From: Tenacibaculum sp. Bg11-29
Lineage (GTDB): Bacteria > Bacteroidota > Bacteroidia > Flavobacteriales > Flavobacteriaceae
DNA: 64,000 bases
Reading direction: 5' to 3'
NCBI RefSeq assembly: GCF_002836595.1
Contig: NZ_PJBB01000003.1
Span: forward strand, 3,937,501 to 4,001,500
Shown here: positions 1 through 64,000 of the stretch, piece after piece
Position numbering within the stretch: position 1 is the stretch's first letter
Layout: each line of letters starts with the position of its first letter
Notes under the pieces: model-generated
Database searches by the model: none
The model's input: only the letters and a program-made list of their open reading frames with translations
What the model was told of the DNA's origin: nothing
Translations under genes and position numbers: made by a program

Positions 1-300
1 TTTCTTCTTTGACTTTATTCTTAATAAATGAGTATTTACGCTATCTATTCTTTTTGCTGCTAACACAGCATACGGGTAAGATTTAAAAACTTTACGTCGT
101 AACCAAAAATAGTAATGTATATCTGACTTATCCTTATATTTAAGTTTTGGTAAAATGGTTATTTCATTAAGAGCAATCATTAAACTGTCTCCATCTTTTA
201 TTAAATGATAGTCCTCACTAAAGTTAGGTAATGTATCTTTTATTTGTCCTATTGAAATGGCACTAAAGAATAGTATGTATATTATAAAATATTTTTTCAT
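1..300 (-). CDS. DUF4294 family secreted protein (partial)
   Basis: The ATG is at 298-300 and the frame runs off the left edge, so 100 residues are visible. Residues 1-19 are a hydrophobic signal peptide, so the product is probably exported. The block YYFWLRRKVFKSYPYA is the hallmark of the Bacteroidota DUF4294 family, whose function is unknown. Family assignment is by recognition of this motif; the C-terminal half is outside the window. Confidence 0.75.
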   Translation of the reverse strand, partial: MKKYFIIYILFFSAISIGQIKDTLPNFSEDYHLIKDGDSLMIALNEITILPKLKYKDKSDIHYYFWLRRKVFKSYPYAVLAAKRIDSVNTHLLRIKSKKK

Positions 301-348
301 TTTTTTTGGTAAAAAGTCTATCAAATCTATTGGTTTCTTTTTAAAACA

Positions 349-380
349 AAAAAACTCATGAAATATTTCATGAGTTTTTT
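349..380 (-). terminator. Rho-independent terminator after the AOS-family gene
   Basis: A 15-bp perfect stem (349-363 with 366-380) with a 2-base loop has A-runs and T-runs on both sides. It lies 18 bp past the stop codon of the minus-strand gene ending at 399 and could work in both directions. Confidence 0.8.
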
Positions 381-398
381 ATTTTAATCTTCAAATTG

Positions 399-1652
399 TT
401 ATTGAGCCATAATTGTTTCGGCTATTTCCTTATATGTTCCATTTTCTAACTTTTGTCTTATTGCCGAAAATGCTACAATTGTTTCATCTACATCTTCCTG
501 TGTATGCCTTGCTGTCGGAATTAGTCTTAAAATAATTAATCCTTTAGGAATTACTGGATACACAACTATTGAACAGAAAACTGCATGATTTTCACGTAAA
601 TCTTGAACCATTGCCATTGCTTCAGGAATCTCTCCTTTTAAGAATACTGGAGTTATACATGTTTGTGTTGTTCCTAAATCAAAACCTGCATTTCGTAAAC
701 CTGATTGTAAAGCATTTGTTATTTCCCATAGGTTTTCTTTTAACTCAGGCATTGTACGCATCATATCCAAACGCTTTAATGCTCCTTTTACCATTGGCAT
801 TGGTAATGATTTCGCAAACATTTGAGATCTCATATTGTATTGTAAATACTGAACTACATCTTTATCTCCTGCAAAAAAAGCACCGATACCTGCCATTGAT
901 TTTGCAAATGTAGCAAAATACACATCTATACCGTCTTGAACTCCTTGTTCAAAACCAGTTCCTTTACCTCCTTCTCCTAGTGTACCAAAACCATGGGCAT
1001 CGTCAACTAAGATTCTAAAATTATATTTTTCTTTTAATGCTATGATTTCTTTTAATCTCCCTTGTTCTCCTCTCATACCGAAGACTCCTTCTGAAACTAA
1101 TAGAATTCCTCCTCCAGTCTTTTCAGCGATTCTTGCCGCTCTCTTTAAATTCTTCTCACAACTTTCGATATCGTTATGTCTATATACGAAACGTTTACCA
1201 GCATGTAAACGGACTCCGTCAATAATACATGCATGTGTATCCATATCATAAACAATAACATCTTCTTTATTAACTAGCGCATCAATCGCAGAAACCATTC
1301 CTTGATATCCGAAATTCACTAGATAAGCTGCTTCTTTATCAACAAATTCAGCACATTCTTCCTCTAATTGCTCATGATAACTTGTGTGCCCAGACATCAT
1401 ACGAGCTCCCATTGGGTATGCTAAACCGTCTGTTGCAGCAGATTCTCCATCTACTTTTAAGACTTCTGGGTGATTTGCTAATCCTAAATAATCATTAATA
1501 CTCCAAGTAACTACTTCTTTTCCATTAAAAGACATTCTGTTAGATATTGGCCCTTCTAATTTAGGGAATACAAAGTATCCCTCTGCTTTATCTGCCCATT
1601 TTCCTAATGGTCCTTTATCATCTTTAATTCTTTCAAATAAATCTTTAGTCAT
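399..1652 (-). CDS. PLP-dependent alpha-oxoamine synthase (serine palmitoyltransferase / KBL-like)
   Basis: 417 residues, full length for the alpha-oxoamine synthase family (fold type I PLP enzymes). DDAH (217-220) and TFAKS with the Schiff-base lysine K251 are the PLP site. These enzymes join an amino acid to an acyl-CoA with loss of CO2. The N-terminal block (EGYFVFPKLEG, SINDYLGLANHPEV) is typical of the Flavobacteria proteins often labelled glycine C-acetyltransferase. In Bacteroidota such enzymes make sphingolipid or sulfonolipid bases, so a serine palmitoyltransferase or cysteate acyltransferase role is plausible. The exact substrate cannot be read from sequence. It is a single gene with its own terminator at 349-380. 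Confidence 0.85.
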   Translation of the reverse strand: MTKDLFERIKDDKGPLGKWADKAEGYFVFPKLEGPISNRMSFNGKEVVTWSINDYLGLANHPEVLKVDGESAATDGLAYPMGARMMSGHTSYHEQLEEECAEFVDKEAAYLVNFGYQGMVSAIDALVNKEDVIVYDMDTHACIIDGVRLHAGKRFVYRHNDIESCEKNLKRAARIAEKTGGGILLVSEGVFGMRGEQGRLKEIIALKEKYNFRILVDDAHGFGTLGEGGKGTGFEQGVQDGIDVYFATFAKSMAGIGAFFAGDKDVVQYLQYNMRSQMFAKSLPMPMVKGALKRLDMMRTMPELKENLWEITNALQSGLRNAGFDLGTTQTCITPVFLKGEIPEAMAMVQDLRENHAVFCSIVVYPVIPKGLIILRLIPTARHTQEDVDETIVAFSAIRQKLENGTYKEIAETIMAQ

Positions 1653-1734
1653 TGTTACTTTTTGTAATTTTAATATGTTGCGAAATTAATGCTTTTTTAA
1701 TAGATTTTCAAAATTGAGAACCACTTCATTGTTT

Positions 1735-1776
1735 ATAAATAAAAAAGATGTTTATATAAGCATCTTTTTTATTTAT
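1735..1776 (-). terminator. Terminator of the molybdenum hydroxylase operon
   Basis: A 16-bp perfect stem (ATAAATAAAAAAGATG at 1735-1750 pairs with 1761-1776) with a 10-base loop lies 28 bp beyond the stop of the minus-strand gene at 1804. Confidence 0.8.
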
Positions 1777-1803
1777 ATTTTCACAAATTTACCTGTTAAC
1801 GTC

Positions 1804-4008
1804 CTAGGTTAACTCATTGATAAATGGCTGTTTATACAAACGTTTCCCCATAGCTTTGTATATTGCATTAGCTACAGCTCCTCCTGCTGGCGGTAAACCA
1901 GGTTCCCCTAATCCTGTTGGTGATAGTTCGTTTTTCACAAAATGCACCTCTACTTGTGGTGTTTCATTGATTCTGATTAAACGATATGCATCGAAATTTT
2001 TATTAGATGGTTTTCCGTTATCAAAAGTTAAGTTACCATACATCGCGTGTCCTATCCCATCAATAACCCCTCCCTGAACTTGATTAATTGCTCCTGTTGG
2101 ATTTACTACGATTCCACAATCTACGGCCGCTACAATTTTCCTTATTATTGGTAAACCTTCTTTTAAAACAACTTCTGCTATTTCTGCCACATGGGTATTA
2201 TGGCTATAGTAGGCTGAAAAACCTTGATAGACTCCTTCTTCTACTTTTCCCCAACCTCCTTTTTCTACAGCTAATTTTATCGTATCTTCCATTCGTTTTC
2301 CTGAATATTGAATGGACTTATCTTCTGTTTGTTTTACATTTTGCAATAAATCAATTCTTAATTGCACTGCATCAATGCTCAACTCTTCCGCTAACTCGTC
2401 AAGAAAACTTTCTTCGGCATATCCTAAAAAATTTGTGTAAGGAGCTCTCCAAGCTCCTGTAGTAATATTACTCTTTATACTTTTGGTTGATACTTTATAA
2501 TTAGGTATGCATCCTGCTGGAAAAAAGTGTGCTTGTCCTGCGTACATGTTTTGATCTACAGCTGCTTCCTTTAAGTGGTATCCTGTTATTTTTTTATCTT
2601 TTATTGATGCTGCTATTCTATATTTTATTGCTGGTCGATATATTCCTGTAGTCATATCGTCTTCTCTTGTTGAAACCACTTTTACTGGTTTTTTAATTGC
2701 TTCTGATATTTCGGCTGCTTCATAAACAAAGTCACCATATAATCGGCGACCAAACCCACCTCCCATTCTTGTCATATTCACCTGAATTTGGTTAATATCT
2801 CGTTCTAACAAATCTGCAACAACAATTGCAGCGTATTCTGGGGTTTGTACTGGACCTACTAAGTGAACTTTTTCTGGGGTTACATTTGCAAAAAAGTTCA
2901 TCGGTTCTAAGCAATTATGAGGCAAAAAAGGTGAGTGATAGGTTCTCTCAATTATTTTATCAGCTTCTTTAAATGCTTTTTCTACATCTCCATCTTCTCT
3001 ACGGGTATCGAATTCTTTTGCGTCTAAAATTTTAGTAAGCTCCTGATTATGATCATCTGTACTTTCTAATTCTTTTTTTTCTGATTCCCAAACCGCTTTT
3101 ATTGCTTTTTTTCCTTTTATAGCTGCCCATGTATTTTCTGCTACTACAACTACTTTATCTGTTTTTGATAATTTAAAAGTCCAATCAAATTTACCTGCAT
3201 CTATATATTTTCTTGCTTTTTCACCAATAGTAATAACCTTTATTACTCCTTTCACCTTTTTTGCTTCAGATGCGTCGAATGATTTTAAGGTTTGTCCGAA
3301 TGCTGGTGGCCGCAATACAGTGGCGTATAACATACCTGGCTCTTTATAATCCAATCCGAATAATGGTTTACCCGTTATTATTTTTTCTAAATCAACATTA
3401 GTTGCATTTTTACCTATAATATTAAATTCTGAAGGCTTTTTTAATGCTACTTTTTCTGGAATTTCTAATGTTGCTGCTATTTTAACAACTTCTCCATATC
3501 CTAAAGTTTCTCCTTTAGCGTTAGTTATAATTCCTTTTGATGCTTTACATGTTATTGGATCTACTTTCCATTTGGATGCAGCGGCGTTTATCAACATTTG
3601 TTTGGTTGTTGCCCCTGTTTGTCGCAATGCTTGCCACCCTCTACGTATTGATTGGCTTCCGCCTGCCAATTGTCGTTTATAGTTTTTAGTATCTAGTAAC
3701 GCTTGTGCAACATGTACTTTACTCCATTCAATATCTAATTCTTCTGCAATAATCATTGGCATAGAGGTTTTTACTCCTTGGCCTATTTCAGGATTTGGTG
3801 AATATATGGTTACATATCCTTCTTCTGAAATTTTAATAAATGCATTAAAATCGTTGTAGTTTAAGTTTTCTAGATCTATTGATGGTACTACATTGGGTTT
3901 ACATGCGGTAAACAAGTTAAACCCTATCATGATTCCTCCACTTGCTAATGCTGATGTTTTTAAAAAATTTCTTCTGCTAAACGTAAAATTATTTTCTGTT
4001 GTGCTCAT
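1804..4008 (-). CDS. Xanthine dehydrogenase-family molybdopterin-binding subunit (isoquinoline 1-oxidoreductase beta-like)
   Basis: 734 residues, the large molybdopterin-cytosine-dinucleotide subunit of a periplasmic molybdenum hydroxylase. The N-terminus has a twin-arginine signal (SRRNFLK at about 11-17), a hydrophobic stretch and a Cys (FTAC), so it is exported folded and possibly lipid-anchored. MGGGFGRRLYGDF and GEPGLPPAGGAVANA are conserved cofactor-binding blocks of this family. It lies 11 bp downstream of its [2Fe-2S] partner (4020-4481), forming the two-subunit IorAB-type enzyme without an FAD subunit. The family oxidises N-heterocycles or aldehydes; the substrate here is unknown. 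Confidence 0.88.
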   Translation of the reverse strand: MSTTENNFTFSRRNFLKTSALASGGIMIGFNLFTACKPNVVPSIDLENLNYNDFNAFIKISEEGYVTIYSPNPEIGQGVKTSMPMIIAEELDIEWSKVHVAQALLDTKNYKRQLAGGSQSIRRGWQALRQTGATTKQMLINAAASKWKVDPITCKASKGIITNAKGETLGYGEVVKIAATLEIPEKVALKKPSEFNIIGKNATNVDLEKIITGKPLFGLDYKEPGMLYATVLRPPAFGQTLKSFDASEAKKVKGVIKVITIGEKARKYIDAGKFDWTFKLSKTDKVVVVAENTWAAIKGKKAIKAVWESEKKELESTDDHNQELTKILDAKEFDTRREDGDVEKAFKEADKIIERTYHSPFLPHNCLEPMNFFANVTPEKVHLVGPVQTPEYAAIVVADLLERDINQIQVNMTRMGGGFGRRLYGDFVYEAAEISEAIKKPVKVVSTREDDMTTGIYRPAIKYRIAASIKDKKITGYHLKEAAVDQNMYAGQAHFFPAGCIPNYKVSTKSIKSNITTGAWRAPYTNFLGYAEESFLDELAEELSIDAVQLRIDLLQNVKQTEDKSIQYSGKRMEDTIKLAVEKGGWGKVEEGVYQGFSAYYSHNTHVAEIAEVVLKEGLPIIRKIVAAVDCGIVVNPTGAINQVQGGVIDGIGHAMYGNLTFDNGKPSNKNFDAYRLIRINETPQVEVHFVKNELSPTGLGEPGLPPAGGAVANAIYKAMGKRLYKQPFINELT

Positions 4009-4019
4009 AGTTCAATTTT

Positions 4020-4481
4020 TTAAGACATTTTTTCAGCTGCTATCCCTACTGCTTTTTCTATTCGATTATAGGAAGCACATCTACATAGATTTCCTTGCAT
4101 AGCTTCACGAATCTCTTCTGTTGATGGCTTTGAGTTTTGCTTTAAAAACGAAGCTGCTGTCATTATTTGCCCAGCTTGACAGTATCCACATTGCGGAACG
4201 TCTACTTCTTTCCAGGCTTCCTGTAATGGATGATCACCATTTTCTGACAATCCTTCTATTGTTGTAATCTCTTCACTATCTAACATCGCTACTTTTAATT
4301 GACAGCTTCTCATTGCGATTCCATTTACATGAACTGTACAAGCACCACATTCTGATATTCCACAACCAAACTTAGTTCCAACTAGATTAAGTTCATCTCG
4401 TAAAACCCATAATAAAGGAGTGTCTTCATCTGCAGAAAAAGACATAGATTTTCCGTTAATTTTTAAAGTATAATTTAACAT
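4020..4481 (-). CDS. (2Fe-2S)-binding subunit of molybdenum hydroxylase (isoquinoline 1-oxidoreductase alpha-like)
   Basis: 153 residues, the usual length. The plant-ferredoxin-like cluster motif CGISECGACTVHVNG is followed by a second [2Fe-2S] motif CGYCQAGQ...NLCRC, as in the small subunits of the xanthine oxidase family. It passes electrons from the molybdenum site in the partner encoded just downstream (1804-4008). There is no Tat signal of its own, so it is likely co-exported with the partner. First gene of a two-gene operon. Confidence 0.9.
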   Translation of the reverse strand: MLNYTLKINGKSMSFSADEDTPLLWVLRDELNLVGTKFGCGISECGACTVHVNGIAMRSCQLKVAMLDSEEITTIEGLSENGDHPLQEAWKEVDVPQCGYCQAGQIMTAASFLKQNSKPSTEEIREAMQGNLCRCASYNRIEKAVGIAAEKMS

Positions 4482-4558
4482 TTTTGTAGTTTTTGTTTTT
4501 GCTGGATTAAGCTACGAAAAAATTAAATAACTTTTCTTAAAGAAAACTTAAATGGTAA

Positions 4559-5032
4559 TTATTCTAATTTATCTAATTCTAAGCGATAATCATATTGCAA
4601 ATCTTCATGTAGTGTAATTAGTATTTTTTCTATTAATTTTACTTGAGTAACTAATATGTTTTGCAATCGTGGACTTTTTTTAATTGAGGGTTTGAAATTT
4701 TTTAACTTCAAACAAAAATATAAGAGCAGTTCTACTTCTGTTTCTTTTTTCTTTGAGAAACGAATATATTTTTTAGTGCTTGTTAATATTTTACGTACAC
4801 TTTTTCTTATAAAAAAATAGCTTTTGGTACTAATTCCTTCAAATAAAGTATCTATCTCATTTTTTACTCCCAAGATGTAACTCTCTTCATCATGTGATTC
4901 AAACAACAAATAGGTTAATAATTCTTTATTTTCTTTTTTGAATCGAGCTAATTTTAAACATAATTCTAATAATTCATTAGTGTTCTTATGCTTTAGTTCG
5001 TCTTTTAATATTTTAACGGTAGCTGTTTTCAT
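4559..5032 (-). CDS. Conserved hypothetical protein
   Basis: 157 residues, lysine- and leucine-rich and mostly predicted helical, with no signal peptide or membrane segment. LKDELKHKNTNELLELCLKLARFKKENKELLTYLLFE is typical of a short cytoplasmic family that recurs in Flavobacteriaceae; I know no function for it (quoted here as LKDELKHKNTNELLELC and LARFKKENKELLTYLLF). It stands alone, with a terminator at 5062-5094 between its start and the fabV end. Confidence 0.65.
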   Translation of the reverse strand: MKTATVKILKDELKHKNTNELLELCLKLARFKKENKELLTYLLFESHDEESYILGVKNEIDTLFEGISTKSYFFIRKSVRKILTSTKKYIRFSKKKETEVELLLYFCLKLKNFKPSIKKSPRLQNILVTQVKLIEKILITLHEDLQYDYRLELDKLE

Positions 5033-5061
5033 ACTTTAATTTAAAAATTAAATATAACTAA

Positions 5062-5094
5062 AAAACCTCATAGACTTTATATCTATGAGGTTTT
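5062..5094 (-). terminator. Terminator between hypothetical gene and fabV
   Basis: A 13-bp stem (5062-5074 with 5082-5094; AAAACCTCATAGA and its complement), 7-base loop and T-run. It is upstream of the hypothetical gene start at 5032 and just past the fabV stop at 5112, so on the minus strand it ends the purC-fabV operon. Confidence 0.8.
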
Positions 5095-5111
5095 CAATTT
5101 ATTTTTTTGAT

Positions 5112-6299
5112 TTACTGAATACTTGGTATTTTAACAAACTCGTTTACATCTGCTTTATAGTCTACTCCATCAACTTTAAATCCAAATAGCTTAAAAAATT
5201 CATTACTATATCCTTCTAAGTCACCTATTTCAGCTAAACTCTCAGTATCTGCTTTTTTCCACAATTCAGAAATTTCAGCTTGTACATCTTCTCTCATTTC
5301 CAAATCGTCAATTCGAATTCTTCCTTTAGCATCTAAATCTAAATCTCCTCCAAATAAACGCTCACTATATAAACGTTGAATTTGCTCAATACAACCTTCG
5401 TGAATTCCTTTTTCTTTCATTATTTTATATAATAAAGAAATATATAACGGAATTACTGGTATTGCAGAACTAGCTTGTGTTACCAATGCTTTATTCACCG
5501 AAACATATGCTTTTCCTCCAATTGATTTTAAATCTTCAGTAATTTTAAAAGCTGTTGCTTCTAAATCATCTTTAGCGGCACCAATTGTTCCGTTTCTGTA
5601 TACGGGTCTTGTTACTTCAGGGCCTATATAAGAATAAGCCACTGCGGTAGCTCCTTTAGATAATAAGTTTTCCGATTGTAAAGCGTCCATCCACATTTTC
5701 CAATCTTCTCCTCCCATAACTGTTACTGTATTAGCAACATCTTCTCCTTCGGCAGGTTTTATAGATATCTCTGATACTTTTCCTGTATGAAAATCTACTG
5801 TTTTATTTGTAAAAATCTCTCCTATTGGTTTTAAAACCGACTTAAAGCGTTTACCTGATTCTGGATGTGTTCTTACTGGTGATGCTAAACTATAAATTAC
5901 TAAGTCTACCTGACCTAAGTCTTCTTTAATTAGCTTAACAACTTGTTCTTTTATTTCGTTTGAAAATGCGTCTCCGTTTATACTTTTTGCGTATAACCCT
6001 GCTTTTTCAGCTTCTTGTTCAAAAGCTGCTGTGTTATAAAAACCTGGCGATCCTGGTTTGCCTTCTGCTGCTGGCTTATCAAAAAAAACACCAATTGTTG
6101 ATGCATCTGATCCGAAAGCACTTGAAATTCTTGATGCTAATCCAAAACCTGTTGATGAACCTATTACTAATACTTTTTTAGCTCCTTCAATTTTCCCTTT
6201 AGATTGTACGTATGCTATTTGATCTTTTACATTTTGTTCACATCCTGTTGGGTGAGATGTTAAACAAATAAACCCTCTAGTTCTTGGTTCTATTATCAT
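5112..6299 (-). CDS. fabV: Enoyl-ACP/trans-2-enoyl-CoA reductase FabV
   Basis: 395 residues, the standard length for FabV (TER family), larger than FabI. The N-terminal block RTRGFICLTSHPTGCEQNV is diagnostic. GSSTGFGLASRI (48-58) is the NADH-binding loop, and the active site Y-x8-K is Y234...K243 (YRNGTIGAAK). It catalyses the last reduction of fatty-acid elongation in the cytoplasm. The start overlaps the stop of the upstream gene by 4 bp (ATGA), so it is translationally coupled in a purC-hypothetical-fabV operon. Confidence 0.95.
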   Translation of the reverse strand: MIIEPRTRGFICLTSHPTGCEQNVKDQIAYVQSKGKIEGAKKVLVIGSSTGFGLASRISSAFGSDASTIGVFFDKPAAEGKPGSPGFYNTAAFEQEAEKAGLYAKSINGDAFSNEIKEQVVKLIKEDLGQVDLVIYSLASPVRTHPESGKRFKSVLKPIGEIFTNKTVDFHTGKVSEISIKPAEGEDVANTVTVMGGEDWKMWMDALQSENLLSKGATAVAYSYIGPEVTRPVYRNGTIGAAKDDLEATAFKITEDLKSIGGKAYVSVNKALVTQASSAIPVIPLYISLLYKIMKEKGIHEGCIEQIQRLYSERLFGGDLDLDAKGRIRIDDLEMREDVQAEISELWKKADTESLAEIGDLEGYSNEFFKLFGFKVDGVDYKADVNEFVKIPSIQ

Positions 6300-6688
6300 T
6301 TATTGTTTGTTTTAAAATCTTTAATTTCTAATTGACTATCTTTAATTCGTTGGCCAATCATCATTAAAATTCTTTTATTAATATCAGCATTGTTATCTTT
6401 ATAAAATTCAAATTCACTAACAGTAAACTGACCTATAATTAAACCTAAAAACTGATTTTTTAAATTTATATTTTTTTTAGTGATGTTATTCACCGCTTTA
6501 TTAAATTTTTCTTTTTCTACATTTAAAATATCCACTTTTTGCTTATTGCAGAAAAAAATGAAGAACTGTAAAAGTAAATCGTGCTGTAATTTTAAAATTG
6601 GACGCACAGTTTTATTCTGAAAATCTTCAATAGGAATTTCAGATGATAAATTTAAGACTGGTCGAATACTTAATTTTTTACTATCCAT
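6296..6688 (-). CDS. Conserved small protein in purC-fabV operon
   Basis: 130 residues, predicted helical and cytoplasmic. The segment [19 protein letters not shown] resembles a short Flavobacteria family that databases sometimes mislabel as glyoxalase; I see no glyoxalase metal site. Overlaps with purC (8 bp) and fabV (4 bp) show a tight operon. Function unknown. Confidence 0.7.
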
Positions 6689-7628
6689 TTAAGAAATTTA
6701 CAACATTTTCGTTTATACGACTTAATACATTTTCTGTATTTGCTTTTATAAATTTTTCTCCTGTTATTTGCTCGTACAACTCAATATATCTATTTGATAT
6801 TTCAATAACTTTTTCGTCTGACATTTCAGGGATTTGTTGCCCTTCTTTTCCTTGGAAATCATTTTCAATTAACCATTGACGCACAAACTCTTTTGACAAT
6901 TGTTTTTGAGTTTCTCCTTTTTCTTGACGGACTGCATACCCTTCTTCATAAAAATAACGAGAAGAATCTGGTGTATGAATTTCATCAATTAAAACAATTT
7001 TTCCGTCTTTTGTTTTTCCGAATTCATATTTAGTATCTACTAAAATAAGTCCGCGAGATGCAGCTATTTCAGTTCCTCTTTGAAATAAGGTTCTTGTATA
7101 ATTTTCTAGAATGATATAATCTTCTTCAGAAACTACATTTTTAGAAAGGATTTCTTCACGAGTAATATCCTCATCATGATCACCATTTTCAGCTTTTGTT
7201 GAAGGTGTAATTATTGGTGTAGGAAACTTATCGTTTTCTTTCATTCCTTCAGCCATTCTTACTCCACATAAAACTCTTTTACCTGCTTTATATTCACGTG
7301 CTGCATGACCAGACATATAACCTCGAATTACCATTTCGACCTTAAAAGGTTCGCATAAATGCCCTATTGCAACGTTTTCATCTGGAGTTGCATGTAACCA
7401 ATTCGGAACAACATCAGCTGTGTCATTCATCATTTTGGTTGCAATTTGATTTAATATTTGCCCTTTAAAAGGTATTTGACGCGGTAAAACTACATCGAAG
7501 GCTGATAATCTGTCAGAAGCTATCATTACTAATAACTCATCATTTATATTATAGACTTCTCTTACTTTACCTTTATAAACTGACTTTTGTTTTGGAAATA
7601 GAAAGTTAGTCTCGTTAATTGTATTCAT
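6681..7628 (-). CDS. purC: SAICAR synthase (phosphoribosylaminoimidazole-succinocarboxamide synthase)
   Basis: 315 residues. It ligates CAIR and aspartate with ATP in step 8 of purine synthesis. The N-terminal [11 protein letters not shown] glycine-rich ATP loop, the [12 protein letters not shown] block, the [12 protein letters not shown] block and [15 protein letters not shown] are the family signature. First gene of the operon with 6296-6688 and fabV. Its promoter lies right beside the displaced phoH 3' end (7685-7759). In related genomes phoH usually adjoins purC, which fits the island having split them. Confidence 0.95.
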
Positions 7629-7653
7629 TATATCTTTGTTGTGTTGTTAATTG

Positions 7654-7661
7654 CAAAAATA
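7654..7661 (-). promoter_or_regulatory. purC -7 box
   Basis: On the minus strand the sequence reads TATTTTTG, an exact match to the Bacteroidota -7 consensus TAnnTTTG, 25 bp before the purC ATG. No clear -33 element is seen; that region now ends at the island border. Confidence 0.5.
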
Positions 7662-7684
7662 TGTTTTTTATTCTTCTTTTTCGC

Positions 7685-7759
7685 ACTACTCAGTCTCTAT
7701 ACTTTTATAAGCTTTAATGATACTTTTTATCAATCGATGACGAACTACATCGTTATCAT
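7685..7759 (-). repeat. Left attachment repeat: displaced 3' end of phoH
   Basis: 75 bp matching the last codons of phoH (38081-38155) with five substitutions. Translated on the minus strand it reads DVVRHRLIKSIIKAYKSIETE minus its final residue and then stop; the mismatches are mostly silent. A 26-bp perfectly identical core lies at 7711-7736 / 38107-38132. This is the original gene end pushed away from phoH when the island integrated and supplied a replacement end. Confidence 0.9.
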
Positions 7760-7812
7760 TACACATTCAAAAACACCCATTAAACAAGAGATTTTAAAGA
7801 AATAATTTAACT

Positions 7813-7834
7813 TTGGTTCATTATTGGTTCATTA
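7813..7834 (+). repeat. Candidate integrase arm site (left)
   Basis: The 22-bp motif, two tandem TTGGTTCA copies spaced by 5 bp, matches 38002-38023 at 21 of 22 positions. Both copies are just inside the island, one near each attachment repeat and in the same orientation, as expected for arm-type binding sites flanking the core in the circular form. Confidence 0.5.
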
Positions 7835-8009
7835 AAAACGATTTTGCAAGTCAATAATATACAAACTTCGAATAAAAAAAGCTTCAAAATATAATTATCT
7901 GCTTATTATTTTTATTTTTTTTCCTTCTTAGTTAACAAATTTTGGTCGTATGGGCTATACTTTAATTCAGATAAATATGTGTGACTATTTATACTATAGT
8001 ATAAATTAG

Positions 8010-8190
8010 TTTGTTGCAGTTTTGTTGCAACAAAAGCGAATTATTGTTGCAGCACGCTTACAACACTGCAACACCAATAAACACAGTACTTTTAAAAAAT
8101 ATTATAGAAAATTAAACACCCTGTTGCAACAAGCAACAACAAAATTGCAACAAAACTACAACAGAATTTAAAGTTGTTGCAACAAAAAAC
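8010..8190. repeat. TTGTTGCAACAA repeat cluster (iteron-like)
   Basis: Copies of GTTGCAACAAAA or its complement recur here (about 8011-8034, 8041-8050, 8128-8165, 8173-8188). TTGTTGCAACAA is a 12-bp palindrome. The same unit recurs at 10216-10250 and inside the coding linker at 8950-9120. A binding site for an island DNA-binding protein or an origin is possible; this is inference. Confidence 0.55.
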
Positions 8191-8216
8191 CCACTCAAAA
8201 ACTGAGTGGGTTTTTT
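8184..8216 (-). terminator. Terminator after ArdC-like gene
   Basis: A 14-bp stem AAAAAACCCACTCA / TGAGTGGGTTTTTT (8184-8197 with 8203-8216), 30 bp past the stop at 8246. Confidence 0.85.
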
Positions 8217-8245
8217 ATCATAAAAAATAAATAGTGTAGTAGAAT

Positions 8246-9823
8246 TTATAAATCTATAACGATTTCTTTTTCGTCCTCTTCTTCACCGAAATACTCTTTG
8301 TATTTCTTCGGATTTACTTTTCTTAAACCTTCTTCCCAAACAACATACTCACCTACTCCATAACGTCCTTGGTTATGCATCACAAAACTATCAACAGTTA
8401 TTAGTGCATCTGGTAAATGCGTCCATCCTTGGTCTCCTTTAAAATTTCCAGACTTCGTTACTTCAAAAATTAAAATGAACGAAATATTAGGAAACTTCTT
8501 TATAAAGCGATCTTCAAACTCGTGAGGTTTCATACCTGTTCTATGAATGTACGTATTTATCATATCGATAAAAACAAAATCATAATCGCCACTAGCACAT
8601 AATTTTTCAAGGTCTTTTATTTCTCTTGCTTCAGAAAGAAAAGCATTCTCTTTTTCATGTAACCCTGATAACTTCCATAAGTCTTGCGTACTTTTATTTA
8701 TTCCCTGGTCTGCAAAATTATAAAGTATACTTCCAAAATTAGTCAAGTAATTTGCCAGTTTTGTTGCTCCTGCTGTTTTACCATTTTTAGGTTTCCCCCA
8801 AATTGCTAATTTCATTGTTTTTGCAGGTTCCTGCATAAAACTAGCCCACTCCCCTGTAAAAGGCAACGTATCAAAAGTCATATTATTAATATCTGAAGTA
8901 GACAAAACGTTTTTGTGTTGCTTTGTTGTTCCTCTTTTAGATTCATGCAACACTTGTTGCGGTTTTGTTGATTCTTGTTGCGGTTTTGTTGCAACGTTGT
9001 TGTTTTGTTGCAACAAAGGTGTTTTGTTTTCGGCAACAACTTCAGGAAGCACTGTATTTACAGGGGCTTGTACAGTTCCTTCTTTAAATTCTTCTTGTTG
9101 CAGTTTTGTTGCAATTTTGCTGCTACTTGTTGCAATAAGTAATTCTTGCTTTGGTGGTAACCTAAGAATCATTTCTTTAATTGGTGGTAAATCAAGAATT
9201 ATTTCGGGTGCGTTCATTCCCACAACTTCTTTTTGTCTTGTAACTTTCTTTTTGACTGTTTTTAATAATCCATGTAAATACTTTGGAACGCCATTTTCAT
9301 CGCGTTGCAAAATAAAGTCCGTTGCCTTTTGCGCTTGTGAGCTTGCTCTAAATAATAATTTATTATCGTCTTTTAAGTATTTTAAAGCACTTTCCCAATT
9401 CTTTATATATTCTGCATGGTTAGAATTATTACGCCACATAATACCCGCTTCTGCACTTAAAAAAATAGCACCAAATTCTGCCACTAATTCTTCTTTTGCA
9501 TAAGCTGCATTTCCAAAACTTGCACCAGGTACAATACGATCTAATCTTTTTTTATGGCCTGTACTATGAATAAACTCATGAAACAACGTTCTATAGTAAT
9601 CTTCCTTAGTATCAAAGTCATTCAGCTTAGGCATTTGCACAAAGTCCTTCGTAGGGGTGTAATAGGCATTATCTCCACCATGTCTTAACGGTGGATTTGG
9701 TTTTGGATACGCTTTTACAATTGCTTCAGCTGTTGTAATTTTCTCTTTAGCTGTTTTGGCAAATTCTTTTCGGTACTCATCTAATTTAAAATCTATTCCT
9801 TCAATATCTGACCCGTTAAACAC
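8246..9823 (-). CDS. ArdC-like zincin fused to a P-loop ATPase domain (N-terminally truncated)
   Basis: 525 residues from a GTG at 9823; the frame stays open to about 9883 (KSTVPLLRYYCVFNGSDIEG) without an ATG. Residues 1-170 match the C-terminal metallopeptidase part of ArdC/DUF1738 antirestriction proteins, with HEFIH zinc motif at 82-86. The ssDNA-binding N-domain that normally precedes it is absent. A Q/N/T-rich linker (235-300), written in DNA as repeated GTTGCAACAAAA units, leads to a RecA/SIMIBI-like P-loop domain: Walker A GKPKNGKT (343-350), acidic strand FVFIDM. Probably a remnant of an antirestriction or establishment protein; the ATPase part resembles phage/plasmid AAA ATP-binding proteins. 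Confidence 0.7.
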   Translation of the reverse strand: MFNGSDIEGIDFKLDEYRKEFAKTAKEKITTAEAIVKAYPKPNPPLRHGGDNAYYTPTKDFVQMPKLNDFDTKEDYYRTLFHEFIHSTGHKKRLDRIVPGASFGNAAYAKEELVAEFGAIFLSAEAGIMWRNNSNHAEYIKNWESALKYLKDDNKLLFRASSQAQKATDFILQRDENGVPKYLHGLLKTVKKKVTRQKEVVGMNAPEIILDLPPIKEMILRLPPKQELLIATSSSKIATKLQQEEFKEGTVQAPVNTVLPEVVAENKTPLLQQNNNVATKPQQESTKPQQVLHESKRGTTKQHKNVLSTSDINNMTFDTLPFTGEWASFMQEPAKTMKLAIWGKPKNGKTAGATKLANYLTNFGSILYNFADQGINKSTQDLWKLSGLHEKENAFLSEAREIKDLEKLCASGDYDFVFIDMINTYIHRTGMKPHEFEDRFIKKFPNISFILIFEVTKSGNFKGDQGWTHLPDALITVDSFVMHNQGRYGVGEYVVWEEGLRKVNPKKYKEYFGEEEDEKEIVIDL

Positions 9824-9873
9824 ACAGTAGTATCTTAATAAAGGGACTGTCGATTTATAAATAAAGGAACTTC

Positions 9874-10083
9874 CTAAATCCCATCAATTTCTGCTACAAA
9901 TTTTTTAAATTCTCTTGGTGTTATTGTTTTTAATCGTTTCGCTTCTCCTAATGGTATATTCCTAGATTCTGAAATTATTCTATTAATAGTATTACGGAAA
10001 AATCGACTAGAAAGTTTCCAATAATGATTTGCTAATTCCTTTTTTGTCCCCATTAATTTCGGGTAGTTTATTTGAGACTCCAT
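9874..10083 (-). CDS. Small hypothetical protein
   Basis: 69 residues, basic, predicted helical, no known domain. Upstream of the ArdC-like gene on the same strand, and its stop lies inside the region where an intact ArdC N-domain should be, so the two were probably brought together by a deletion. Confidence 0.5.
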   Translation of the reverse strand: MESQINYPKLMGTKKELANHYWKLSSRFFRNTINRIISESRNIPLGEAKRLKTITPREFKKFVAEIDGI

Positions 10084-10215
10084 TGTTTAATTATTTGTTG
10101 CAGTTAAGTTGATTTTCTGTTGCTCTTTTGTTGTAACCTTGTTGCTGTTTTGTTTATTTACTTATCTAAAACCTTTATTAATACTAGGTTTATCTGTTAC
10201 CTAAAGCATTTACGC

Positions 10216-10250
10216 ACTGTTGCAACAAAAGTTAATTTTGTTGCAACAGT
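10216..10250. repeat. 15-bp perfect inverted repeat containing GTTGCAACAAAA
   Basis: ACTGTTGCAACAAAA (10216-10230) pairs exactly with 10236-10250 across a 5-base loop. It sits in the gene-free stretch 10084-10371, which otherwise holds only further GTTGC-rich half sites and a TGTCG...CGACA dyad near 10298-10318. Candidate operator or origin element. Confidence 0.6.
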
Positions 10251-10371
10251 ATTACCTTTTTTTATTGCTTAGGTCTGCATTAATTTTTATATTTGACGCT
10301 GTCGGAGTCTCATTTCGACATTTCTTTTTCATAGCAATTTTCCCACCTCTCTAAGAAGTGGGTTTTTTATT

Positions 10372-10743
10372 TTATAGCTTTTCAAAGGTTAAATAATGCG
10401 TGATTTTAACGTATGCAAGCATTTTAAAGATTATACCCACTGACGGATCAAATATTTTATTGTCTGTTTTTAAAACAAAATGACCACTACCATTAGGATA
10501 ACAGACTCTTACAATACTATTATTAGTAACTTCTTTAAATGCTAAGTTTTTACCACTTATTAGTCTTGTTTTGTAACCATTTCGGTTTAAGAAATTTTGC
10601 AAATCTGACTCAATACTCGTTAGCCAATCTTTACCCAAATATTTACATATTTTGTCAATGGATTTTCCTGTAATCATCGAAAGACATGTTTGTCCACACT
10701 TTTGTGAATGATATGGCTGCTCTATGAAATTAATCTTATTCAT
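10372..10743 (-). CDS. C39-like papain-fold cysteine protease, stand-alone
   Basis: 123 residues, only the peptidase domain. Q9, the CGQTCLSM block with C16, GHFVL with H88 and FDP with D99 give the Gln-Cys-His-Asp set of C39/C39-like peptidases. Real C39 domains cleave double-glycine leaders and are normally fused to an ABC transporter; here no transporter is attached or near. Two GG-leader peptide genes (12595, 16072) lie in the same island, so leader removal is a possible role, but other papain-like activities are equally open. No signal peptide. Confidence 0.6.
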   Translation of the reverse strand: MNKINFIEQPYHSQKCGQTCLSMITGKSIDKICKYLGKDWLTSIESDLQNFLNRNGYKTRLISGKNLAFKEVTNNSIVRVCYPNGSGHFVLKTDNKIFDPSVGIIFKMLAYVKITHYLTFEKL

Positions 10744-10752
10744 TACTACTGT

Positions 10753-10956
10753 TTAAATGATTTTTTTCTTTTTAAGAATTATCGCTAAATGAAATAATGT
10801 TTTAGCTTTATATTCTTTTTTCATTAGCTTCAATCTTTTTTCAATGATTGAAAGACTACAGGGCGTAACTCCTTTTTCCTTTAAATGATTTGAAACATCT
10901 TTTTGAGTCATTCCCAATGACAGTAACTTTACTATTTGTTGATTTATATCATCCAT
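10753..10956 (-). CDS. LuxR/GerE-type HTH protein
   Basis: 67 residues. LLSLGMTQKDVSNHL...LSIIEKRLKLMKKEYKAK fits the LuxR DNA-binding helix-turn-helix, with no sensor domain. 9 bp upstream of the C39-like gene on the same strand, so likely co-transcribed. It is preceded by the linker AATATTAAAATAACAATAG that fronts several non-cassette genes in the island. Confidence 0.6.
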   Translation of the reverse strand: MDDINQQIVKLLSLGMTQKDVSNHLKEKGVTPCSLSIIEKRLKLMKKEYKAKTLFHLAIILKKKKII

Positions 10957-11005
10957 TATTCTATTGTTATTTTAATATTTGTTACTTAAATTCTAGACAT
11001 AAAAA

Positions 11006-11028
11006 AACAACACCTTGTGAGTATTGTT
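11006..11028 (-). terminator. Constant-module terminator R1
   Basis: Stem AACAACAC / GTATTGTT (one mismatch) with the T-run on the minus strand. First of eight copies of the same element; each follows the last attC-like site of a cassette group. Confidence 0.7.
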
Positions 11029-11051
11029 CTGTGGTAAGTAATATTCTTTTT

Positions 11052-11121
11052 GCTAACGTTTCTTGTATGGTGCGTTTACATCCCGAAGGGTGTATATGCA
11101 TTATACAAATTGTTGTATACA
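11052..11121 (-). repeat. attC-like site A1 (short form, 70 bp)
   Basis: Runs from the constant GCTAAC to GTTGTATACA. The inner hairpin is around CATCCCGAAGGGTG; the form matches A8. Follows the gene 11125-11745 in the minus-strand sense. Confidence 0.75.
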
Positions 11122-11124
11122 GTT

Positions 11125-11745
11125 TTACCTTTTAGCCTTATTTCCAAAATCATCCATCAATTTTTGTAACTCAAGGGTTTTTTTATTAGTTCTCGTTAGT
11201 ATGTGTATTGTTGTCATTTTACCTCTAATATTTACATAGTAACTGTTCTGAATACCAATAGTATCTGACTTTTCATCAGTGAAAATGAAATTTAAATATT
11301 TTCCGAAATTCTCACCAAATGTAGCATTGAAATATTCACTTAAAATACATTTAATTTCTGAATTTTGCTTTTGTTCTTTTTTAATTTCTTCTAATAAGCA
11401 AAAATCATAAAGTGAATTTTCATTCTCGAGATTCGGCATTTTTAGTGTATCTGAATCTACAAATCCGAATGCCTTATTAAAAGGGTCCTCTTTTTCAATA
11501 AACCCAATAGAATATTCACCGTGAATTTGTTCAAAAGTTTTTTGACTTTTAATTATTTTTTTAAAATCATCTTTTGAAAAAACATAATCATAATTTGTAT
11601 TCACAGATACTTTTTTCTCAAATACTATTGAATCATTTTTAGAATGTTTTACATTGATGTCTTTCCATTTGTTTTTTTTGCTATTTGTACAAGAAGAAAC
11701 AAAAAAGCATAATATTAAAAATTTAAGGATGGATAATATTTTCAT
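11125..11745 (-). CDS. Cassette gene 1: putative lipoprotein, unknown function
   Basis: 206 residues with a lipoprotein signal (FLILCFFVSSC, lipobox Cys near 19). The rest is a charged, soluble domain that I do not recognise. The cassette flanks GTTGTATACA (11112-11121) and TGTATACAAC (11756-11765) are exact complements. Likely an outer-membrane or periplasmic lipoprotein. Confidence 0.7.
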   Translation of the reverse strand: MKILSILKFLILCFFVSSCTNSKKNKWKDINVKHSKNDSIVFEKKVSVNTNYDYVFSKDDFKKIIKSQKTFEQIHGEYSIGFIEKEDPFNKAFGFVDSDTLKMPNLENENSLYDFCLLEEIKKEQKQNSEIKCILSEYFNATFGENFGKYLNFIFTDEKSDTIGIQNSYYVNIRGKMTTIHILTRTNKKTLELQKLMDDFGNKAKR

Positions 11746-11765
11746 TTTTTTTAATTGTATACAAC

Positions 11766-11788
11766 TTGTTTATATAAGTATCTCTAAT
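11766..11788 (-). repeat. Truncated cassette-leader site T1
   Basis: Keeps only TTGTTTATATAAGTA of the roughly 70-bp leader hairpin seen intact at 15811-15880. The remainder has been replaced by the gene 11788-12354. Confidence 0.55.
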
Positions 11789-12354
11789 TAAATTTCATCT
11801 ATTCTTTTAGTTATTTTATCTATCTCTATTTTGAATTTATCTTTTATAATTATAGATATAAAAATTATTTTATTGTCTTTTAAAATATTAAAGTTATAAC
11901 CAAAACTAATTGAATCATTTACAATAATTTCATAGACTTGGTATTCTTTATACGGTAATTTAAACCTATTATTTCTTTCATATCTAAAATTAGGTGTAGT
12001 AACCTCTCCATATTTATGACCAACTATATAAGCCAAAAAATAAATTTCCATTTCGTCAATATTAGAAAATGGGTAAACATAATAACTACTAGCAAATGAA
12101 CCTATAAGTTTATTTTTTTTCCATAGTTCTGATTCGTATTTGTATGTAATTTCTTCAGATTTTTTATCAACAACCTTTTCAAATTTATTGTTTTTAATTT
12201 CAATATTAACTAAAAGCTGTTCTGCTAAAATATCTTTCTCAAAAAAAATTTTCGTTTTATCTGATTCTTGAAAATTAACTTTTTGTTTAGTATTATTACA
12301 ACTAATAAAAAATAACAACATCAAATAAAAAAATCGATTTACATTTAACTGCAT
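11788..12354 (-). CDS. Putative lipoprotein, unknown function
   Basis: 188 residues with a lipoprotein signal (YLMLLFFISC, Cys near 19). No recognised domain. Unlike its neighbours it lacks complementary cassette flanks: its 3' side abuts a truncated leader site and its 5' side a degenerate constant module (ACTTACCACA element at about 12420). It may be an insertion into the module. Confidence 0.65.
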   Translation of the reverse strand: MQLNVNRFFYLMLLFFISCNNTKQKVNFQESDKTKIFFEKDILAEQLLVNIEIKNNKFEKVVDKKSEEITYKYESELWKKNKLIGSFASSYYVYPFSNIDEMEIYFLAYIVGHKYGEVTTPNFRYERNNRFKLPYKEYQVYEIIVNDSISFGYNFNILKDNKIIFISIIIKDKFKIEIDKITKRIDEI

Positions 12355-12504
12355 CTATTATCAAATAATTTATATTAAAATGTAAATGTATAAAACAATA
12401 TAATTTATAATTCTTTTTTCTTACCACAATTATGTCAATGAACTTTTTTCAGTTTTAATGGCTCTGAAAACCTACACTATTTATATTATTTGTTAATTTT
12501 AGTT

Positions 12505-12530
12505 AAGTAAGGTTCAGCCTTACTTTTTTT
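12505..12530 (+). promoter_or_regulatory. Attenuator-like hairpin ahead of GG-peptide gene 1
   Basis: AAGTAAGG / CCTTACTT stem with 5-base loop and a run of seven T, about 65 bp before the ATG. The same element precedes the second peptide gene (15983-16008), which argues for conserved transcription attenuation. Confidence 0.55.
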
Positions 12531-12568
12531 ACGGTTTTTTATCATCAATTTTATTTTATACTATTTAG

Positions 12569-12593
12569 ATTTGAGAAACTTTAAAACTCAAAT
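12569..12593 (+). promoter_or_regulatory. Start-site hairpin of GG-peptide gene 1
   Basis: ATTTGAG (12569-12575) pairs with CTCAAAT (12587-12593), ending 1 bp before the ATG. Identical stems at 16047-16070 suggest control of translation initiation. Confidence 0.5.
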
Positions 12594-12594
12594 T

Positions 12595-12729
12595 ATGTTA
12601 AAGAACATTTCAAACTTAGGTTCAGTATTAAATAAAACTGAACAACAATTAATTAATGGTGGTAATATACATTGCTGTATGTTGTTAGTTAACAACTGCT
12701 GCGATCCTAAAATCCCAACTGATGATTGA
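12595..12729 (+). CDS. Double-glycine-leader, cysteine-rich peptide 1
   Basis: 44 residues, too short for routine gene calls. The leader MLKNISNLGSVLNKTEQQ ends in LINGG at 23, followed by a 21-residue core with four Cys as two CC pairs. This is the bacteriocin/pheromone-type GG leader seen in many small Flavobacteria peptides. It shares leader, 5' hairpin, attenuator and a downstream terminator with the gene at 16072. No maturation enzyme or ABC exporter is adjacent; a C39-like protease is at 10372. Opposite in strand to the cassettes. Function is inferred from the leader only. Confidence 0.7.
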   Translation: MLKNISNLGSVLNKTEQQLINGGNIHCCMLLVNNCCDPKIPTDD

Positions 12730-12734
12730 TTTAT

Positions 12735-12760
12735 AAGCGAACTTCGGTTCGCTTTTCTTT
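12735..12760 (+). terminator. Terminator of GG-peptide gene 1
   Basis: AAGCGAAC-TTCG-GTTCGCTT (12735-12754), a stable tetraloop hairpin followed by a T-rich tract, 5 bp past the stop. Confidence 0.85.
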
Positions 12761-12822
12761 TGTCAATATTCTTCATTCTACTGTTATTTTAATATTTGTT
12801 ACTTAAATTTTAGACATAAAAA

Positions 12823-12845
12823 AACAACACCTTGTGAGTGTTGTT
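12823..12845 (-). terminator. Constant-module terminator R2
   Basis: AACAACAC / GTGTTGTT, 7-base loop, T7 on the minus strand; ends the cassette group of 13007-15793. Confidence 0.8.
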
Positions 12846-12868
12846 CTGTGGTAAGTTATATTCTTTTT

Positions 12869-12999
12869 GCTAACGGTTGGTGTATGGTTTGTTGCGTATT
12901 TAAATGTACTCATTTTTGGTTAAACGACTAACTTCACAAAGAATTACTTACCTTTGGTTTAGCAATTTATAGCAATAAACTATACACTGTGTTAGGCAA
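12869..12999 (-). repeat. attC-like site A2
   Basis: 131 bp from constant GCTAAC to GTTAGGCAA (12991-12999). The outer arms TTGCG... and ...AGCAATTTATAG pair imperfectly. R' side joins the constant module; R'' belongs to gene 13007-13567. Confidence 0.75.
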
Positions 13000-13006
13000 T
13001 GTTTTC

Positions 13007-13567
13007 TTATTCATATTCTCGTAATTCAAATGATAAGTTTGAAAAATTATCTCGAAATGCATTTATTCCCGCCTCTAATTCTAATCTGATTTGAGAACTA
13101 CTAACAATTTCTCCTCTAACACCAGTATGAGTGCTTGGAGTGTTATAAAAAATGACGGAATTATTAATGTCAATGGAGGTGTCAAGAGTTCCTAGGTACT
13201 TCCCCTGTGATTCCCTTATCCAGCTAATATCCAATCCCAATGTGTTTTCCAAAATTGCAGATGTTGGATTAGTTGCACCTGATTGACTAATTAATGATAC
13301 ATATCTATTAAACCCTAGATTTGCATTTTGTCCATTGCAAATAAATTTAGTGTTGTCAACTTCTGTTAGTTCAAGTTGATTATTGGAGTTCAAATCAATA
13401 CCACTTTGAATTTGAAAACCACCATTGGAACAATTTCCACCAGGTTGCTCGATTAGAGTGACAATTAAACTGTTTAATCCATCAATACCATCCGTCCCAT
13501 CATCTCCACTACAACTTATAATTAGTGTTATTAATAATACTAAAAATATTTTAGTTACTTTTCTCAT
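13007..13567 (-). CDS. Cassette gene 2: lipoprotein with DUF7151-like repeat
   Basis: 186 residues. Lipoprotein signal (LLITLIISC, Cys19) followed by GDDGTDGIDGLN and the block GGNCSNGGFQIQSGIDLN...EVDNTKFICNG, a cysteine-paired module common in surface lipoproteins of marine bacteria (DUF7151-type). The C-terminal half is a beta-rich unknown. Flanks GTTAGGCAA / TTGCCTAAC, the textbook attC R'/R'' heptamer pair. Likely cell-surface. Confidence 0.75.
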   Translation of the reverse strand: MRKVTKIFLVLLITLIISCSGDDGTDGIDGLNSLIVTLIEQPGGNCSNGGFQIQSGIDLNSNNQLELTEVDNTKFICNGQNANLGFNRYVSLISQSGATNPTSAILENTLGLDISWIRESQGKYLGTLDTSIDINNSVIFYNTPSTHTGVRGEIVSSSQIRLELEAGINAFRDNFSNLSFELREYE

Positions 13568-13590
13568 AATAATTGAATATGTTTTTAATG

Positions 13591-13727
13591 TTGCCTAACG
13601 GTCTCGTATAAGAATAGTTGCGGGTTTGTGTGCGAGGATTTTCCGAAGGAAAATCAGACGTAGCAAACACGCAACTACCTTTGATTAAGCACTAAACCGC
13701 AATTGTTTTTATACATTGTTGTGCTTA
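13591..13727 (-). repeat. attC-like site A3
   Basis: 137 bp between TTGCCTAAC (13591) and GTTGTGCTTA (ends 13727). Central hairpin GATTTTCCgaaGGAAAATC; outer arms GTTGCGGGTTTG / ACCGCAAT. Confidence 0.8.
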
Positions 13728-13761
13728 GTGTTTTTATTTTTTATAATCAATTCAGTCAGTT

Positions 13762-14172
13762 TTAGAGTTGAATTGTCGTATTCGTTTTTAACAATTCCAA
13801 AATTTTTATTCGGTCAGTAATATTATCATAAAAAATCCAATCTGATATTGTTCCAGTCGACTTTTTGAATCGTTTTTCCAATGCTGTTGAGTTTCTGTTA
13901 ATCAAAGCATCGTTATCCAAATTATTCAGAATTTCCACAATTAATTTTTCCGCATATTCATCATCAATTTCCGTCCAGTTTTCGATTTCTGGTGTTGATA
14001 TTAATTCAACAAAACTTACCAAGTCAGAACTTCTCCAATAGTTTTTCAAAAAGTCTACGTCTATTTTTAAAGACGATAATTCATTAATGTTTTCTACTGT
14101 CTTTTCAGCGGATTCTGTTCCGTTTTCAAATCTGATAATTAGTTCTTTTATTTTACTTTTCAGTTCTTCCAT
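13762..14172 (-). CDS. Cassette gene 3: hypothetical cytoplasmic protein
   Basis: 136 residues from ATG at 14172; the frame is open to a GTG at 14196, but that lies in the cassette flank. Acidic, helical, no signal peptide. I do not recognise a family; length and composition resemble small immunity-type proteins, which is only a hint. Flanks GTTGTGCTTA / TAAGCACAAC perfect over 10 bp. Confidence 0.7.
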   Translation of the reverse strand: MEELKSKIKELIIRFENGTESAEKTVENINELSSLKIDVDFLKNYWRSSDLVSFVELISTPEIENWTEIDDEYAEKLIVEILNNLDNDALINRNSTALEKRFKKSTGTISDWIFYDNITDRIKILELLKTNTTIQL

Positions 14173-14189
14173 TATCAGTTTTTTCACAT

Positions 14190-14328
14190 TAAGCACAACG
14201 TTGTTGTGTAAGATTAGTTGCGTGTTTTAAGCAGTGAATTTAGTAAATAAAACACGAACCAAGAAAGTCCGTTTGGACTTTCGTAAATTGGCTAAAACCA
14301 GCAATTAATTTTACACGGTGTTGGCAAA
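14190..14328 (-). repeat. attC-like site A4
   Basis: 139 bp from TAAGCACAAC to GTTGGCAAA. Central hairpin GAAAGTCCgtttGGACTTTC; near-identical to A11 and A12 (30.4 and 31.3 kb). Confidence 0.85.
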
Positions 14329-14334
14329 TCGTTT

Positions 14335-14877
14335 TTATTCTGTTTTTATTTTTTCCCACTTTCCTTTTCTAAAATACATATTATGAAACTTTTTAGATTT
14401 AAAAACTAAATAAAAATTCCACCAACTTTTTCGATAAGTTGTCGGATTAGTTTCAGTAATATGGTGATTAGGTTCATTCATTTTCAGAACGAGTCTTTCA
14501 GAACTATATGGTTTTACAGTTGATATTGTTCCTTTATTTATTGAAATTATTTTTTCGTTTTCCATTGTATAAAGAAAAATAGAATCGTTTTCAGTTATTT
14601 CCATTTTAAAATGGTTGTATTGCCAATCAGCTTGTTTTCCTTTGAAAAAGTTTCGGTCGATTGTATATTCTCCATAATAATCGTCCTTTTCAAGAAAACT
14701 TGTATCAGGAAATAAGCTCGCAATTAAGGATAGTCCAATCAGACAAAAAATTGGTATCCAAATACAACCAATTGCTTTAAAAAACCCTTCTTTTTTACTG
14801 AATGCTCCCAATAAAAAAAGTATTAAAGTTAAAGGAAGAATTATGAAAATCATTCCAAGATTAAATCCAAATCCCAT
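14335..14877 (-). CDS. Cassette gene 4a: membrane-anchored hypothetical protein
   Basis: 180 residues. Two N-terminal membrane segments (about 5-25 and 34-53), then a beta-rich domain (EYTIDRNFFKGKQADWQYNH) of unknown function. 19 bp downstream of gene 14897-15190; the two share one cassette, as flanks GTTGGCAAA (14320) and TTTACCAAC (15197) enclose both. Confidence 0.7.
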   Translation of the reverse strand: MGFGFNLGMIFIILPLTLILFLLGAFSKKEGFFKAIGCIWIPIFCLIGLSLIASLFPDTSFLEKDDYYGEYTIDRNFFKGKQADWQYNHFKMEITENDSIFLYTMENEKIISINKGTISTVKPYSSERLVLKMNEPNHHITETNPTTYRKSWWNFYLVFKSKKFHNMYFRKGKWEKIKTE

Positions 14878-14896
14878 TTAGTTTATATTCATTTTT

Positions 14897-15190
14897 TTAT
14901 TCGGAAAACACATAAAATTCATCTAAAAATTCTCCAGAAATATTTAAGTGATATTCGTAAAATCCAATTTTATTTTTTTCAAAAATATTAACCTTTCCAA
15001 TAATAACTATTCTGCCATTAAAATCATTAGGTATTTTAATCTCAATTCCGCTAAATTCATATTTTAATTTATCTGTTTCTCGATTATCAATTGTAGGATT
15101 ATTTTTAATTAATTCACCGAGAAAATGGAATGTTTTCTCTTTGACTTTTAAGGTATTTATTATTTCAAATATTTGATTTTTCGCTTTCAT
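14897..15190 (-). CDS. Cassette gene 4b: hypothetical protein
   Basis: 97 residues, soluble, beta-rich in the second half. First gene of the only clear two-gene cassette. No recognised domain. Flank complementarity has one mismatch (GTTGGCAAA versus GTTGGTAAA). Confidence 0.6.
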   Translation of the reverse strand: MKAKNQIFEIINTLKVKEKTFHFLGELIKNNPTIDNRETDKLKYEFSGIEIKIPNDFNGRIVIIGKVNIFEKNKIGFYEYHLNISGEFLDEFYVFSE

Positions 15191-15196
15191 TAAATG

Positions 15197-15335
15197 TTTA
15201 CCAACGGGCTTGTATATGGAAATTTGCGGGTTTGTGTGCGAGGATTTTCCGAAGGAAAATCAGAAGCTAGCAAACAAAGCAATTAACTTTGGTTAAGCTA
15301 AAAATAGCAATTTTTTATATACGGTGTTACCATTA
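15197..15335 (-). repeat. attC-like site A5
   Basis: 139 bp from TTTACCAAC to GTTACCATTA. Central hairpin GATTTTCCgaaGGAAAATC as in A3. Confidence 0.8.
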
Positions 15336-15340
15336 GTTTT

Positions 15341-15793
15341 TTATATTTTATAATAACCTCCGTCTTTCCATAATCTAGTTCCTAGAAAATTTCCGCAAAA
15401 GTCGTATCGTTTTATTGGGCTTAGTTTTTCCACATTTTTACCGTGACTAAAAATCCAAATTTCATTTTCAACAATTTTTATCCGATTAAATTTTCTAGTA
15501 TCAGAAGCGTCCATTGAGCTTATGAAAACTGATTTTTTTTCAAAAACCTAATTTCCACTTTGGTCAATAATTCGGTCAGTCACAATGACTTTTTTATGCC
15601 TTAAAGTCCAAAATAAAAACTTTCGTTTCTTTTCAGTCCGTTCAGTTTTCAGAGTCACGTTTTCAATTCCGCAATCATTTTTTTTAGTCAGATTTACGTT
15701 TTGAATTTCAGACGTTTTGATTTCGCTATTCAGATTAATGAATAAGAAAATTAAACTTAATGATGTTGTGAATATTGTTTTGATGACGGTCAT
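15341..15793 (-). pseudogene. Cassette gene 5: secreted protein interrupted by an amber codon
   Basis: One frame runs from ATG 15793 to TAA 15341-15343 (150 codons) with a single TAG at 15548-15550. Before it: a signal peptide and a basic region (81 residues, ends DRIIDQSGN). After it: VFEKKSVFISSMDASDTRK...YDFCGNFLGTRLWKDG, clearly protein-like. The halves read as one beta-rich secreted protein. Flanks GTTACCATTA / TAATGGTAAC are perfect, so the cassette is otherwise intact. A recent nonsense mutation is most likely. Confidence 0.7.
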
Positions 15794-15810
15794 TTTAAAT
15801 TAATGGTAAC

Positions 15811-15880
15811 TTGTTTATATAAGCACCTTTAGTACTTATAGACAAACCAAATGGAGGTATATGCGTACTAAAGGTGCTTA
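15811..15880 (-). repeat. Cassette-leader hairpin T2 (attI-like, full form)
   Basis: Begins right after the cassette flank with TTGTTTATATAAGCACC. Arms AAGCACCTTTAGTAC and GTACTAAAGGTGCTT are 15 bp perfect, extended by ATATAC/GTATAT across a 2-nt internal bulge, loop about 13 nt. On the minus strand it directly precedes the first gene of a cassette group. Full copies also at T3, T4, T6 and T7. Confidence 0.75.
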
Positions 15881-15982
15881 AAATTACATCTTTTTTTACT
15901 TACCACAATTATGTCAATGAACTTTTTTGCTTTTTAGTAGTGCTAATAACTACACTTATTTTATATTTTGTTAATTTTAGTT

Positions 15983-16008
15983 AAGTAAGGTTACCCCTTA
16001 CTTTTTTT
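15983..16008 (+). promoter_or_regulatory. Attenuator-like hairpin ahead of GG-peptide gene 2
   Basis: AAGTAAGG (15983-15990) / CCTTACTT (15996-16003) plus T-run; same element and distance as at 12505. Confidence 0.55.
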
Positions 16009-16046
16009 ACGGTTTTTTCTTATTAATCTTATTTTTTACAACTTAT

Positions 16047-16070
16047 ATTTGAGAAATTAAAAACTCAAAT
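16047..16070 (+). promoter_or_regulatory. Start-site hairpin of GG-peptide gene 2
   Basis: ATTTGAG / CTCAAAT stem ending 1 bp before the ATG, identical in stem to 12569-12593. Confidence 0.5.
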
Positions 16071-16071
16071 T

Positions 16072-16233
16072 ATGTTAAAGAACATTTCAAACTTAGGGAC
16101 ATCCTTAAACAAATCAGAACAACAATCTATCAATGGAGGAAATGGTCGCCCTTTACCTTGTAGTAATCTACCAAGCAGAATTAATGGATTTTGCTACCTC
16201 TGTGGTGTACTAATGGATAACAATAACTGTTAA
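16072..16233 (+). CDS. Double-glycine-leader, cysteine-rich peptide 2
   Basis: 53 residues. The leader MLKNISNLGTSLNKSEQQ ends in SINGG (23) and differs from peptide 1 at only a few positions, while the 30-residue core is unrelated and has four single Cys. Conserved leader with divergent core is typical of secreted GG peptides under diversifying use. The upstream 110 bp are also shared with gene 12595. A terminator follows at 16243. Confidence 0.7.
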   Translation: MLKNISNLGTSLNKSEQQSINGGNGRPLPCSNLPSRINGFCYLCGVLMDNNNC

Positions 16234-16242
16234 CATTAGTTT

Positions 16243-16268
16243 AAAAGCGAGCTTGTGTTCGCTTTTTT
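16243..16268 (+). terminator. Terminator of GG-peptide gene 2
   Basis: AAAGCGA / TCGCTTT stem with T8, 9 bp after the stop. Confidence 0.8.
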
Positions 16269-16300
16269 TTAAAATTTTGATTATCATTTATTCTACAGTA

Positions 16301-16591
16301 TTAAGCGAATGGAAAAGGAATTTCCACTTCTCTATTTTTGATTAAACTTTCTATTTTTAATTTCCCTGTTGTAATTTCTTTTGCGTGTTTTTTACAAGGT
16401 ATAAAACCACTAAACACACCATTTACACAAGCTGCTTTATATCTTCTTTTATCATCCTTTGTTGGATTACCTTTCATTAGTTGAGGAGGTTGCTCACAAA
16501 ACTCTTTAATGCAACAATCAGGATAACCAAGTGCTTTACCGAAAGGTTCATTTTCTAAAGTCCATACTTTTATTAAATTTTCTTTATTCAT
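16301..16591 (-). CDS. Small cysteine-rich hypothetical protein
   Basis: 96 residues. The motif LGYPDCCIKEFC with later CVNGVFSGFIPCKKHA recalls DUF483-type proteins that share a GYP-CC element. Cys/His pattern could bind metal. It starts 15 bp after the stop of the ASCH gene at 16607, separated only by the linker TTAAAATAACAGTAG, so it is co-transcribed. It is a non-cassette gene within the constant module. Confidence 0.6.
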   Translation of the reverse strand: MNKENLIKVWTLENEPFGKALGYPDCCIKEFCEQPPQLMKGNPTKDDKRRYKAACVNGVFSGFIPCKKHAKEITTGKLKIESLIKNREVEIPFPFA

Positions 16592-16606
16592 AATTCTACT
16601 GTTATT

Positions 16607-17008
16607 TTAATATTCTAATATTTTTCTAATTTCATCATTAGAAAGATCTCTGTTTCTTTTGAATTGAAAACCTTGCCTCCCAATTGATAATATTTCACCA
16701 AGTCCAATACAAAAACAATATTCTTCACTAGCTCCCCATTCTTTCAAGCCAAGACTTATATGAATGCTATCAAATTCAATAACAAATTGAGGTCTTGTTT
16801 TAGAAAATCCGTTAGAAAATGTAATAGTGTCATAGTCTTTAAAGACTTGATAATCTATAGGTTCAATACAACCATTTTCATCAAAATTATTGAATAACCT
16901 TTTGAAATAATAAGGCTTTAAAGTCCTGTATTCTTCTTTCTTAAAACCGTTTAGAATCTTAAAAAACCATTCTTTTTTTAGATTAAGATGTAATGTTTTG
17001 TTTTTCAT
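16607..17008 (-). CDS. ASCH-domain-like protein, copy 1
   Basis: 133 residues. LHLNLKKEWFFKILNG, KKEEYRTLKPYY and TITFSNGFSKTRPQFVIEF match the ASCH fold (PUA-like, RNA-binding or nucleoside-processing), short single-domain form. It differs from the copy at 23343-23744 at only four residues, and the DNA flanks are also shared. Non-cassette position inside a constant module. Cellular target unknown. Confidence 0.7.
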   Translation of the reverse strand: MKNKTLHLNLKKEWFFKILNGFKKEEYRTLKPYYFKRLFNNFDENGCIEPIDYQVFKDYDTITFSNGFSKTRPQFVIEFDSIHISLGLKEWGASEEYCFCIGLGEILSIGRQGFQFKRNRDLSNDEIRKILEY

Positions 17009-17025
17009 ATTCTTTTAATTACTGT

Positions 17026-17054
17026 TTTGATGTTATTCTAAATTTATACATTTG
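17026..17054 (+). promoter_or_regulatory. Bacteroidota-type promoter
   Basis: TTTG (17026-17029), 17-bp spacer, TACATTTG (17047-17054): exact match to the -33/-7 consensus. Drives the small gene at 17071. Confidence 0.7.
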
Positions 17055-17070
17055 CTTAAAAATAATTGTT

Positions 17071-17268
17071 ATGAATCCATACATTGCAGGTGTTATTTTA
17101 ATTGCTACTTTTTTTATAATTGAATACTTAGCTTATTATCTTTATTTATCTAAAACCCCGAAAAGAAAACTTTGGCAATCAAAAAATCAAGGTATGTTTT
17201 CTTTAAGTTTCCTTTTTTCTCTTAGTTCTTTATATACTTTCATTCAATGGCTATTAAAAGTTATTTAA
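17071..17268 (+). CDS. Small membrane protein
   Basis: 65 residues from ATG 17071, chosen because the consensus promoter ends at 17054. Two transmembrane segments (about 5-27 and 44-62) around a basic loop KTPKRKLWQSKNQG. No family recognised. Plus-strand, between the ASCH gene and a constant module. Confidence 0.6.
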   Translation: MNPYIAGVILIATFFIIEYLAYYLYLSKTPKRKLWQSKNQGMFSLSFLFSLSSLYTFIQWLLKVI

Positions 17269-17313
17269 CTACTGTTATTTTAATATTTGTTACTTAAATT
17301 TTAGACATAAAAA

Positions 17314-17336
17314 AACAACACCTTGTGAGTGTTGTT
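17314..17336 (-). terminator. Constant-module terminator R3
   Basis: AACAACAC / GTGTTGTT with minus-strand T7; closes the one-cassette group of 17492-18079. Confidence 0.8.
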
Positions 17337-17359
17337 CTGTGGTAAGTAATATTCTTTTT

Positions 17360-17494
17360 GCTAACGTGTTTGTGTATGATTTTTTGCGTTTATACAACAC
17401 CTAATTTAGTAAATACAAACTAAGTAGAAAATCCTCGAGGATTTTCGTAAGTAGACAAGAACCAAGCAATTAATTATACACGGTGTTGCCATTA
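17360..17494 (-). repeat. attC-like site A6
   Basis: 135 bp from GCTAAC to GTTGCCATTA. Central hairpin GAAAATCCtcgaGGATTTTC. Confidence 0.8.
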
Positions 17495-18079
17495 GTTTTT
17501 ATTCAGTTTGATTGTCAAAAATTCAATCGAATCTGTTTCAATTCCGCTTGAATAAATTGGAATCAGATTTTTGTTTTTAATCAGATATTTTTTGGCTCTT
17601 TTCCCCCATATTTTTTCCTTTACTTCCTCGTCTAAAAGAATAACATTGTCATTTATTTTGTAAATTCCTCTGTCAATAGTTGTCCATTCATAATCTCTCG
17701 TTCGTAACATATATTTTCCATTTTCGAATAATCTTAACTCATTTCCAAAAATGTCATTTGCGATAAATTCGGATTCTTTATCAAAAAAATCTTTTGGAAA
17801 CCAAAATGAACTAATTGCTATAAAAGTAGAAGTTAAGAGTAAAGTCAAAATAATTTTTGCTTCTTTAATTTCATTTTTTTTCTGAATCTTTTTCCCTTGT
17901 TTAACAGAAGTGTAAATAAACACTGTAACTCCAAAAACTAAAAAGAACAAATATTTAAATAAGTCAACTAATCCACCAAAAGAACCTTCAGTTCTTAATT
18001 CAGAATTTAGAATTAAAAAAAGAATAATTCCGATAGGAATAAATGCTTTAAATATTGGTTTGTAGTTCGTTTCTCTCAA
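17492..18079 (-). CDS. Cassette gene 6: membrane protein with C-terminal extracytoplasmic domain
   Basis: 195 residues, TTG start at 18079 (no ATG nearby, and the cassette boundary is 3 bp upstream). Three hydrophobic segments (about 9-24, 37-57, 73-95) followed by a soluble domain with YMLRTRDYEWTTIDRGIYKI, which resembles lipocalin-like stress proteins only loosely. Flanks GTTGCCATTA / TAATGGCAAC perfect; the flank contributes the TAA stop. Confidence 0.65.
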   Translation of the reverse strand: MRETNYKPIFKAFIPIGIILFLILNSELRTEGSFGGLVDLFKYLFFLVFGVTVFIYTSVKQGKKIQKKNEIKEAKIILTLLLTSTFIAISSFWFPKDFFDKESEFIANDIFGNELRLFENGKYMLRTRDYEWTTIDRGIYKINDNVILLDEEVKEKIWGKRAKKYLIKNKNLIPIYSSGIETDSIEFLTIKLNKN

Positions 18080-18091
18080 ATTAATGGCAAC

Positions 18092-18160
18092 TTGTTTATA
18101 TAAGCACCTTTAGTACTTATATACAAACCAAATGGAGGTATATGCGTACTAAAGGTGCTT
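18092..18160 (-). repeat. Cassette-leader hairpin T3 (attI-like)
   Basis: Full-length copy, nearly identical to T2; followed immediately by an empty constant module (18160-18325). Confidence 0.75.
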
Positions 18161-18275
18161 AAAATTACATCTTTTTTTACTTACCACAATTATGTCAATG
18201 AACTTTTTTGCTTTTTAGTAGTGCTAATAACTACTGTTATTTTAATATTTGTTACTTAAATTTTAGACATAAAAA

Positions 18276-18298
18276 AACAACACCTTATGAGTGTTGTT
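18276..18298 (-). terminator. Constant-module terminator R4
   Basis: AACAACAC / GTGTTGTT stem, loop CTTATGA; minus-strand T-run. Confidence 0.8.
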
Positions 18299-18321
18299 CT
18301 TTGGTAAGTAATATTCTTTTT

Positions 18322-18515
18322 GCTAACGTTTTAGCTATTGTTAGTACGGGATTTAAAAGTAGTAAACTTTCGGTTATTACTTAGCCTATTTTTTTTATTT
18401 TGTTTTTCCTTTTTCAATATTAAAGCCAAATCAAAAGATTTGGCGGACTTTATTAATATCCACAGAACTTTGATTTAGCACAATTGCTCTATGTTTTTTA
18501 TACCGTGTTATATGC
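18322..18515 (-). repeat. attC-like site A7 (long form)
   Basis: 194 bp from GCTAAC to GTTATATGC. Carries the sub-hairpin GCCAAATcaaaaGATTTGGC instead of the GAAAATCC hairpin; same class as A13, A17 and A18. Confidence 0.75.
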
Positions 18516-18518
18516 TTT

Positions 18519-19298
18519 TTATCCAGTGTATATATCAGTTCCAATATATTGGTAATAGTTCTCGTATTTTATTATATATTCATTATAGTCCCAACCTTTG
18601 GAAGCTCTAATAATTGAAATTAAAGACTCTTTAAGAAACAATTCAAAATCGCCATTGTTTAATTCTTTCCAATAATTTGTGAATTCGTTAATTTCGTTTT
18701 TGTACTCTTCTAAAGTTAATGGTAAAAACTCTGCGGAAGACATGTCCCAAGCGTCATACTCTAACTTTTTAGAAAATGAATACCAAGCTTGTTCGAAAGA
18801 TGTATTATTTAATATTTGTAATTTACCCTTTGTCAATTTTACATTTCCTATATCTTTTATTTCCATTTCAACGGAAAGGGCTTTTGGAGAATTCTTTTCA
18901 AGAAATGTACACATGGACTTTCTAGAAATCATCCTATCTTTAAATCGTTCATTAATGATGTTAAAATTTACTTCTTCAAAGAATTCTATGTTATTGTATG
19001 TGACTTTTAAACTATTCATTAACATGTCCTTTATTAAAAGGATAAATCCTTGATAAACAGCTTGAGCGTGTGTTTTAAAGTCAGTCAATATCCTCATTAC
19101 GTAACCAAAGTTCAAATTGGATTCTATGGTAATCCTGAAAGTGTTTTCTTGAAATTTTGTCAAGAAAAAATTGTCATAATTTATGTTTCCTATATGTTGA
19201 ATATTTCTATACCCAAAATAAGTAGTCAAACTTTTAATCAATTCATTAGGAATGATTTCAGCATCAATCTTAAATGTTAAAACATAACAATTCTCCAT
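18519..19298 (-). CDS. Cassette gene 7: hypothetical cytoplasmic protein
   Basis: 259 residues from ATG 19298 (MENCYVLTF). A longer frame to 19370 runs through the attC-like site and is rejected. Aromatic-rich, no signal peptide, no recognised domain; the C-terminal part (YWKELNNGDFELFLKESL) is helical. Flanks GTTATATGC / GCATATAAC perfect. Confidence 0.65.
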   Translation of the reverse strand: MENCYVLTFKIDAEIIPNELIKSLTTYFGYRNIQHIGNINYDNFFLTKFQENTFRITIESNLNFGYVMRILTDFKTHAQAVYQGFILLIKDMLMNSLKVTYNNIEFFEEVNFNIINERFKDRMISRKSMCTFLEKNSPKALSVEMEIKDIGNVKLTKGKLQILNNTSFEQAWYSFSKKLEYDAWDMSSAEFLPLTLEEYKNEINEFTNYWKELNNGDFELFLKESLISIIRASKGWDYNEYIIKYENYYQYIGTDIYTG

Positions 19299-19310
19299 AT
19301 TAATTTTATT

Positions 19311-19383
19311 GCATATAACGTTTAGTGTATGGTGCGTTTGCATCCCGAAGGGTGCAAATGAACTATACAAACTGTTACCTATA
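19311..19383 (-). repeat. attC-like site A8 (short form)
   Basis: 73 bp from GCATATAAC to GTTACCTATA. Same short class as A1, with GCATCCCGAAGGGTGC as its apical hairpin. Confidence 0.8.
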
Positions 19384-19384
19384 G

Positions 19385-20272
19385 TTATTTACTCTTTTTG
19401 TATAATTTTTTCAATTCAGATTTAAGACTTGAATATTTAAAATACTCTGGTTTAGTCATTATAGAATTTTGATATATTTCTACAGTTTCTTTCCTACCAT
19501 TAATCTCTGATTCAGCGTTCATATGTGCTAAAATAATTTCATAAAGAAGTCCAATGTGTCTTTCATTAAACATTTCTTTTTTTCTATGTCCAATCCATTC
19601 AAAATCTTCGTATTGGAAATCTGAATAATAAAAATATTCCTTACCATTGAATTTGGGCATTCTTGATGCAAACTCAATTAATTTTTTATTATTCTTCACC
19701 ATTTGAAGTACTTTAAACCTTGTGCCAAGAGCATCCATTAAATTTAAATATACAATAGCTTTTTCAGTATTAGATTTTAATCCATAATTATCAAGTTCAA
19801 TATTATATTTACTCAAATCTGTTTTATTAAAAATTCTTGCAACAGCACCATAAAGTCTGAAATAATAATTATCTAAAAGCCATCTTTCGTCAATTTTTTT
19901 ATTCACGAACTCTTTAGCAACTTCGATACTAATTCTCGGTTCGTTTTCCTTATCTGTCAAATTGTAATGAACTTCTCTTATTACATACCACATTACTAAA
20001 TCATCATAATTCGGTCTGTTCAAATATTTTTCATCTAAAATCTCAATACTCTGTTTTGATCGAGTTTGAAGTACATCTATTATATTATTTAGTTTTTCGG
20101 TTCTAAATTTCTCTAAATCTTCAAAAGCAGACTTTTCAGTCAGCATTACATTTTTAGAGTAGTATTCTCCAATTTCAATTAGTTTATTTAAATCAGAATC
20201 ACTTATTTCAATTTGGGAATATGTATAAATTGATGTGAAGATTAGTAAAATCAGACAATATATTTTTTTCAT
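19385..20272 (-). CDS. Cassette gene 8: secreted hypothetical protein
   Basis: 295 residues. Signal peptide (MKKIYCLILLIFTSIYTYSQ, cut after Q-like position near 20). The rest is helical and charged with no known domain. Flanks GTTACCTATA / TATAGGTAAC are perfect over 10 bp; the stop codon overlaps the flank region. Confidence 0.65.
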   Translation of the reverse strand: MKKIYCLILLIFTSIYTYSQIEISDSDLNKLIEIGEYYSKNVMLTEKSAFEDLEKFRTEKLNNIIDVLQTRSKQSIEILDEKYLNRPNYDDLVMWYVIREVHYNLTDKENEPRISIEVAKEFVNKKIDERWLLDNYYFRLYGAVARIFNKTDLSKYNIELDNYGLKSNTEKAIVYLNLMDALGTRFKVLQMVKNNKKLIEFASRMPKFNGKEYFYYSDFQYEDFEWIGHRKKEMFNERHIGLLYEIILAHMNAESEINGRKETVEIYQNSIMTKPEYFKYSSLKSELKKLYKKSK

Positions 20273-20292
20273 AGATTGATGTTTCTCTTAAT

Positions 20293-20430
20293 TATAGGTA
20301 ACGTTGTTGTATAAGAATAGTTGCGGGTTTGTATGCGAGGAGTTTCCGAAGGAAATTCAGACGTTACAAACACGCAACGACCTTTGATTAAGCACTAAAC
20401 CGCAATTATTTTTATACGATGTTAGCACCA
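20293..20430 (-). repeat. attC-like site A9
   Basis: 138 bp from TATAGGTAAC to GTTAGCACCA; close relative of A3 (TTGCGGGTTTG... and ...AAACCGCAATTATTT). Confidence 0.8.
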
Positions 20431-20434
20431 GTTT

Positions 20435-21097
20435 TTATTTTCCATCTCTTCTCTCAATTCCGTTTTTGGCTCCTTCAGGAACATTTTTTTCATAAAATTC
20501 CTGAATTTTTTTCGGCTGACTTATCAGTACTTCGCATATTATATTTACAAATCCGAACAAAGCGTGTGCAATGTCCTTTTTATCATTTAAATCAATTGTT
20601 CCAGGATGTACAGCATTATTTCCAACAACTCTAACACTATCTAAAGCTTGCTGCATAGTTTGAGGTAATCCTTTTTTTACCAAACTTGCAATATCATCAT
20701 TAATATTTTTTCCCTTTTCTCCCAAATGGATACATAGCTTTTGTATTGCAAGTCTTAATAAAGCTGCTGCACCTCGAGGCGAAATATTAACAATATCTTT
20801 TGCTTCATTATAATCATTCTTTATGTCATCAGGTAAATCAACGTTTGCCATTTCAACATTTCCCGTCAATGGATAGACCATTTTTCCATTATGCCACAGT
20901 GAAAATAAATTACAATGTTTGCATTTTGCAACCATAGTATTTTCTAACGGATATGAACTTACTACATTCTTTCCATTTGGTTGATTTTGAATGTAATTTC
21001 CAACAACTCCTCTTGATGACCAAGTCTGTTCGGATAGAACACCACAATGTGGACAATGAAAGGACTTTTTATTTAATTCAGGTATAGTATATTTCAT
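20435..21097 (-). CDS. Cassette gene 9: zinc-ribbon plus DUF4145 protein
   Basis: 220 residues. N-terminal zinc ribbon (CPHC ... CKHC, about 15-62) and a C-terminal DUF4145 region (NEAKDIVNISPRGAAALLRLAI, then VRVVGNNAVHPG). DUF4145 occurs alone and fused to restriction-type proteins; the biochemical role is not known. Flanks GTTAGCACCA / TGGTGCTAAC perfect. One of the few cassette genes with a clear family. Confidence 0.8.
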   Translation of the reverse strand: MKYTIPELNKKSFHCPHCGVLSEQTWSSRGVVGNYIQNQPNGKNVVSSYPLENTMVAKCKHCNLFSLWHNGKMVYPLTGNVEMANVDLPDDIKNDYNEAKDIVNISPRGAAALLRLAIQKLCIHLGEKGKNINDDIASLVKKGLPQTMQQALDSVRVVGNNAVHPGTIDLNDKKDIAHALFGFVNIICEVLISQPKKIQEFYEKNVPEGAKNGIERRDGK

Positions 21098-21128
21098 ATT
21101 TCAGTGTTCTGTTCAAATTGGTGCTAAC

Positions 21129-21197
21129 TTGTTTATATAAGTACCTTTAGTACTTATATACAAATCAAATGGAGGTATATGCGTACTAAAGGTGCTT
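21129..21197 (-). repeat. Cassette-leader hairpin T4 (attI-like)
   Basis: Full copy with two base changes relative to T2 (AAGTACC arm, CAAATC loop). Confidence 0.75.
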
Positions 21198-21298
21198 AAA
21201 ATTACATCTTTTTTTACTTACCACAATTATGTCAATGAACTTTTCAGTTTTTAGGACCTAAAAACCTACTATTTATTTATGTATTTAATCACTTAAAG

Positions 21299-21694
21299 TT
21301 ATGCTACTAGTTCAGTTACAAATTCAGTTACATTATTTTCAACAGTCTTTAATGATTCTGCAATTATCTTTTTTTGTTCTTTTATTTCCTCTTCCATTTC
21401 TTTTATTTTTCTTTTTAGATTTTTTTTACGCTGCCTGTCTTCATGCTTTTGTTGCTTACTTAACTGAACATATTCATTTCTACCAATCATCAACCCCTTT
21501 AAAATATCTAAACAATTTATAGCATGGGCATTTTTAAAATAAGAATCATTTTCTTCCATAACTAACGAAGATTGTATCATAGAAATTAAACTTTCCTGAT
21601 ATATTGGTAAGAGAGAAAGTTCTTCGTTAAACATTACTTTAAGATTTGAATTATTGTTCAATCCTAATTTTTTTTCATTCGGGGTATAATTCAT
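21299..21694 (-). CDS. Coiled-coil hypothetical protein (non-cassette)
   Basis: 131 residues; residues about 75-120 form a strongly charged coiled coil (RQRKKNLKRKIKEMEEEI). No signal peptide. It sits between the two halves of a constant module, at the same insertion point used by the ASCH and GG-peptide genes. Confidence 0.55.
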   Translation of the reverse strand: MNYTPNEKKLGLNNNSNLKVMFNEELSLLPIYQESLISMIQSSLVMEENDSYFKNAHAINCLDILKGLMIGRNEYVQLSKQQKHEDRQRKKNLKRKIKEMEEEIKEQKKIIAESLKTVENNVTEFVTELVA

Positions 21695-21768
21695 TTTTTG
21701 CGTTTTATTGCGTAGCGGAATAGCTACTGTTATTTTAATATTTGTTACTTAAATTTTAGACATAAAAA

Positions 21769-21791
21769 AACAACACCTTGTGAGTGTTGTT
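21769..21791 (-). terminator. Constant-module terminator R5
   Basis: AACAACAC / GTGTTGTT stem, minus-strand T-run. Confidence 0.8.
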
Positions 21792-21814
21792 CAGTGGTAA
21801 GTAATATTTTTTTT

Positions 21815-21947
21815 ACTAACGTGTTCGTATAAGATTAGTTGCGTTGTTTAAGCCTCTAATTTAGCAAATACAAACCGAATAGAAAATCCGCGAGGATTTT
21901 CGTAAGTAGGCTTGCATTAGCAATTAATGTTATACGGTGTTACCACA
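21815..21947 (-). repeat. attC-like site A10
   Basis: 133 bp from ACTAAC (one change from the constant GCTAAC) to GTTACCACA. Central hairpin GAAAATCCgcgaGGATTTTC. Confidence 0.75.
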
Positions 21948-22770
21948 CGTATTTAAATTCACCTCGTATTATCCAAGATGTTTTTCCGTCAAATATTAAT
22001 TTTTGTTCAATAGAATTTCCATATTGGTCATATTTATACTCGAATTCTGTATAGCTTATTAGTTTCTTCTCTCCACTAAGTATTTGAAATTTTTTTACTT
22101 GTGTCCTATTATTATTTAAATCATATTTTTTTTCAGAAATCTCATAAGGCTTATTTTCAGAATTAAACCATTTTGATAAAATCTCATTTCCATTTTTGTC
22201 ATATGAAGTTTCAATTTTAGATTTCATTTTCCCAGAAAGGTCATAAAATATCAATACAGAATCTCTCCATTTTTCATCATATTTGAGTAATGATTTTTCA
22301 GAAATAGAACCATCATTATTTCTACTTATCATTTTACGCAATTTATTTTCTCTGTCAATTTCATATTTAGTAATACTTTTTTCACTTTCGCTTATGTGTT
22401 CTTTTTCAATAAGTTGCCCAAATTTATTGTATTTGTAATTATATTGGACATCTATTGTACCGTCATTATTGTAAAAAATATATTGTATTTGGTTACCATA
22501 TCTATCATAAGAATAATTAGCTCCACCAAAAATAGGCAATCCATTAGAATCAAATTCTAAATTTTTAATTTTACGTCCTTTAGTGTCATAATAATAAATA
22601 TCTATTGTACTAATTTCTTCATGAGGCATGCTATCAATGTATTTCACTCTAAATGTCGTTAACTTAATTTCTTTTGGAGAGTTTTTAAATCCATCAAAAG
22701 CATCTAAATATCGTAGGTTTGAACAACTACTTAAAATTAATAAAATTAATAGGAATTTGATTTTTTTCAT
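21940..22770 (-). CDS. Cassette gene 10: YD-repeat lipoprotein
   Basis: 276 residues. Lipoprotein signal (LLILLILSSC, Cys16) then YD/RHS-like repeats, for example YSYDRYGNQIQYIFYNND and YKYNKFGQLIEKEHI, ending in EYKYDQYGNSIEQ. Likely a cell-surface beta-repeat protein. A related protein is at 46858. Flanks GTTACCACA and TGTCTGGGAAC are only partly complementary, the one degenerate cassette in the array. Confidence 0.75.
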   Translation of the reverse strand: MKKIKFLLILLILSSCSNLRYLDAFDGFKNSPKEIKLTTFRVKYIDSMPHEEISTIDIYYYDTKGRKIKNLEFDSNGLPIFGGANYSYDRYGNQIQYIFYNNDGTIDVQYNYKYNKFGQLIEKEHISESEKSITKYEIDRENKLRKMISRNNDGSISEKSLLKYDEKWRDSVLIFYDLSGKMKSKIETSYDKNGNEILSKWFNSENKPYEISEKKYDLNNNRTQVKKFQILSGEKKLISYTEFEYKYDQYGNSIEQKLIFDGKTSWIIRGEFKYVW

Positions 22771-22781
22771 ATGTCTGGGAA

Positions 22782-22811
22782 CTTGTTTATATAAGTACTA
22801 AAGGTGCTTAA
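22782..22811 (-). repeat. Truncated cassette-leader site T5
   Basis: TTGTTTATATAAGTACTAAAGGTGC: one hairpin arm and the loop are deleted cleanly, leaving the junction between the outer TATATAAG and the inner arm. Confidence 0.65.
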
Positions 22812-22887
22812 AATTACATCTTTTTTTACTTACCACAATTATGTCAATGAACTTTTTTGCTTTTTAGTAGTGCTAATAACTACTTTT

Positions 22888-23073
22888 TTAATATTTTTTA
22901 GCTTGATTATATATGTCCAGGACATCATCATGACCAAGCCTAATTTTTAACTTTTTCTTATCGGTTTTTAAATGGATTTCAGCATGTAAATGTTCAGACC
23001 ACTCACTAACATTAATTTTATCAGTAGATAGCTCTAATGTTTCCCTAATTGATATTGACGGTTGTGTTTTCAA
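22888..23073 (-). CDS. Small hypothetical protein (non-cassette)
   Basis: 61 residues, soluble, mixed alpha/beta (HLHAEIHLKTDKKKLKIRLGHDD). No family recognised. Its stop abuts the constant module, as other non-cassette genes do. Confidence 0.5.
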   Translation of the reverse strand: MKTQPSISIRETLELSTDKINVSEWSEHLHAEIHLKTDKKKLKIRLGHDDVLDIYNQAKKY

Positions 23074-23108
23074 TTATTGCCATAACTACAGGTTTATTTT
23101 GTTTTTAC

Positions 23109-23116
23109 TATTTTTG
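23109..23116 (+). promoter_or_regulatory. -7 box TATTTTTG
   Basis: Exact TAnnTTTG match ending 4 bp before the ATG at 23121, implying a leaderless or nearly leaderless transcript. -33 not clear. Confidence 0.45.
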
Positions 23117-23120
23117 ATTT

Positions 23121-23327
23121 ATGATAAAAAGTTATGATCAACTTAATACAGAATTTCTAGAAACAAAAAAAGCTTCTCTTTTTGTTAAGCTCATTTCTGT
23201 TTTATTAGCATTAACTTTTACTTCCACTTCCTTAGTTGAAATTATTCCTAGTTTTGAGTATATCCATAATATTTATGATTATTATACTTACGATTGTTTT
23301 GGAATTCATTTTTTTCCTTATTTATAA
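23121..23327 (+). CDS. Small membrane protein
   Basis: 68 residues with one hydrophobic segment (about 20-42). Supported mainly by the consensus -7 box directly upstream and by the same layout at 23790. Unknown function. Confidence 0.45.
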   Translation: MIKSYDQLNTEFLETKKASLFVKLISVLLALTFTSTSLVEIIPSFEYIHNIYDYYTYDCFGIHFFPYL

Positions 23328-23342
23328 TTATCTACACTTATT

Positions 23343-23744
23343 TTAATATTCTAATATTTTTCTAATTTCATCATTAGAAAGATCTCTGTTTCTTTTGAAT
23401 TGAAAACCTTGCCTCCCAATTGATAATATTTCACCAAGTCCAATACAAAAACAATATTCTTCACTAGCTCCCCATTCTTTCAAGCCAAGACTTATATGAA
23501 TGCTATCAAATTCAATAACAAATTGAGGTCTTGTTTTAGAAAATCCGTTAGAAAATGTAATAGTGTCATAGTCTTTAAAGTCTTGATAATCTATAGGCTC
23601 AATACAATCATTTTCTTCAAAATTATTGAATAACCTTTTGAAATAATAAGGCTTTAAAGTCCTGTATTCTTCTTTCTTGATACCGTTTAGAATCTTAAAA
23701 AACCATTCTTTTTTTAGATTAAGATGTAATGTTTTGTTTTTCAT
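23343..23744 (-). CDS. ASCH-domain-like protein, copy 2
   Basis: 133 residues, near-identical to 16607-17008 (F22I, D44E, G46D, V55D by position estimate). The duplication includes some flanking DNA on both sides. Same ASCH fold assignment. It is flanked by plus-strand small membrane protein genes on both sides, as is copy 1 on one side. Confidence 0.7.
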   Translation of the reverse strand: MKNKTLHLNLKKEWFFKILNGIKKEEYRTLKPYYFKRLFNNFEENDCIEPIDYQDFKDYDTITFSNGFSKTRPQFVIEFDSIHISLGLKEWGASEEYCFCIGLGEILSIGRQGFQFKRNRDLSNDEIRKILEY

Positions 23745-23777
23745 ATTCTTTTAATTACTGTTTTATTTTGTTTTTAC

Positions 23778-23785
23778 TAATTTTG
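23778..23785 (+). promoter_or_regulatory. -7 box TAATTTTG
   Basis: Exact TAnnTTTG match, 4 bp before ATG 23790; the upstream TTTTGTTTTTACTA is shared with the box at 23109. Confidence 0.45.
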
Positions 23786-23789
23786 GTAT

Positions 23790-24071
23790 ATGAAAAAGTT
23801 ATTCCTCATCTGTTACCCTCTTTTTTTAATATGCCTAAATACTATAACCTTCCTTAGTTTAGGTTTTGAAAATTTTAATCTTTACATATTTCACTATAAG
23901 TTCTTAGTATTGATTTTTTGTGTTATCTTTTTGATTATTTCACTTACAAATACAATCAAATCTTACAGAACTAATTACACATTTGGTTTAATCTTAAATT
24001 TATTTGGCATCATTGCTTCATTAATTTTACCGATCTTATTAATACTGGGTGTTCTATGGCAAATCCACTAA
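23790..24071 (+). CDS. Small membrane protein
   Basis: 93 residues with three hydrophobic segments (about 3-23, 32-52, 65-90). No family recognised. Probably transcribed from the -7 box at 23778 and ended by the hairpin at 24194. Confidence 0.55.
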   Translation: MKKLFLICYPLFLICLNTITFLSLGFENFNLYIFHYKFLVLIFCVIFLIISLTNTIKSYRTNYTFGLILNLFGIIASLILPILLILGVLWQIH

Positions 24072-24193
24072 TCTATTATCTACAGGTTAATTAATGTTTG
24101 TTTAACTTTTATTTTACTCCAAAACATTTTTTCATTTCTAATTTTGTCAAGCATTTAATAATCATCAAAAGAGATTTGAATTAGTTTTTAATT

Positions 24194-24225
24194 AGCCATG
24201 CTTGTAGTGTAGTATGGCTTTTTTG
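24194..24225 (+). terminator. Terminator-like hairpin
   Basis: AGCCAT / ATGGCT with imperfect inner pairing and a plus-strand T6 run, downstream of 23790-24071. Confidence 0.5.
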
Positions 24226-24234
24226 TTCCTCATT

Positions 24235-24354
24235 CTACAGATTTAATGCTATTACGATTAAGCCAATACTTACCCACATCATGGCTCCGATTACTCTTAT
24301 CACTTTGTCTTTTGTTCTAAACAATAAACATTCATTTAATATATCTTTTATCAT
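24235..24354 (-). CDS. Tiny membrane peptide coupled to the zinc-finger gene
   Basis: 39 residues with one transmembrane segment (VIGAMMWVSIGLIVIALNL). The ATG overlaps the stop of 24351-24947 (ATGA), good evidence for translational coupling. Last gene of the backbone operon 27556-24235. Confidence 0.55.
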   Translation of the reverse strand: MIKDILNECLLFRTKDKVIRVIGAMMWVSIGLIVIALNL

Positions 24355-24947
24355 GCTGCTACTTTTTTGTTTTTAGGATTTTCTTTACATCTACTAACGT
24401 GAGCGTTTAAAGCATTTTTACTGGAATACTCTTTTTCGCAAAATCCGCAAGTAGTTTGTTTTACTTCGCTAAGTTCTTGCTTCAAGTCGCTAAGTATTTG
24501 CTGCTTCTCGCTATACTCAATATTTATTTCGCTAACCGTTTGCTTAATTCCGCTTTTACTTTGCTCGTACTTCGCTGCAAAAACGGTTATTAATTGGTAG
24601 CCTATAAAAGCCATAAAAAAACTAATGAAACCTGATTTTATAGCATCGCTTAATAATTGAGAATTGAAAACATCGAATACCATTAAAAGCATTAAACCAT
24701 CCATAAACGCAATAGCATAAGGAGTCAGTTTATTTGAGCCACTCAATGAAACAATTAATAATCCGCTTGATAATGCTGTACCTGTAACACCCGCTGCGAT
24801 TAACCTAAATATAGTACTCGAAATTATTGGTGTTAGTATTTCAAATAGTAAAACAGAAAGCTTTAAAGCATAACCGAAAATGTAAAATAAAACAGCAATC
24901 GAAACCGCTCTTAAACTGGTCATTTTGTCTTCTAGTGTATAATTCAT
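24351..24947 (-). CDS. Membrane protein with C-terminal C2HC zinc finger
   Basis: 198 residues. Three to four membrane segments (about 15-120), a coiled coil (125-165) and a finger CGFCEKEYSSKNALNAHVSRC minus its last residue (C-x2-C-x12-H-x3-C). A membrane-tethered zinc finger is unusual; it may hold DNA or protein at the membrane. Part of the backbone operon with 24999-27556. Confidence 0.6.
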   Translation of the reverse strand: MNYTLEDKMTSLRAVSIAVLFYIFGYALKLSVLLFEILTPIISSTIFRLIAAGVTGTALSSGLLIVSLSGSNKLTPYAIAFMDGLMLLMVFDVFNSQLLSDAIKSGFISFFMAFIGYQLITVFAAKYEQSKSGIKQTVSEINIEYSEKQQILSDLKQELSEVKQTTCGFCEKEYSSKNALNAHVSRCKENPKNKKVAA

Positions 24948-24998
24948 TTTAACCCTGTTTTGTTTTTTAGTTTTTGAATATTGTTTTCTATAAGATGT

Positions 24999-25337
24999 TT
25001 AACAGCCATCACGATCTAGTTTATTTATTACGTTCTGAATACCTAACTTTTCAAAATCAGTATCTCCAATACCGTATAATTCGATACATAATTTCTTTAA
25101 TGCCCATGCTTCATAAAAATCTAAAGTAAATTTGATTGCTTTTTTTGCTTCAAATAGATCTAGTTTCTTTTGAATGGTTTTATATTTTTTATCAAACTTG
25201 TCTGCCAATATCAAACCTATTGAAACTGCTATTTTTTCTTCTTTCTCAAGTAAAGAGAAGTTTAAATCATAGAGCTTGTTTGTGATTTTGTGAAGAGAGA
25301 TTAATTCGTTTATTTGTAAATTCAATTTCTTTTTCAT
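24999..25337 (-). CDS. Hypothetical protein of backbone operon
   Basis: 112 residues, helical, soluble, no recognised domain. 2 bp gap to the upstream gene, hence co-transcribed. Confidence 0.6.
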   Translation of the reverse strand: MKKKLNLQINELISLHKITNKLYDLNFSLLEKEEKIAVSIGLILADKFDKKYKTIQKKLDLFEAKKAIKFTLDFYEAWALKKLCIELYGIGDTDFEKLGIQNVINKLDRDGC

Positions 25338-25339
25338 GA

Positions 25340-25651
25340 CTAAACTTTTATACTTGTTACTAAATCGCCTGTTGTATTACTATAAAAATTAACCTTATTG
25401 GCAACGTTTGCATATATTGATTGCTCAAATCTTCGAAACATTGCGTTTACCAATATGTTTGCGTTTTTCCTATTTTTACTTAAATGATTATACCAAACTG
25501 GGTTAAATTTTCTCCCACCATTTCCCGCAATTTTCAAATCATTATTTCCATGTTTTAAAAGGATCACCATTTTTAATTCGCTACAGTTTGGGCAAGTAAT
25601 TTTATTTTCTGCTCCACAAGTACATTTTTTTAATTCGTTTTCTTGGCTCAT
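25340..25651 (-). CDS. Zinc-ribbon hypothetical protein of backbone operon
   Basis: 103 residues. N-terminal CTCGAENKITCPNC zinc ribbon; the rest (VWYNHLSKNRKNANILVNAMFRR is longer than quoted needs) is basic and helical. Nucleic-acid binding is plausible. 12 bp downstream of the 630-residue protein. Confidence 0.55.
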   Translation of the reverse strand: MSQENELKKCTCGAENKITCPNCSELKMVILLKHGNNDLKIAGNGGRKFNPVWYNHLSKNRKNANILVNAMFRRFEQSIYANVANKVNFYSNTTGDLVTSIKV

Positions 25652-25663
25652 GTTTTTTTGTTT

Positions 25664-27556
25664 TTATGCTAAATTTGTGTTTTGGTTTTTTATTAAATTG
25701 GGTAATAAAAGCAAATACTCATGCGGTAAATTATCTTGTACATAATTGAATAATTGTTCCTGGTTATATGTACCTAATTCGTATTTACTAATTGCCCTGG
25801 TAAGTTTCTTTTGAGCTGATAATCTTCGTTTTCTTGCATTAGAATCCTGTTGCTCTTGTTTTTTATCTGTGTTTTTCTGCTCCTTGTATTTTAAATGACT
25901 TTTCCAAACAGAATGCAGTCCGTAAAACCCGAGTTCATTCGACTTTGTTCTTGTTTTATCGAAGTATGCAAAAGGAAATAATGCATTAACCTCTTCTTTC
26001 TTTAGAAACCAGTTTCTTGCAAATTCCAATTTCCAACGATACTCTTTTAGCTTATTTATCACCGTCTCTTTATTTACCATATTCACAAACATCTGGTCCT
26101 TTAATCGGTTAATGGTGTTTTTCCAATCTCCGACGTATACATTGTGTTTCTTCCAAATTTTAGCAGACGATTTAATAAAATCTTGTAGTATTACTTGCTT
26201 AAAATCTTCTGTAGAAAGCAAACCGTATTGTACAATTTTCAATAAATAATCATATCGTTCGCCTTTGTAATGGTCATATTCGCCAGCAGCTAATTTTTTA
26301 GCCAACGTTTGATCATCTTTCAACTTATTTAAAAAATTATTGGTTAATTGATTCGTTGTTTTTATTGGTTTTGGAGTTTTATTTAAAAAATCGGGCAGTT
26401 TTATTTTTTTTTCGCCGCCGAAAGAATTTTGTTTTTCATTACTTATCCCTTTGGTGTTCTTGTAGCCGCCTGCAAGGCGTTCGGTGTTGCTTTCGTTTTC
26501 ATTTACCAGCATCGAACCGCATTTATTCAAGGCTGTGCTATTTGCACAGTCTTTTATTTCTTTTTCTTTTAATATTTTAGTTCTAGTAGTATCATTATTA
26601 TCGTGCAAACTCTTCTCGATTAATGAGTTAAACGATTTATTTTGAATGAGTTGCGATTTTGGAGGATTCCCTTCTAAAACTTCTATTATCTGAGAATTAA
26701 AATTTACAGAAATTGGTTTATTTTGATTTATTCGTAGGTAGTTTATTAAAATATTAGCCTCACGAAGTCTTTTAATATGGTTTTGTGCGGTCTTCTTACA
26801 AATAGAAAGCCTTGGTATATCGGCTATTGTATGAGTCGCTAATTTCCTGTGATCTATTTTTAGTTTTGGTAGCGAATTTTTTAAGGTACTGGTGCTTTTA
26901 TTCATTTCTAATAGGTAGGCATTACGTGTTCTTAATTGCGACACGTAAAAACCTACCAAAACATGAAAAACCAATTCACTAGAATATTTTATTTTTTGGA
27001 TAGCTTTCTTTTGAATTATTGCGTTTTCTTTATTCTCTTCAATAACTAGTTCATTGTAATTTCTAGAAAACTCCTTTTTGTTTTGCTTTTGAAATACTGC
27101 CTTGCGCTTTTTTTGCGTTTCTGAAAGCTGAAAATGATTCTTAACAATAGTATTGTTGTATTTTCTAATTTCGTCATTCTCTACATCCGTTTTTTCGTTG
27201 TAGGTAAACACATACTGTCTGTATTTATCCATGGTACCTTTAACAGCTTGTCGATCTAAATACGGATAATTTATATACGTATACTGCTTTTGCTCATTTT
27301 CATGCTCATTTCCCCTTTTAAGGAGCAATAAACCATGTGCGGTATTAAATTCTTCTACAGCTTTATTATACTGCGTATTTGTTAGTTTATTTCGATACGC
27401 ATTATCAATAAAATTTTTAATAGTGTGCTGAAGTATCGCATCAAGTTTGCGAGTGCTTAAACAATCTTTAACCTCTTGGTTATAAACACCAATAGTGCTA
27501 AATAATACTTTGCGTTTTTGCGTTTTGTTTGCGTTATTATTTGTACTTTTGTTCAT
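25664..27556 (-). CDS. Large HTH-containing protein, putative element replication/regulation protein
   Basis: 630 residues, very basic, rich in K/N/Q. A winged-HTH-like segment (IPRLSICKKTAQNHIKRLRE, about 253-272) sits in the middle; the N-terminal third and C-terminal third are helical with no motif I can name. As the largest backbone gene, heading a five-gene operon next to a repeat-rich gap (28080-28150) and a phage-type repressor, it could be the element's replication initiator. This role is inferred from position only. Confidence 0.55.
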   Translation of the reverse strand: MNKSTNNNANKTQKRKVLFSTIGVYNQEVKDCLSTRKLDAILQHTIKNFIDNAYRNKLTNTQYNKAVEEFNTAHGLLLLKRGNEHENEQKQYTYINYPYLDRQAVKGTMDKYRQYVFTYNEKTDVENDEIRKYNNTIVKNHFQLSETQKKRKAVFQKQNKKEFSRNYNELVIEENKENAIIQKKAIQKIKYSSELVFHVLVGFYVSQLRTRNAYLLEMNKSTSTLKNSLPKLKIDHRKLATHTIADIPRLSICKKTAQNHIKRLREANILINYLRINQNKPISVNFNSQIIEVLEGNPPKSQLIQNKSFNSLIEKSLHDNNDTTRTKILKEKEIKDCANSTALNKCGSMLVNENESNTERLAGGYKNTKGISNEKQNSFGGEKKIKLPDFLNKTPKPIKTTNQLTNNFLNKLKDDQTLAKKLAAGEYDHYKGERYDYLLKIVQYGLLSTEDFKQVILQDFIKSSAKIWKKHNVYVGDWKNTINRLKDQMFVNMVNKETVINKLKEYRWKLEFARNWFLKKEEVNALFPFAYFDKTRTKSNELGFYGLHSVWKSHLKYKEQKNTDKKQEQQDSNARKRRLSAQKKLTRAISKYELGTYNQEQLFNYVQDNLPHEYLLLLPNLIKNQNTNLA

Positions 27557-27665
27557 AGGAAATAACGTGTTATGTCTTTCTTTTTTAAGATTGGTTTTAT
27601 CATACTTATTCCTTTGGTAGAAAGTGGTAGAGGGTCGAAATTTCTAACCACTTTCTTTATTTTTA

Positions 27666-27971
27666 TTATGCTACTTTATTTATTATTTTACAATTACCTG
27701 CTCTATTAATTAAAAACTCATTTAATTTATCTTTTAGCTCAAAGAGTTTATAGGATGCTAAACATTCTGAAGATTTAAATTTTTCTAAGAATTTTAAAAA
27801 CTCGTTAAAAACACTGTTTTCACAAGTAATTAATGATTTAAAATTACTGTTTGGTAAGTGGTTGCCTTTTCCTTTTACGTAAAAAACTTGTAGCTTTTCT
27901 GAGAAAAAAACTTGAATAATGTTTTGCGGTTTAATTGCGCAATTTTGTTTGGTAATTTGCCCTTTTTTCAT
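27666..27971 (-). CDS. Hypothetical protein of island backbone
   Basis: 101 residues, basic N-terminus, soluble. No recognised family. Upstream of the 630-residue gene on the same strand. Confidence 0.5.
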   Translation of the reverse strand: MKKGQITKQNCAIKPQNIIQVFFSEKLQVFYVKGKGNHLPNSNFKSLITCENSVFNEFLKFLEKFKSSECLASYKLFELKDKLNEFLINRAGNCKIINKVA

Positions 27972-28079
27972 TGTTTTAATATTAAAATGGCAGACTAAGA
28001 ATACTTACTATTAAAAACTAAACTACGGACTATATAAAACTCTCTTAATCTGCCAATATGTTAATGATCTTTTAAAGAA

Positions 28080-28150
28080 AGTAACTCACAACTTTTAGAA
28101 AAAGGGCTAACTTTTAAGAATGTTACTAAGTAACGGTGTTGTGAGTTACT
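28080..28150. repeat. Nested inverted repeats (AGTAACTCACAAC)
   Basis: AGTAACTCACAAC (28080-28092) pairs exactly with 28138-28150, and GTTACTaAGTAAC (28122-28134) lies between. Five AGTAAC/GTTACT half sites within 71 bp in the gap between two backbone operons. Candidate origin or operator. Confidence 0.55.
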
Positions 28151-28228
28151 GTTAGATAAGATTTATTACTTATCCCTTTGGTATTTTTAAACTGATTAAT
28201 GCCCTTTTATCAGTTAGTTAAAAGCAAA

Positions 28229-28528
28229 TTAAATTGCTTTATTATCATTTAAGGTTATATAATAACCTCCGTTTGTTTTTATGGATATTTCACCTTTTCT
28301 TAACTTATTAGATATCATAATAGTTTCTTCGAAAGAATACATATACTTTTTACCTACTTTAAAAAAGGTTACTAAATTTAAATCTCTTAACGATTGTAAT
28401 ATTTGCCCGTTATAGGTTATACCTATTGTTTTACAGAAAATTTTACCAGATATGTTTAAAGGTTTTATAGCTTCCATCTCTATCGTTAATAATTTGCGTT
28501 TCCTTGCGCTTTTTGCGTAAATGGCCAT
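28229..28528 (-). CDS. Excisionase/MerR-like HTH protein
   Basis: 99 residues. LNLVTFFKVGKKYMYSFEE resembles the wing and second helix of the MerR/excisionase (HTH_17) fold. Diverges from the repressor at 28773 across an operator-rich gap, the classic arrangement of an excision/lysogeny switch. Function inferred. Confidence 0.5.
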   Translation of the reverse strand: MAIYAKSARKRKLLTIEMEAIKPLNISGKIFCKTIGITYNGQILQSLRDLNLVTFFKVGKKYMYSFEETIMISNKLRKGEISIKTNGGYYITLNDNKAI

Positions 28529-28684
28529 ATAGTAACAACATATAAAAACAAAATACTTTGTACGGTATTTAATTTACCTAAGTATTTTCTTTCTCTTATT
28601 ATCTTGTTTTGTATAATCACTTGTATTTGTATTAGCCCTGTTATAACAAGTTAATTGTTATATTTGTTTTTATTGAATACAAAT

Positions 28685-28720
28685 ATACAAACATTTCAGT
28701 AAAATACAAGTATTTCAGTA
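28685..28720 (+). promoter_or_regulatory. Tandem operator repeats before the repressor gene
   Basis: ATACAAACATTTCAGTA (28685-28701) and ATACAAGTATTTCAGTA (28704-28720), 15 of 17 identical, followed by an inverted ACTGAAAAAT at 28727. Likely autoregulation sites. Confidence 0.6.
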
Positions 28721-28772
28721 TTTTTAACTGAAAAATGATTTAATTCACGTCAAAAACAAGCATTTAAGTAGA

Positions 28773-29195
28773 ATGAATTTACCAGAGATTAATGATAGAC
28801 TAAAGGATATAATAGATTTTTGTAGTAATGGTAATGTGAGTGATTTTTCTAAAAAATTAAAAGGGATTTCTCAACAAAAATTGAATAGACTTTTCAATTT
28901 AGATTCAAGAACAAAAAAATACCCTACAATTTCTCAAGATATTATTACTGAAGTTTTAAGTGAAATTCCAGAGATTAATCCAACATGGTTTCTTTTAGGT
29001 AAAGGGGAAATGTTGAATAATATTAATTTACCAGAGTCATCTGAAATTAAATTCGAAAATATATCAGATGATGAACTGTCTTTGTATATTATAAATAATA
29101 AAGAACGGTTATTAAAGAATAAGGCACTGAGTGTTTTTATTGAAAAGAGAGCTACAGAAATCGCAATTAAAATGTTAAAATCAGATATTGACTAA
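28773..29195 (+). CDS. Phage-type XRE-family repressor
   Basis: 140 residues. N-terminal HTH (DFSKKLKGISQQKLNRLFNL) and the phrase NPTWFLLGKGEML found in many Bacteroidota CI-like repressors. C-terminal helical tail (about 95-140) may dimerise. Diverges from the excisionase-like gene; tandem operators lie 50-90 bp upstream. Its end overlaps 29181-29459 by 15 bp, convergent. Confidence 0.75.
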   Translation: MNLPEINDRLKDIIDFCSNGNVSDFSKKLKGISQQKLNRLFNLDSRTKKYPTISQDIITEVLSEIPEINPTWFLLGKGEMLNNINLPESSEIKFENISDDELSLYIINNKERLLKNKALSVFIEKRATEIAIKMLKSDID

Positions 29196-29459
29196 AATAT
29201 AGCTCTTTTCAAAATCATTTAAATTTAGATTGTTCTTTAATTTAAACTTTATTTCTTTAAGAATTTTTATTTCCTTTAAATCTTTATTAATATTATATTC
29301 AATATTTTTTATATTGTTCGATTTTACAAATTCTATTTGATCAGTTAAATGTTTTTTGTAATCTCCAGACAATATTGTTCCTTCTTTGTGTTCAAAAGAA
29401 AGTGTTTCTAAGTTTTGTAATTTCTTTTTATAATCTTTTATTTTTTTTCTATTGTTCAT
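29181..29459 (-). CDS. Small basic hypothetical protein
   Basis: 92 residues, lysine-rich, helical; possibly coiled. Convergent with the repressor gene and overlapping it by 15 bp. No family known to me. Confidence 0.45.
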   Translation of the reverse strand: MNNRKKIKDYKKKLQNLETLSFEHKEGTILSGDYKKHLTDQIEFVKSNNIKNIEYNINKDLKEIKILKEIKFKLKNNLNLNDFEKSYILVNI

Positions 29460-29465
29460 TCAGTA

Positions 29466-30005
29466 CTATTTCTTTATTTCTGAATTAATAAAATCTAAAC
29501 CTTTTTCTAATAATCTTTCTTTGTACTGAAAAGAGATTTTAATTAATTTTATGTAATTCATTAATTTTAAAATTAGAAAAACAGATATAGCAGAAATACA
29601 TAATCCAATAAAAAGATATGCTAAGATATTAAAATCTACACCAGGAATAAAAACCCAGGACATAAAAAACACCCCACATATAAAAGGAGATAATAAAGAG
29701 TATTTTAAATTTATTTTATAAAATTCAATATTATCCTTTGATAATATTGGTATTAAAATTAAAAGCCCAAAAACTAAAAAAAGTAAACTAGCATGAGTTC
29801 CTGCACTATATAAAAATCTATGAATACTGGAGTATCCAAAAAATTTCTCTTCTAATTTATCGTCAGGAAAAAGGACATGAATAAAAGGTAATATTCCACT
29901 AATATAGATTAGAACATTACCCAATGTTTCAAAAGTTAAATACTTGAATGATTTATTACCCTTTTGTAGTAGGGGTCTCCACTTTATCTTTGTCAATAAG
30001 TTCAT
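29466..30005 (-). CDS. Membrane hypothetical protein
   Basis: 179 residues with four transmembrane segments (about 25-45, 70-90, 100-125, 128-150). Start at 30005 lies inside the small lipoprotein gene 29956-30105 in another frame (50-bp overlap), suggesting coupled translation. Confidence 0.6.
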   Translation of the reverse strand: MNLLTKIKWRPLLQKGNKSFKYLTFETLGNVLIYISGILPFIHVLFPDDKLEEKFFGYSSIHRFLYSAGTHASLLFLVFGLLILIPILSKDNIEFYKINLKYSLLSPFICGVFFMSWVFIPGVDFNILAYLFIGLCISAISVFLILKLMNYIKLIKISFQYKERLLEKGLDFINSEIKK

Positions 30006-30105
30006 TTCGTCTTTCTTTTTCTACTAAAATTTCCTCAGTGTTATCTGTACAGCTAGATAAAAATACTACACTAAACATTACTAATACAATAAATACTTTT
30101 TTCAT
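29956..30105 (-). CDS. Small lipoprotein
   Basis: 49 residues from ATG 30105: MKKVFIVLVMFSVVFLSSC lipoprotein signal with Cys19, then a charged tail (TDNTEEILVEKE). Tiny lipoproteins of this type are frequent in Bacteroidota. It overlaps the next gene by 50 bp. Confidence 0.6.
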   Translation of the reverse strand: MKKVFIVLVMFSVVFLSSCTDNTEEILVEKERRNELIDKDKVETPTTKG

Positions 30106-30283
30106 TTTTGCTTTGTTTAAAATTAATATTAAAAAAGTAAAAATAATGGTATTTTATATTAAGCATTCATCAGTCGAAGATTTTTCATTTTAATTTTAAG
30201 CAAATAAACATACTTTTACTTTAATTTACAATACCCAACAACCCTATGTTAAATAGGGTTACCCCTATTTTCTTTAACATTAT

Positions 30284-30318
30284 TTTAACATTTAGCGAGC
30301 CGCTTAATAAATGTTAAA
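30284..30318. repeat. 11-bp inverted repeat at island cassette block 2 border
   Basis: TTTAACATTTA (30284-30294) pairs with TAAATGTTAAA (30308-30318), with GCG/CGC inside. Just upstream is a second dyad AAATAGGG/CCCTATTT (30251-30270). These occupy the gene-free stretch 30106-30504 together with terminator R6 and site A11. Confidence 0.5.
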
Positions 30319-30323
30319 CATAA

Positions 30324-30349
30324 AAAAACACCTCTAACGAGGTGTTTTT
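30324..30349 (-). terminator. Constant-module terminator R6 (variant)
   Basis: AAAAACACCTC-TAAC-GAGGTGTTTTT. Same position relative to the attC-like site as R1-R5 but different stem; ends cassette block 2. Confidence 0.75.
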
Positions 30350-30368
30350 TGGTAGGTAAATATACTGA

Positions 30369-30503
30369 GTTAACGTTGTTATATATGGTTTGTTGCGTGT
30401 TTTAAGCAACTAATTTAGTAAATAATTACCGACCAAGAAAGTCCGCGAGGACTTTCGTAAATTGGCTAAAATCAGCAATTAATTATACACGGTGTTGGCA
30501 ATA
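30369..30503 (-). repeat. attC-like site A11
   Basis: 135 bp from GTTAAC to GTTGGCAATA. Central hairpin GAAAGTCCgcgaGGACTTTC. Confidence 0.85.
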
Positions 30504-30504
30504 G

Positions 30505-31257
30505 TTAATTTTCATATTTACCTAACAATTTAATTTCAGCTTTCCAGTCATTTTTCACATATTTCTCACTATTATAAATTCTGAAAAAACTTTTAATTGG
30601 TAGTTTTTTCAAAATTGTTTTTATAGAATCTAATTCATTTTGATGAACTGAATTGTCAGTAAAAAGAATAAAATTAAGACTGTCAATATTTTTCTCTTTT
30701 TTAGAATAATAAAAAGGAAAAACTTCGTATTTAAGTCTATTTAAATTATGTGAGTTATCTGTCCTCGCTATTAAAGAGTCATTTTTTTTTCCAATGTAAA
30801 TATTAAAGGCAAATTCTTTATTTCTAAATTCAGTTAGTTTTTCAGATGTTTCAGGTAATTTTAAGTCCAAACCAACTTTATTTTCAATATATTCAAAGTT
30901 GTTTTTTATTTTCTTTAATTTAAGCCTAAATATAGAATCATTTTCAGATTTTATTAATAGGGTGTCTTTCGTTAGATTAAATTCATAATCAATGATGTGT
31001 TTATTGTTAAATATAGATGTGTCACCACGTAAAAGTGTTAGTTCAATTTTTGAGTCTCTAATTTTCCAATTATCTGAATATGTATCATACATAATAGAAT
31101 TATCAACAACCATTGAGTCTTTAAAAAACTTAATATCAATTTCAATATTCATATCAGATGTAGAACTCCAATTTCCAATAAAATCAGATTTTATATTTTC
31201 CTTTTTACAAGAGAAGAAAAAAGGTAAAATAATAATTGCTAAGATTCTCTTTTTCAT
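30505..31257 (-). CDS. Cassette gene 11: lipoprotein, unknown function
   Basis: 250 residues from ATG 31257 (MKKRILAIIILPFFFSC, lipobox Cys17). The frame runs on to 31305 through the flank and attC-like site; that start is rejected. NWSSTSDMNIEIDIKFFKDS and later beta-rich segments are lipocalin-like in appearance, not diagnostic. Flanks GTTGGCAATA / TATTGCCAAC perfect. Confidence 0.7.
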   Translation of the reverse strand: MKKRILAIIILPFFFSCKKENIKSDFIGNWSSTSDMNIEIDIKFFKDSMVVDNSIMYDTYSDNWKIRDSKIELTLLRGDTSIFNNKHIIDYEFNLTKDTLLIKSENDSIFRLKLKKIKNNFEYIENKVGLDLKLPETSEKLTEFRNKEFAFNIYIGKKNDSLIARTDNSHNLNRLKYEVFPFYYSKKEKNIDSLNFILFTDNSVHQNELDSIKTILKKLPIKSFFRIYNSEKYVKNDWKAEIKLLGKYEN

Positions 31258-31260
31258 AAT

Positions 31261-31399
31261 TATTGCCAACGTTGTTGTATATGGTTTGTTGCGTGTTTTA
31301 AGCACTTAATTTAGTAAATAATTACCGACCAAGAAAGTCCGCGAGGACTTTCGTAAATTGGCTAAAATCAGCAATTAATTATACACGGTGTTAGCTGTA
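31261..31399 (-). repeat. attC-like site A12
   Basis: 139 bp from TATTGCCAAC to GTTAGCTGTA; nearly identical in its interior to A11. Confidence 0.85.
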
Positions 31400-31404
31400 G
31401 TTTT

Positions 31405-31917
31405 TCAATGTTTTTCTATTTGAGGGTTATTTCCTGCATAATACCATTTTCCTTTATATTCAAATAGGTGATTAATATAAATTGTATAAAAATTATTTTT
31501 CGAAATAATTTTTATATTGAACTTAGTTAAAGTTATTGATTTATTATCTTTTTCTATTTTTTGTTCAATTGATTTTACTTCAACTTTTTTTAGCTTTATA
31601 AAATTCCAATTAATTCCTAACATCTTGCCATTTTCTCTCAATAAAGCAATTCCATTATAATAGCTTTCAAGTAATGAATGATATTCTTTTGAAATCTCCG
31701 AAATTTCATTTTCATTTTTTTCAATACCGATACTTTTGCTAAATTCAGTTAGAGTTTCAATATTCGGCACAATTCTCTTCATCTCAATAGTATCTTTTGA
31801 ACTAATAATTTTCAAAAATTGCTCACTAAATTGTTTCGGAGTTTGTTGCCCAAAGCTTTTCACAAAAGTAAAAAAGGCAATTAATAATATTAATAAAATT
31901 TTATTTCGTTCAATCAT
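31405..31917 (-). CDS. Cassette gene 12: secreted hypothetical protein
   Basis: 170 residues. Signal peptide MIERNKILLILLIAFFTFVK..GQQ. Residues about 28-170 have the helix-then-sheet order of NTF2/SnoaL-like small domains, ending YKGKWYYAGNNPQIEKH; not decisive. Flanks GTTAGCTGTA / TACAGCTAAC perfect. Confidence 0.65.
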   Translation of the reverse strand: MIERNKILLILLIAFFTFVKSFGQQTPKQFSEQFLKIISSKDTIEMKRIVPNIETLTEFSKSIGIEKNENEISEISKEYHSLLESYYNGIALLRENGKMLGINWNFIKLKKVEVKSIEQKIEKDNKSITLTKFNIKIISKNNFYTIYINHLFEYKGKWYYAGNNPQIEKH

Positions 31918-31922
31918 TTAAT

Positions 31923-32126
31923 TACAGCTAACGTTTAGCTATGAATAGTATGGGGCAGAAAATCCGCGGATTTTCGTGTCGACACAAGCCATAAGCTTTT
32001 AGATTTTGTTTTTAGTTTGTCGTTTTAAAAAAGCCAAATTAAAAGATTTGGCGATAAAGTAAAGATAAAATTACTATTCAGATTAAAGCCCAAAACCCGT
32101 AATATTTATAGGTTTTGTTAGGGGTA
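31923..32126 (-). repeat. attC-like site A13 (long form)
   Basis: 204 bp from TACAGCTAAC to GTTAGGGGTA. Contains both GAAAATCCgcGGATTTTC and AAGCCAAATtaaaAGATTTGGC hairpins, a hybrid of the two inner types. Confidence 0.75.
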
Positions 32127-32133
32127 GTTTTTA

Positions 32134-32679
32134 CTATTCAATAATTAATATCAAGCTATTTGAGGTATTAGTATAGTAGGATAGTTGAATTTCATACCTC
32201 CCTTTAGGTAGATTATAATCGTTTGTGTCAAATACAACAATGTCTCGTAGTTTAAATTCTCGAGTAATTGATTCATTAGGTTTTAAATTGTAATAATAAT
32301 GTTTTAATTCTTCCTCTTTATAAAATTGGGAAGACAATATTGCCTTATTTTCGTGTTTCAAAACAGACTCATTGGTTTTCAAGCTAACTACTTTTGCTAT
32401 TGTACCCCAAGGTCCACCAGTAGAAACTCTAGGTTTGTCAAATAGAATATTTTGTTCTTGAGTATTATTATTAGTTAGAGTGATTCTCACCAAAATTTCA
32501 TCAGTGCTCTTAAAAGATGCATACCTAAATTCAATGTTTACCTGAACCACTGGTAGATCATGGATCATTCTTTTTTTAAGAATTGGATATATGGTATTAT
32601 TTTCAATATCGTGTATACTTCTAGCGTTACTACTTAAAAAACATAAAAGTAATGTTAAGATACAAAATGTAGTTTTCAA
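32134..32679 (-). CDS. Cassette gene 13: secreted beta-rich hypothetical protein
   Basis: 181 residues. Signal peptide (1-19, LCFLSSNA). VNIEFRYASFKSTDEILVRI and LKPNESITREFKL with a C-terminal GRYEIQLSYY give an immunoglobulin-like beta sandwich pattern. Probably periplasmic. Flanks GTTAGGGGTA / TACCCCTAAC perfect. Confidence 0.65.
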   Translation of the reverse strand: MKTTFCILTLLLCFLSSNARSIHDIENNTIYPILKKRMIHDLPVVQVNIEFRYASFKSTDEILVRITLTNNNTQEQNILFDKPRVSTGGPWGTIAKVVSLKTNESVLKHENKAILSSQFYKEEELKHYYYNLKPNESITREFKLRDIVVFDTNDYNLPKGRYEIQLSYYTNTSNSLILIIE

Positions 32680-32713
32680 AATAATTTTCTTTTATTTGTT
32701 CGTATTGTTTAGT

Positions 32714-32851
32714 TACCCCTAACGTGTTTGTATATGGTTTGTTGCGTGGTTTAAGTACTAAAGTTAGCAAATAAAAACTGAATAGAAAATCCGAGAGGAT
32801 TTTCGTAAGTAGGCTAGGACTAGCAATAAATTATATACGGTGTTACCTGTA
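32714..32851 (-). repeat. attC-like site A14
   Basis: 138 bp from TACCCCTAAC to GTTACCTGTA. Central hairpin GAAAATCCgagaGGATTTTC. Confidence 0.85.
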
Positions 32852-32852
32852 G

Positions 32853-33413
32853 TTATTTTTTTCTATACACTTTTAAATTATACTTAAATTCGGTTCCATC
32901 ACTTTCTAAAAATTCAAATACTTTCAATTCCGTTTGAGTGATTTCCGCTATTTCTATTTCGTTTTTCGTAAACTCAATTAAAGAACCAGATTTTTTTAAT
33001 TGTTCCAAAAGCCCAGGTGCAAGTTTGTCAATCGGCACATTATATTTTGGTTTGTCAAAAGTCATTCTAAAAATCTTTGCTTTTGAGTCATATTCCCAAA
33101 TTCCGCTTTCACAGTTTTCCGTATTTTCACAACGAAATAGTTCATACGTTTTGTCTTTTTCAATTCGCATATTCGGTCGAGAAATAAATTCAGTCGCTGT
33201 AATTGTGTCATTCACGAAATGTTTTGCTTCTGCAATTGTTTTTCCGTTCTTATCGGTCAATTTTTGAAATTCCCACGTTCCAATAATCAGCTTTTCAATT
33301 TTTTCCGCACTTTTCTTCGTTTTTACGTCGTCAACTAATTCCAAATAAGTTTTAGATGACTGGCAATAAGTCAAAAGTGGTAATAATATTATGGCTAGGA
33401 GGATGTTTTTCAT
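32853..33413 (-). CDS. Cassette gene 14: lipoprotein/secreted hypothetical protein
   Basis: 186 residues. Signal with LLPLLTYC, so a lipoprotein with Cys17 is likely. IIGTWEFQKLTDKNGK and SGIWEYDSKAKIFRM are typical of lipocalin-like (DUF4488/5004-style) proteins, suggestive only. Flanks GTTACCTGTA / TACAGGTAAC perfect. Confidence 0.65.
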   Translation of the reverse strand: MKNILLAIILLPLLTYCQSSKTYLELVDDVKTKKSAEKIEKLIIGTWEFQKLTDKNGKTIAEAKHFVNDTITATEFISRPNMRIEKDKTYELFRCENTENCESGIWEYDSKAKIFRMTFDKPKYNVPIDKLAPGLLEQLKKSGSLIEFTKNEIEIAEITQTELKVFEFLESDGTEFKYNLKVYRKK

Positions 33414-33416
33414 AAT

Positions 33417-33554
33417 TACAGGTAACGTATTCGTGTATGATTAGTTGCGTTGGCTATAACTAAGTTAGTAAAATTGAACGAACCAGAGGAAAATCCGTAG
33501 GAATTTCCAAGTAGGCGAGAACAAAGCAATGAATTATACACGTTGTTGTAAAAC
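33417..33554 (-). repeat. attC-like site A15
   Basis: 138 bp from TACAGGTAAC to GTTGTAAAAC. Inner hairpin GGAAAATCCgtagGAATTTCC is slightly decayed. Confidence 0.75.
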
Positions 33555-33568
33555 GTTTTTATGCTGTT

Positions 33569-34012
33569 TTAATTCCAATAACCTTTTGTTCGTAGTAATT
33601 TTTGTAAAATATGATAAAGGCTATAGTATGCCTTTCCTTTTTCTAATTCGATTTCAATACTTGTTCCATCTCGCAATCCAATTACCCATTTAGTCAGTTC
33701 AAATTTATAAACCATTCGGTCAAAATTTTCTTTTACACTTTTTTGTTCAGATTTATTAGTTTTAATGTTTTCTATTTGAGAAAGAAGTGTTTTATTCTCC
33801 TTTGTAATAAGGTGATTTTGAGTAATTATAACTTGAGATTCATTTTCTGGATTATAAATTAATTCAGCGTTTTCAATTCCAATATTATCTGTAATAGAAT
33901 CTACTTTTATTTTTTCAGATTCCGTTAATTGTGAGTATAGCTTTGCGCCAAGAAGAGGAAATTCATATTCCTTAGATTTTTCAATTATTATGTTTCTTAG
34001 TTTGGAATCCAA
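33569..34012 (-). CDS. Cassette gene 15: hypothetical cytoplasmic protein
   Basis: 147 residues, no signal peptide; charged and helical with a beta-rich end. Not recognised. Flanks GTTGTAAAAC / GTTTTACAAC perfect; preceded by full leader hairpin T6. Confidence 0.65.
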   Translation of the reverse strand: MDSKLRNIIIEKSKEYEFPLLGAKLYSQLTESEKIKVDSITDNIGIENAELIYNPENESQVIITQNHLITKENKTLLSQIENIKTNKSEQKSVKENFDRMVYKFELTKWVIGLRDGTSIEIELEKGKAYYSLYHILQKLLRTKGYWN

Positions 34013-34034
34013 TTTTCGTCAAATGTTTTACAAC

Positions 34035-34103
34035 TTGTTTATATAAGTACCTTTAGTACTTATATACAAACCAAATGGAGGTATATGCGTACTAAAGGTG
34101 CTT
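34035..34103 (-). repeat. Cassette-leader hairpin T6 (attI-like)
   Basis: Full copy; upstream on the minus strand it joins an empty constant module with R7. Confidence 0.75.
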
Positions 34104-34218
34104 AAAATTACATCTTTTTTTACTTACCACAATTATGTTAATGAACTTTTTTGCTTTTTAGTAGTGCTAATAACTACTGTTATTTTAATATTTGTTACTT
34201 AAATTTCAGACATAAAAA

Positions 34219-34241
34219 AACAACACCTTGTGAGTGTTGTT
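34219..34241 (-). terminator. Constant-module terminator R7
   Basis: AACAACAC / GTGTTGTT stem with minus-strand T7. Confidence 0.8.
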
Positions 34242-34264
34242 CTGTGGTAAATAATATTCTTTTT

Positions 34265-34401
34265 GCTAACGTATTTGTGTATGATTAGTTGCGTGGTTTA
34301 AGTACCTAATTTAATAAATATAAACTGACCATCGGAAATTCCGAAGGAATTTCCAAAGTAGAACAGAAGCAAGCAGTTAATTATACACGGTGTTAGCATA
34401 C
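34265..34401 (-). repeat. attC-like site A16
   Basis: 137 bp from GCTAAC to GTTAGCATAC. Inner hairpin GGAAATTCCgaagGAATTTCC. Confidence 0.8.
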
Positions 34402-34914
34402 GTTATTTATTTGTTCTCTTATTTTTTCAAGTTCCGCTTTAATATTTTTGTCTTTTATTAATCCCGAAAATTCAGTCACTTTTTCAGTCGTTTCTCCCCA
34501 AAATGCTCTTTTCCAAAATGGATAAAGCAAAAACATAGAACTTGTTCCGGAATATTCATACTCTCGATTTTCTTTTTTAATTTCATAAACATTCTTAAAA
34601 ATAGTTTCTCCTTTGTAATAATCAGTTCTTCTCATTTTTACGCTAAAGAAGTCGATAAGACGATTTATTCCTTCTTTTATTTCTACACCATATTGTTTTC
34701 CATAATGAATATGACTAAACCCACATCCGACAATTAATTCCGAGTTTCCAATATCAAATTCAAACCAAACTACTGAACTTTCACTTTCCTGAGAGTATAC
34801 ACTAATATGATAACATTCCTCATATTCTTCTGATTCGCTATAATTGTCAGGAAAATGTTTTTCAAGAAACTCCTTAATATCATTAAAAGCAATTCTGATT
34901 TTATCTTTTTCCAC
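34393..34914 (-). CDS. Cassette gene 16: hypothetical cytoplasmic protein
   Basis: 173 residues, acidic, no signal. VVWFEFDIGNSELIVGCGFS and WFEF/GYQ-like sheets suggest a small alpha/beta protein; no family known. The cassette flank GTTAGCATAC supplies the TAA stop; the partner flank is GTATGCTAAC (34962-34971). Confidence 0.65.
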   Translation of the reverse strand: MEKDKIRIAFNDIKEFLEKHFPDNYSESEEYEECYHISVYSQESESSVVWFEFDIGNSELIVGCGFSHIHYGKQYGVEIKEGINRLIDFFSVKMRRTDYYKGETIFKNVYEIKKENREYEYSGTSSMFLLYPFWKRAFWGETTEKVTEFSGLIKDKNIKAELEKIREQINNVC

Positions 34915-34971
34915 TTTATTCTTATTTCAATCTTGGTTATCGTTTATGTTCGGTTTTTAATGTATGCTAAC

Positions 34972-35040
34972 TTGTTTATATAAGCACCTTTAGTACTTAT
35001 ATACAAACCAAATGGAGGTATATGCGTACTAAAGGTGCTT
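34972..35040 (-). repeat. Cassette-leader hairpin T7 (attI-like)
   Basis: Full copy identical in arms to T2 and T3. Confidence 0.75.
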
Positions 35041-35155
35041 AAAATTACATCTTTTTTTACTTACCACAATTATGTCAATGAACTTTTTTGCTTTTTAGTA
35101 GTGCTAATAACTACTGTTATTTTAATATTTGTTACTTAAATTTCAGACATAAAAA

Positions 35156-35178
35156 AACAACACCTTGTGAGTGTTGTT
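35156..35178 (-). terminator. Constant-module terminator R8
   Basis: AACAACAC / GTGTTGTT stem with minus-strand T7; closes the first cassette group next to the integrase. Confidence 0.8.
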
Positions 35179-35201
35179 CTGTGGTAAATAATATTCTTTT
35201 T

Positions 35202-35398
35202 GCTAACGTTAAATATATGGCATTTAGGGCGGAAAATAAACGGTTATTTTCGGTTAAGCACTAAGCCAAACTTTTGCATTTTGATTTACCTTTTTCTTAC
35301 TAAAGCCAAATCAAAATATTTGGCGACCTCGCAAATAGACAGCAACCTTTTGATTAAACAATAACCAGCCCTATTTGCTATATATGGTGTTGTATGTT
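35202..35398 (-). repeat. attC-like site A17 (long form)
   Basis: 197 bp from GCTAAC to GTTGTATGTT; inner hairpin GCCAAATcaaaatATTTGGC. Confidence 0.75.
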
Positions 35399-35400
35399 CG

Positions 35401-35802
35401 TTATTTATAACCATAAAGTCTCAATGTTCCATTCTCTTTTTCCATATCAAAAACTCCAATTTTGTTAATAGTCTTTTCAATTTTAATAACATCCTGCTTG
35501 AGTTCGGAAACCATTTGTCTTGAAACACGTTTATTAATTATTATTTGCATCTTCTGAGGGAATTCAATCCACTCGATTTCCTTATAAAAAACAGGTTCGA
35601 TGAAAAAAGGTCTGAAATCAACAATATCATATTCCATTTCTGTAATCTTATCAAGACCAATTAACTTATATCTAATTATAATAGAGTCAAATTCCTCAAT
35701 CAAATTTTCAAATAGTTTTTCCCATTTAGATTCATTCATAAATGAAGAGAAATTATTTTCCTGAATTATCTTATCAATTTTAGTTTTTTCCGTCAAAATC
35801 AA
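35401..35802 (-). CDS. Cassette gene 17: hypothetical cytoplasmic protein
   Basis: 133 residues, soluble alpha/beta, no signal. EYDIVDFRPFFIEPVFYKEIEW (quoted in part: VDFRPFFIEPVFYKEIEW) is distinctive but I know no family. Flanks GTTGTATGT / ACATACAAC perfect over 9 bp. Confidence 0.65.
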   Translation of the reverse strand: MILTEKTKIDKIIQENNFSSFMNESKWEKLFENLIEEFDSIIIRYKLIGLDKITEMEYDIVDFRPFFIEPVFYKEIEWIEFPQKMQIIINKRVSRQMVSELKQDVIKIEKTINKIGVFDMEKENGTLRLYGYK

Positions 35803-35827
35803 TTTTTAGTATGGTTCTTGTTTAATG

Positions 35828-36026
35828 ACATACAACGTCTCGGCTATGGTTAGTACGGGAATTAAAATGACTGAATTTCCGATTAAGCACTTAGCCAAAA
35901 CTTTTTATTTTGTTTTATCTTTTTTGTTCTAAAGCGAAATCAAAAGATTTGGCGGACTTAGTTAAAAGCTCTAAACTTTGGGTTAAGTACCAAAACTCGT
36001 ATTAATTATAGCCATTGTTGTAGTGC
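35828..36026 (-). repeat. attC-like site A18 (long form)
   Basis: 199 bp from ACATACAAC to GTTGTAGTGC; inner hairpin CGAAATCaaaaGATTTGGC. Confidence 0.75.
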
Positions 36027-36637
36027 GTTTTTAAATGTTCTAAGTAATTTGGTTTATCCTCTAATAATAGTTTTCCATTAAAATTATACACATCATATTC
36101 AAGATTAGCATCAAATACACCTTTATTATTATTTTGAGCGAATATATACTTTCGATCATCGCGAAGAATTGTAATTTCATCATATTCTATGGGAACAATT
36201 ATTTTTGATTTGGTAGTTAATACACCCCATTTTCCACCAATACAAATACGATGTTTCTCTTTTATCGAAATAGCATCGTATTTAAATAATCTTGCTCCTT
36301 TATTTACTGTAAATAGGTTTTCTCCAATTTCTTGTATTGGATAGTTGATATAGGTTAAATTTGGAGATAAAACTTCTTTCCCATTTTTATCTACAATACC
36401 AAATTTTCCGTTTTTTAATTCGCCTATGAAATCATCATCTCCAAATCTATCAACCCAGGGTTTGTTGTCATCAAAAAAATCATAAGACTCCTCACTCCAA
36501 TCCCATTTGTATTTTCCGATAAAGACAAGATAAAGTTTAAGATGATTTATATAATAAATATAGTCAAACTTGGGTTCTAAAATGATGTTGTTGTCTAGTC
36601 TTAATCCGAATTTTTTATTCTCTTTGTAAATTTTCAA
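36002..36637 (-). CDS. Cassette gene 18: WG-repeat-like protein
   Basis: 211 residues. NKKFGLRLDNNIILEPKFDYI, LKNGKFGIVDKNGKEVLSP and GGKWGVLTTKSKIIVPIEYDEI are WG repeats (KxGlid..g..iip..yd), a beta-repeat of unknown binding role; shown here in parts: GKFGIVDKNGKEV, GKWGVLTTKSK. The last seven codons lie inside the attC-like site A18, so the C-terminus is contributed by the recombination site. First cassette after the integrase. Flanks GTTGTAGTGC / GCACTACAAC perfect. Confidence 0.75.
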   Translation of the reverse strand: MKIYKENKKFGLRLDNNIILEPKFDYIYYINHLKLYLVFIGKYKWDWSEESYDFFDDNKPWVDRFGDDDFIGELKNGKFGIVDKNGKEVLSPNLTYINYPIQEIGENLFTVNKGARLFKYDAISIKEKHRICIGGKWGVLTTKSKIIVPIEYDEITILRDDRKYIFAQNNNKGVFDANLEYDVYNFNGKLLLEDKPNYLEHLKTHYNNGYN

Positions 36638-36666
36638 TCGATTCGTTTGTTTAAATGCACTACAAC

Positions 36667-36714
36667 TTGTTTATATAAGTACCAAATGAAGGTATATGCG
36701 TACTAAAGGTGCTT
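36667..36714 (-). repeat. Cassette-leader site T8, next to the integrase (shortened)
   Basis: Same ends as T2 but lacks part of one arm (TATATAAGTACC joined to AAATGAAGG). Lies 85 bp beyond the integrase stop in the minus-strand sense, the position an attI site would have. Confidence 0.65.
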
Positions 36715-36799
36715 AAAATTATATCTTTTTTTACTTACCACAACTATGTCAATGAATTTTTTTACTTTTTAGTAGTGCTAATAACTACAATTATTTTAT

Positions 36800-38002
36800 C
36801 TAAGTTAAAGACCCTCCAAACAATTTATTGATAGCATCACCCTCTTCTTTTTGATAAAAATCTTTTAAATAATGTTGAGTAGTTGTTAATCTACTATGCC
36901 CTAATAACTTTGAAATAATTAACAAATTAACATCTTGTTTTACTGCATAATCAGCAAATGAATGTTTCCCTACATGCATAGATATCTTTTTATCAATACC
37001 ACACCGTTTAGCTACATTTTTTATTGCTACATTATAATTGTTATTTTTTGTCATTATTCTATTTTCAATTTCTTCTGGTTTTTTGTTATCAAAACCGTAT
37101 AAAACAGGAAAAACAAATGTTGAGTTTTTATTTTTATATTTTTCTAAAATTGCAATTGATTTAGGATTTAATGGTATTCTACGAACTGCACCAACACGCT
37201 CTTTAGATTTACTCATTGTATAAACAATTTCATTCTCAACAATATTATTCCATTTTAATTTACTCATATCAGAAAAACGCATCCCTGCTGTATAAAAACA
37301 AAAAAGAAATAAATCTTTAGATATAATCAGTGATTTATACCTATCCTCTAACTCTAAATCAATAATTTTTTGAATCTCTTCTAACGTTAACGTTTCTTTT
37401 TCAACATTTTTATAATTTAATTTATACCCACTAGCTTTATTCACTTCAATTAAACCTGCTTCTTTCGCTCTATTACCTACTGTAATTATTGCCCTTAAAT
37501 TGTTTGATACTGTATTTACACTATTTCCTTTTTTTAACATATGAATATCGTAGGAATGCATAAAATTATGATCTACATCAGAGAAAGAAAGAGAAGATGA
37601 GTATTTTTTTAACTGATTGTAATAATTCTGATAAGTTTTAGCCGATCTAATTTTATTCTTTAATTTCATTTCATCAATTTTTGTTTGATAAAAATCTAAA
37701 AAAGATTCTTGGTCAATTCCTTTCAAGCCAATGTAAACTTGTAGAAGTCTTTTAGCTGAAACACCTTTATTTTTAAAATAAATAGATTGAATTTCAATTT
37801 GTAATGCATTTAATATTGCATTAAATTTATCTTCTAAAGGGTGTCTTTTTATTTTTTGCTTTTTATGATCCCATTGATTTTTCATAACAGATATTTTAGT
37901 ATCTATGTATTGCGAATCTTTAGAGGATGTAGAAAGACGTAACCGAATTGCTTGGGTGTTATTTAGCTTCTTATAACTTCTTAATTGTAACGAAAAATTC
38001 AT
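36800..38002 (-). CDS. Tyrosine recombinase (phage/ICE-type integrase)
   Basis: 400 residues, full length. N-terminal arm-binding and SAM-like core-binding regions (1-200), then the catalytic domain with R242 (GMRFSD), H343, K346, H347, H369 (LLGHS) and nucleophile Y378. The second catalytic Arg of HxxR is Lys (HVGKH), seen in part of the Bacteroidota integrases. No IntI-specific insertion is apparent. It lies 80 bp from the phoH 3' end and points into the cassette array. It most likely integrates the island into phoH; whether it also acts on the attC-like sites is open. Confidence 0.9.
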   Translation of the reverse strand: MNFSLQLRSYKKLNNTQAIRLRLSTSSKDSQYIDTKISVMKNQWDHKKQKIKRHPLEDKFNAILNALQIEIQSIYFKNKGVSAKRLLQVYIGLKGIDQESFLDFYQTKIDEMKLKNKIRSAKTYQNYYNQLKKYSSSLSFSDVDHNFMHSYDIHMLKKGNSVNTVSNNLRAIITVGNRAKEAGLIEVNKASGYKLNYKNVEKETLTLEEIQKIIDLELEDRYKSLIISKDLFLFCFYTAGMRFSDMSKLKWNNIVENEIVYTMSKSKERVGAVRRIPLNPKSIAILEKYKNKNSTFVFPVLYGFDNKKPEEIENRIMTKNNNYNVAIKNVAKRCGIDKKISMHVGKHSFADYAVKQDVNLLIISKLLGHSRLTTTQHYLKDFYQKEEGDAINKLFGGSLT

Positions 38003-38023
38003 TGGTTCACTATTGGTTCATTA
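38002..38023 (+). repeat. Candidate integrase arm site (right)
   Basis: Matches 7813-7834 at 21 of 22 bases (two TTGGTTCA units). It spans the integrase start codon, so binding here could also repress the integrase gene. Confidence 0.5.
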
Positions 38024-38080
38024 TTAGAACAAATATATATAATTACAAATAGATATGAAAAATAAGAAGCTATAGGTTTT

Positions 38081-38155
38081 ACTACTCTGTCTCTATACTC
38101 TTATAGGCTTTAATGATACTTTTTATCAATCGGTGACGAACTACATCTTTATCAT
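38081..38155 (-). repeat. Right attachment repeat within phoH 3' end
   Basis: Island-borne replacement of the phoH 3' end; 70 of 75 bases equal 7685-7759, including a 26-bp identical core at 38107-38132. Confidence 0.9.
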
Positions 38156-39035
38156 CTAAATAAACCATTGCAATTCCTTTAATATCTTTTAAAGCTAGTA
38201 ATGATTCTTTTAACCCAGAAACTTGTTTACGCGGTAAATCTATTTGACCAGGGTCTCCAGTAATAATAAACTTAGCGTGCATTCCCATTCTGGTTAAAAA
38301 CATTTTCATTTGATTATGCGTTGTATTCTGGGCTTCATCTAAAATAACAAAAGCGTTATCTAAGGTACGACCACGCATAAATGCTAAAGGTGCTATTTGT
38401 ATGATTCCTTTTTCTAAATGTGACTCTAATTTTTCATGCGGTATCATATCTCTTAACGCATCATATAAAGGTTGCATATACGGATCTAATTTTTCTTTTA
38501 AATCTCCTGGTAAAAAACCTAAATTTTCTCCAGATTCAACAGCGGGTCGAGTTAATATTATTCTTCGAACCTCTTTTTCCTTTAATGCTTTAACTGCTAA
38601 AGCAACTGCGGTATAGGTTTTACCTGTTCCTGCTGGACCTACTGCAAAAAGCATATCATTTTTCCCCATTAAATCAACCATTTTACGCTGATTGGCTGTT
38701 TGTGGTTTTATTAATTTACCATTAACTCCATGAACCAAAACCCCTTCAATCTTACCTGACTTACGAATTTCTTCTTCTTTTCCGGTTGATGTTAAAACAC
38801 GTTCGATACTATTTTCATCTAATTTATTATACTTGTTATAGTATTTTATTAGCATTTCTATACGTTTCTCAAACTCATCTAGAATTTCTGATTCTCCATA
38901 GATTTTAAGTTGATTTCCTCTAGCTACAATTTTAACTTTTGGGAAATATTTTTTCAACTGAGTAATTGTACTATTCTGTGCTCCAAAGAAATCATTTGGG
39001 TCGATTTCTGTTATTTCAATGATACGTTCGTTCAA
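38082..39035 (-). CDS. phoH: PhoH family ATPase
   Basis: 317 residues, full length. N-terminal KH-like part, then Walker A GPAGTGKT (about 138-145) and Walker B FVILDEAQNT. PhoH proteins are cytoplasmic RNA-associated ATPases, often linked to phosphate or stress responses. Its 3' end is the island's integration target, and the last ~25 codons are island-derived, keeping the protein complete. Confidence 0.93.
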   Translation of the reverse strand: MNERIIEITEIDPNDFFGAQNSTITQLKKYFPKVKIVARGNQLKIYGESEILDEFEKRIEMLIKYYNKYNKLDENSIERVLTSTGKEEEIRKSGKIEGVLVHGVNGKLIKPQTANQRKMVDLMGKNDMLFAVGPAGTGKTYTAVALAVKALKEKEVRRIILTRPAVESGENLGFLPGDLKEKLDPYMQPLYDALRDMIPHEKLESHLEKGIIQIAPLAFMRGRTLDNAFVILDEAQNTTHNQMKMFLTRMGMHAKFIITGDPGQIDLPRKQVSGLKESLLALKDIKGIAMVYLDDKDVVRHRLIKSIIKAYKSIETE

Positions 39036-39154
39036 ATGATAAATGTTTTAATATTATTCACAATAAAAATAATGATTATTTTTATTGAATTATGTAATTT
39101 CGCAGTAAATTTTAGCTTAAATTTATATCAATTAACTAACAAGCCTTTAAAGTA

Positions 39155-40018
39155 ATGTCTTTTATTACATTAACTACTGATTTTGGAACAAAAGACCACT
39201 TTGTAGGGGCTGTAAAAGGAGCTATTTACAGTGAACTACCTGATGCTAAGATTGTTGACATTACACATCACATAACTCCTTTTAACATTACTGAAACTGC
39301 TTATATTTTAAAAAACACTTATAAAAGTTTTCCTGATAAAACGATACATATAGTAGGTGTAGATTCTGAATTAAGTGTAGATAACAAGCATATTGCTATT
39401 GAGTTAGATAATCATTATTTTATTTGTCCAGATAATGGATTAATAGCTATGATTGCTGCTGAAATAAAGCCTACTAAAATTGTTGAAATTAATATTCATA
39501 ATCATATTGAAACTAGTTTTCCTGTATTAGATGTATTTGTACAAGTAGCATCGCATATTGCTCGAGGTGGTAGTTTAAATGTTATTGGAAAAGAAATAAC
39601 ATCCTATAAAGATAGTATTGAAATACGCCCGAAAGTTAACAAATTGCAGACTGTTATTATTGGCGGAATTATTTATATAGATAATTATGGTAATGTAATT
39701 ACAAACATTAACAGAAAGCTTTTTAACACTATTGGTAAAGGGCGCGATTTTACTATTGTTGCAAGACGCTATACTTTTAAGAAAATTTACAATCGTTATA
39801 ACGAAATTGTAGATTATTCGGTTCCTAAAGAAAAAAGAAGTTATGACGGTGGAAAATTAGCCATTTTTAATTCGGCTGGTTTTTTAGAAATTGCTATTTA
39901 TAGAAGCAACTTAAATACCGTTGGTGGCGCTTCTACTTTATTAGGTTTAGCCTATAGAGATACCATTACGATTGAATTTGAAACCGCTGAAACCCCTGAA
40001 TTTACCACTATAAATTAA
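39155..40018 (+). CDS. SAM hydroxide adenosyltransferase (DUF62 family)
   Basis: 287 residues. ITLTTDFGTKDHFVGAVKG at the N-terminus, FICPDNGLIA, and YIDNYGNVITNI are the S-adenosyl-L-methionine hydroxide adenosyltransferase / fluorinase-family signatures. It cleaves SAM to adenosine and methionine. The fluorinase-specific loop is absent. Divergent from phoH; head of a probable operon reaching gldG. Confidence 0.9.
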   Translation: MSFITLTTDFGTKDHFVGAVKGAIYSELPDAKIVDITHHITPFNITETAYILKNTYKSFPDKTIHIVGVDSELSVDNKHIAIELDNHYFICPDNGLIAMIAAEIKPTKIVEINIHNHIETSFPVLDVFVQVASHIARGGSLNVIGKEITSYKDSIEIRPKVNKLQTVIIGGIIYIDNYGNVITNINRKLFNTIGKGRDFTIVARRYTFKKIYNRYNEIVDYSVPKEKRSYDGGKLAIFNSAGFLEIAIYRSNLNTVGGASTLLGLAYRDTITIEFETAETPEFTTIN

Positions 40019-40022
40019 ATAT

Positions 40023-40319
40023 ATGTTTGTACGAATTGTAAAAATGAGCTTTCATTCAGAAAAAATTGAAGAATTTTTAGCTAATTTTAATACTAAAAAA
40101 GAGTTTATACGAAACTCACCTGGTTGCCGTTTATTAGAATTGTATAGAGATAAAACAAATTCTGATATCTTTTTTACCTATAGTTACTGGGAAACCGAAC
40201 AAGATTTAGAAAATTACCGAAACTCCGATTTATTTAAAGGTGTTTGGGCACAAACAAAAATTTTATTTAATGACAAACCATTAGCTTGGAGTGTTGACAA
40301 AACCATAAGTTTACAATAA
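40023..40319 (+). CDS. ABM-domain protein (antibiotic biosynthesis monooxygenase-like)
   Basis: 98 residues, the size of a single dimeric ABM domain: VRIVKMSFHSEKIEEFL, SPGCRLLELYRD, TYSYWETEQDLENYR. 4 bp after the DUF62 gene and ends 1 bp into the next start. Substrate unknown. Confidence 0.82.
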   Translation: MFVRIVKMSFHSEKIEEFLANFNTKKEFIRNSPGCRLLELYRDKTNSDIFFTYSYWETEQDLENYRNSDLFKGVWAQTKILFNDKPLAWSVDKTISLQ

Positions 40320-40843
40320 TGAATTATCCTACTACATTCCCAGAGCTTTCTAGTGAAAGATTAACATTGCGTCAATTATCTTTTAAAGATAAAAGAGACA
40401 TTTTTAAATTACGTGCTAACAAAGAGGTTAACAAATTAATTACAAGAGAAACTCCTAAAAACCTAAATGATGCCGATGCTTTTATTCAGACTTGTTTAGA
40501 TGAGTTTGAAAAGGGAAACCGTATTTTTTGGGCAATAGAGCAAAAGGAAACCTATCAAATGATTGGAACAATTGTTTTTCATAATATGAATGTAGCAAGC
40601 AGTTATGCCGAAATTGGTTACGAGCTAAATCCTGATTATCAAAAAGAAGGTTTTATGACTGAAGCAACAGAAGCTGTTTTAGCGTTTGGAAAAAACACGT
40701 TGAATTTAAAAACTATTGAAGCTTTTACACATAAAGACAATAACGATTCTATTACGTTATTAGAAAAACATCAGTTTATTTTAGGCGATGATGATTTATT
40801 TGGAGACAATCGTGTTTTTAGTCTCAATATAAACCAAGAATAA
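40319..40843 (+). CDS. GNAT family N-acetyltransferase (RimJ/RimL-like)
   Basis: 174 residues. SERLTLRQLSFKDKRDIFKL and IGYELNPDYQKEGFMTEA with the acetyl-CoA loop, then FTHKDNNDSITLLEKHQF, are typical of the RimJ/RimL-type GNATs. It overlaps both neighbours by 1 bp, so it is in the operon with gldFG. Confidence 0.87.
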   Translation: MNYPTTFPELSSERLTLRQLSFKDKRDIFKLRANKEVNKLITRETPKNLNDADAFIQTCLDEFEKGNRIFWAIEQKETYQMIGTIVFHNMNVASSYAEIGYELNPDYQKEGFMTEATEAVLAFGKNTLNLKTIEAFTHKDNNDSITLLEKHQFILGDDDLFGDNRVFSLNINQE

Positions 40844-41553
40844 TGTATTCAATACTAAAAAAAGAAGTTAATTCATTTTTCTCTTCTCCAATAGCCTATT
40901 TGGTTATTGGAGTGTTTTTACTTGTAAACGGATTATTTTTATGGGTTTTTAAAGACAACTTTAATGTTTTAAACGCTGGTTTTGCAGATTTAAATTCTTT
41001 TTTTTATTTAACACCTTGGTTGTTTTTGTTTTTAATTCCTGCAATTACCATGAAAAGTTTTGCTGATGAGCTAAATAGTGGAACTATAGAGCTCTTAAAA
41101 ACGAAACCCGTAACAGATTGGCAAATCGTATTAGCCAAATTCTTTGCTTCTTTACTTTTGGTATGTATTGCTTTAACACCTACTTTAACTTATGTATACA
41201 CCGTTTATGTACTCGGAAACCCAATAGGTAATTTAGATATTGGTAGTACTGTTGGTTCCTATTTAGGCTTACTTTTTTTAGCCGCTACTTATACAAGTAT
41301 TGGTTTATTTACATCTACGCTTTCTAAGAATCAAATTGTAGCTTTTATTTTAAGCGTTTTTATCACTTTTATATTATTCTACGGTTTTGACGCGGTAAGT
41401 AGCACTTTAGGTAATACGATACAACAATTAGGAATTAACGAGCATTTTAAAAGTATTAGTCGTGGTGTTGTTGACACCCGCGATGTCATTTACTTTTGTA
41501 GTGTTATTTTTTTCTTTTTATTCATCACCAAACAACAATTAAAAAATGAATAA
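40843..41553 (+). CDS. gldF: Gliding motility ABC transporter permease GldF
   Basis: 236 residues, six membrane segments. MYSILKKEVNSFFSSPIAYLV is the usual N-terminus; ITMKSFADELNSGTIELLKTKPV is the conserved loop of the ABC-2 permease. GldF with GldG and GldA (elsewhere) is required for gliding in Flavobacterium. Overlaps gldG by 8 bp. Confidence 0.93.
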   Translation: MYSILKKEVNSFFSSPIAYLVIGVFLLVNGLFLWVFKDNFNVLNAGFADLNSFFYLTPWLFLFLIPAITMKSFADELNSGTIELLKTKPVTDWQIVLAKFFASLLLVCIALTPTLTYVYTVYVLGNPIGNLDIGSTVGSYLGLLFLAATYTSIGLFTSTLSKNQIVAFILSVFITFILFYGFDAVSSTLGNTIQQLGINEHFKSISRGVVDTRDVIYFCSVIFFFLFITKQQLKNE

Positions 41554-43189
41554 GAAACTACAACATATTGCTTTCGCATTTATAGGAGTATTATTTATAA
41601 ATTACCTTTCTAATGCTGTTTACAAACGTTTTGATTTAACGCAAGATAAACGCTATACCATTTCTAATGTTAGCGCTACTATATTAGATAAAATAGATAA
41701 TAACGTTTTTATTAACGTGTATTTAGAAGGTGAATTTCCTGCTGAGTTTAAGCGTTTACAAACAGAAACGCTTCAGTTTTTAGAAGAATTAAAAGCTATA
41801 AAGCCTACTATTCAGTTTCGTTTTATAAACCCTTCTGTTATTCGTAAACGTTTAATTAAACGAGGGATGATTCCTAGTCAACTAACTGTTGAAGAGGATG
41901 GAAAATTATCGGAAGCTATTATTTTTCCTTGGGCAGAAATTGTTGTTGGTAAAAAAACCGAGTTAGTTTCTTTATTACCTAACTCAATTGCTAAAACACA
42001 AGAAAGTCAATTACAAAATGCTATTGAAAAATTAGAATACTCTTTTGCTAATGCCTTAAATAATATTACCAACGACAAGCAACAAAAAATAGCTGTAATT
42101 TCTGGTAATGGTGAATTAGAGGATATTCATTTATATAGTTTATTAAGTGAAATTGGAAAAAAATATCGCTTAGCAAAATTTACGTTAGATAGTGTAGCTA
42201 GTAATCCAGAAAAGACATTAAAAGAGTTAACAAACTTCGATTTAGCTATTATTGCAAAACCTACTGAACGTTTTACTGAGCAAGAAAAATTTACTTTAGA
42301 TCAGTTTATTACAAATGGCGGTAAAAGTTTATGGATGGTTGATACTAATTATGCTGATACCGATAGTTTATATAACGAAGGAAAAATGCTAGCTTTTCCT
42401 CGCGATTTAAATTTAACCGATTTATTATTTAGTTACCAAGTTCGTATAAATAATAAATTAATTCAAGATTTATATGCTGCTAAAATTCCATTAGCAACAG
42501 GTAATGTAGGCAACCAAGCACAGTTTCAACATTTAAACTGGTATTACCACCCGTTGGTAAATGGAAATCCTAATCATGCTATTAGCAAGAACCTTGCGCC
42601 TGTTCGTTTTCGTTTTACCACGCAAATTGATACTTTAAAAGGAAACATAAAAAAAACGCCTTTGTTAGTTACTTCTGTATTAACAAAAAAAGTAGGTACG
42701 CCTAATTTTGTTGAATTACAAAGTATTGCAAAGCAACCACAAGAAAAAGAGTATAATAATGGCCCTCAACTTTTAGGTGTATTGTTAGAAGGTACTTTTA
42801 ATTCTGCTTATAAAAACAGAACGAAACCTTTTAATACTTCGCTTTTTAAACAAGAAAGCAAGACTAATAAAATGGTTGTTATTGCTGATGGAGACATTGC
42901 TAAGAATCAAATTTTAAAAGGAAAACCACACGATTTATCGCTTGATAAATGGACTGGAGAACAATTTGGTAATAAAGAATTTTTAATTAATACTATTGAC
43001 TATTTATTGGATGACTCTGGCTTAATTAAGCTACGTAACAAAACGGTAAACATAAATTTATTAGATAAACAAAAAGCGTATGCCGAAAAAAGTTTTTGGC
43101 AATTTATAAATATTGGTGTTCCATTAGCATTACTTGCGCTCTTTGGTTTCGTTTTTAATTTTTTAAGAAGGAGAAAATATTCTAAGTAA
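41546..43189 (+). CDS. gldG: Gliding motility-associated ABC transporter protein GldG
   Basis: 547 residues. N-terminal membrane anchor (about 9-24), a long periplasmic domain of the ABC-type uncharacterised transport family, and a C-terminal anchor (NIGVPLALLALFGFVFNFL) with a basic tail. RFDLTQDKRYTIS is the conserved start. Forms the GldFG membrane part of the transporter. Confidence 0.92.
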   Translation: MNKKLQHIAFAFIGVLFINYLSNAVYKRFDLTQDKRYTISNVSATILDKIDNNVFINVYLEGEFPAEFKRLQTETLQFLEELKAIKPTIQFRFINPSVIRKRLIKRGMIPSQLTVEEDGKLSEAIIFPWAEIVVGKKTELVSLLPNSIAKTQESQLQNAIEKLEYSFANALNNITNDKQQKIAVISGNGELEDIHLYSLLSEIGKKYRLAKFTLDSVASNPEKTLKELTNFDLAIIAKPTERFTEQEKFTLDQFITNGGKSLWMVDTNYADTDSLYNEGKMLAFPRDLNLTDLLFSYQVRINNKLIQDLYAAKIPLATGNVGNQAQFQHLNWYYHPLVNGNPNHAISKNLAPVRFRFTTQIDTLKGNIKKTPLLVTSVLTKKVGTPNFVELQSIAKQPQEKEYNNGPQLLGVLLEGTFNSAYKNRTKPFNTSLFKQESKTNKMVVIADGDIAKNQILKGKPHDLSLDKWTGEQFGNKEFLINTIDYLLDDSGLIKLRNKTVNINLLDKQKAYAEKSFWQFINIGVPLALLALFGFVFNFLRRRKYSK

Positions 43190-43220
43190 TATTTAATGTA
43201 AGTTTACTTAAATTACAGTT

Positions 43221-45986
43221 TTGAAAAAGATAACAGTACCTTTTAAAGAAGAGAAAGAAGCATTACTACATTTTCCTACTGCCATAAAATTTAAATATGA
43301 TTGGCGAAAATATCAAAAACGTGTACTTGAAGAATTAAAAGATCATCTTAATGACAATCATTTACATATTATTGCACCACCTGGTTCTGGTAAAACAATA
43401 CTAGGTCTAGAAGTTGCTTTAAGACTTAATAAACCTACCTTAATTTTTGCCCCAACAATAGCTATACGAAATCAATGGATACAACGGTTTTGTGAACTTT
43501 TTTTACAAACAAACGAAACGCCTAATTGGATTTCAATAGATATAAAAAAACCACAGTTTTTAACTGTATCTACTTATCAAGGCTTGCACGCAGCTTGTTC
43601 TGGTACCCAAGAAGAAGAGGAAGAACTTAATGAAGAAGAGTCTGAAAAAAACAAAGAGAGTAAAACTACCAAAGAAAAAACAGCAGCACTAGTTAAAATT
43701 TTAAAAGCTCAAAATATTGGAACTATTGTTGTTGATGAAGCCCATCATCTTAAAAATGCTTGGTGGAAATCATTATCTGAAATAAAAAATGCCTTATCTC
43801 CTACAATTGTTGGTCTAACAGCTACGCCACCTTACGATGTTTCTTATACCGAATGGCAGCGTTATATTGAGTTAAATGGCCCAGTTGACACCGAAATTTC
43901 GGTTCCTGAATTAATTATTGAAGGAAATCTTTGCCCACATCAAGATTATGTTTTCTTTTCGTTGCCTACCGATAAAGAACATCATAAAATAATTAAATAC
44001 CGCCAAGATATTAATGCCTTGTTTGATGCTATAACAAGGGATGAAACATTAATTGAAGCATTAGAAAAGCATCCTATATTTCAAAACCCTAACGAGCAAC
44101 TGGATTGGATTTACACAAATCTCGAATATTATTCAGCAACCTTAATTTTTCTTAATGCTATAGGAAAAAACATTAGCATAAATCATTTAGAAGTAATTGG
44201 AGATAAAGAGTTTATTATCCCTGAGTTAAATTATGAATGGATTGAAATACTTTTAACTTTTTACCTTTATAAAAACCCTGAAAGTTTTAAAGAATTTGAA
44301 CTTCATCAAGAAAAGCTAATTAATAAGCTAAAAAGAGGTGGCGCAATGGAAAGGCGTACTGTAAACTTTAGTCATAACCGAAGAGTTAATAAATTTTTAA
44401 GCGCTAGTACGACTAAGCTTGATAGTATTAAAGAAATTGTAGATTTTGAGCATAGCCATTTAAAACAAAATTTAAGAATGGTTATTCTTACGGATTATAT
44501 TCGAAAAGAATTTCTTATTCAAGATAAAACAAACGAACTCGAATTAAATAAAATTGGCGTTTTACCAATTTTTGAAAAATTAAGAAGAACCAATACCAAA
44601 AGTATAAAGACTGGCGTTTTAACAGGTTCTTTAGTAATGATTCCTTTATCTGCATACGTTGCTTTTAAAGAAATAGCCGCTACCTATAATGTTGATACAA
44701 TTAGTACTACTCCACTTGAATTTGATAATAATTATTTAATTATAAATGTTAATCAACATCTTAAAAACAACATTGTTACTATAATAACTCAAGTTTTTCA
44801 AAAAGGAGAAATAGAGGTTCTTGTTGGTACTAAATCATTGTTAGGTGAAGGTTGGGACGCTCCTGCTATTAACGCATTAATTCTTGCAAGTTTTGTAGGT
44901 TCTTATGTTCTTTCGAACCAAATGAGAGGTCGCGCTATTCGTACTGAACCAAAAAACATACATAAAACGGGTAATATATGGCATTTAGTATGTGTTGATC
45001 CTACAGTAAATAATGGAGGCGATGATATGCAGCTGTTAAAAAGAAGGTTTAAATCTTTTGTAGGAATTTCTTTTGATAAAGAAACTACTATTGAAAATGG
45101 AATTGGACGCCTAAACCTACCTGAAAACATTCATACAAAGCTACATATTAAAGAGGTAAATAACCGCATGCTTAAAAATGCGGGTATGCGAGAACAGTTA
45201 AAACAAAACTGGCATAATGCGTTACATGGTGGCGTTGTTTTAGTTGAAGAAATAAAAATTCCCTTTAGCGAAAAACAAGATTATAAAAGTATTAAGTCGC
45301 TTTATTTTAATAGAACTATAAAGTATTTAACAGGTATGGTTAGCTCTGGAGTACTTGGTTTTTCGTATGATGCTTTTGATGCGTTAAATAGAACTAAAAA
45401 GTACACAAATATTAGTGAAAAACATTTTACGTATTTAATACTTTTTATGGGAGGGCTCGGTGTTTTACTATATGGTAGACTTACTTTTAAAACTTTAAGA
45501 ATCTATTTTAAATACAGAGATATTTCTAAAGATGTTCGGCAAATTGGTAAAGCTTTATTAGCTTCCTTAATAAAAAATAAAATCATACACACACATCATT
45601 CAAAGCTTTTTGTTCTTTCCGAAGTTAATAATCAGGGTACTATTTATTGCCATCTTGAAGGCGGAACTACTTATGAAAAATCGGTATTTATTAAATCGTT
45701 ACAAGAAATTTTAAGTGCTGTTGATAATCCAAGGTATCTTATTATAAGAAAAAGCTTTTTCTTAAACCTGTTTTCACAAAAGGACTATCATTCACTCCCT
45801 GAAAATATTGGAAGAAAAAAACAGTCTGCCGAATATTTTGAAATGCAATGGGAAAATTTAGTGGGTGCCTGCAAACTCGTTTACACCAGAACTATTGAGG
45901 GTAGAAAATTACTTCTTAAATCGAAAATACATTCGCTTGCTTCTGAGTTTGAAAACAGAATTGAACGTATAAATGTTTGGAAATAA
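43221..45986 (+). CDS. DEAD/DEAH-box superfamily II helicase with membrane segments
   Basis: 921 residues, TTG start at 43221. Walker A APPGSGKT (52-59), DEAH (172-175), TATPP motif III, and motif VI ...NQMRGRAIR. An acidic insert lies at about 128-150. After the helicase core there are two hydrophobic segments (about 700-730 and 737-757), unusual for a helicase, and a conserved C-terminal domain. The last 139 codons are duplicated at 48042-48466 with four changes. Possibly a defence-type helicase. Confidence 0.82.
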   Translation: MKKITVPFKEEKEALLHFPTAIKFKYDWRKYQKRVLEELKDHLNDNHLHIIAPPGSGKTILGLEVALRLNKPTLIFAPTIAIRNQWIQRFCELFLQTNETPNWISIDIKKPQFLTVSTYQGLHAACSGTQEEEEELNEEESEKNKESKTTKEKTAALVKILKAQNIGTIVVDEAHHLKNAWWKSLSEIKNALSPTIVGLTATPPYDVSYTEWQRYIELNGPVDTEISVPELIIEGNLCPHQDYVFFSLPTDKEHHKIIKYRQDINALFDAITRDETLIEALEKHPIFQNPNEQLDWIYTNLEYYSATLIFLNAIGKNISINHLEVIGDKEFIIPELNYEWIEILLTFYLYKNPESFKEFELHQEKLINKLKRGGAMERRTVNFSHNRRVNKFLSASTTKLDSIKEIVDFEHSHLKQNLRMVILTDYIRKEFLIQDKTNELELNKIGVLPIFEKLRRTNTKSIKTGVLTGSLVMIPLSAYVAFKEIAATYNVDTISTTPLEFDNNYLIINVNQHLKNNIVTIITQVFQKGEIEVLVGTKSLLGEGWDAPAINALILASFVGSYVLSNQMRGRAIRTEPKNIHKTGNIWHLVCVDPTVNNGGDDMQLLKRRFKSFVGISFDKETTIENGIGRLNLPENIHTKLHIKEVNNRMLKNAGMREQLKQNWHNALHGGVVLVEEIKIPFSEKQDYKSIKSLYFNRTIKYLTGMVSSGVLGFSYDAFDALNRTKKYTNISEKHFTYLILFMGGLGVLLYGRLTFKTLRIYFKYRDISKDVRQIGKALLASLIKNKIIHTHHSKLFVLSEVNNQGTIYCHLEGGTTYEKSVFIKSLQEILSAVDNPRYLIIRKSFFLNLFSQKDYHSLPENIGRKKQSAEYFEMQWENLVGACKLVYTRTIEGRKLLLKSKIHSLASEFENRIERINVWK

Positions 45987-46163
45987 TATACCTCCAGATT
46001 CCTGATAACTAATTATTTTATAGCGTTTAATTTTATTCTCTTAGTGAACATAATATATATATAGTTAATTAGTTAATATTAACGATATATATATATTGGC
46101 TTTAATTACACACGAAAATCCAAAAATTATCTGAAATACATATTAAAGATTAATTATTAAACT

Positions 46164-46664
46164 ATACCAAAATGTAAAAGGTGTAATAAATCTAAAGCAT
46201 TTTATAATCTTGTAAATGGAGTTTGTGAAAATTGCCTATTACCAAATAGAAAAATTAATAAAATTGTGAAAACGGAAAAGAAAAAACAGAAAGTTATTGT
46301 AAAAAACTACAAAGGGACACAATCAGATGCAGCAAGATATTTCAAAAGAGATTCTTTGAAAATGGTTGAAAAAGGATATTACCCAACAATTCAGAACTGG
46401 AGTCCAGGTTCTTACGGATGTGGTTCTTTTATTTTAGCACTTTTACTTTGTTTTATTTTAATCGGTATTTTAGTATTTATTTATATGTTAATTGTGAAAC
46501 CAGACGGAACACTATCTGTAACTTATGAATTGAAAAAAGAAAACAAAGAAATTGTTGAAAATAAAACTAAAAAATTGAAAGAAAAAGAATGTCCAGAATG
46601 TGCTGAAATGGTAAAAGAAAAAGCGAAAATATGTAGATTTTGCAGACACGAATTTATAAACTAA
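46164..46664 (+). CDS. Membrane protein with two zinc ribbons; start codon uncertain
   Basis: Normally this would be called from the GTG at 46266, but the same frame is open to 46161 and encodes a second zinc ribbon, PKCKRCNKSKAFYNLVNGVC then ENC. The natural start M-PKCKRC is an ATA here (46164-46166), so it may be a mutated ATG or a rare start. The rest: one membrane segment (ILALLLCFILIGILVFIYML) and a C-terminal CPECAEMVKEKAKICRFC ribbon. Followed by a plus-strand attC-like repeat. Confidence 0.55.
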   Translation: MPKCKRCNKSKAFYNLVNGVCENCLLPNRKINKIVKTEKKKQKVIVKNYKGTQSDAARYFKRDSLKMVEKGYYPTIQNWSPGSYGCGSFILALLLCFILIGILVFIYMLIVKPDGTLSVTYELKKENKEIVENKTKKLKEKECPECAEMVKEKAKICRFCRHEFIN

Positions 46665-46671
46665 AGCCTAC

Positions 46672-46856
46672 AAAGTGTAAAAAAAGGGTTTTAGTACTTA
46701 AACCAAAGTTCAGTACACTTTATAAAGTCCGCAAAATTCACAATTTTGCATATCTATTGAATAAGGGAAAATTGTAAATTTGGCTAAGTGATAAATTGAA
46801 AGTTCAATCCTTCGAAATCCCTTACTATTCTTACACAAACCGTTAGCAAATATTAA
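46672..46856 (+). repeat. attC-like site A19 outside the island (long form, plus orientation)
   Basis: GTACTTAAACCAAAGTT, AAAGTCCGC and TTTGGCTAAGTGATAAATT line up with the reverse complement of A18, ending CCGTTAGC at 46848-46855. It follows one gene and precedes another (46858), as in the island, but in the opposite orientation. Confidence 0.65.
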
Positions 46857-46857
46857 A

Positions 46858-47838
46858 ATGAGATACAATAAAATTATCAGTACTTTTTTTTTACTTTTTA
46901 TCTGGACAATTTCATTTGGGCAAAAAAACATTGACATTACTATACCTAATATCAAATCAACTAAAGATCTTTGGTATAATCAAAACAATAATTTATGTAG
47001 AATAATTTATGAGACTTATGATGTGGGTAAAAAACTTACAACTTTTAAGATGTTAGAAGGAGATAGCACTCAAATAATGAGACGTTCATATGAATATAAT
47101 AATAATGGGTTTTTAATATCTGAAGGAGAATATAATATTGCTGATGACACTTTACCTTCAAGTGAAGAAGAAACTATTTACGATAAAGCCGATAAAATTA
47201 TTCAAAAAAGAACATATTCAAATTTTAAAAAGAAAAAGATTCTTAGTTCAAAAGGCCTCCTTATTGCTAAAAAAACAATTTCAAATTCTGGTGAAATAAC
47301 AAATAGAGCACTTTATGTCTATAAAAATGAATTATTAATTGAAATAAGATATTTAAATAAAAAAAATGAAGTTTGGAAAAATGAACTATTTAAATATAAT
47401 GATTTAAAACGAAAGATAGAAGAAATTCATATTAGCAATAATGTAACCATATCAAAATACCTGTACAAATACAATGATAATGGACAAGTAATTAAAAAAA
47501 TATTTTTTAGAGAGAAAAAGGAGGAAACAAAAAAAAATGAAAAGAAAGAGGACATCGAAACTATTGAAATAATTGAGACTTTAACAATAGATGATTCAGT
47601 AAAATCCTATCCAAGTGTTTGGAAACATTGGGAAGAAGAAGAAATATATGAAACAGACACTTATGTTTACAACGAATATAATCTTGTTATTTTACATAAA
47701 ACAGATGGTCAAACCGAATTCAAAGGAACTTTAAAAAATGTATTTGAATATGACAAATATGGTAACTGGGTAAAATGTACAACTGAACGCTTTGGCTCAC
47801 ATTGGAGAACATCCATTAGAGAAATTGAGTATTACTAA
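46858..47838 (+). CDS. YD-repeat secreted protein
   Basis: 326 residues. Signal peptide (1-22, FLLFIWTISFGQ). YD-like repeats: YEYNNNGFLISEGEYN, YDKADKIIQKRTY, YKYNDNGQVIKKIFF, and the end VFEYDKYGNWVKCTTER. Related in style to the cassette protein at 21940. It starts right behind GTTAGCAAATATTAAA, the R' end of A19, so it may be a cassette gene. Confidence 0.72.
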   Translation: MRYNKIISTFFLLFIWTISFGQKNIDITIPNIKSTKDLWYNQNNNLCRIIYETYDVGKKLTTFKMLEGDSTQIMRRSYEYNNNGFLISEGEYNIADDTLPSSEEETIYDKADKIIQKRTYSNFKKKKILSSKGLLIAKKTISNSGEITNRALYVYKNELLIEIRYLNKKNEVWKNELFKYNDLKRKIEEIHISNNVTISKYLYKYNDNGQVIKKIFFREKKEETKKNEKKEDIETIEIIETLTIDDSVKSYPSVWKHWEEEEIYETDTYVYNEYNLVILHKTDGQTEFKGTLKNVFEYDKYGNWVKCTTERFGSHWRTSIREIEYY

Positions 47839-47845
47839 ACATTTT

Positions 47846-47971
47846 CCAACAAAGAACTGAGGTAAAAGACAAACAAATTATTCATTAATATTAGTCAATA
47901 TTAAACTAAGCTCAAAGTAATGTTTTCAGTATTTTGAGCTTATATTCTTCATATAATTACTACTTATTTTG
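47846..47971 (+). repeat. Third dispersed repeat, copy 1
   Basis: About 125 bp starting CCAACAAAGAACTGAGGTAA and including TTTCAGTATTTTGAGCTTAT; roughly 85% identical to 55714-55834. Both copies start 8-20 bp after a stop codon. Confidence 0.6.
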
Positions 47972-48041
47972 GCAATATAGAAACATATGTTTCATTATAT
48001 GCTAATCCTGACTTTGCAATTACCAAACTTTGCTTTATCGA

Positions 48042-48466
48042 CTTCTTTAATAAAAAATAAAATCATACACACACATCATTCAAAGCTTTTTGTTCTTTCT
48101 GAAGTTAATAATCAGGGGACTATTTATTGCCATCTTGAAGGCGGAACTACTTATGAAAAATCGGTATTTATTAAATCGTTACAAGAAGTTTTAAGTACTG
48201 TTGATAACCCAAGGTATCTTATTATAAGAAAAAGTTTTTTCTTAAACCTATTTTCACAAAAAGACTATCATTCACTCCCTGAAAATATTGGAAGAAAAAA
48301 ACAGTCTGCCGAATATTTTGAAATGCAATGGGAAAATTTAGTGGGTGCCTGCAAACTCGTTTACACCAGAACTATTGAGGGTAGAAAATTACTTCTTAAA
48401 TCGAAAATACATTCGCTTGCTTCTGAATTTGAAAAAAAGATTGAACGTATAAATGTTTGGAAATAA
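48042..48466 (+). pseudogene. Duplicated 3' fragment of the helicase gene
   Basis: Codes for 139 residues equal to the C-terminus of 43221-45986 with four substitutions (I/V, A/T, N/K, R/K). The similarity continues about 55 bp past the stop. The frame upstream (from 47987) is unrelated and is not a credible start, so this is a gene fragment, not a gene. Confidence 0.8.
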
Positions 48467-48681
48467 AACACACCAAATTCCTGTTAACTAATTATTTTAC
48501 AGCGCTTAAAGTTTTATTATATTAATACGTTTATAATAGACATTTAGTTAAAATCGACTGTACACCTTTGTTGGCAAACATTATCAATAAAACTCTTAAA
48601 AATAACTTTTGATATTTTAAATAATTCTATAAAACATTTGAAAAATCTCTAATTTATAAAATAAAAAATCTAATTTAGTGT

Positions 48682-49349
48682 ATGGATTTATATAAAGCTA
48701 TAAATATTTTTCAAATACCTAAATTAGTAAAACCAACAAATGAATATTTAAAAAAACGATATAATTTTATTGCTTTAAAAATTCATCCTGACAAACAAAT
48801 TGACCAAGGAAAAAACTATTAGCCCATATGGACTTTATAGAGCTACAAGATGCCTATAAACTTCTAAAAAACACAGAATTTGGTCTTATATTAAGAATTT
48901 TAAACAAAAAAGAAAAAACAAGAAAAAATCAAAATGTAAAATTAGACGAACAAATTGAAATTGATAATTTTGAAAGTAATTACAATCCTAAAAAACACCT
49001 TTTCGAATGGTTACTTTATCCTTTTTTACCTGGAGTATTTTTTTTAAATATGTTACTAGCTATTCCTATGGTTACCTTTTTAATATTTGGAATAAATGAG
49101 AAAAGTACGTCAAAAAACAAATCTAGATTTATAATAAACTTTTTTTTATTCTCAATATTTGGTGTAATACCGATCCTTTCTGGTTTTGTTTTTATAATTA
49201 ATTTATTTTATGGAAAAATTATGGAAGGAAATATTTTTTGGTGGTTCGTTTTTATTGAAATTACCTTCGCAATTTTATATTATGTTATAAGTTGGATAAT
49301 TAGAAAAGTATTTATACGTAAAATTAAAACTGAATTAATAATGTTATAA
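48682..49349 (+). pseudogene. J-domain membrane protein with a frameshift
   Basis: ORF 1 (48682-48822) has the J-domain helix II and HPD motif (FIALKIHPDKQ) and stops at TAG 48820. ORF 2 (from 48828, frame +2) continues with FIELQDAYKLLKN (helix III) and two to three membrane segments. One extra A in the A6 run at 48810-48815 would restore a single frame through GKKLLAHMDFIELQ. A simple frameshift mutation is most likely; programmed slippage on the A-run is possible. Confidence 0.7.
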
Positions 49350-49630
49350 TAAAAACGTTAGCCAAAAAGAAGAAGGAGAACTTTTTTTTATCCTTCTCTT
49401 TTCTCTTACACTATTACCTAACTCACCTATTTTAAAAATTACATCAACATAACTACAGCTTTTTTTGAGTTTTCAAACTTTGTAAATACATCGATAATTA
49501 TAAGCCTAAAATAGAATCGATTTAATTCCAATTATTGAAATACTAGTTAATTCTATCTTTTATTCTTTCTAATTTAGAGGTATTAAATTTAACTTTTTTA
49601 TTAAAGTGTTAACTTAGCATATAAGTAATT

Positions 49631-49660
49631 CACTGCTTAAAACACGTAACAAACTATATC
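49631..49660 (+). repeat. attC-like half-site remnant
   Basis: CACTGCTTAAAACACGTAAC and AAACTATAT match the reverse complement of the R'-proximal half of A11/A12. The gene-free stretch 49350-49673 also shows GTTAGCCAAAAAG at 49357, like the island's constant boundary, and a weak hairpin at 49371-49397. Confidence 0.55.
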
Positions 49661-49673
49661 ACATCAAATAAAA

Positions 49674-50042
49674 ATGAAAGTTACAGCCGAAAAAGATGAA
49701 AAGGTTGCTAATATGATATTCGCATCCATTTATCCACTTTATCTAAATAGATTAGAGAAAAATAGTAGAACAAAAGAAGAACTAGATCAGGTAATTAAAT
49801 GGTTTACTGGTTTTGATAAAAATACTTTACAAGCACTTATTGATGAAAAAGTAACTTTTAGAACATTTTTTGAAAAAGCTAAAATAAATACAAACGCACA
49901 CTTAATTAAAGGAGTTGTTTGTGGTTATCGAATTGAAGAAATAGAAGATGAATTTGAATTGTATAAACAATGTAGGCGTATGGAAAAACTAATTGATGAA
50001 TTGGCAAGAGGTCGTAAAATGGAGAAAATTTTACGGAAATAA
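49674..50042 (+). CDS. DUF2200 family protein
   Basis: 122 residues. MIFASIYPLYLNRLEKNSR, IKWFTGF and INTNAHLIKGVVCGYRIEEI are the DUF2200 signature. Small, soluble, function unknown. Sits right behind an attC-like remnant, so it may have arrived as a cassette. Confidence 0.85.
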   Translation: MKVTAEKDEKVANMIFASIYPLYLNRLEKNSRTKEELDQVIKWFTGFDKNTLQALIDEKVTFRTFFEKAKINTNAHLIKGVVCGYRIEEIEDEFELYKQCRRMEKLIDELARGRKMEKILRK

Positions 50043-50126
50043 AAAAAGTAGAAATTAGAACTCAAGAAACACAAACTCTATTAAAATATAATTTAACCAA
50101 AACATTTTGTAACGGAAAATAGACTG

Positions 50127-50708
50127 ATGGATAAATCAATACTTAATAATTATTTCAATTCTTTATTTCCAATACAAAAAGAAGTTATTGAAAAAATCAC
50201 AGAAACATTTTCTGATTTCACATTAGATAAAAATGTAAAACTACTTGATAAAGATTCTATTAGTACGAAAACATTTTTTCTAGAGAAAGGATATATGCGT
50301 TCATATATTCTAAATGAAGATAATGAAGAAATTACTACGAACATTTATTCGGCTCCTTGTTTTGTAAATGATTTTTTATCTTTTTTCAAGAAACAACCGA
50401 CAAAAGAAACATATCAAACGATAACCGACTGTTCATTCTGGGAAACAAGCTTAGAAAATGTGCAGGATAATTTTCATAACATTTCTGAATTCAGAGAGTT
50501 TAGCAGACTATTATTTGTTATAAATTACTCTAAATTAAATGACCGAGTTATTGAAATGGCAAGTAAAAAAGCAGAAACAAGATATTTAAACCTTATAGAA
50601 AAACAACCGCACGTTTTTCAAAATATTCCTCTAAAAATTATTGCTTCTTATTTAGGTATCACTGACAGTTCATTAAGTAGAATTAGAAAAGAAATTAGTA
50701 AAACATAA
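50127..50708 (+). CDS. Crp/Fnr family transcriptional regulator 1
   Basis: 193 residues. Cyclic-nucleotide-binding-fold N-domain (about 20-115) and a C-terminal HTH, IIASYLGITDSSLSRIRKEI. The palindrome CTTGTCATTTATCAAG follows it, in front of the next gene (50771). The same layout recurs with the paralogue at 52633. Effector unknown. Confidence 0.85.
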   Translation: MDKSILNNYFNSLFPIQKEVIEKITETFSDFTLDKNVKLLDKDSISTKTFFLEKGYMRSYILNEDNEEITTNIYSAPCFVNDFLSFFKKQPTKETYQTITDCSFWETSLENVQDNFHNISEFREFSRLLFVINYSKLNDRVIEMASKKAETRYLNLIEKQPHVFQNIPLKIIASYLGITDSSLSRIRKEISKT

Positions 50709-50711
50709 TTT

Positions 50712-50727
50712 CTTGTCATTTATCAAG
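50712..50727 (+). promoter_or_regulatory. Putative Crp/Fnr operator 1
   Basis: CTTGTCATTTATCAAG, 43 bp before the reductase ATG. Shares the pattern CTTGYCWTTTRTCAAG with 53215-53230. Confidence 0.55.
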
Positions 50728-50770
50728 TGCTTATTCATTCGAGAGTTTTCATATTTGTAAAAAACAAAAA

Positions 50771-51718
50771 ATGAATAAAAAACATATTGTTATTATAGGT
50801 CTTGGAGGTGTTGGTGGTTATTTTGGGTTTAAAATATGTCAAAGTAACGAAACAGATAAACAACATCAAATATCATTTATAGCTAGAACTGATACATATA
50901 AAGTAGTTAAGAAAGATGGACTTACATTACTTTCTTCTGAACACAAAAACAACACAACAAACCCTGATGCTATTTATCAGAATATTTCAGAAATTAAAAA
51001 CCCTGATTTGGTACTTATCTGTGTTAAAGAATATGATTTAGAGAATGTTTGCAATCAACTATCTAAAGTAATTACTAAAAATACAGTTTTACTACCAATG
51101 ATGAATGGAGCTGATATTTATGATAGAATTCGTAAAATAATATCGAATAATATAATCTTACCTTCTTGTGTTTATGTAGCATCTCATATAAAAGAAAAAG
51201 GAATCGTTGAACACAAAGGAAAAGCAGGTCAATTAATTTTTGGTAAAGATCCAGAACATATTTCTAGAAACATTGATTGGGTTATAAACTTAATAAAAGA
51301 AAGTAACATCAATTTTAATTTTAAAGAGAATTCTCAAATTGATATTTGGACAAAATTTATTTTTATTGCAAGTTTTGGTTTAGTAAGTGCTAAATACAAT
51401 TCATCTATTAGTGAAGTTTGCTCAGTTAAATTACAAAAAGAAGAGGCTACAAAAATTATGATTGAAATAAAATTAATTGCAAATAGAAAAGGAATCTACC
51501 TAGAAGATAATATTATTCAAAAAACATTTGAAAAAGCCGCAACTTTTCCATCAAAAACACCAACATCCTTACAACTTGATGTCAATTCAGGAAAAGAATA
51601 TAACGAACTGGAACTATTCGCGGGTGCTATAATTAATTATGGAAAAGAAATAAACGTAGATACACCTTTTACTGATACGATATATCTAGAAATAAAGGCT
51701 TTAATAAGCAATATGTAA
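50771..51718 (+). CDS. Ketopantoate reductase family protein
   Basis: 315 residues. IVIIGLGGVGGYFG Rossmann loop (NADPH), LPMMNGAD, and a C-terminal KxxxN region (TKFIFIASFGLVSAKYNS) as in the PanE/ApbA family. Could be 2-dehydropantoate 2-reductase or a paralogue for another keto acid. Likely target of the adjacent Crp/Fnr regulator. Confidence 0.82.
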   Translation: MNKKHIVIIGLGGVGGYFGFKICQSNETDKQHQISFIARTDTYKVVKKDGLTLLSSEHKNNTTNPDAIYQNISEIKNPDLVLICVKEYDLENVCNQLSKVITKNTVLLPMMNGADIYDRIRKIISNNIILPSCVYVASHIKEKGIVEHKGKAGQLIFGKDPEHISRNIDWVINLIKESNINFNFKENSQIDIWTKFIFIASFGLVSAKYNSSISEVCSVKLQKEEATKIMIEIKLIANRKGIYLEDNIIQKTFEKAATFPSKTPTSLQLDVNSGKEYNELELFAGAIINYGKEINVDTPFTDTIYLEIKALISNM

Positions 51719-51750
51719 AAGCATAACAATCAACAATACCTGAAAAATTA

Positions 51751-52254
51751 ATGAAAATAACAATTTATTTTCTATTAGCTCTTATAATAACTAGTTGTGT
51801 AAAAAACACGAAGTATCCTTTTAAACTTGAAAAAGAATTAATCAAAACTGGCTTTATAAAAACTTCAATTGAAAAAGAAACAACAGGTCATATTATTTTA
51901 TCAGTAAAAATTAATGAGAAAAAAGCAAGGTTTGTTTTTGATACCGGAGCTTCTAATTCGGTTATTGATGAAAATCAAAAAGAAAGACTGAATATTAACG
52001 CTGCTATTTCTGATATAGTAGCAACTGGAGCAGGAAGAACAGATATACCAATAGCGATAGCTAAAAACGTTAAATTAGAAATAAATTCTTTATTATTAGA
52101 TAATAAAGAATTTATTGTAATGAATCTTGACCATGTAAATTTAGCAATAATGGATTATAATGGCCAAAGCGTTGACGGAATTATAGGTTCAGATATTTTA
52201 ACTGAAATTAATGCCATAATTGACTATAATGACTTAAATATTTTCATAAAATGA
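51751..52254 (+). CDS. Clan AA aspartic protease, probable lipoprotein
   Basis: 167 residues. Lipoprotein signal (LLALIITSC, Cys16). RFVFDTGASNSVID is the retropepsin-like active-site motif with D about 70, and the late DGIIGSDIL is the second conserved block. A single-domain, dimerising aspartyl protease in the periplasm is expected. Confidence 0.8.
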   Translation: MKITIYFLLALIITSCVKNTKYPFKLEKELIKTGFIKTSIEKETTGHIILSVKINEKKARFVFDTGASNSVIDENQKERLNINAAISDIVATGAGRTDIPIAIAKNVKLEINSLLLDNKEFIVMNLDHVNLAIMDYNGQSVDGIIGSDILTEINAIIDYNDLNIFIK

Positions 52255-52520
52255 AGAAGTAATTAAACTATCTGTAACAAAATCTAAAAAAATTGCTTGT
52301 GAATTTTCTATTTGAGATAAGTACTCAAAAATTAAAAGTTTAGGTATATTTATAAACTAAAAGGAAAAATAATGTAACTATTTGTTAGCTGAAGCGTTAT
52401 GTGAAAGCAAAAAAACAAAATTGTGAAAACTGAAATTAATACTATTTGGATTGACCTAAATGAAGAGCTTTATAAATCCATTTAAGGAAAGTAAAAGAGG
52501 AACAAGAATTTGTTAAACCA

Positions 52521-52603
52521 GTACTTAATCAAAGTCTATTGCTGTTTTGGTATATTTGATTTCACTACGGAAAATTCTCACACGAAAAAAACCGTTAATA
52601 ACA
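52521..52603 (+). repeat. Degenerate attC-like remnant A20
   Basis: GTACTTAATCAAAG, TTGCTGTTT, TGATTTCACTACGGAAAAT, CTCACACGA and ACCGTTAATAAC align with the reverse complement of A3. It lies in the otherwise gene-free stretch 52255-52632 and in front of a Crp/Fnr gene. Confidence 0.5.
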
Positions 52604-52632
52604 AACAATACAAATCAATTCTATAAAATCAA

Positions 52633-53208
52633 GTGAACATATTTATAAAAAAGATAAAAGAAAAAATAGATTTAACTAAAAGTCAAGAAAAATATTTATC
52701 ATCAGTTATAAAAACAAAAATATATTTAAAAAACGATTTTTTTATAAAACCGACTCAAACCTGTTCAATGATTGGATATATTGATAAAGGTTTAGTACGA
52801 GTATTTAATATTAACCCTTTAGGTGTTGAAACAACAAATTGGTTAGCAAATGATAATGAATTATTAACCGAAATCTTCAGTTTTATAAGTCAAGAACCAT
52901 CATTAGAACATATACAGTGTATTGAAGAAACTACATTTAGTTATATATCATATCAAGACTTTCAAGAGGTTTATAAAAAAATACCTGAAATGCATATTTA
53001 CACCAAATTAATTAATGAAGACTTATTAATAGATGTGAAAAAATATATTTTATCTAACATTCACTTATCTGCTGAAGAAAGATATGAGCAATTACTCAAA
53101 ACTCGTCCAAAATTAATCCAAAAAACACCTTTAAAGTATATAGCTTCATTTCTAGGTATAACAGATAGTACCTTAAGTAGAGTTAGGCGTAAAATCTTAA
53201 CAAGTTAA
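52633..53208 (+). CDS. Crp/Fnr family transcriptional regulator 2
   Basis: 191 residues, GTG start. Same domain order as 50127; HTH is YIASFLGITDSTLSRVRRKI. The two are clearly paralogous. A CTTGCCTTTTGTCAAG palindrome and an ABM gene follow. Confidence 0.83.
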   Translation: MNIFIKKIKEKIDLTKSQEKYLSSVIKTKIYLKNDFFIKPTQTCSMIGYIDKGLVRVFNINPLGVETTNWLANDNELLTEIFSFISQEPSLEHIQCIEETTFSYISYQDFQEVYKKIPEMHIYTKLINEDLLIDVKKYILSNIHLSAEERYEQLLKTRPKLIQKTPLKYIASFLGITDSTLSRVRRKILTS

Positions 53209-53214
53209 TCTTTT

Positions 53215-53230
53215 CTTGCCTTTTGTCAAG
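53215..53230 (+). promoter_or_regulatory. Putative Crp/Fnr operator 2
   Basis: CTTGCCTTTTGTCAAG, 7 bp after the regulator stop and 53 bp before the ABM gene ATG. A TACTTTTG -7 box is at 53252-53259. Confidence 0.55.
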
Positions 53231-53283
53231 AAGGAAATTTATTTCTCATTGTACTTTTGAACTTCAATTTTAAACTACAAACA

Positions 53284-53580
53284 ATGAAAAATAGTACTAT
53301 AATAATTTTAGAAGTGAAAGTGAAAGAAGAAAAAATTAATGAACTACAAAACTTATTGTCAGAATACTTACCTGAGACAAGAAAATACAAAGGGTTTATT
53401 GATATTAAAATTCATAAAAACTTAGCTGATAACACTTTTGTTTTTTATGAAGAATGGGAAACTACACAAGACTATGAAGCATATTTAAAATGGCGCACAG
53501 ATACAGGCGTAATGGATGCTTTAGGAAATACTTTTAGCTCACCCCCAAACATTCGATACTGGAATACTCTAAACCTATAA
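53284..53580 (+). CDS. ABM-domain protein
   Basis: 98 residues from ATG 53284; the TTG at 53257 overlaps the -7 box, so it is rejected. IIILEVKVKEEKINELQNLL, YKGFIDIKIHKN and YEEWETTQDYEAYLKWR are ABM signatures. Likely controlled by the upstream Crp/Fnr regulator. Confidence 0.8.
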   Translation: MKNSTIIILEVKVKEEKINELQNLLSEYLPETRKYKGFIDIKIHKNLADNTFVFYEEWETTQDYEAYLKWRTDTGVMDALGNTFSSPPNIRYWNTLNL

Positions 53581-53849
53581 AATCTCATTTTTTCACTTAC
53601 TGTTTGTATGATTTTAAAACAACAAATACTGTTGGTAACAAAGTCTACAAAAAAACATAAGAACAAGTACAAGTCATTAAGGCTTGTGCTTTTTTGTATA
53701 TTTATCTTTTAACGGAAGAAATAGTTAACTTTTCGTATAGTATAGGGCTCCAACAAACTAAAATTAAATCGAATAAATGAATGTTACAGTATAATAGTTT
53801 GAATAAATGATGAAGACGATTAAGTATTATTATCAATAAAAAATAAACT

Positions 53850-54641
53850 TTGCTAAATATAAATGAATATAAAACGTCACCGTTTACCGATTTAATCGAG
53901 AGAATATGGATTGCTGAAAATATTGAAAAAGAAGTAGAAATAATAATCCCTCCTAATCAATATGTCAACTTAATAATTCCTCTAAACGATTCTAAATACC
54001 AACGGAATCAAACTTGGATAACGACACCACAAATTGAAGGAATTTCTTCTACGAATACTGTTTTAACATATCCTGTCGGAACGAAACTACTTGGAGTAAG
54101 GTTTTTTGCTTTTGGGATGTTTCCGTTTTTAAAAGTGCAAGGAAAAAATATTATTAACACTTCATTTGAATTAGAGAAAACGAATAAAAACATTCAATAT
54201 TTAAACACTGATTCAAATATCAATCTAATTGATAAAACTCATGAATTACTAAATGATTTGTTTTCTAAAACATCTTGCAAAGAAATTCTACAAATTAAAA
54301 CATTTTATAAACAATTTAGATGGAATGATAACTCCATTTCTATTAAAGAATACTGTAAAAAAACGAAAACGAATTACTCAACGCTTAATCGTAATTTCGT
54401 TAAAATAATTGGAGTTTCTCCAAAAAAATTTGAACGACTTATAAAATTTCGAAAATCACTTTGCTCCTTAATTGGCACAAATGAGAACCTGACATCAATA
54501 GCCTTAAATTCTGGATATTTCGATCAAGCACATTTTATTCGAGAATTTAAAAAGTTCTCTAATCTTACACCTTCAAATTATCAATCTCTTATAAAACAGG
54601 ATAATGATAAAATAATCAATTATAATTTTAAATTATTTTAA
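53850..54641 (+). CDS. AraC family transcriptional regulator
   Basis: 263 residues, TTG start (uncertain). N-terminal DUF6597-like ligand region and C-terminal double HTH: ISIKEYCKKTKTNYSTLNRN, then LTSIALNSGYFDQAHFIREF and the PSNYQ tail. Its target is not visible; the next gene is a Gfo/Idh/MocA oxidoreductase. Confidence 0.83.
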   Translation: MLNINEYKTSPFTDLIERIWIAENIEKEVEIIIPPNQYVNLIIPLNDSKYQRNQTWITTPQIEGISSTNTVLTYPVGTKLLGVRFFAFGMFPFLKVQGKNIINTSFELEKTNKNIQYLNTDSNINLIDKTHELLNDLFSKTSCKEILQIKTFYKQFRWNDNSISIKEYCKKTKTNYSTLNRNFVKIIGVSPKKFERLIKFRKSLCSLIGTNENLTSIALNSGYFDQAHFIREFKKFSNLTPSNYQSLIKQDNDKIINYNFKLF

Positions 54642-54712
54642 TCTGCTTAAAATATACAATTTACTAATTCTCATCGTCTCTATATTTACTCCTACATTTA
54701 ATTAAGTATAAG

Positions 54713-55693
54713 ATGAAAACTAAATTAGGAATTATAGGTTATGGTAATTGGGTTAAAGATTCCTATATACCAGCAATAAAATATGATGGTAGAGCCAAAA
54801 TAGTTGCTATTTCAGCAAAAAGTGATGACACCATTGCAACAATTAAAAAAGAATATGGTTGTTCGGTAACTGTATATAGCAATTATAATGATTTATTATA
54901 TTCTGATAATGTTGACGCAGTTATGATAGCAGTTCCAGATGCTATGCATGGAGAAATTATAATGGAGGCCATACAATCTGGTAAGCCTTTATTTTATGAA
55001 CCTCCTATAGGGCATACTAGAAGTTTAATTGCTGAAGTTTTAAAAAAATTACATAGTGCACCTCAAATTACACATGCCAATTTAGAATTAGGGCTGATAC
55101 CTGTAATTTCTAGAGCAGCAGAAATGATAAAAGCAAAGCGTATTGGCGATATTCAATCTATTAAAGTATCGCTTCGATCTAATTGGGGACCAGAACCAAA
55201 CCAAGACACTAATGTTATTAATCGTTTATCGCTTTGGTATGTACATATAATCAATATTTTATTGGACGCTTCACCAAAACGTGTACTACTTTTAGATGGT
55301 TATGGAGTTATTGGAAGAAGACAAAATCAAAGTAGTTGTATTTTTGATTATGATGGTATTTGGGGTGAATTAAAAATTAATATTAATAGTGTAGATAAAT
55401 TGGTTATAAACATTGAAGCAATTGGCAGTGAAGGAGAAATTTTAATAGATATTTTAACTGGAGAATTAAAGGTAAGGTTAATGAATGAAGAGATGATTAA
55501 CTTTTTTCCAGCAAAACAACCCTATGCAGATTGGCCCGGAATGCGAGAGTCTATAACACATTTTTTAGATGCTATTGAAAATTTTATTCCCAGTTTTTTT
55601 AATTCAGATTTAGTTGCAAAATTACAAACTATTGGTTTGGCTACAGAAGCTTCAAAAGACACTGGTAATTGGATAAAATTGCAAGAATATTAA
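54713..55693 (+). CDS. Gfo/Idh/MocA family oxidoreductase
   Basis: 326 residues. LGIIGYGNWVKDSYIPAI Rossmann loop; VDAVMIAVPDAMHGEIIMEA. The usual EKP catalytic lysine motif is YEPP here (about 98-101), so the lysine is lost and activity may be changed. Probably binds NAD(P) but may not act as a dehydrogenase. Confidence 0.82.
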   Translation: MKTKLGIIGYGNWVKDSYIPAIKYDGRAKIVAISAKSDDTIATIKKEYGCSVTVYSNYNDLLYSDNVDAVMIAVPDAMHGEIIMEAIQSGKPLFYEPPIGHTRSLIAEVLKKLHSAPQITHANLELGLIPVISRAAEMIKAKRIGDIQSIKVSLRSNWGPEPNQDTNVINRLSLWYVHIINILLDASPKRVLLLDGYGVIGRRQNQSSCIFDYDGIWGELKININSVDKLVINIEAIGSEGEILIDILTGELKVRLMNEEMINFFPAKQPYADWPGMRESITHFLDAIENFIPSFFNSDLVAKLQTIGLATEASKDTGNWIKLQEY

Positions 55694-55713
55694 TGACTTA
55701 TAAAAGCCAATTA

Positions 55714-55834
55714 CCAACAAAGAACTGAGGTAAAAACTAAACAAATTCTTCATTAATTTTATACAATACTATACTAAGATAAAAGTAATATCTTTCAGTA
55801 TTTTGAGCTTATATTTTTTCATAAAATTACTATT
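55714..55834 (+). repeat. Third dispersed repeat, copy 2
   Basis: Partner of 47846-47971. It ends near TATTTAACGTTAACTTG. Confidence 0.6.
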
Positions 55835-55882
55835 TAACGTTAACTTGAATTAAAAAACAAGAAAAATTCAAAAAACAATTTT

Positions 55883-55890
55883 TACATTTG
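55883..55890 (+). promoter_or_regulatory. -7 box TACATTTG
   Basis: Exact TAnnTTTG match, 9 bp before ATG 55900; -33 not clear. Confidence 0.5.
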
Positions 55891-55899
55891 CATTCGTTT

Positions 55900-56229
55900 A
55901 TGAAATTCATCAAGAAGCATATTATTTTTTCATTACTAGTTCTAGGAATTATTTCCTTAACTATTAGCGTAAATGATTCTTCTATTTTTAATCAATCTTT
56001 TGTTGAAACTGAGCTTGAAGAATCTATTTCTGAGATTGATGAATTATCGTCTGATGTAGATGTTTCTAATTCTGATGATGGAGGGAATAATAGAATTGCT
56101 ACTTTAGCTTTTCTAACACCTTATCCTCAATATTTTGATAACACTTCTTCGTTAGTTTTAAACTCAAAAAAACGCTCTCAAAAACACCCTCTTTTTATCC
56201 TTTATTGTTGCCTTAAAATTGATTGTTAA
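55900..56229 (+). CDS. Small membrane-anchored hypothetical protein
   Basis: 109 residues from ATG 55900, chosen because the -7 box covers the earlier TTG. N-terminal membrane segment (about 7-25), acidic linker, and a basic C-terminal end. Upstream of a SulP transporter on the same strand; possibly a small partner. Confidence 0.55.
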   Translation: MKFIKKHIIFSLLVLGIISLTISVNDSSIFNQSFVETELEESISEIDELSSDVDVSNSDDGGNNRIATLAFLTPYPQYFDNTSSLVLNSKKRSQKHPLFILYCCLKIDC

Positions 56230-56353
56230 TTTTTAATAAACGATTTATCTAAAATACAAGATAATCTCATTTTAAAAAATTAACATTTTAATAAGTGCAA
56301 ACTGATAGTTTGTTCAGTGTGCATTAACACAGTCAATTTAGAGTCAACAAAAA

Positions 56354-58087
56354 ATGAATACAAAAAATATTTTTATGTATCTCAAAAGAGATGCATTAGC
56401 AGGAACTGTAACAGGAGTTATGGCAGTTCCATTAACAGTCGGAATTTGTTTAATGTCTGACTACCCTGTTATGATAGGGCTTTATACTGCAATTTTTGCA
56501 GGAATAGTAAGTTTTATCACCTACCTAATAAAACCTGGTAACTATACAGGAATGCCTGGAGTTGCCGCAGGTTTAGCTCCTGCAATGGCTTTAGGAGTAA
56601 TGAGTTTCGGAATGGAGAATATGCCTTTTGTAATATTACTTACTTCTGTTTTTCAAATAATCGTTTGGAAATTTAGATTAGAAAAATACATTTTACGAAT
56701 TGTTCCGCATTATTTGGTAGAAGGCTTATTGGCTGGTGTTGGCCTTAAAATAGCACTGAAATTTGTGCCTTTTTTATTCGAGTTACAATCTGGAGAGTTA
56801 CACAATTTTAGTGATTGGATACACATAGATTGGTTAAATTTTAACAGAGATAAAGTAGCTATTCTATCTATTATTTCATTTGCTATATTTATCTTACTTT
56901 ACAAATACTACAAGAAAAAAATGCCTGCATTGCCTTATTTCATTATTATGGCTACAAGTATAGGAATCTCATTTTTTATTGATTTACCTAAAATATCTAT
57001 AGAATCGATACCTTTTCAATTATCACTTCCACTACCCCATTTTATGGATATGAGCGGTTCAGAAAGCAGTTTAATGCTTCTTAAAATGATCGGTTTTGCC
57101 ATGATGTTAGGTACAATAGATGTTATAGAGCAAGTAATGAGCAACGTAGCCATAGAAAAAATGGATCCTCTAGAGAGAAAATGTGACACTAATAATAGTT
57201 TATTGGCTATATGGATTGCGAATCTTGGAGCTACTTTGTTTGGTGGAATGACAAATTTAGATGGTCTAGCAAAAAGTACAACTAATACAGTAGCTGGGGC
57301 AGTAACAAAGCTCTCTAATTTATTTACAGCAGCTTTTTTATTTTTAGTAGTTCTTTTTCCAATAGTAATAACAACTTTACCCGAATATGCATTAGGAATT
57401 ATTATGGTTTACTCTGGTTGGAAAATGGTCGCTAATATTTCACACGTAAGAGCAGAAGGTAGATACGCCTTGATTCTTGCAGCTGTTTGCGGTTTATTAG
57501 TTTTTAAACTAGGAATTTTCGAAGGTTTACTCATTGTATTAACTGCACATGCTATTATTCAGTTCATTTTTATGAGAAGATTAGGTAAATCAAATCAAGA
57601 AGTTTGGAACCAGTTTAAAAGTTCTTTTACCGAAAAGACCATTTTTAAACTAGATAATGAAGATGCTCTTGCTGACCCACAAGTACCAATATACAACAAA
57701 CTGCTACAAAATGTAAACAGTAAAAATCTGGAAGGAATAATGTCTTTATATCACAATAATGCTGTTTTAGTTCCATCCTTTTCAAGTAGAATAAGACGAA
57801 ACAAAGAAGAAATAAAAGATTACTATGCTACATTATTTAAAATGGATGGATTGTCTCTTGCGCAAGAAGAAATATATTTAAACAAAACAGATGGCCAAAG
57901 AATTGATTCTGGTGTTTATGAGATTTCTTGGCAAAATGGAGGTTCTGTAACAAGTTACAAACTTAATTTTATTATGGTAATTGAAAACGATAAGATTATT
58001 GCCCATCAATCTAGCCATCAACATTCTAATAATATATCTATATCACGTTGGGTAGATGAAAAAGATAGTGGAAATTTTGTTATGTGA
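56354..58087 (+). CDS. SulP-family anion transporter with C-terminal SnoaL-like domain
   Basis: 577 residues. Residues 1-415 are the SulP transport domain with 10-12 membrane segments (DALAGTVTGVMAVPLTVGI; AAGLAPAMALGV; GLAKSTTNTVAGAVT). The usual cytoplasmic STAS domain is missing. In its place residues about 445-565 look like an NTF2/SnoaL-like domain (LLQNVNSKNLEGIMSLYHNN, IKDYYATLF). Probably sulfate or bicarbonate uptake at the inner membrane. Confidence 0.82.
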   Translation: MNTKNIFMYLKRDALAGTVTGVMAVPLTVGICLMSDYPVMIGLYTAIFAGIVSFITYLIKPGNYTGMPGVAAGLAPAMALGVMSFGMENMPFVILLTSVFQIIVWKFRLEKYILRIVPHYLVEGLLAGVGLKIALKFVPFLFELQSGELHNFSDWIHIDWLNFNRDKVAILSIISFAIFILLYKYYKKKMPALPYFIIMATSIGISFFIDLPKISIESIPFQLSLPLPHFMDMSGSESSLMLLKMIGFAMMLGTIDVIEQVMSNVAIEKMDPLERKCDTNNSLLAIWIANLGATLFGGMTNLDGLAKSTTNTVAGAVTKLSNLFTAAFLFLVVLFPIVITTLPEYALGIIMVYSGWKMVANISHVRAEGRYALILAAVCGLLVFKLGIFEGLLIVLTAHAIIQFIFMRRLGKSNQEVWNQFKSSFTEKTIFKLDNEDALADPQVPIYNKLLQNVNSKNLEGIMSLYHNNAVLVPSFSSRIRRNKEEIKDYYATLFKMDGLSLAQEEIYLNKTDGQRIDSGVYEISWQNGGSVTSYKLNFIMVIENDKIIAHQSSHQHSNNISISRWVDEKDSGNFVM

Positions 58088-58110
58088 TAATAATGTAACT
58101 TACATATATA

Positions 58111-58136
58111 ACGGTTTGAGTGAGTACTCAAACCGT
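58111..58136 (+). terminator. Terminator after the SulP gene
   Basis: ACGGTTTGAGT-GAGT-ACTCAAACCGT, 11-bp perfect stem followed by TTTTC. Confidence 0.85.
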
Positions 58137-58306
58137 TTTCACTTTTAAATTAAACACTTTATTAAGGTACATTTAAACCAGTTATTTCTATTACACAAAC
58201 CCTTTATGAGAAATATTTTGCAATTTTTTCACTGGAAACAGGGTGAATAAATTATCTGAAGAATAAGATATTTGTGTATCATAAAAATTAAACATAAAAA
58301 AATACT

Positions 58307-58921
58307 ATGACACCAAAAGAATTATCTTCGTTAGAAGGCGTAGAATTAGCAAATGCATTTGTAACTTATTTTAAACCTTGGGCTTTAACTCCTGCATGTA
58401 TTAAAATATTAAAAGAAATTTCTACTAAAATTGTTAATGTAAAATATGAAGATGATTTAAACATCTATTTTAATAATGATGAAGAAGAGGAAGTTTCTAT
58501 AACTTTTGGAGCTGCTTATAACGGTGATTTTAAAGATACAAACTTAAAAACACCAGAATCTTATAAAACTATAGTTCGAATGCACAATACAATAACATTT
58601 GGCGATGGAGTACCTAATGACATAGATTTTTACGGCTATGATGGTGAAGCTCCTTCGTCTGAATTTATGTTAGAAGAGCTTGAAGGTGATGAGGAAATAC
58701 ACCAAGGATTTTGTGACGCTGGTCAAAATTGGATTATTTGGGATTATCAAAGAAAAAATGCTTTAGGAGAACCTGTAATTATAATAGCTGACCATGGATT
58801 AATTGTTGAAGACAATGATGATTTTCCAGAACAAGATGAAATAGCTTTCGGAGTTGGAGGCCTTTTTATAAGATTAATGAAAGAATTTATATTTAACGAT
58901 ACAAATTATGGATGGGGATAA
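58307..58921 (+). CDS. Acidic hypothetical protein
   Basis: 204 residues, very acidic, no signal peptide. ITFGDGVPNDIDFYGYDGEA and QNWIIWDYQRKNALGEP, with GGLFIRLMKEFIFND at the end, have the look of a SUKH/immunity-type fold, but I cannot assign a family. It stands alone. Confidence 0.6.
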   Translation: MTPKELSSLEGVELANAFVTYFKPWALTPACIKILKEISTKIVNVKYEDDLNIYFNNDEEEEVSITFGAAYNGDFKDTNLKTPESYKTIVRMHNTITFGDGVPNDIDFYGYDGEAPSSEFMLEELEGDEEIHQGFCDAGQNWIIWDYQRKNALGEPVIIIADHGLIVEDNDDFPEQDEIAFGVGGLFIRLMKEFIFNDTNYGWG

Positions 58922-59032
58922 AAAAAACATCCTAAAATTAAGCTAATCGATACAGGGAAAAGCTCATAACAAAGCCTATGATCTAATGTGCTTTTAGGCT
59001 AAATAAAGAGGGCTGTATATTTACAATCAAAT

Positions 59033-59067
59033 CATTTATTTTGTTATAAATAATAACAAAATAAATG
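59033..59067. repeat. 15-bp perfect inverted repeat in gene-free stretch
   Basis: CATTTATTTTGTTAT pairs with 59053-59067, 5-base loop. Without a T-run it is not a typical terminator. The rest of 58922-59253 holds nothing I recognise. Confidence 0.5.
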
Positions 59068-59253
59068 GTTTTACTATTTAATGAATTGAAACCACTTTAG
59101 CACTAATTATTTAAGGTATCACCCTTACTTAAAACGAACCTAAACCAATAAACACCAACAACTTAAAGCTACACGTATTTAATACTCCTACTAGCCTATA
59201 TTACACATGCAACGCTTTGGTAATAAAAGAAACCTTATTGATAATTAGAAAAA

Positions 59254-59778
59254 ATGACAAAGACAATCAAAATATTACCTCTAATAATACTTTTTGTAAT
59301 GAGTTATACTTCATATTCTCAAAAGAGTCTTTTGAAAAAAAAATTAAGTATGAATTTCACTAACATTACAAGTTTAATAAACCTTGAAGAGTTTGAAAAA
59401 ATAAAAGAATTTATACTTAAAAATGGAGATAAAAGAACTTATCGAAATTATGATAATAATAACCCTCATTATAAATTCACGAATTGTAACGTATTTATGG
59501 GCGCTGATATTGGACAACGTAATATAAATAATGATCCGAAAATTTCAGACTTTAATCAAGTAACGATAACCAATTTAGATTCTGATATTATATATTATGA
59601 GCTTATTGTTATTAGAAAAGGAGATTTAAAAGCTGAAAAAGCATGGATTAAAAAAGGAATGAAAGAAGAACAGGTATATCTAGTAGATATTTATGATAAA
59701 GGATTAAAATTAATGAAAAATAATTTACCCATTTATTTAAAACAAATAAAAAAGGAAAGTGCTTTTTATACAAATTGA
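59254..59778 (+). CDS. Secreted hypothetical protein
   Basis: 174 residues. Signal peptide (1-22, IILFVMSYTSYSQ) and a soluble alpha/beta domain. No family known. Convergent with the TetR gene, 12 bp apart. Confidence 0.62.
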   Translation: MTKTIKILPLIILFVMSYTSYSQKSLLKKKLSMNFTNITSLINLEEFEKIKEFILKNGDKRTYRNYDNNNPHYKFTNCNVFMGADIGQRNINNDPKISDFNQVTITNLDSDIIYYELIVIRKGDLKAEKAWIKKGMKEEQVYLVDIYDKGLKLMKNNLPIYLKQIKKESAFYTN

Positions 59779-59790
59779 CTCAATCACATA

Positions 59791-60420
59791 TCAATCAAAA
59801 AAATCTGGTAATACATTTTTAAACTCTTTTTTACCTTTATCAGTAAGAAATGGATACAACATACTAAAAAGTGTATTTACTTGATTATCTATCGCTGTTT
59901 CCTTCAAAATAATAGAATAAAGCCCAGTAGAATACAACCAAGTATTCCCATAATTAATCATCCTTTCTGCTAACAAATTGTATTCTACGTTAAAAGAAGC
60001 ATCCTTCATTAAGTTTTTATTTTTCATCATTTTGAACAAAAACAAGCAACCATTAACCCTATTTTTATAAACTTCTGTAAAATGTTTTTTTACTTTCTCA
60101 CTAACACTTAAAAGATTATATAAATCTGTCCAAAAATATTTATAAGCAATCATTCTTCTCATACTATGCTCAATATCATTTCTAATTTGAGCCATTGACA
60201 AGTCTATATTTGGTAAGCTCTCAATTCTTTCATCAAATTCTAAAACCATTTCAAAATACAAAGCTTCGAATATATCTTCTCGTTTTTTAAAATGATAGTT
60301 TAAATTACCAGAACTCATATTTAATTCTAAAGCAATCATTCTTATAGTTACTTGACTATAACCACTTTTATTAAAAAGTGTTCTTGCTGTTTCTAAAATC
60401 ATTTTTTTTCTTTTACTCAT
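59791..60420 (-). CDS. TetR/AcrR family transcriptional regulator
   Basis: 209 residues. N-terminal HTH: ILETARTLFNKSGYSQVTIRM is the helix-turn-helix entry and LNMSSGNLNYHFKKREDI the recognition helix. Divergent from an alpha/beta hydrolase at 60475, with tandem repeats between them, so it likely controls both. Confidence 0.87.
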   Translation of the reverse strand: MSKRKKMILETARTLFNKSGYSQVTIRMIALELNMSSGNLNYHFKKREDIFEALYFEMVLEFDERIESLPNIDLSMAQIRNDIEHSMRRMIAYKYFWTDLYNLLSVSEKVKKHFTEVYKNRVNGCLFLFKMMKNKNLMKDASFNVEYNLLAERMINYGNTWLYSTGLYSIILKETAIDNQVNTLFSMLYPFLTDKGKKEFKNVLPDFFD

Positions 60421-60468
60421 TAGTAAACTTGTCCTAAAAAAATATTATTAGTAAATTTGTCCTAAAAA
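60421..60468 (+). promoter_or_regulatory. Tandem operator and promoter between tetR-type gene and hydrolase
   Basis: TAGTAAACTTGTCCTAAAAA (60421-60440) and TAGTAAATTTGTCCTAAAAA (60449-60468), 28-bp period. The second holds a -7 box TAAATTTG (60452-60459), and TTG at 60429 fits -33 with a 20-bp spacer, so bound repressor would block the hydrolase promoter. Confidence 0.65.
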
Positions 60469-60474
60469 TACAAA

Positions 60475-61332
60475 ATGGCATCATTATACAAGTCAGGATT
60501 AGGAAAAAAAGAAATAATAAATCTTTACAATCAAAAGTTAAAGGAATTACAAATAACATATAAGTATAAATTGATTGACACCAATTTTGGAGAAACCAAT
60601 ATTATTATAGTTGGAGACGCTACAAAACCTCCTTTAATAGTAATACATGGATCAAACGGCTGTGCTCCGATCGCCTTAGAAACTTACCCTACTCTTTCTA
60701 AAAAATTTCAAATATTTGCAATTGATGTTTTAGCGCAACCAAATAAAAGTGCAGAAACTAGATTAAGTATGAAAGATAACAGTTATGGATTATGGATAAA
60801 CGAACTAATTAATAAGCTTGAATTAAAAAATGTAACTATGGCTGGTTTTTCATTTGGTGGATTAATAATTCTAAAAACATTAATTCAAGATGAAAGTAAT
60901 ATCAAAGAAATATTCTTATCAGCTCCTGCATTTATAGTGAATGGAAACCCATTAGTGGCATTATTCAAGGTATTTATTCCAATGAAACGATATATAAAAA
61001 CTCAAAAAAGAAAATATCTTGAAAATTTTTTAAATACACTTTTCACAGATAAAGACGAATTTGCTCTTAACTATTTATCTAAAGTGTTTTTACATTTTAA
61101 AATGGATTTCACTCCCGTTCCTGTAATAAAACAAAAAGAAGCTGCATTACTAAAAACACCAATTACCATAATTGCTGCAAAAAAAGATATTATGTTTCCA
61201 GGGGTAAAAATGCTTAAACGTGCAAAGAAGATTTTTCCGTCTTTAAAAAACACTATTTTATTAGAAAATTCAAAGCACGTTCAAAATAAAAACGATAATA
61301 GTAAAATAGAGCAATTGATATTGAATGAATAA
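60475..61332 (+). CDS. Alpha/beta hydrolase
   Basis: 285 residues. PLIVIHGSNGCAP (oxyanion HG), the nucleophile elbow GFSFGG (Ser about 125), late Asp in AAKKDIMFPG and His in SKHVQ. Substrate unknown. Divergent from the TetR-type regulator. Confidence 0.85.
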   Translation: MASLYKSGLGKKEIINLYNQKLKELQITYKYKLIDTNFGETNIIIVGDATKPPLIVIHGSNGCAPIALETYPTLSKKFQIFAIDVLAQPNKSAETRLSMKDNSYGLWINELINKLELKNVTMAGFSFGGLIILKTLIQDESNIKEIFLSAPAFIVNGNPLVALFKVFIPMKRYIKTQKRKYLENFLNTLFTDKDEFALNYLSKVFLHFKMDFTPVPVIKQKEAALLKTPITIIAAKKDIMFPGVKMLKRAKKIFPSLKNTILLENSKHVQNKNDNSKIEQLILNE

Positions 61333-61335
61333 CGC

Positions 61336-62100
61336 TTAAATAGCTAACAAATCATCGTAAATAAAAGTGTAACCCAATTGTTTTTGTACCTTATCTGAAT
61401 TAATAATTTTATATTTTAAAGGAAAAGAGTCGTCAAAAACTGGTGGTGCTGTTTTTAATATTTTTCGAGCATTTAAATAATATTCTTCTCGTGTTGGATG
61501 ATGGTTTGAACAAGCATTGAATACTTCATTCCAACTATTTTGTTTTATTATTTGATAAATAATACCGATACAATCATCTTGATGTATCATATTTACAAAA
61601 CCTTTTGGATGTGGTATTTTCTTATCCTTAAACCAATTTCCTGGTCGTCGTTCTTGCCCAAACAATCCTGCAAAACGGATTATTGTTGTATCTAAACTTA
61701 TATTTTCTCTAAATGCATTTTCTATTTCAACTAAAGGAGCGTTTATTGTTGCACATTCTTCAGTAACCTCTCTATTTAAGCTAGGATATACTGAAGTAGA
61801 ACTTATAAAAAGTACTTTTTTAATAGGAGATTTCTCTATTTCTTTAAGTAAACTTTTAAAACCCAAAAGATTCTTTGAAGTGATTGCAACAATCAATATT
61901 TCAGATGCTAAAAAAGGTTGAATAGTTTCTTCAATAACCTCATCAATATCAACTAAAAAAGGGTAAATTTCGTCCTCCTCTAAAATGGTCAACTTATCTA
62001 CTGATGTAGTAGATCCTTTTATTTTAAAACCTTTGTTTTTTAAAAATATAGCTAAAGGTTTCCCTAGCCAACCACAACCTAAAATACTAACATCCTTCAT
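61336..62100 (-). CDS. NAD(P)-dependent oxidoreductase, YeeZ-like extended SDR
   Basis: 254 residues. VSILGCGWLGKPLAIFL dinucleotide loop and VLFISSTSVYPSLN at the usual catalytic Ser/Tyr site; RPGNWFKDKKIPHPKGFVNM is shared with the YeeZ-type family. Overlaps the aquaporin gene by 14 bp, so co-transcribed with it. Confidence 0.8.
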   Translation of the reverse strand: MKDVSILGCGWLGKPLAIFLKNKGFKIKGSTTSVDKLTILEEDEIYPFLVDIDEVIEETIQPFLASEILIVAITSKNLLGFKSLLKEIEKSPIKKVLFISSTSVYPSLNREVTEECATINAPLVEIENAFRENISLDTTIIRFAGLFGQERRPGNWFKDKKIPHPKGFVNMIHQDDCIGIIYQIIKQNSWNEVFNACSNHHPTREEYYLNARKILKTAPPVFDDSFPLKYKIINSDKVQKQLGYTFIYDDLLAI

Positions 62101-62752
62101 TACAACAAGTATCGTCTTTTACTAATTTACAAGAAATCACTGCTAATAAAGCACCTAAAATTGGAGCTAATATATACAACCATAAATGCTCTAAATGACC
62201 AGATATTAAAGCTGGTGCAATAGAACGAACAGGGTTCATAGAGGCTTTTGTCATTGGCCCTGCAAACATTGCTTCTAATAATACAACTCCACCAATAGCA
62301 ATTCCTGCCATAACTCCAACTTCTTTACTTCCAGTAGAAACATTAATAATAGTTAACATTAAAAAGAAAGTTAATAATATTTCTAAAATAAATGCCCGCC
62401 ATGGCTCTAATGTAGGAATCGTTGCTCCGTAATATTCACTTGCAGGAAACAACACCCATAAAATAAGACTTGCTAATAATGCTCCTAGTAACTGCGCAAT
62501 AATATATTTCGGAACTTCTTTCCAAGAAAATCGTTTCGAAAAAGCAAAAGCTAATGTTACAGCTGGGTTAAAATGAGCTCCAGATATTTCTCCAAAAGCA
62601 TATATCATTGCCATTACAATTAACCCCCAAGTTATAGCAACCCCTGTATGTGTTAAATCACTTCCTCCTGTTATTTCATTTACCGTCATTGCGCCTGTAC
62701 CACAAAAAACTAAAGCAAAAGTTCCTATTAATTCTGAAATGTATTTTTTCAT
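62087..62752 (-). CDS. MIP-family aquaporin / glycerol channel
   Basis: 221 residues with six membrane segments. Two pore motifs: HFNPAVT (about 71) and SMNPVRS (about 171), NPV in place of NPA in the second. Cys-rich C-terminal tail DDTCCNEGC is unusual and may bind metal. Water or small-solute channel of the inner membrane; first gene of the pair with 61336-62100. Confidence 0.87.
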   Translation of the reverse strand: MKKYISELIGTFALVFCGTGAMTVNEITGGSDLTHTGVAITWGLIVMAMIYAFGEISGAHFNPAVTLAFAFSKRFSWKEVPKYIIAQLLGALLASLILWVLFPASEYYGATIPTLEPWRAFILEILLTFFLMLTIINVSTGSKEVGVMAGIAIGGVVLLEAMFAGPMTKASMNPVRSIAPALISGHLEHLWLYILAPILGALLAVISCKLVKDDTCCNEGC

Positions 62753-62861
62753 GTTGCAAATATCAATTAAAAACTTGGTATTTATTTTAAGTTTTCGTTA
62801 ACATTTAACTATCTAATTCCTTGTAAATTTAGCATCAAGAATATAACCTAAATCAATTATC

Positions 62862-63701
62862 ATGAAAAAAATAGTTTTAAGTTTATTTGTAGCTGCCATA
62901 ACTCTAACTACAAATGCTCAAATAAAAACTCCAGCTCCTAGCCCTTCTTCTAAATTAGAACAAGCAGTTGGCTTAACAGATGTAACTCTTGACTACTCTA
63001 GACCAGGAATGAGAGGTAGAACAATTTTTGGAGATTTAGTTCCTTTTAATAAAGTATGGAGAACAGGAGCAAATGCAAACACAAAAGTAACCTTTAGTAG
63101 TAACGTTACTATTGACGGAAAAGAATTAAAGAAAGGAACTTATGCTTTATATACAAAACCAGCAAAAGATTCTTGGGAAATTATTTTTTATACTGATGCT
63201 GACAACTGGGGAACTCCTAGAAAATGGGACGATAGTAAAGTAGCGTTATCAACTACTGCAAAAGTTCAACCAATGCCTATGAAAATAGAAACTTTTACGC
63301 TTTCTATTGATGATATTACAAACGGCTCTGCTGTTTTGGGTATCTTATGGGAAAACGCTTATGTAGGTGTTAAATTTAACACACCTACTGACAAGGGAGT
63401 TGAAGCTAGTATTGCTAAAACAATGCAAGGACCATCTGCTGGAGATTATTTTAGTGCTGCAAAGTATTATTTAGATGAAGGAAAAGATATTAAGAAAGCT
63501 AAAACATGGATTAACAAAGCAGTTGATATGACTAAAGACAAGCCTCGTTTTTGGTATTCTCGTCAACAAGCATTAATCTTAGCAAAAGCTGGAGATAAAA
63601 AAGGAGCTATTAAAGCTGCAAAAGCATCTTTAGCTGGTGCTGAAAAAGCAGGAAATGCAGACTATATTAAAATGAATAAAGATTTTTTATCTAAAATGTA
63701 A
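62862..63701 (+). CDS. DUF2911 domain secreted protein
   Basis: 279 residues. Signal peptide (1-19), then the DUF2911 domain (VTLDYSRPGMRGRTIFG, WRTGANANTKVTF, GTYALYT, WEIIFY) and a C-terminal TPR-like helical part (YLDEGKDIKKAKTWINKAVD). Common in Bacteroidota; function unknown. Terminator follows at 63742. Confidence 0.9.
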   Translation: MKKIVLSLFVAAITLTTNAQIKTPAPSPSSKLEQAVGLTDVTLDYSRPGMRGRTIFGDLVPFNKVWRTGANANTKVTFSSNVTIDGKELKKGTYALYTKPAKDSWEIIFYTDADNWGTPRKWDDSKVALSTTAKVQPMPMKIETFTLSIDDITNGSAVLGILWENAYVGVKFNTPTDKGVEASIAKTMQGPSAGDYFSAAKYYLDEGKDIKKAKTWINKAVDMTKDKPRFWYSRQQALILAKAGDKKGAIKAAKASLAGAEKAGNADYIKMNKDFLSKM

Positions 63702-63741
63702 TTCTTATTTTAGTAAAAAATTAATTTCGTTTATATATCAT

Positions 63742-63775
63742 AAAATGCCCACTATTTTAATTGTGGGCATTTTTT
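63742..63775 (+). terminator. Terminator after the DUF2911 gene
   Basis: AAAATGCCCAC / GTGGGCATTTT (63742-63752 with 63763-63773), 10-base loop, T-run. Confidence 0.88.
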
Positions 63776-63817
63776 GGTTTTATAAACTATTTTTACCACC
63801 TCTTAAAAAACAAATGC

Positions 63818-63825
63818 TAACTTTG
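63818..63825 (+). promoter_or_regulatory. -7 box TAACTTTG
   Basis: Exact TAnnTTTG match, 4 bp before the ATG at 63830; near-leaderless arrangement. Confidence 0.5.
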
Positions 63826-63829
63826 TTTT

Positions 63830-64000
63830 ATGAAAAAATCAATAGCGATCATTGGTGGAGGTTCTTCTGCTCTTATTACTGCTGCTTTCTTAGATCCTAA
63901 TAAATTTAATATTACTATTTATGAAAAAAAGAAATCGTTAGGAAGAAAGTTTCTTGTTGCTGGTGATGGCGGGTTTAACCTCAGCCACGGAGAAGCTATT
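63830..64000 (+). CDS. NAD(P)/FAD-dependent oxidoreductase, HI0933/YhiN-like (partial)
   Basis: 57 residues up to the right edge. SIAIIGGGSSALITAAFL is the FAD-binding dinucleotide loop, and LGRKFLVAGDGGFNLSH matches the family's GRKLL.SGnGRcN block. The remaining ~340 residues are outside the window. Confidence 0.85.
   Translation, partial: MKKSIAIIGGGSSALITAAFLDPNKFNITIYEKKKSLGRKFLVAGDGGFNLSHGEAI

Follow-up and report, generated by a model that had tools for sequence, protein, structure and literature searches.

The cassette arrays in the window analysed here, a stretch of 64,000 nucleotides from Tenacibaculum sp. Bg11-29, are very probably the gene cassettes of an integron-type system of Flavobacteriales whose integrase is not IntI. 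This reading is drawn from sequence: we found paired cassette ends, stem covariation, strand asymmetry, the order recombinase-attI-array, sharp junctions at GTT and homologues of cassette proteins in other arrays. A cassette would consist of a minus-strand gene with its own hairpin site behind it. Once the cassette is a free circle, its end boxes, GTTN7 and the complement, would pair and so complete the folded site. Cassettes would be opened or closed at GTT by a tyrosine recombinase and joined either to a fixed palindromic attI-like site or to a second attC-like one. Fixed G·T wobbles would make the strand opposite the genes the folded substrate, and the first cassettes would be expressed from a promoter before attI. 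The enzyme is likely a recombinase related to XerA and IntI that has an extra N-terminal domain and no IntI insertion. In this scheme, we infer the circular intermediates, the recombination chemistry and the activity of the promoter.

The earlier note on this DNA had described 18 cassettes with their own complementary ends, and all of them were found where it had placed them. When the start of each cassette (GTTN7) was compared with the reverse complement of its own end over 10 nt, 173 of 180 positions matched, against a mean of 100.8 and a maximum of 132 in 100,000 random re-pairings of the ends. Complementarity ran over 10 consecutive bases in 13 of the 18 cassettes and over 9 in three; the ends of two, with GTT at 14320 and at 21939, were imperfect (8 of 10 matches). 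Position 11 matched in no cassette, being mostly G at the start and T at the end on the plus strand, which corresponds to a G·T wobble, and past this break positions 12-13 mostly matched again. Counting ORFs of 80 aa or more, the longest lay on the minus strand in 18 of 18 cassettes.

The sites between the cassettes resemble attC: they end in AAC and GTT, and their 16-bp stem covaries and has G·T wobbles at fixed places. All 18 are read on the plus strand, and they were scored with R1, our model of attC-like sites, whose E-values are rough. Sites 1 (11055..11114; constant TTTTTGCT before AAC; R1 34.7 bits) and 8 (19317..19376; R1 28.4 bits) belong to a 60-nt class, and site 2 (12872..12993) to a 125-nt class. 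Sites 3 to 6 are located at 13597..13720, 14197..14322, 15203..15328 and 17363..17487, sites 9 to 12 at 20300..20423, 21818..21941, 30372..30496 and 31268..31392, and sites 14 to 16 at 32721..32844, 33424..33547 and 34268..34394. In a 185-190 nt class, sites 7 (18325..18509), 13 (31930..32119) and 17 (35205..35391) gave no R1 match at E<=1, and site 18 (35834..36019) gave 44.7 bits. No match to the attC-like sites was obtained in Rfam at gathering scores.

The earlier note had proposed folding as a check that the repeats could have failed, and they gave strand-biased hairpins with covariation. In alignment A1, whose 25 non-window rows are biased toward pairing because their site end was picked by arm complementarity, 96.7% of the cells of the 16-bp stem were paired, compared with 85.7% when shuffled and at most 53.4% when slid, and nine stem pairs showed double changes. 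In the 12 window rows, whose ends were unselected for complementarity, 182 of 192 cells were paired. The fixed wobble positions held G·T in 11 of 12 and 10 of 12 window rows, and the whole stem in these rows contained 25 G·T against two T·G. Owing to these fixed wobbles, folding is better on the strand opposite to the genes: stability was higher for the bottom strand at 59 of 66 sites and in 17 of 18 circle forms. G directly followed AAC in 65 of 66 sites (both counts of 66 are from 71 sites, five of 50-69 nt being excluded). As for the extrahelical bases that canonical attC sites have on the L'' arm, no column of the 16-bp stem was unpaired in most rows; there are fixed G·T wobbles instead.

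The 18 sites are grouped as eight mini-arrays, an arrangement that the earlier note had missed. On the gene strand each mini-array begins after a fixed element (AACTTGTTTATATAAG on the plus strand, 8 copies), and the distal end of seven of the eight carries a constant GTTAG(C/T)AAAAA and a terminator-like hairpin; the site at 30372 is the sole end without them. All run on the minus strand. Single cassettes make up mini-arrays 1 (11112..11765), 3 (17485..18091), 5 (21939..22782; ends imperfect) and 7 (34392..34971). Mini-array 2 (12991..15810) has four cassettes (12991-13599, 13718-14199, the imperfect 14320-15205 and 15326-15810), mini-array 4 (18507..21128) has three (18507-19319, 19374-20302 and 20421-21128), mini-array 6 (30494..34034) has five (30494-31270, 31390-31932, 32117-32723, 32842-33426 and 33545-34034) and mini-array 8 (35389..36666) has two (35389-35836 and 36017-36666). 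The attI-like element B at 15808..15956 on the minus strand consists of a hairpin, AACAA and GTT and lies immediately before a cassette; further B copies start at 11763 (core only), 18089, 21126, 22780 (shortened), 34032, 34969 and 36664 (shortened). The constant distal end at 17270..17365, also on the minus strand, reads GTTAGCAAAAAG and continues into a terminator-like hairpin and a T run, and others are found at 11057, 12874, 18327, 21820, 34270 and 35207.

These eight attI-like platforms, with no local cassette integrase, lie within a 30-kb element in phoH. What had been called a phoH island is a mobile element integrated into phoH at its 3' end (7711..38132), bounded by exact 26-nt direct repeats (7711-7736 and 38107-38132), and it carries its own phage/ICE-type integrase. 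This 400-aa tyrosine integrase (36800..38002, minus strand; Arm-DNA-bind_5, Phage_int_SAM_5 and Phage_integrase domains) is taken as the enzyme of the mobile element and was rejected as the cassette integrase: its domains are of phage/ICE type and it sits on a long branch, of unsure exact placement, away from both IntI and F-type, the recombinase family described below.

The earlier note saw no IntI. This holds for the window, where there was neither an IntI above cut-off nor an F-type match at E<=1e-30, but elsewhere in the genome there is a likely cassette integrase, whose gene is accompanied by an attI-like site and cassettes of its own. It is a tyrosine recombinase of 376 aa (C3:2090137-2091264) that belongs to the F-type family, lies 45 nt from another such array (locus L029), about 1.85 Mb from the window, and is the only F-type match in the genome at E<=1e-30. 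We suppose that it serves the window platforms in trans; the attI of this sole F-type recombinase is, against this, unlike the B sites of the window.

F-type recombinases lack the insertion specific to IntI. TIGR02249 aligned with the recombinase in two stretches, skipping positions 180-238, and scored 198.6 against a cut-off of 265. The KGxKDR-to-LRHSFA spacing was 66-68 aa in 51 F-type rows; for IntI it was 109, measurable in three of the 20 rows (17 were left out). In a tree whose IntI rows come from the same phylum only and from which eight rows had been removed beforehand, the 20 IntI rows formed one clade with 100/100 support that excluded 45 F-type rows; F_L062 and F_L063 were placed outside the main F clade. 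Compared with XerA and archaeal Xer-like recombinases, the F-type enzymes carry some 100 additional residues at the N-terminus and are located at cassette arrays; residues 1-102 were barely covered by the fold search.

In other genera, F-type recombinases are encoded immediately upstream of a palindromic attI-like site, which is followed by cassettes. At 44 loci, whose attI positions were defined after inspecting them, the palindrome exceeded the 95th percentile of shuffles in 34. A promoter-like TAnnTTTG preceded attI by at most 110 nt in 19 of these loci, whereas inside int it turned up in 8 of 352 windows; another 14 of the 58 loci (L035, L037, L038, L039, L047, L057, L061-L064, L078, L087, L090 and L091) were excluded as duplicates or for a short or unclear downstream part. 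TAnnTTTG is the Bacteroidota -7 consensus; it was not found in the three attI-B copies scanned. In two Cellulophaga contigs (L067 and L070), identity was 98.0% across the 300 nt that precede GTT but 51.4% after it, with a background identity of 48.0% on average and 52.5% at most. Likewise, among twelve attI-B copies of the Tenacibaculum genome, 26 pairs were more than 90% identical before GTT and 51.5% on average after it. The sharp loss of identity at GTT, together with the palindrome, identifies attI as the probable place where cassettes enter. A pattern search of 58 Tenacibaculum genomes, this one included, did not turn up an exact empty copy of the window-type platform; every match had at least two mismatches, and those inspected were the B copies of the genome itself.

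R1 matches were present in 130 of 149 Flavobacteriaceae genomes, a set of about one genome per genus, with up to 23 per genome among the matches listed. Some family genomes have an R1 match and no integrase match at E<=1e-30 (e.g. G019 and G071), and others the reverse (e.g. G018 and G127). Of 18 more distant integrases for which 1.6 kb or more lies downstream, all but L129 were followed by an R1 match (17 of 18); of 20 integrases matching in the catalytic part only, three of which have less than 1.9 kb downstream, 13 had no R1 match nearby. The same repeats recur with different cassettes in relatives, which speaks against the fixed array that the earlier note had named as a refutation. For one cassette protein of the window, homologues lie in cassettes with exact boundaries at five of nine loci outside this genome, three of them with the same box GTTGGCAATA. 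An all-against-all comparison of cassette proteins from the fetched loci gave one believable cross-genome pair (L071/L142, 73% over 90 aa). A parser that tolerated one mismatch and picked site ends for the complementarity of their arms yielded 66 cassettes, a few of which are likely chance (e.g. at L053, L086 and L088). Two Tenacibaculum finnmarkense plasmids have array pieces in common; because IS91-type elements blur the junctions, we make no claim of gain or loss from them. An exact 23-base pattern matched one stretch among viral contigs.

The system shares much with canonical chromosomal integrons: tandem cassettes in one orientation, AAC/GTT boxes, a bottom-strand hairpin, box pairing over about 10 nt, an attI ahead of the first cassette, at some loci with a promoter-like motif, a G following AAC (PMC2727003) and a tyrosine recombinase gene beside the array, in L029 and in relatives though not inside the window. 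The paired ends as from a circular cassette, the attC-like hairpins, the uniform gene orientation and the variable cassettes bear out the integron-like character proposed earlier. The system differs in that the recombinase is F-type, without the IntI insertion and outside the IntI clade, that the attC family is another one, without the extrahelical bases used by IntI, that attI is a palindrome and that the int gene ends at attI, pointing along the array.

The earlier note had left the choice between a CALIN-like array and a new recombination system. An ordinary CALIN, made of canonical cassettes left by, or captured with, a classical IntI, is an improbable alternative. The window alone has at least two attC without a cassette integrase nearby, as a CALIN does, and AAC/GTT ends, bottom-strand hairpins and self-pairing over 9-11 nt are all classical (PMC2727003); the same self-pairing occurred at four of eight stretches with canonical integrons from other genomes of the phylum (L195, L198, L199 and L205) and was absent at L196, L197, L200 and L201. 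Polaribacter phage P12002L has four R1 matches, with a DNA methyltransferase gene between the boxes GTTAGGCAC and GTGCCTAAC, and in the portion of PMC9892861 available to us an attC of its CALIN (attC2), which may be one of the R1 matches, is reported to be recombined by IntI1; that portion treats the array as a CALIN for IntI1 and names no flavobacterial integrase. However, the Tenacibaculum genome has no canonical IntI above cut-off, and of the 247 phylum genomes the 70 positive ones all lie outside Flavobacteriaceae. R1 found no site at E<0.01 in the stretches around 20 canonical IntI genes, yet it matches beside F-type integrases. Unlike a plain CALIN, every mini-array keeps an attI-like site, seven of eight have a terminator-like end, and the likely integrase, which is not IntI, sits elsewhere in the same genome. 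Canonical IntI was frequent in other sampled classes of the phylum.

Very unlikely are invertible segments, in which a tyrosine recombinase would flip cassettes between inverted sites with a matched N7 overlap. Such an overlap would also give matched inverted ends with a variable N7, but gene orientation is uniform across the window cassettes of this one genome, the same GTT precedes different cassettes, and inversion needs no long, conserved, covarying stem between cassettes. Equally slim is the chance of dispersed mobile hairpin repeats that landed between small genes with no gene-moving role: their abundance and repetition throughout the family would suit this, but insertion between genes leaves the far segment ends non-complementary and the recombinase-attI-cassette order in many genera is unaccounted for.

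An integron-type system with a non-IntI integrase is not reported in the accessible parts of the integron surveys in the open-access literature, to which the search was confined (subscription papers and preprints lay outside it). In the text available to us, the IntegronFinder 2.0 paper names one complete Bacteroidetes integron, in Salinibacter (PMC9024848), and Bacteroidota is one of the integron phyla listed in PMC8618304; the sections seen of PMC8138268 and PMC9668308 regard the IntI-specific domain as necessary for integron recombination. We lean slightly towards the wider proposal that a second class of integron, which evolved separately, operates in flavobacteria. In it, an Xer-family recombinase without the IntI domain and with a new N-terminal domain would capture cassettes at folded single-stranded sites, the strand being chosen by fixed wobbles rather than flipped-out bases and entry being at a palindromic attI; its sites would be present in most sampled genera of the family, on chromosomes, integrative elements, plasmids and phages. 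If true, this would be a second case of recombination at single-stranded sites, by an enzyme that lacks the IntI-specific domain, and it would allow the role of that domain to be probed cleanly. The R1 model together with the integrase provides a direct means of mapping the system, and a large unstudied pool of cassette genes in marine flavobacteria would open.

On re-measurement, the complementary ends that the earlier note had reported for eighteen cassettes were borne out: 173 of 180 end positions match, whereas 100,000 random re-pairings of the cassette ends averaged 100.8 matches and never exceeded 132. Ten consecutive end bases are complementary in 13 of the 18 cassettes and nine in three others, the last two being imperfect (8/10). 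The pairing stops at 10 nt: position 11 matches in 0/18 and is mostly G versus T on the plus strand, and the two positions beyond it mostly match (15/18 and 17/18), which is the level expected of conserved bases. This length resembles the self-pairing over 9-11 nt described for most cassettes of canonical integrons in passages of PMC2727003. Of eight stretches around canonical integron integrases (IntI), four lacked the 10-nt end pairing and four (L195, L198, L199 and L205) showed it, a partial positive control for the observation in the note. These four are canonical IntI integrons in other genomes of the phylum, and their attC sites are of a different kind from those in the window.

The attC-like sites between cassettes were compared in an alignment (A1) of 12 rows from the window and 25 from other loci, which supports a 16-bp stem lying about 4-7 nt from the AAC and 3 nt from the GTT. 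With the structure named from one row, 96.7% of the alignment cells in the stem are paired, versus at most 53.4% when it is slid; changes on both sides occur in nine stem pairs, and such cells number 66 versus 20.5 after shuffling. RNAalifold recovered 12 of the same pairs from A1. At two positions of the stem the pair is almost invariably G·T in the same orientation (34/37 and 35/37 rows; 11/12 and 10/12 in window rows alone). Because the gene strand has C·A mismatches in place of these wobbles, the opposite strand folds better, as seen in 59/66 sites, 36/37 isolated stems and 17/18 circle forms. G follows AAC in 65/66 sites, and T precedes GTT in 66/66. Integron attC sites share this folding logic, but their strand identity lies in unpaired bases, whereas here it lies in wobbles.

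The best match of the IntI profile in the same genome is a tyrosine recombinase at C3:2090137-2091264, of the family termed F-type here. Its stop codon is directly followed by a palindrome, a GTT (together an attI-like site) and a cassette whose end is the exact complement of its own start, with further attC-like sites behind it. Relatives of this integrase were found at E<=1e-30 in 118 of 149 family genomes (about one per genus, inferred Flavobacteriaceae) and at 4e-125 or better in 26, its own included. Named relatives with 54-66% identity occupy 27 loci in Aquimarina, Cellulophaga, Winogradskyella, Flaviramulus, Xanthomarina, Saonia and Flavobacteriales bins. Among 44 loci with a placed attI, 34 have, in the 45 nt before the GTT, a palindrome that exceeds the 95th percentile of shuffled sequence, and TAnnTTTG occurs within 110 nt before that GTT in 19, versus 8 of 352 windows inside the integrase gene. 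A chain parser run over the integrase loci identified 66 different cassettes, along with 53 sites that follow them. Distant relatives retaining the N-terminal part (34-46% identity) had a downstream match to R1, our model of the attC-like sites, at 17 of 18 loci with at least 1.6 kb downstream, two more loci lying at contig ends; for relatives matching only in the catalytic part, R1 matched nearby in 7/20. Among the named loci, several contigs stop 53-208 nt past the integrase (L068, L072, L074, L076, L077, L078, L082, L084), an outcome to be expected of repeats when short reads are assembled.

Junctions at attI break at the GTT. The Cellulophaga loci L067 and L070 share 98.0% identity over 300 nt before it and 51.4% over 200 nt after it; over the same lengths, the values are 89.7% and 48.6% for L066/L070, and 89.0% and 49.5% for L066/L067. 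Unrelated 200-mers give 48%.

The 18 window sites group into eight mini-arrays of 1-5 cassettes. On the minus (gene) strand, each is preceded by an attI-like platform, element B, ending in a hairpin, AACAA and GTT, and the distal end of seven of the eight is a constant GTTAG(C/T)AAAAA with a terminator-like hairpin behind it. Element B has 24 matches in the genome, some short or confined to the palindrome on the other strand, including a second island (C3:4498.7-4526.4 kb) and a copy at C3:405374; the exact core is present in 12 copies. In 26 pairs of copies more than 90% identical over 150 nt before the GTT, the following 147 nt average 51.5% identity (at most 58%). Since this is about background, different cassettes stand behind one fixed site, the break falling at the GTT. 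The attI of the F-type integrase of this genome is unlike element B, which by eye resembles that of L122 from another genome. The whole array region belongs to an element that sits at the 3' end of phoH, has 26-nt repeats at its borders and carries a phage/ICE-type integrase. Outside the cassettes, two 133-aa genes (16607-17008 and 23343-23744, minus strand) look near-identical by eye; therefore, some spacer between platforms was duplicated. Two small plus-strand ORFs between mini-arrays (12595-12729, MLKNISNLGSVLNKTEQQLINGG..., and about 16072-16232, MLKNISNLGTSLNKSEQQSINGG...) read by eye like bacteriocin-like peptides with double-glycine leaders. Many GTTGCAACA palindromic repeats, in and near these elements (window 9007-10250, L030 9628-10901, L032 7691-9321), are unrelated to the cassettes. 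A weak R1 match outside the island (52501-52596, minus strand, 32.5 bits) is possibly a lone site.

Homologues of the cassette protein at 30505-31305 occur in 7 of 218 other genomes searched. At five of nine loci outside this genome the homologue fills an exact-ended cassette; exact bounds were not found at the other four, L187 having a site on one side. The box GTTGGCAATA is common to the window and three of the five exact cassettes (L186, L193, L192), at 31-39% protein identity, and neighbouring boxes, where found (L186, L189, L193), differ. By these sequence comparisons, the cassettes appear to travel.

R1, whose E-values are rough, matched 130/149 family genomes at E<=1e-5 and 35/247 genomes of a phylum-wide set at 1e-8. 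Sites and integrase track each other imperfectly: R1 matched in G019 and G071, where no integrase match reached 1e-30, and G018 and G127 show the reverse. Canonical IntI exceeded the cut-off in 70 of the 247 genomes, none of these 70 belonging to the family of Tenacibaculum, and R1 gave nothing below E 0.01 around 20 canonical IntI genes. In one genome (G184), a canonical IntI contig coexists with R1-type sites that are accompanied by an F-type relative. In G401, one box recurs many times over about 84 kb (C1:2966458-3050130), with a spacing of about 450 bp between some of the copies, which looks like a very large array of repeated small cassettes. Sites of this type also lie on Tenacibaculum finnmarkense plasmids (L174, L175, L176); L175 has two tyrosine recombinase genes, each directly before an IS91-type transposase gene. 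The flavobacterial phages P12002L (L112), Danklef_1-5 and JQ carry window-type sites or short partial matches.

Fragments of this system may already be on record. For Bacteroidetes, the relevant portion of PMC9024848 describes only In0 earlier and now one complete integron, in Salinibacter ruber. IntegronFinder found no integron in a Tenacibaculum genome, according to an excerpt of PMC10013915. Polaribacter phage P12002L is described in part of PMC9892861 as having a CALIN whose attC2 was recombined by IntI1. Because this phage holds four R1-type sites, with a bounded cassette and a DNA methyltransferase gene between sites, the excerpted account hints that IntI1 can read window-type sites, if the reported attC2 is one of those four.

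The integrase of this genome scores 234.6 bits against NF040815, and its structure model (mean pLDDT 80) matches 4a8e, 5hxy and 2a3v, with the smallest rmsd for 2a3v. Judged by sequence and model, it is nearest to XerA-like recombinases and IntI. It differs from IntI in lacking the insertion of about 41-43 residues and in falling outside the IntI clade; the IntI-specific domain is treated as defining or essential in sections of PMC9668308 and PMC8138268. Many relatives are labelled 'site-specific tyrosine recombinase/integron integrase' by NCBI, which we take to stem from the NF040815 model and not from arrays. Of the tested features of a canonical integron, the IntI domain, membership of the IntI clade and extrahelical bases are absent. 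By its anatomy, the system nevertheless appears to work like an integron.
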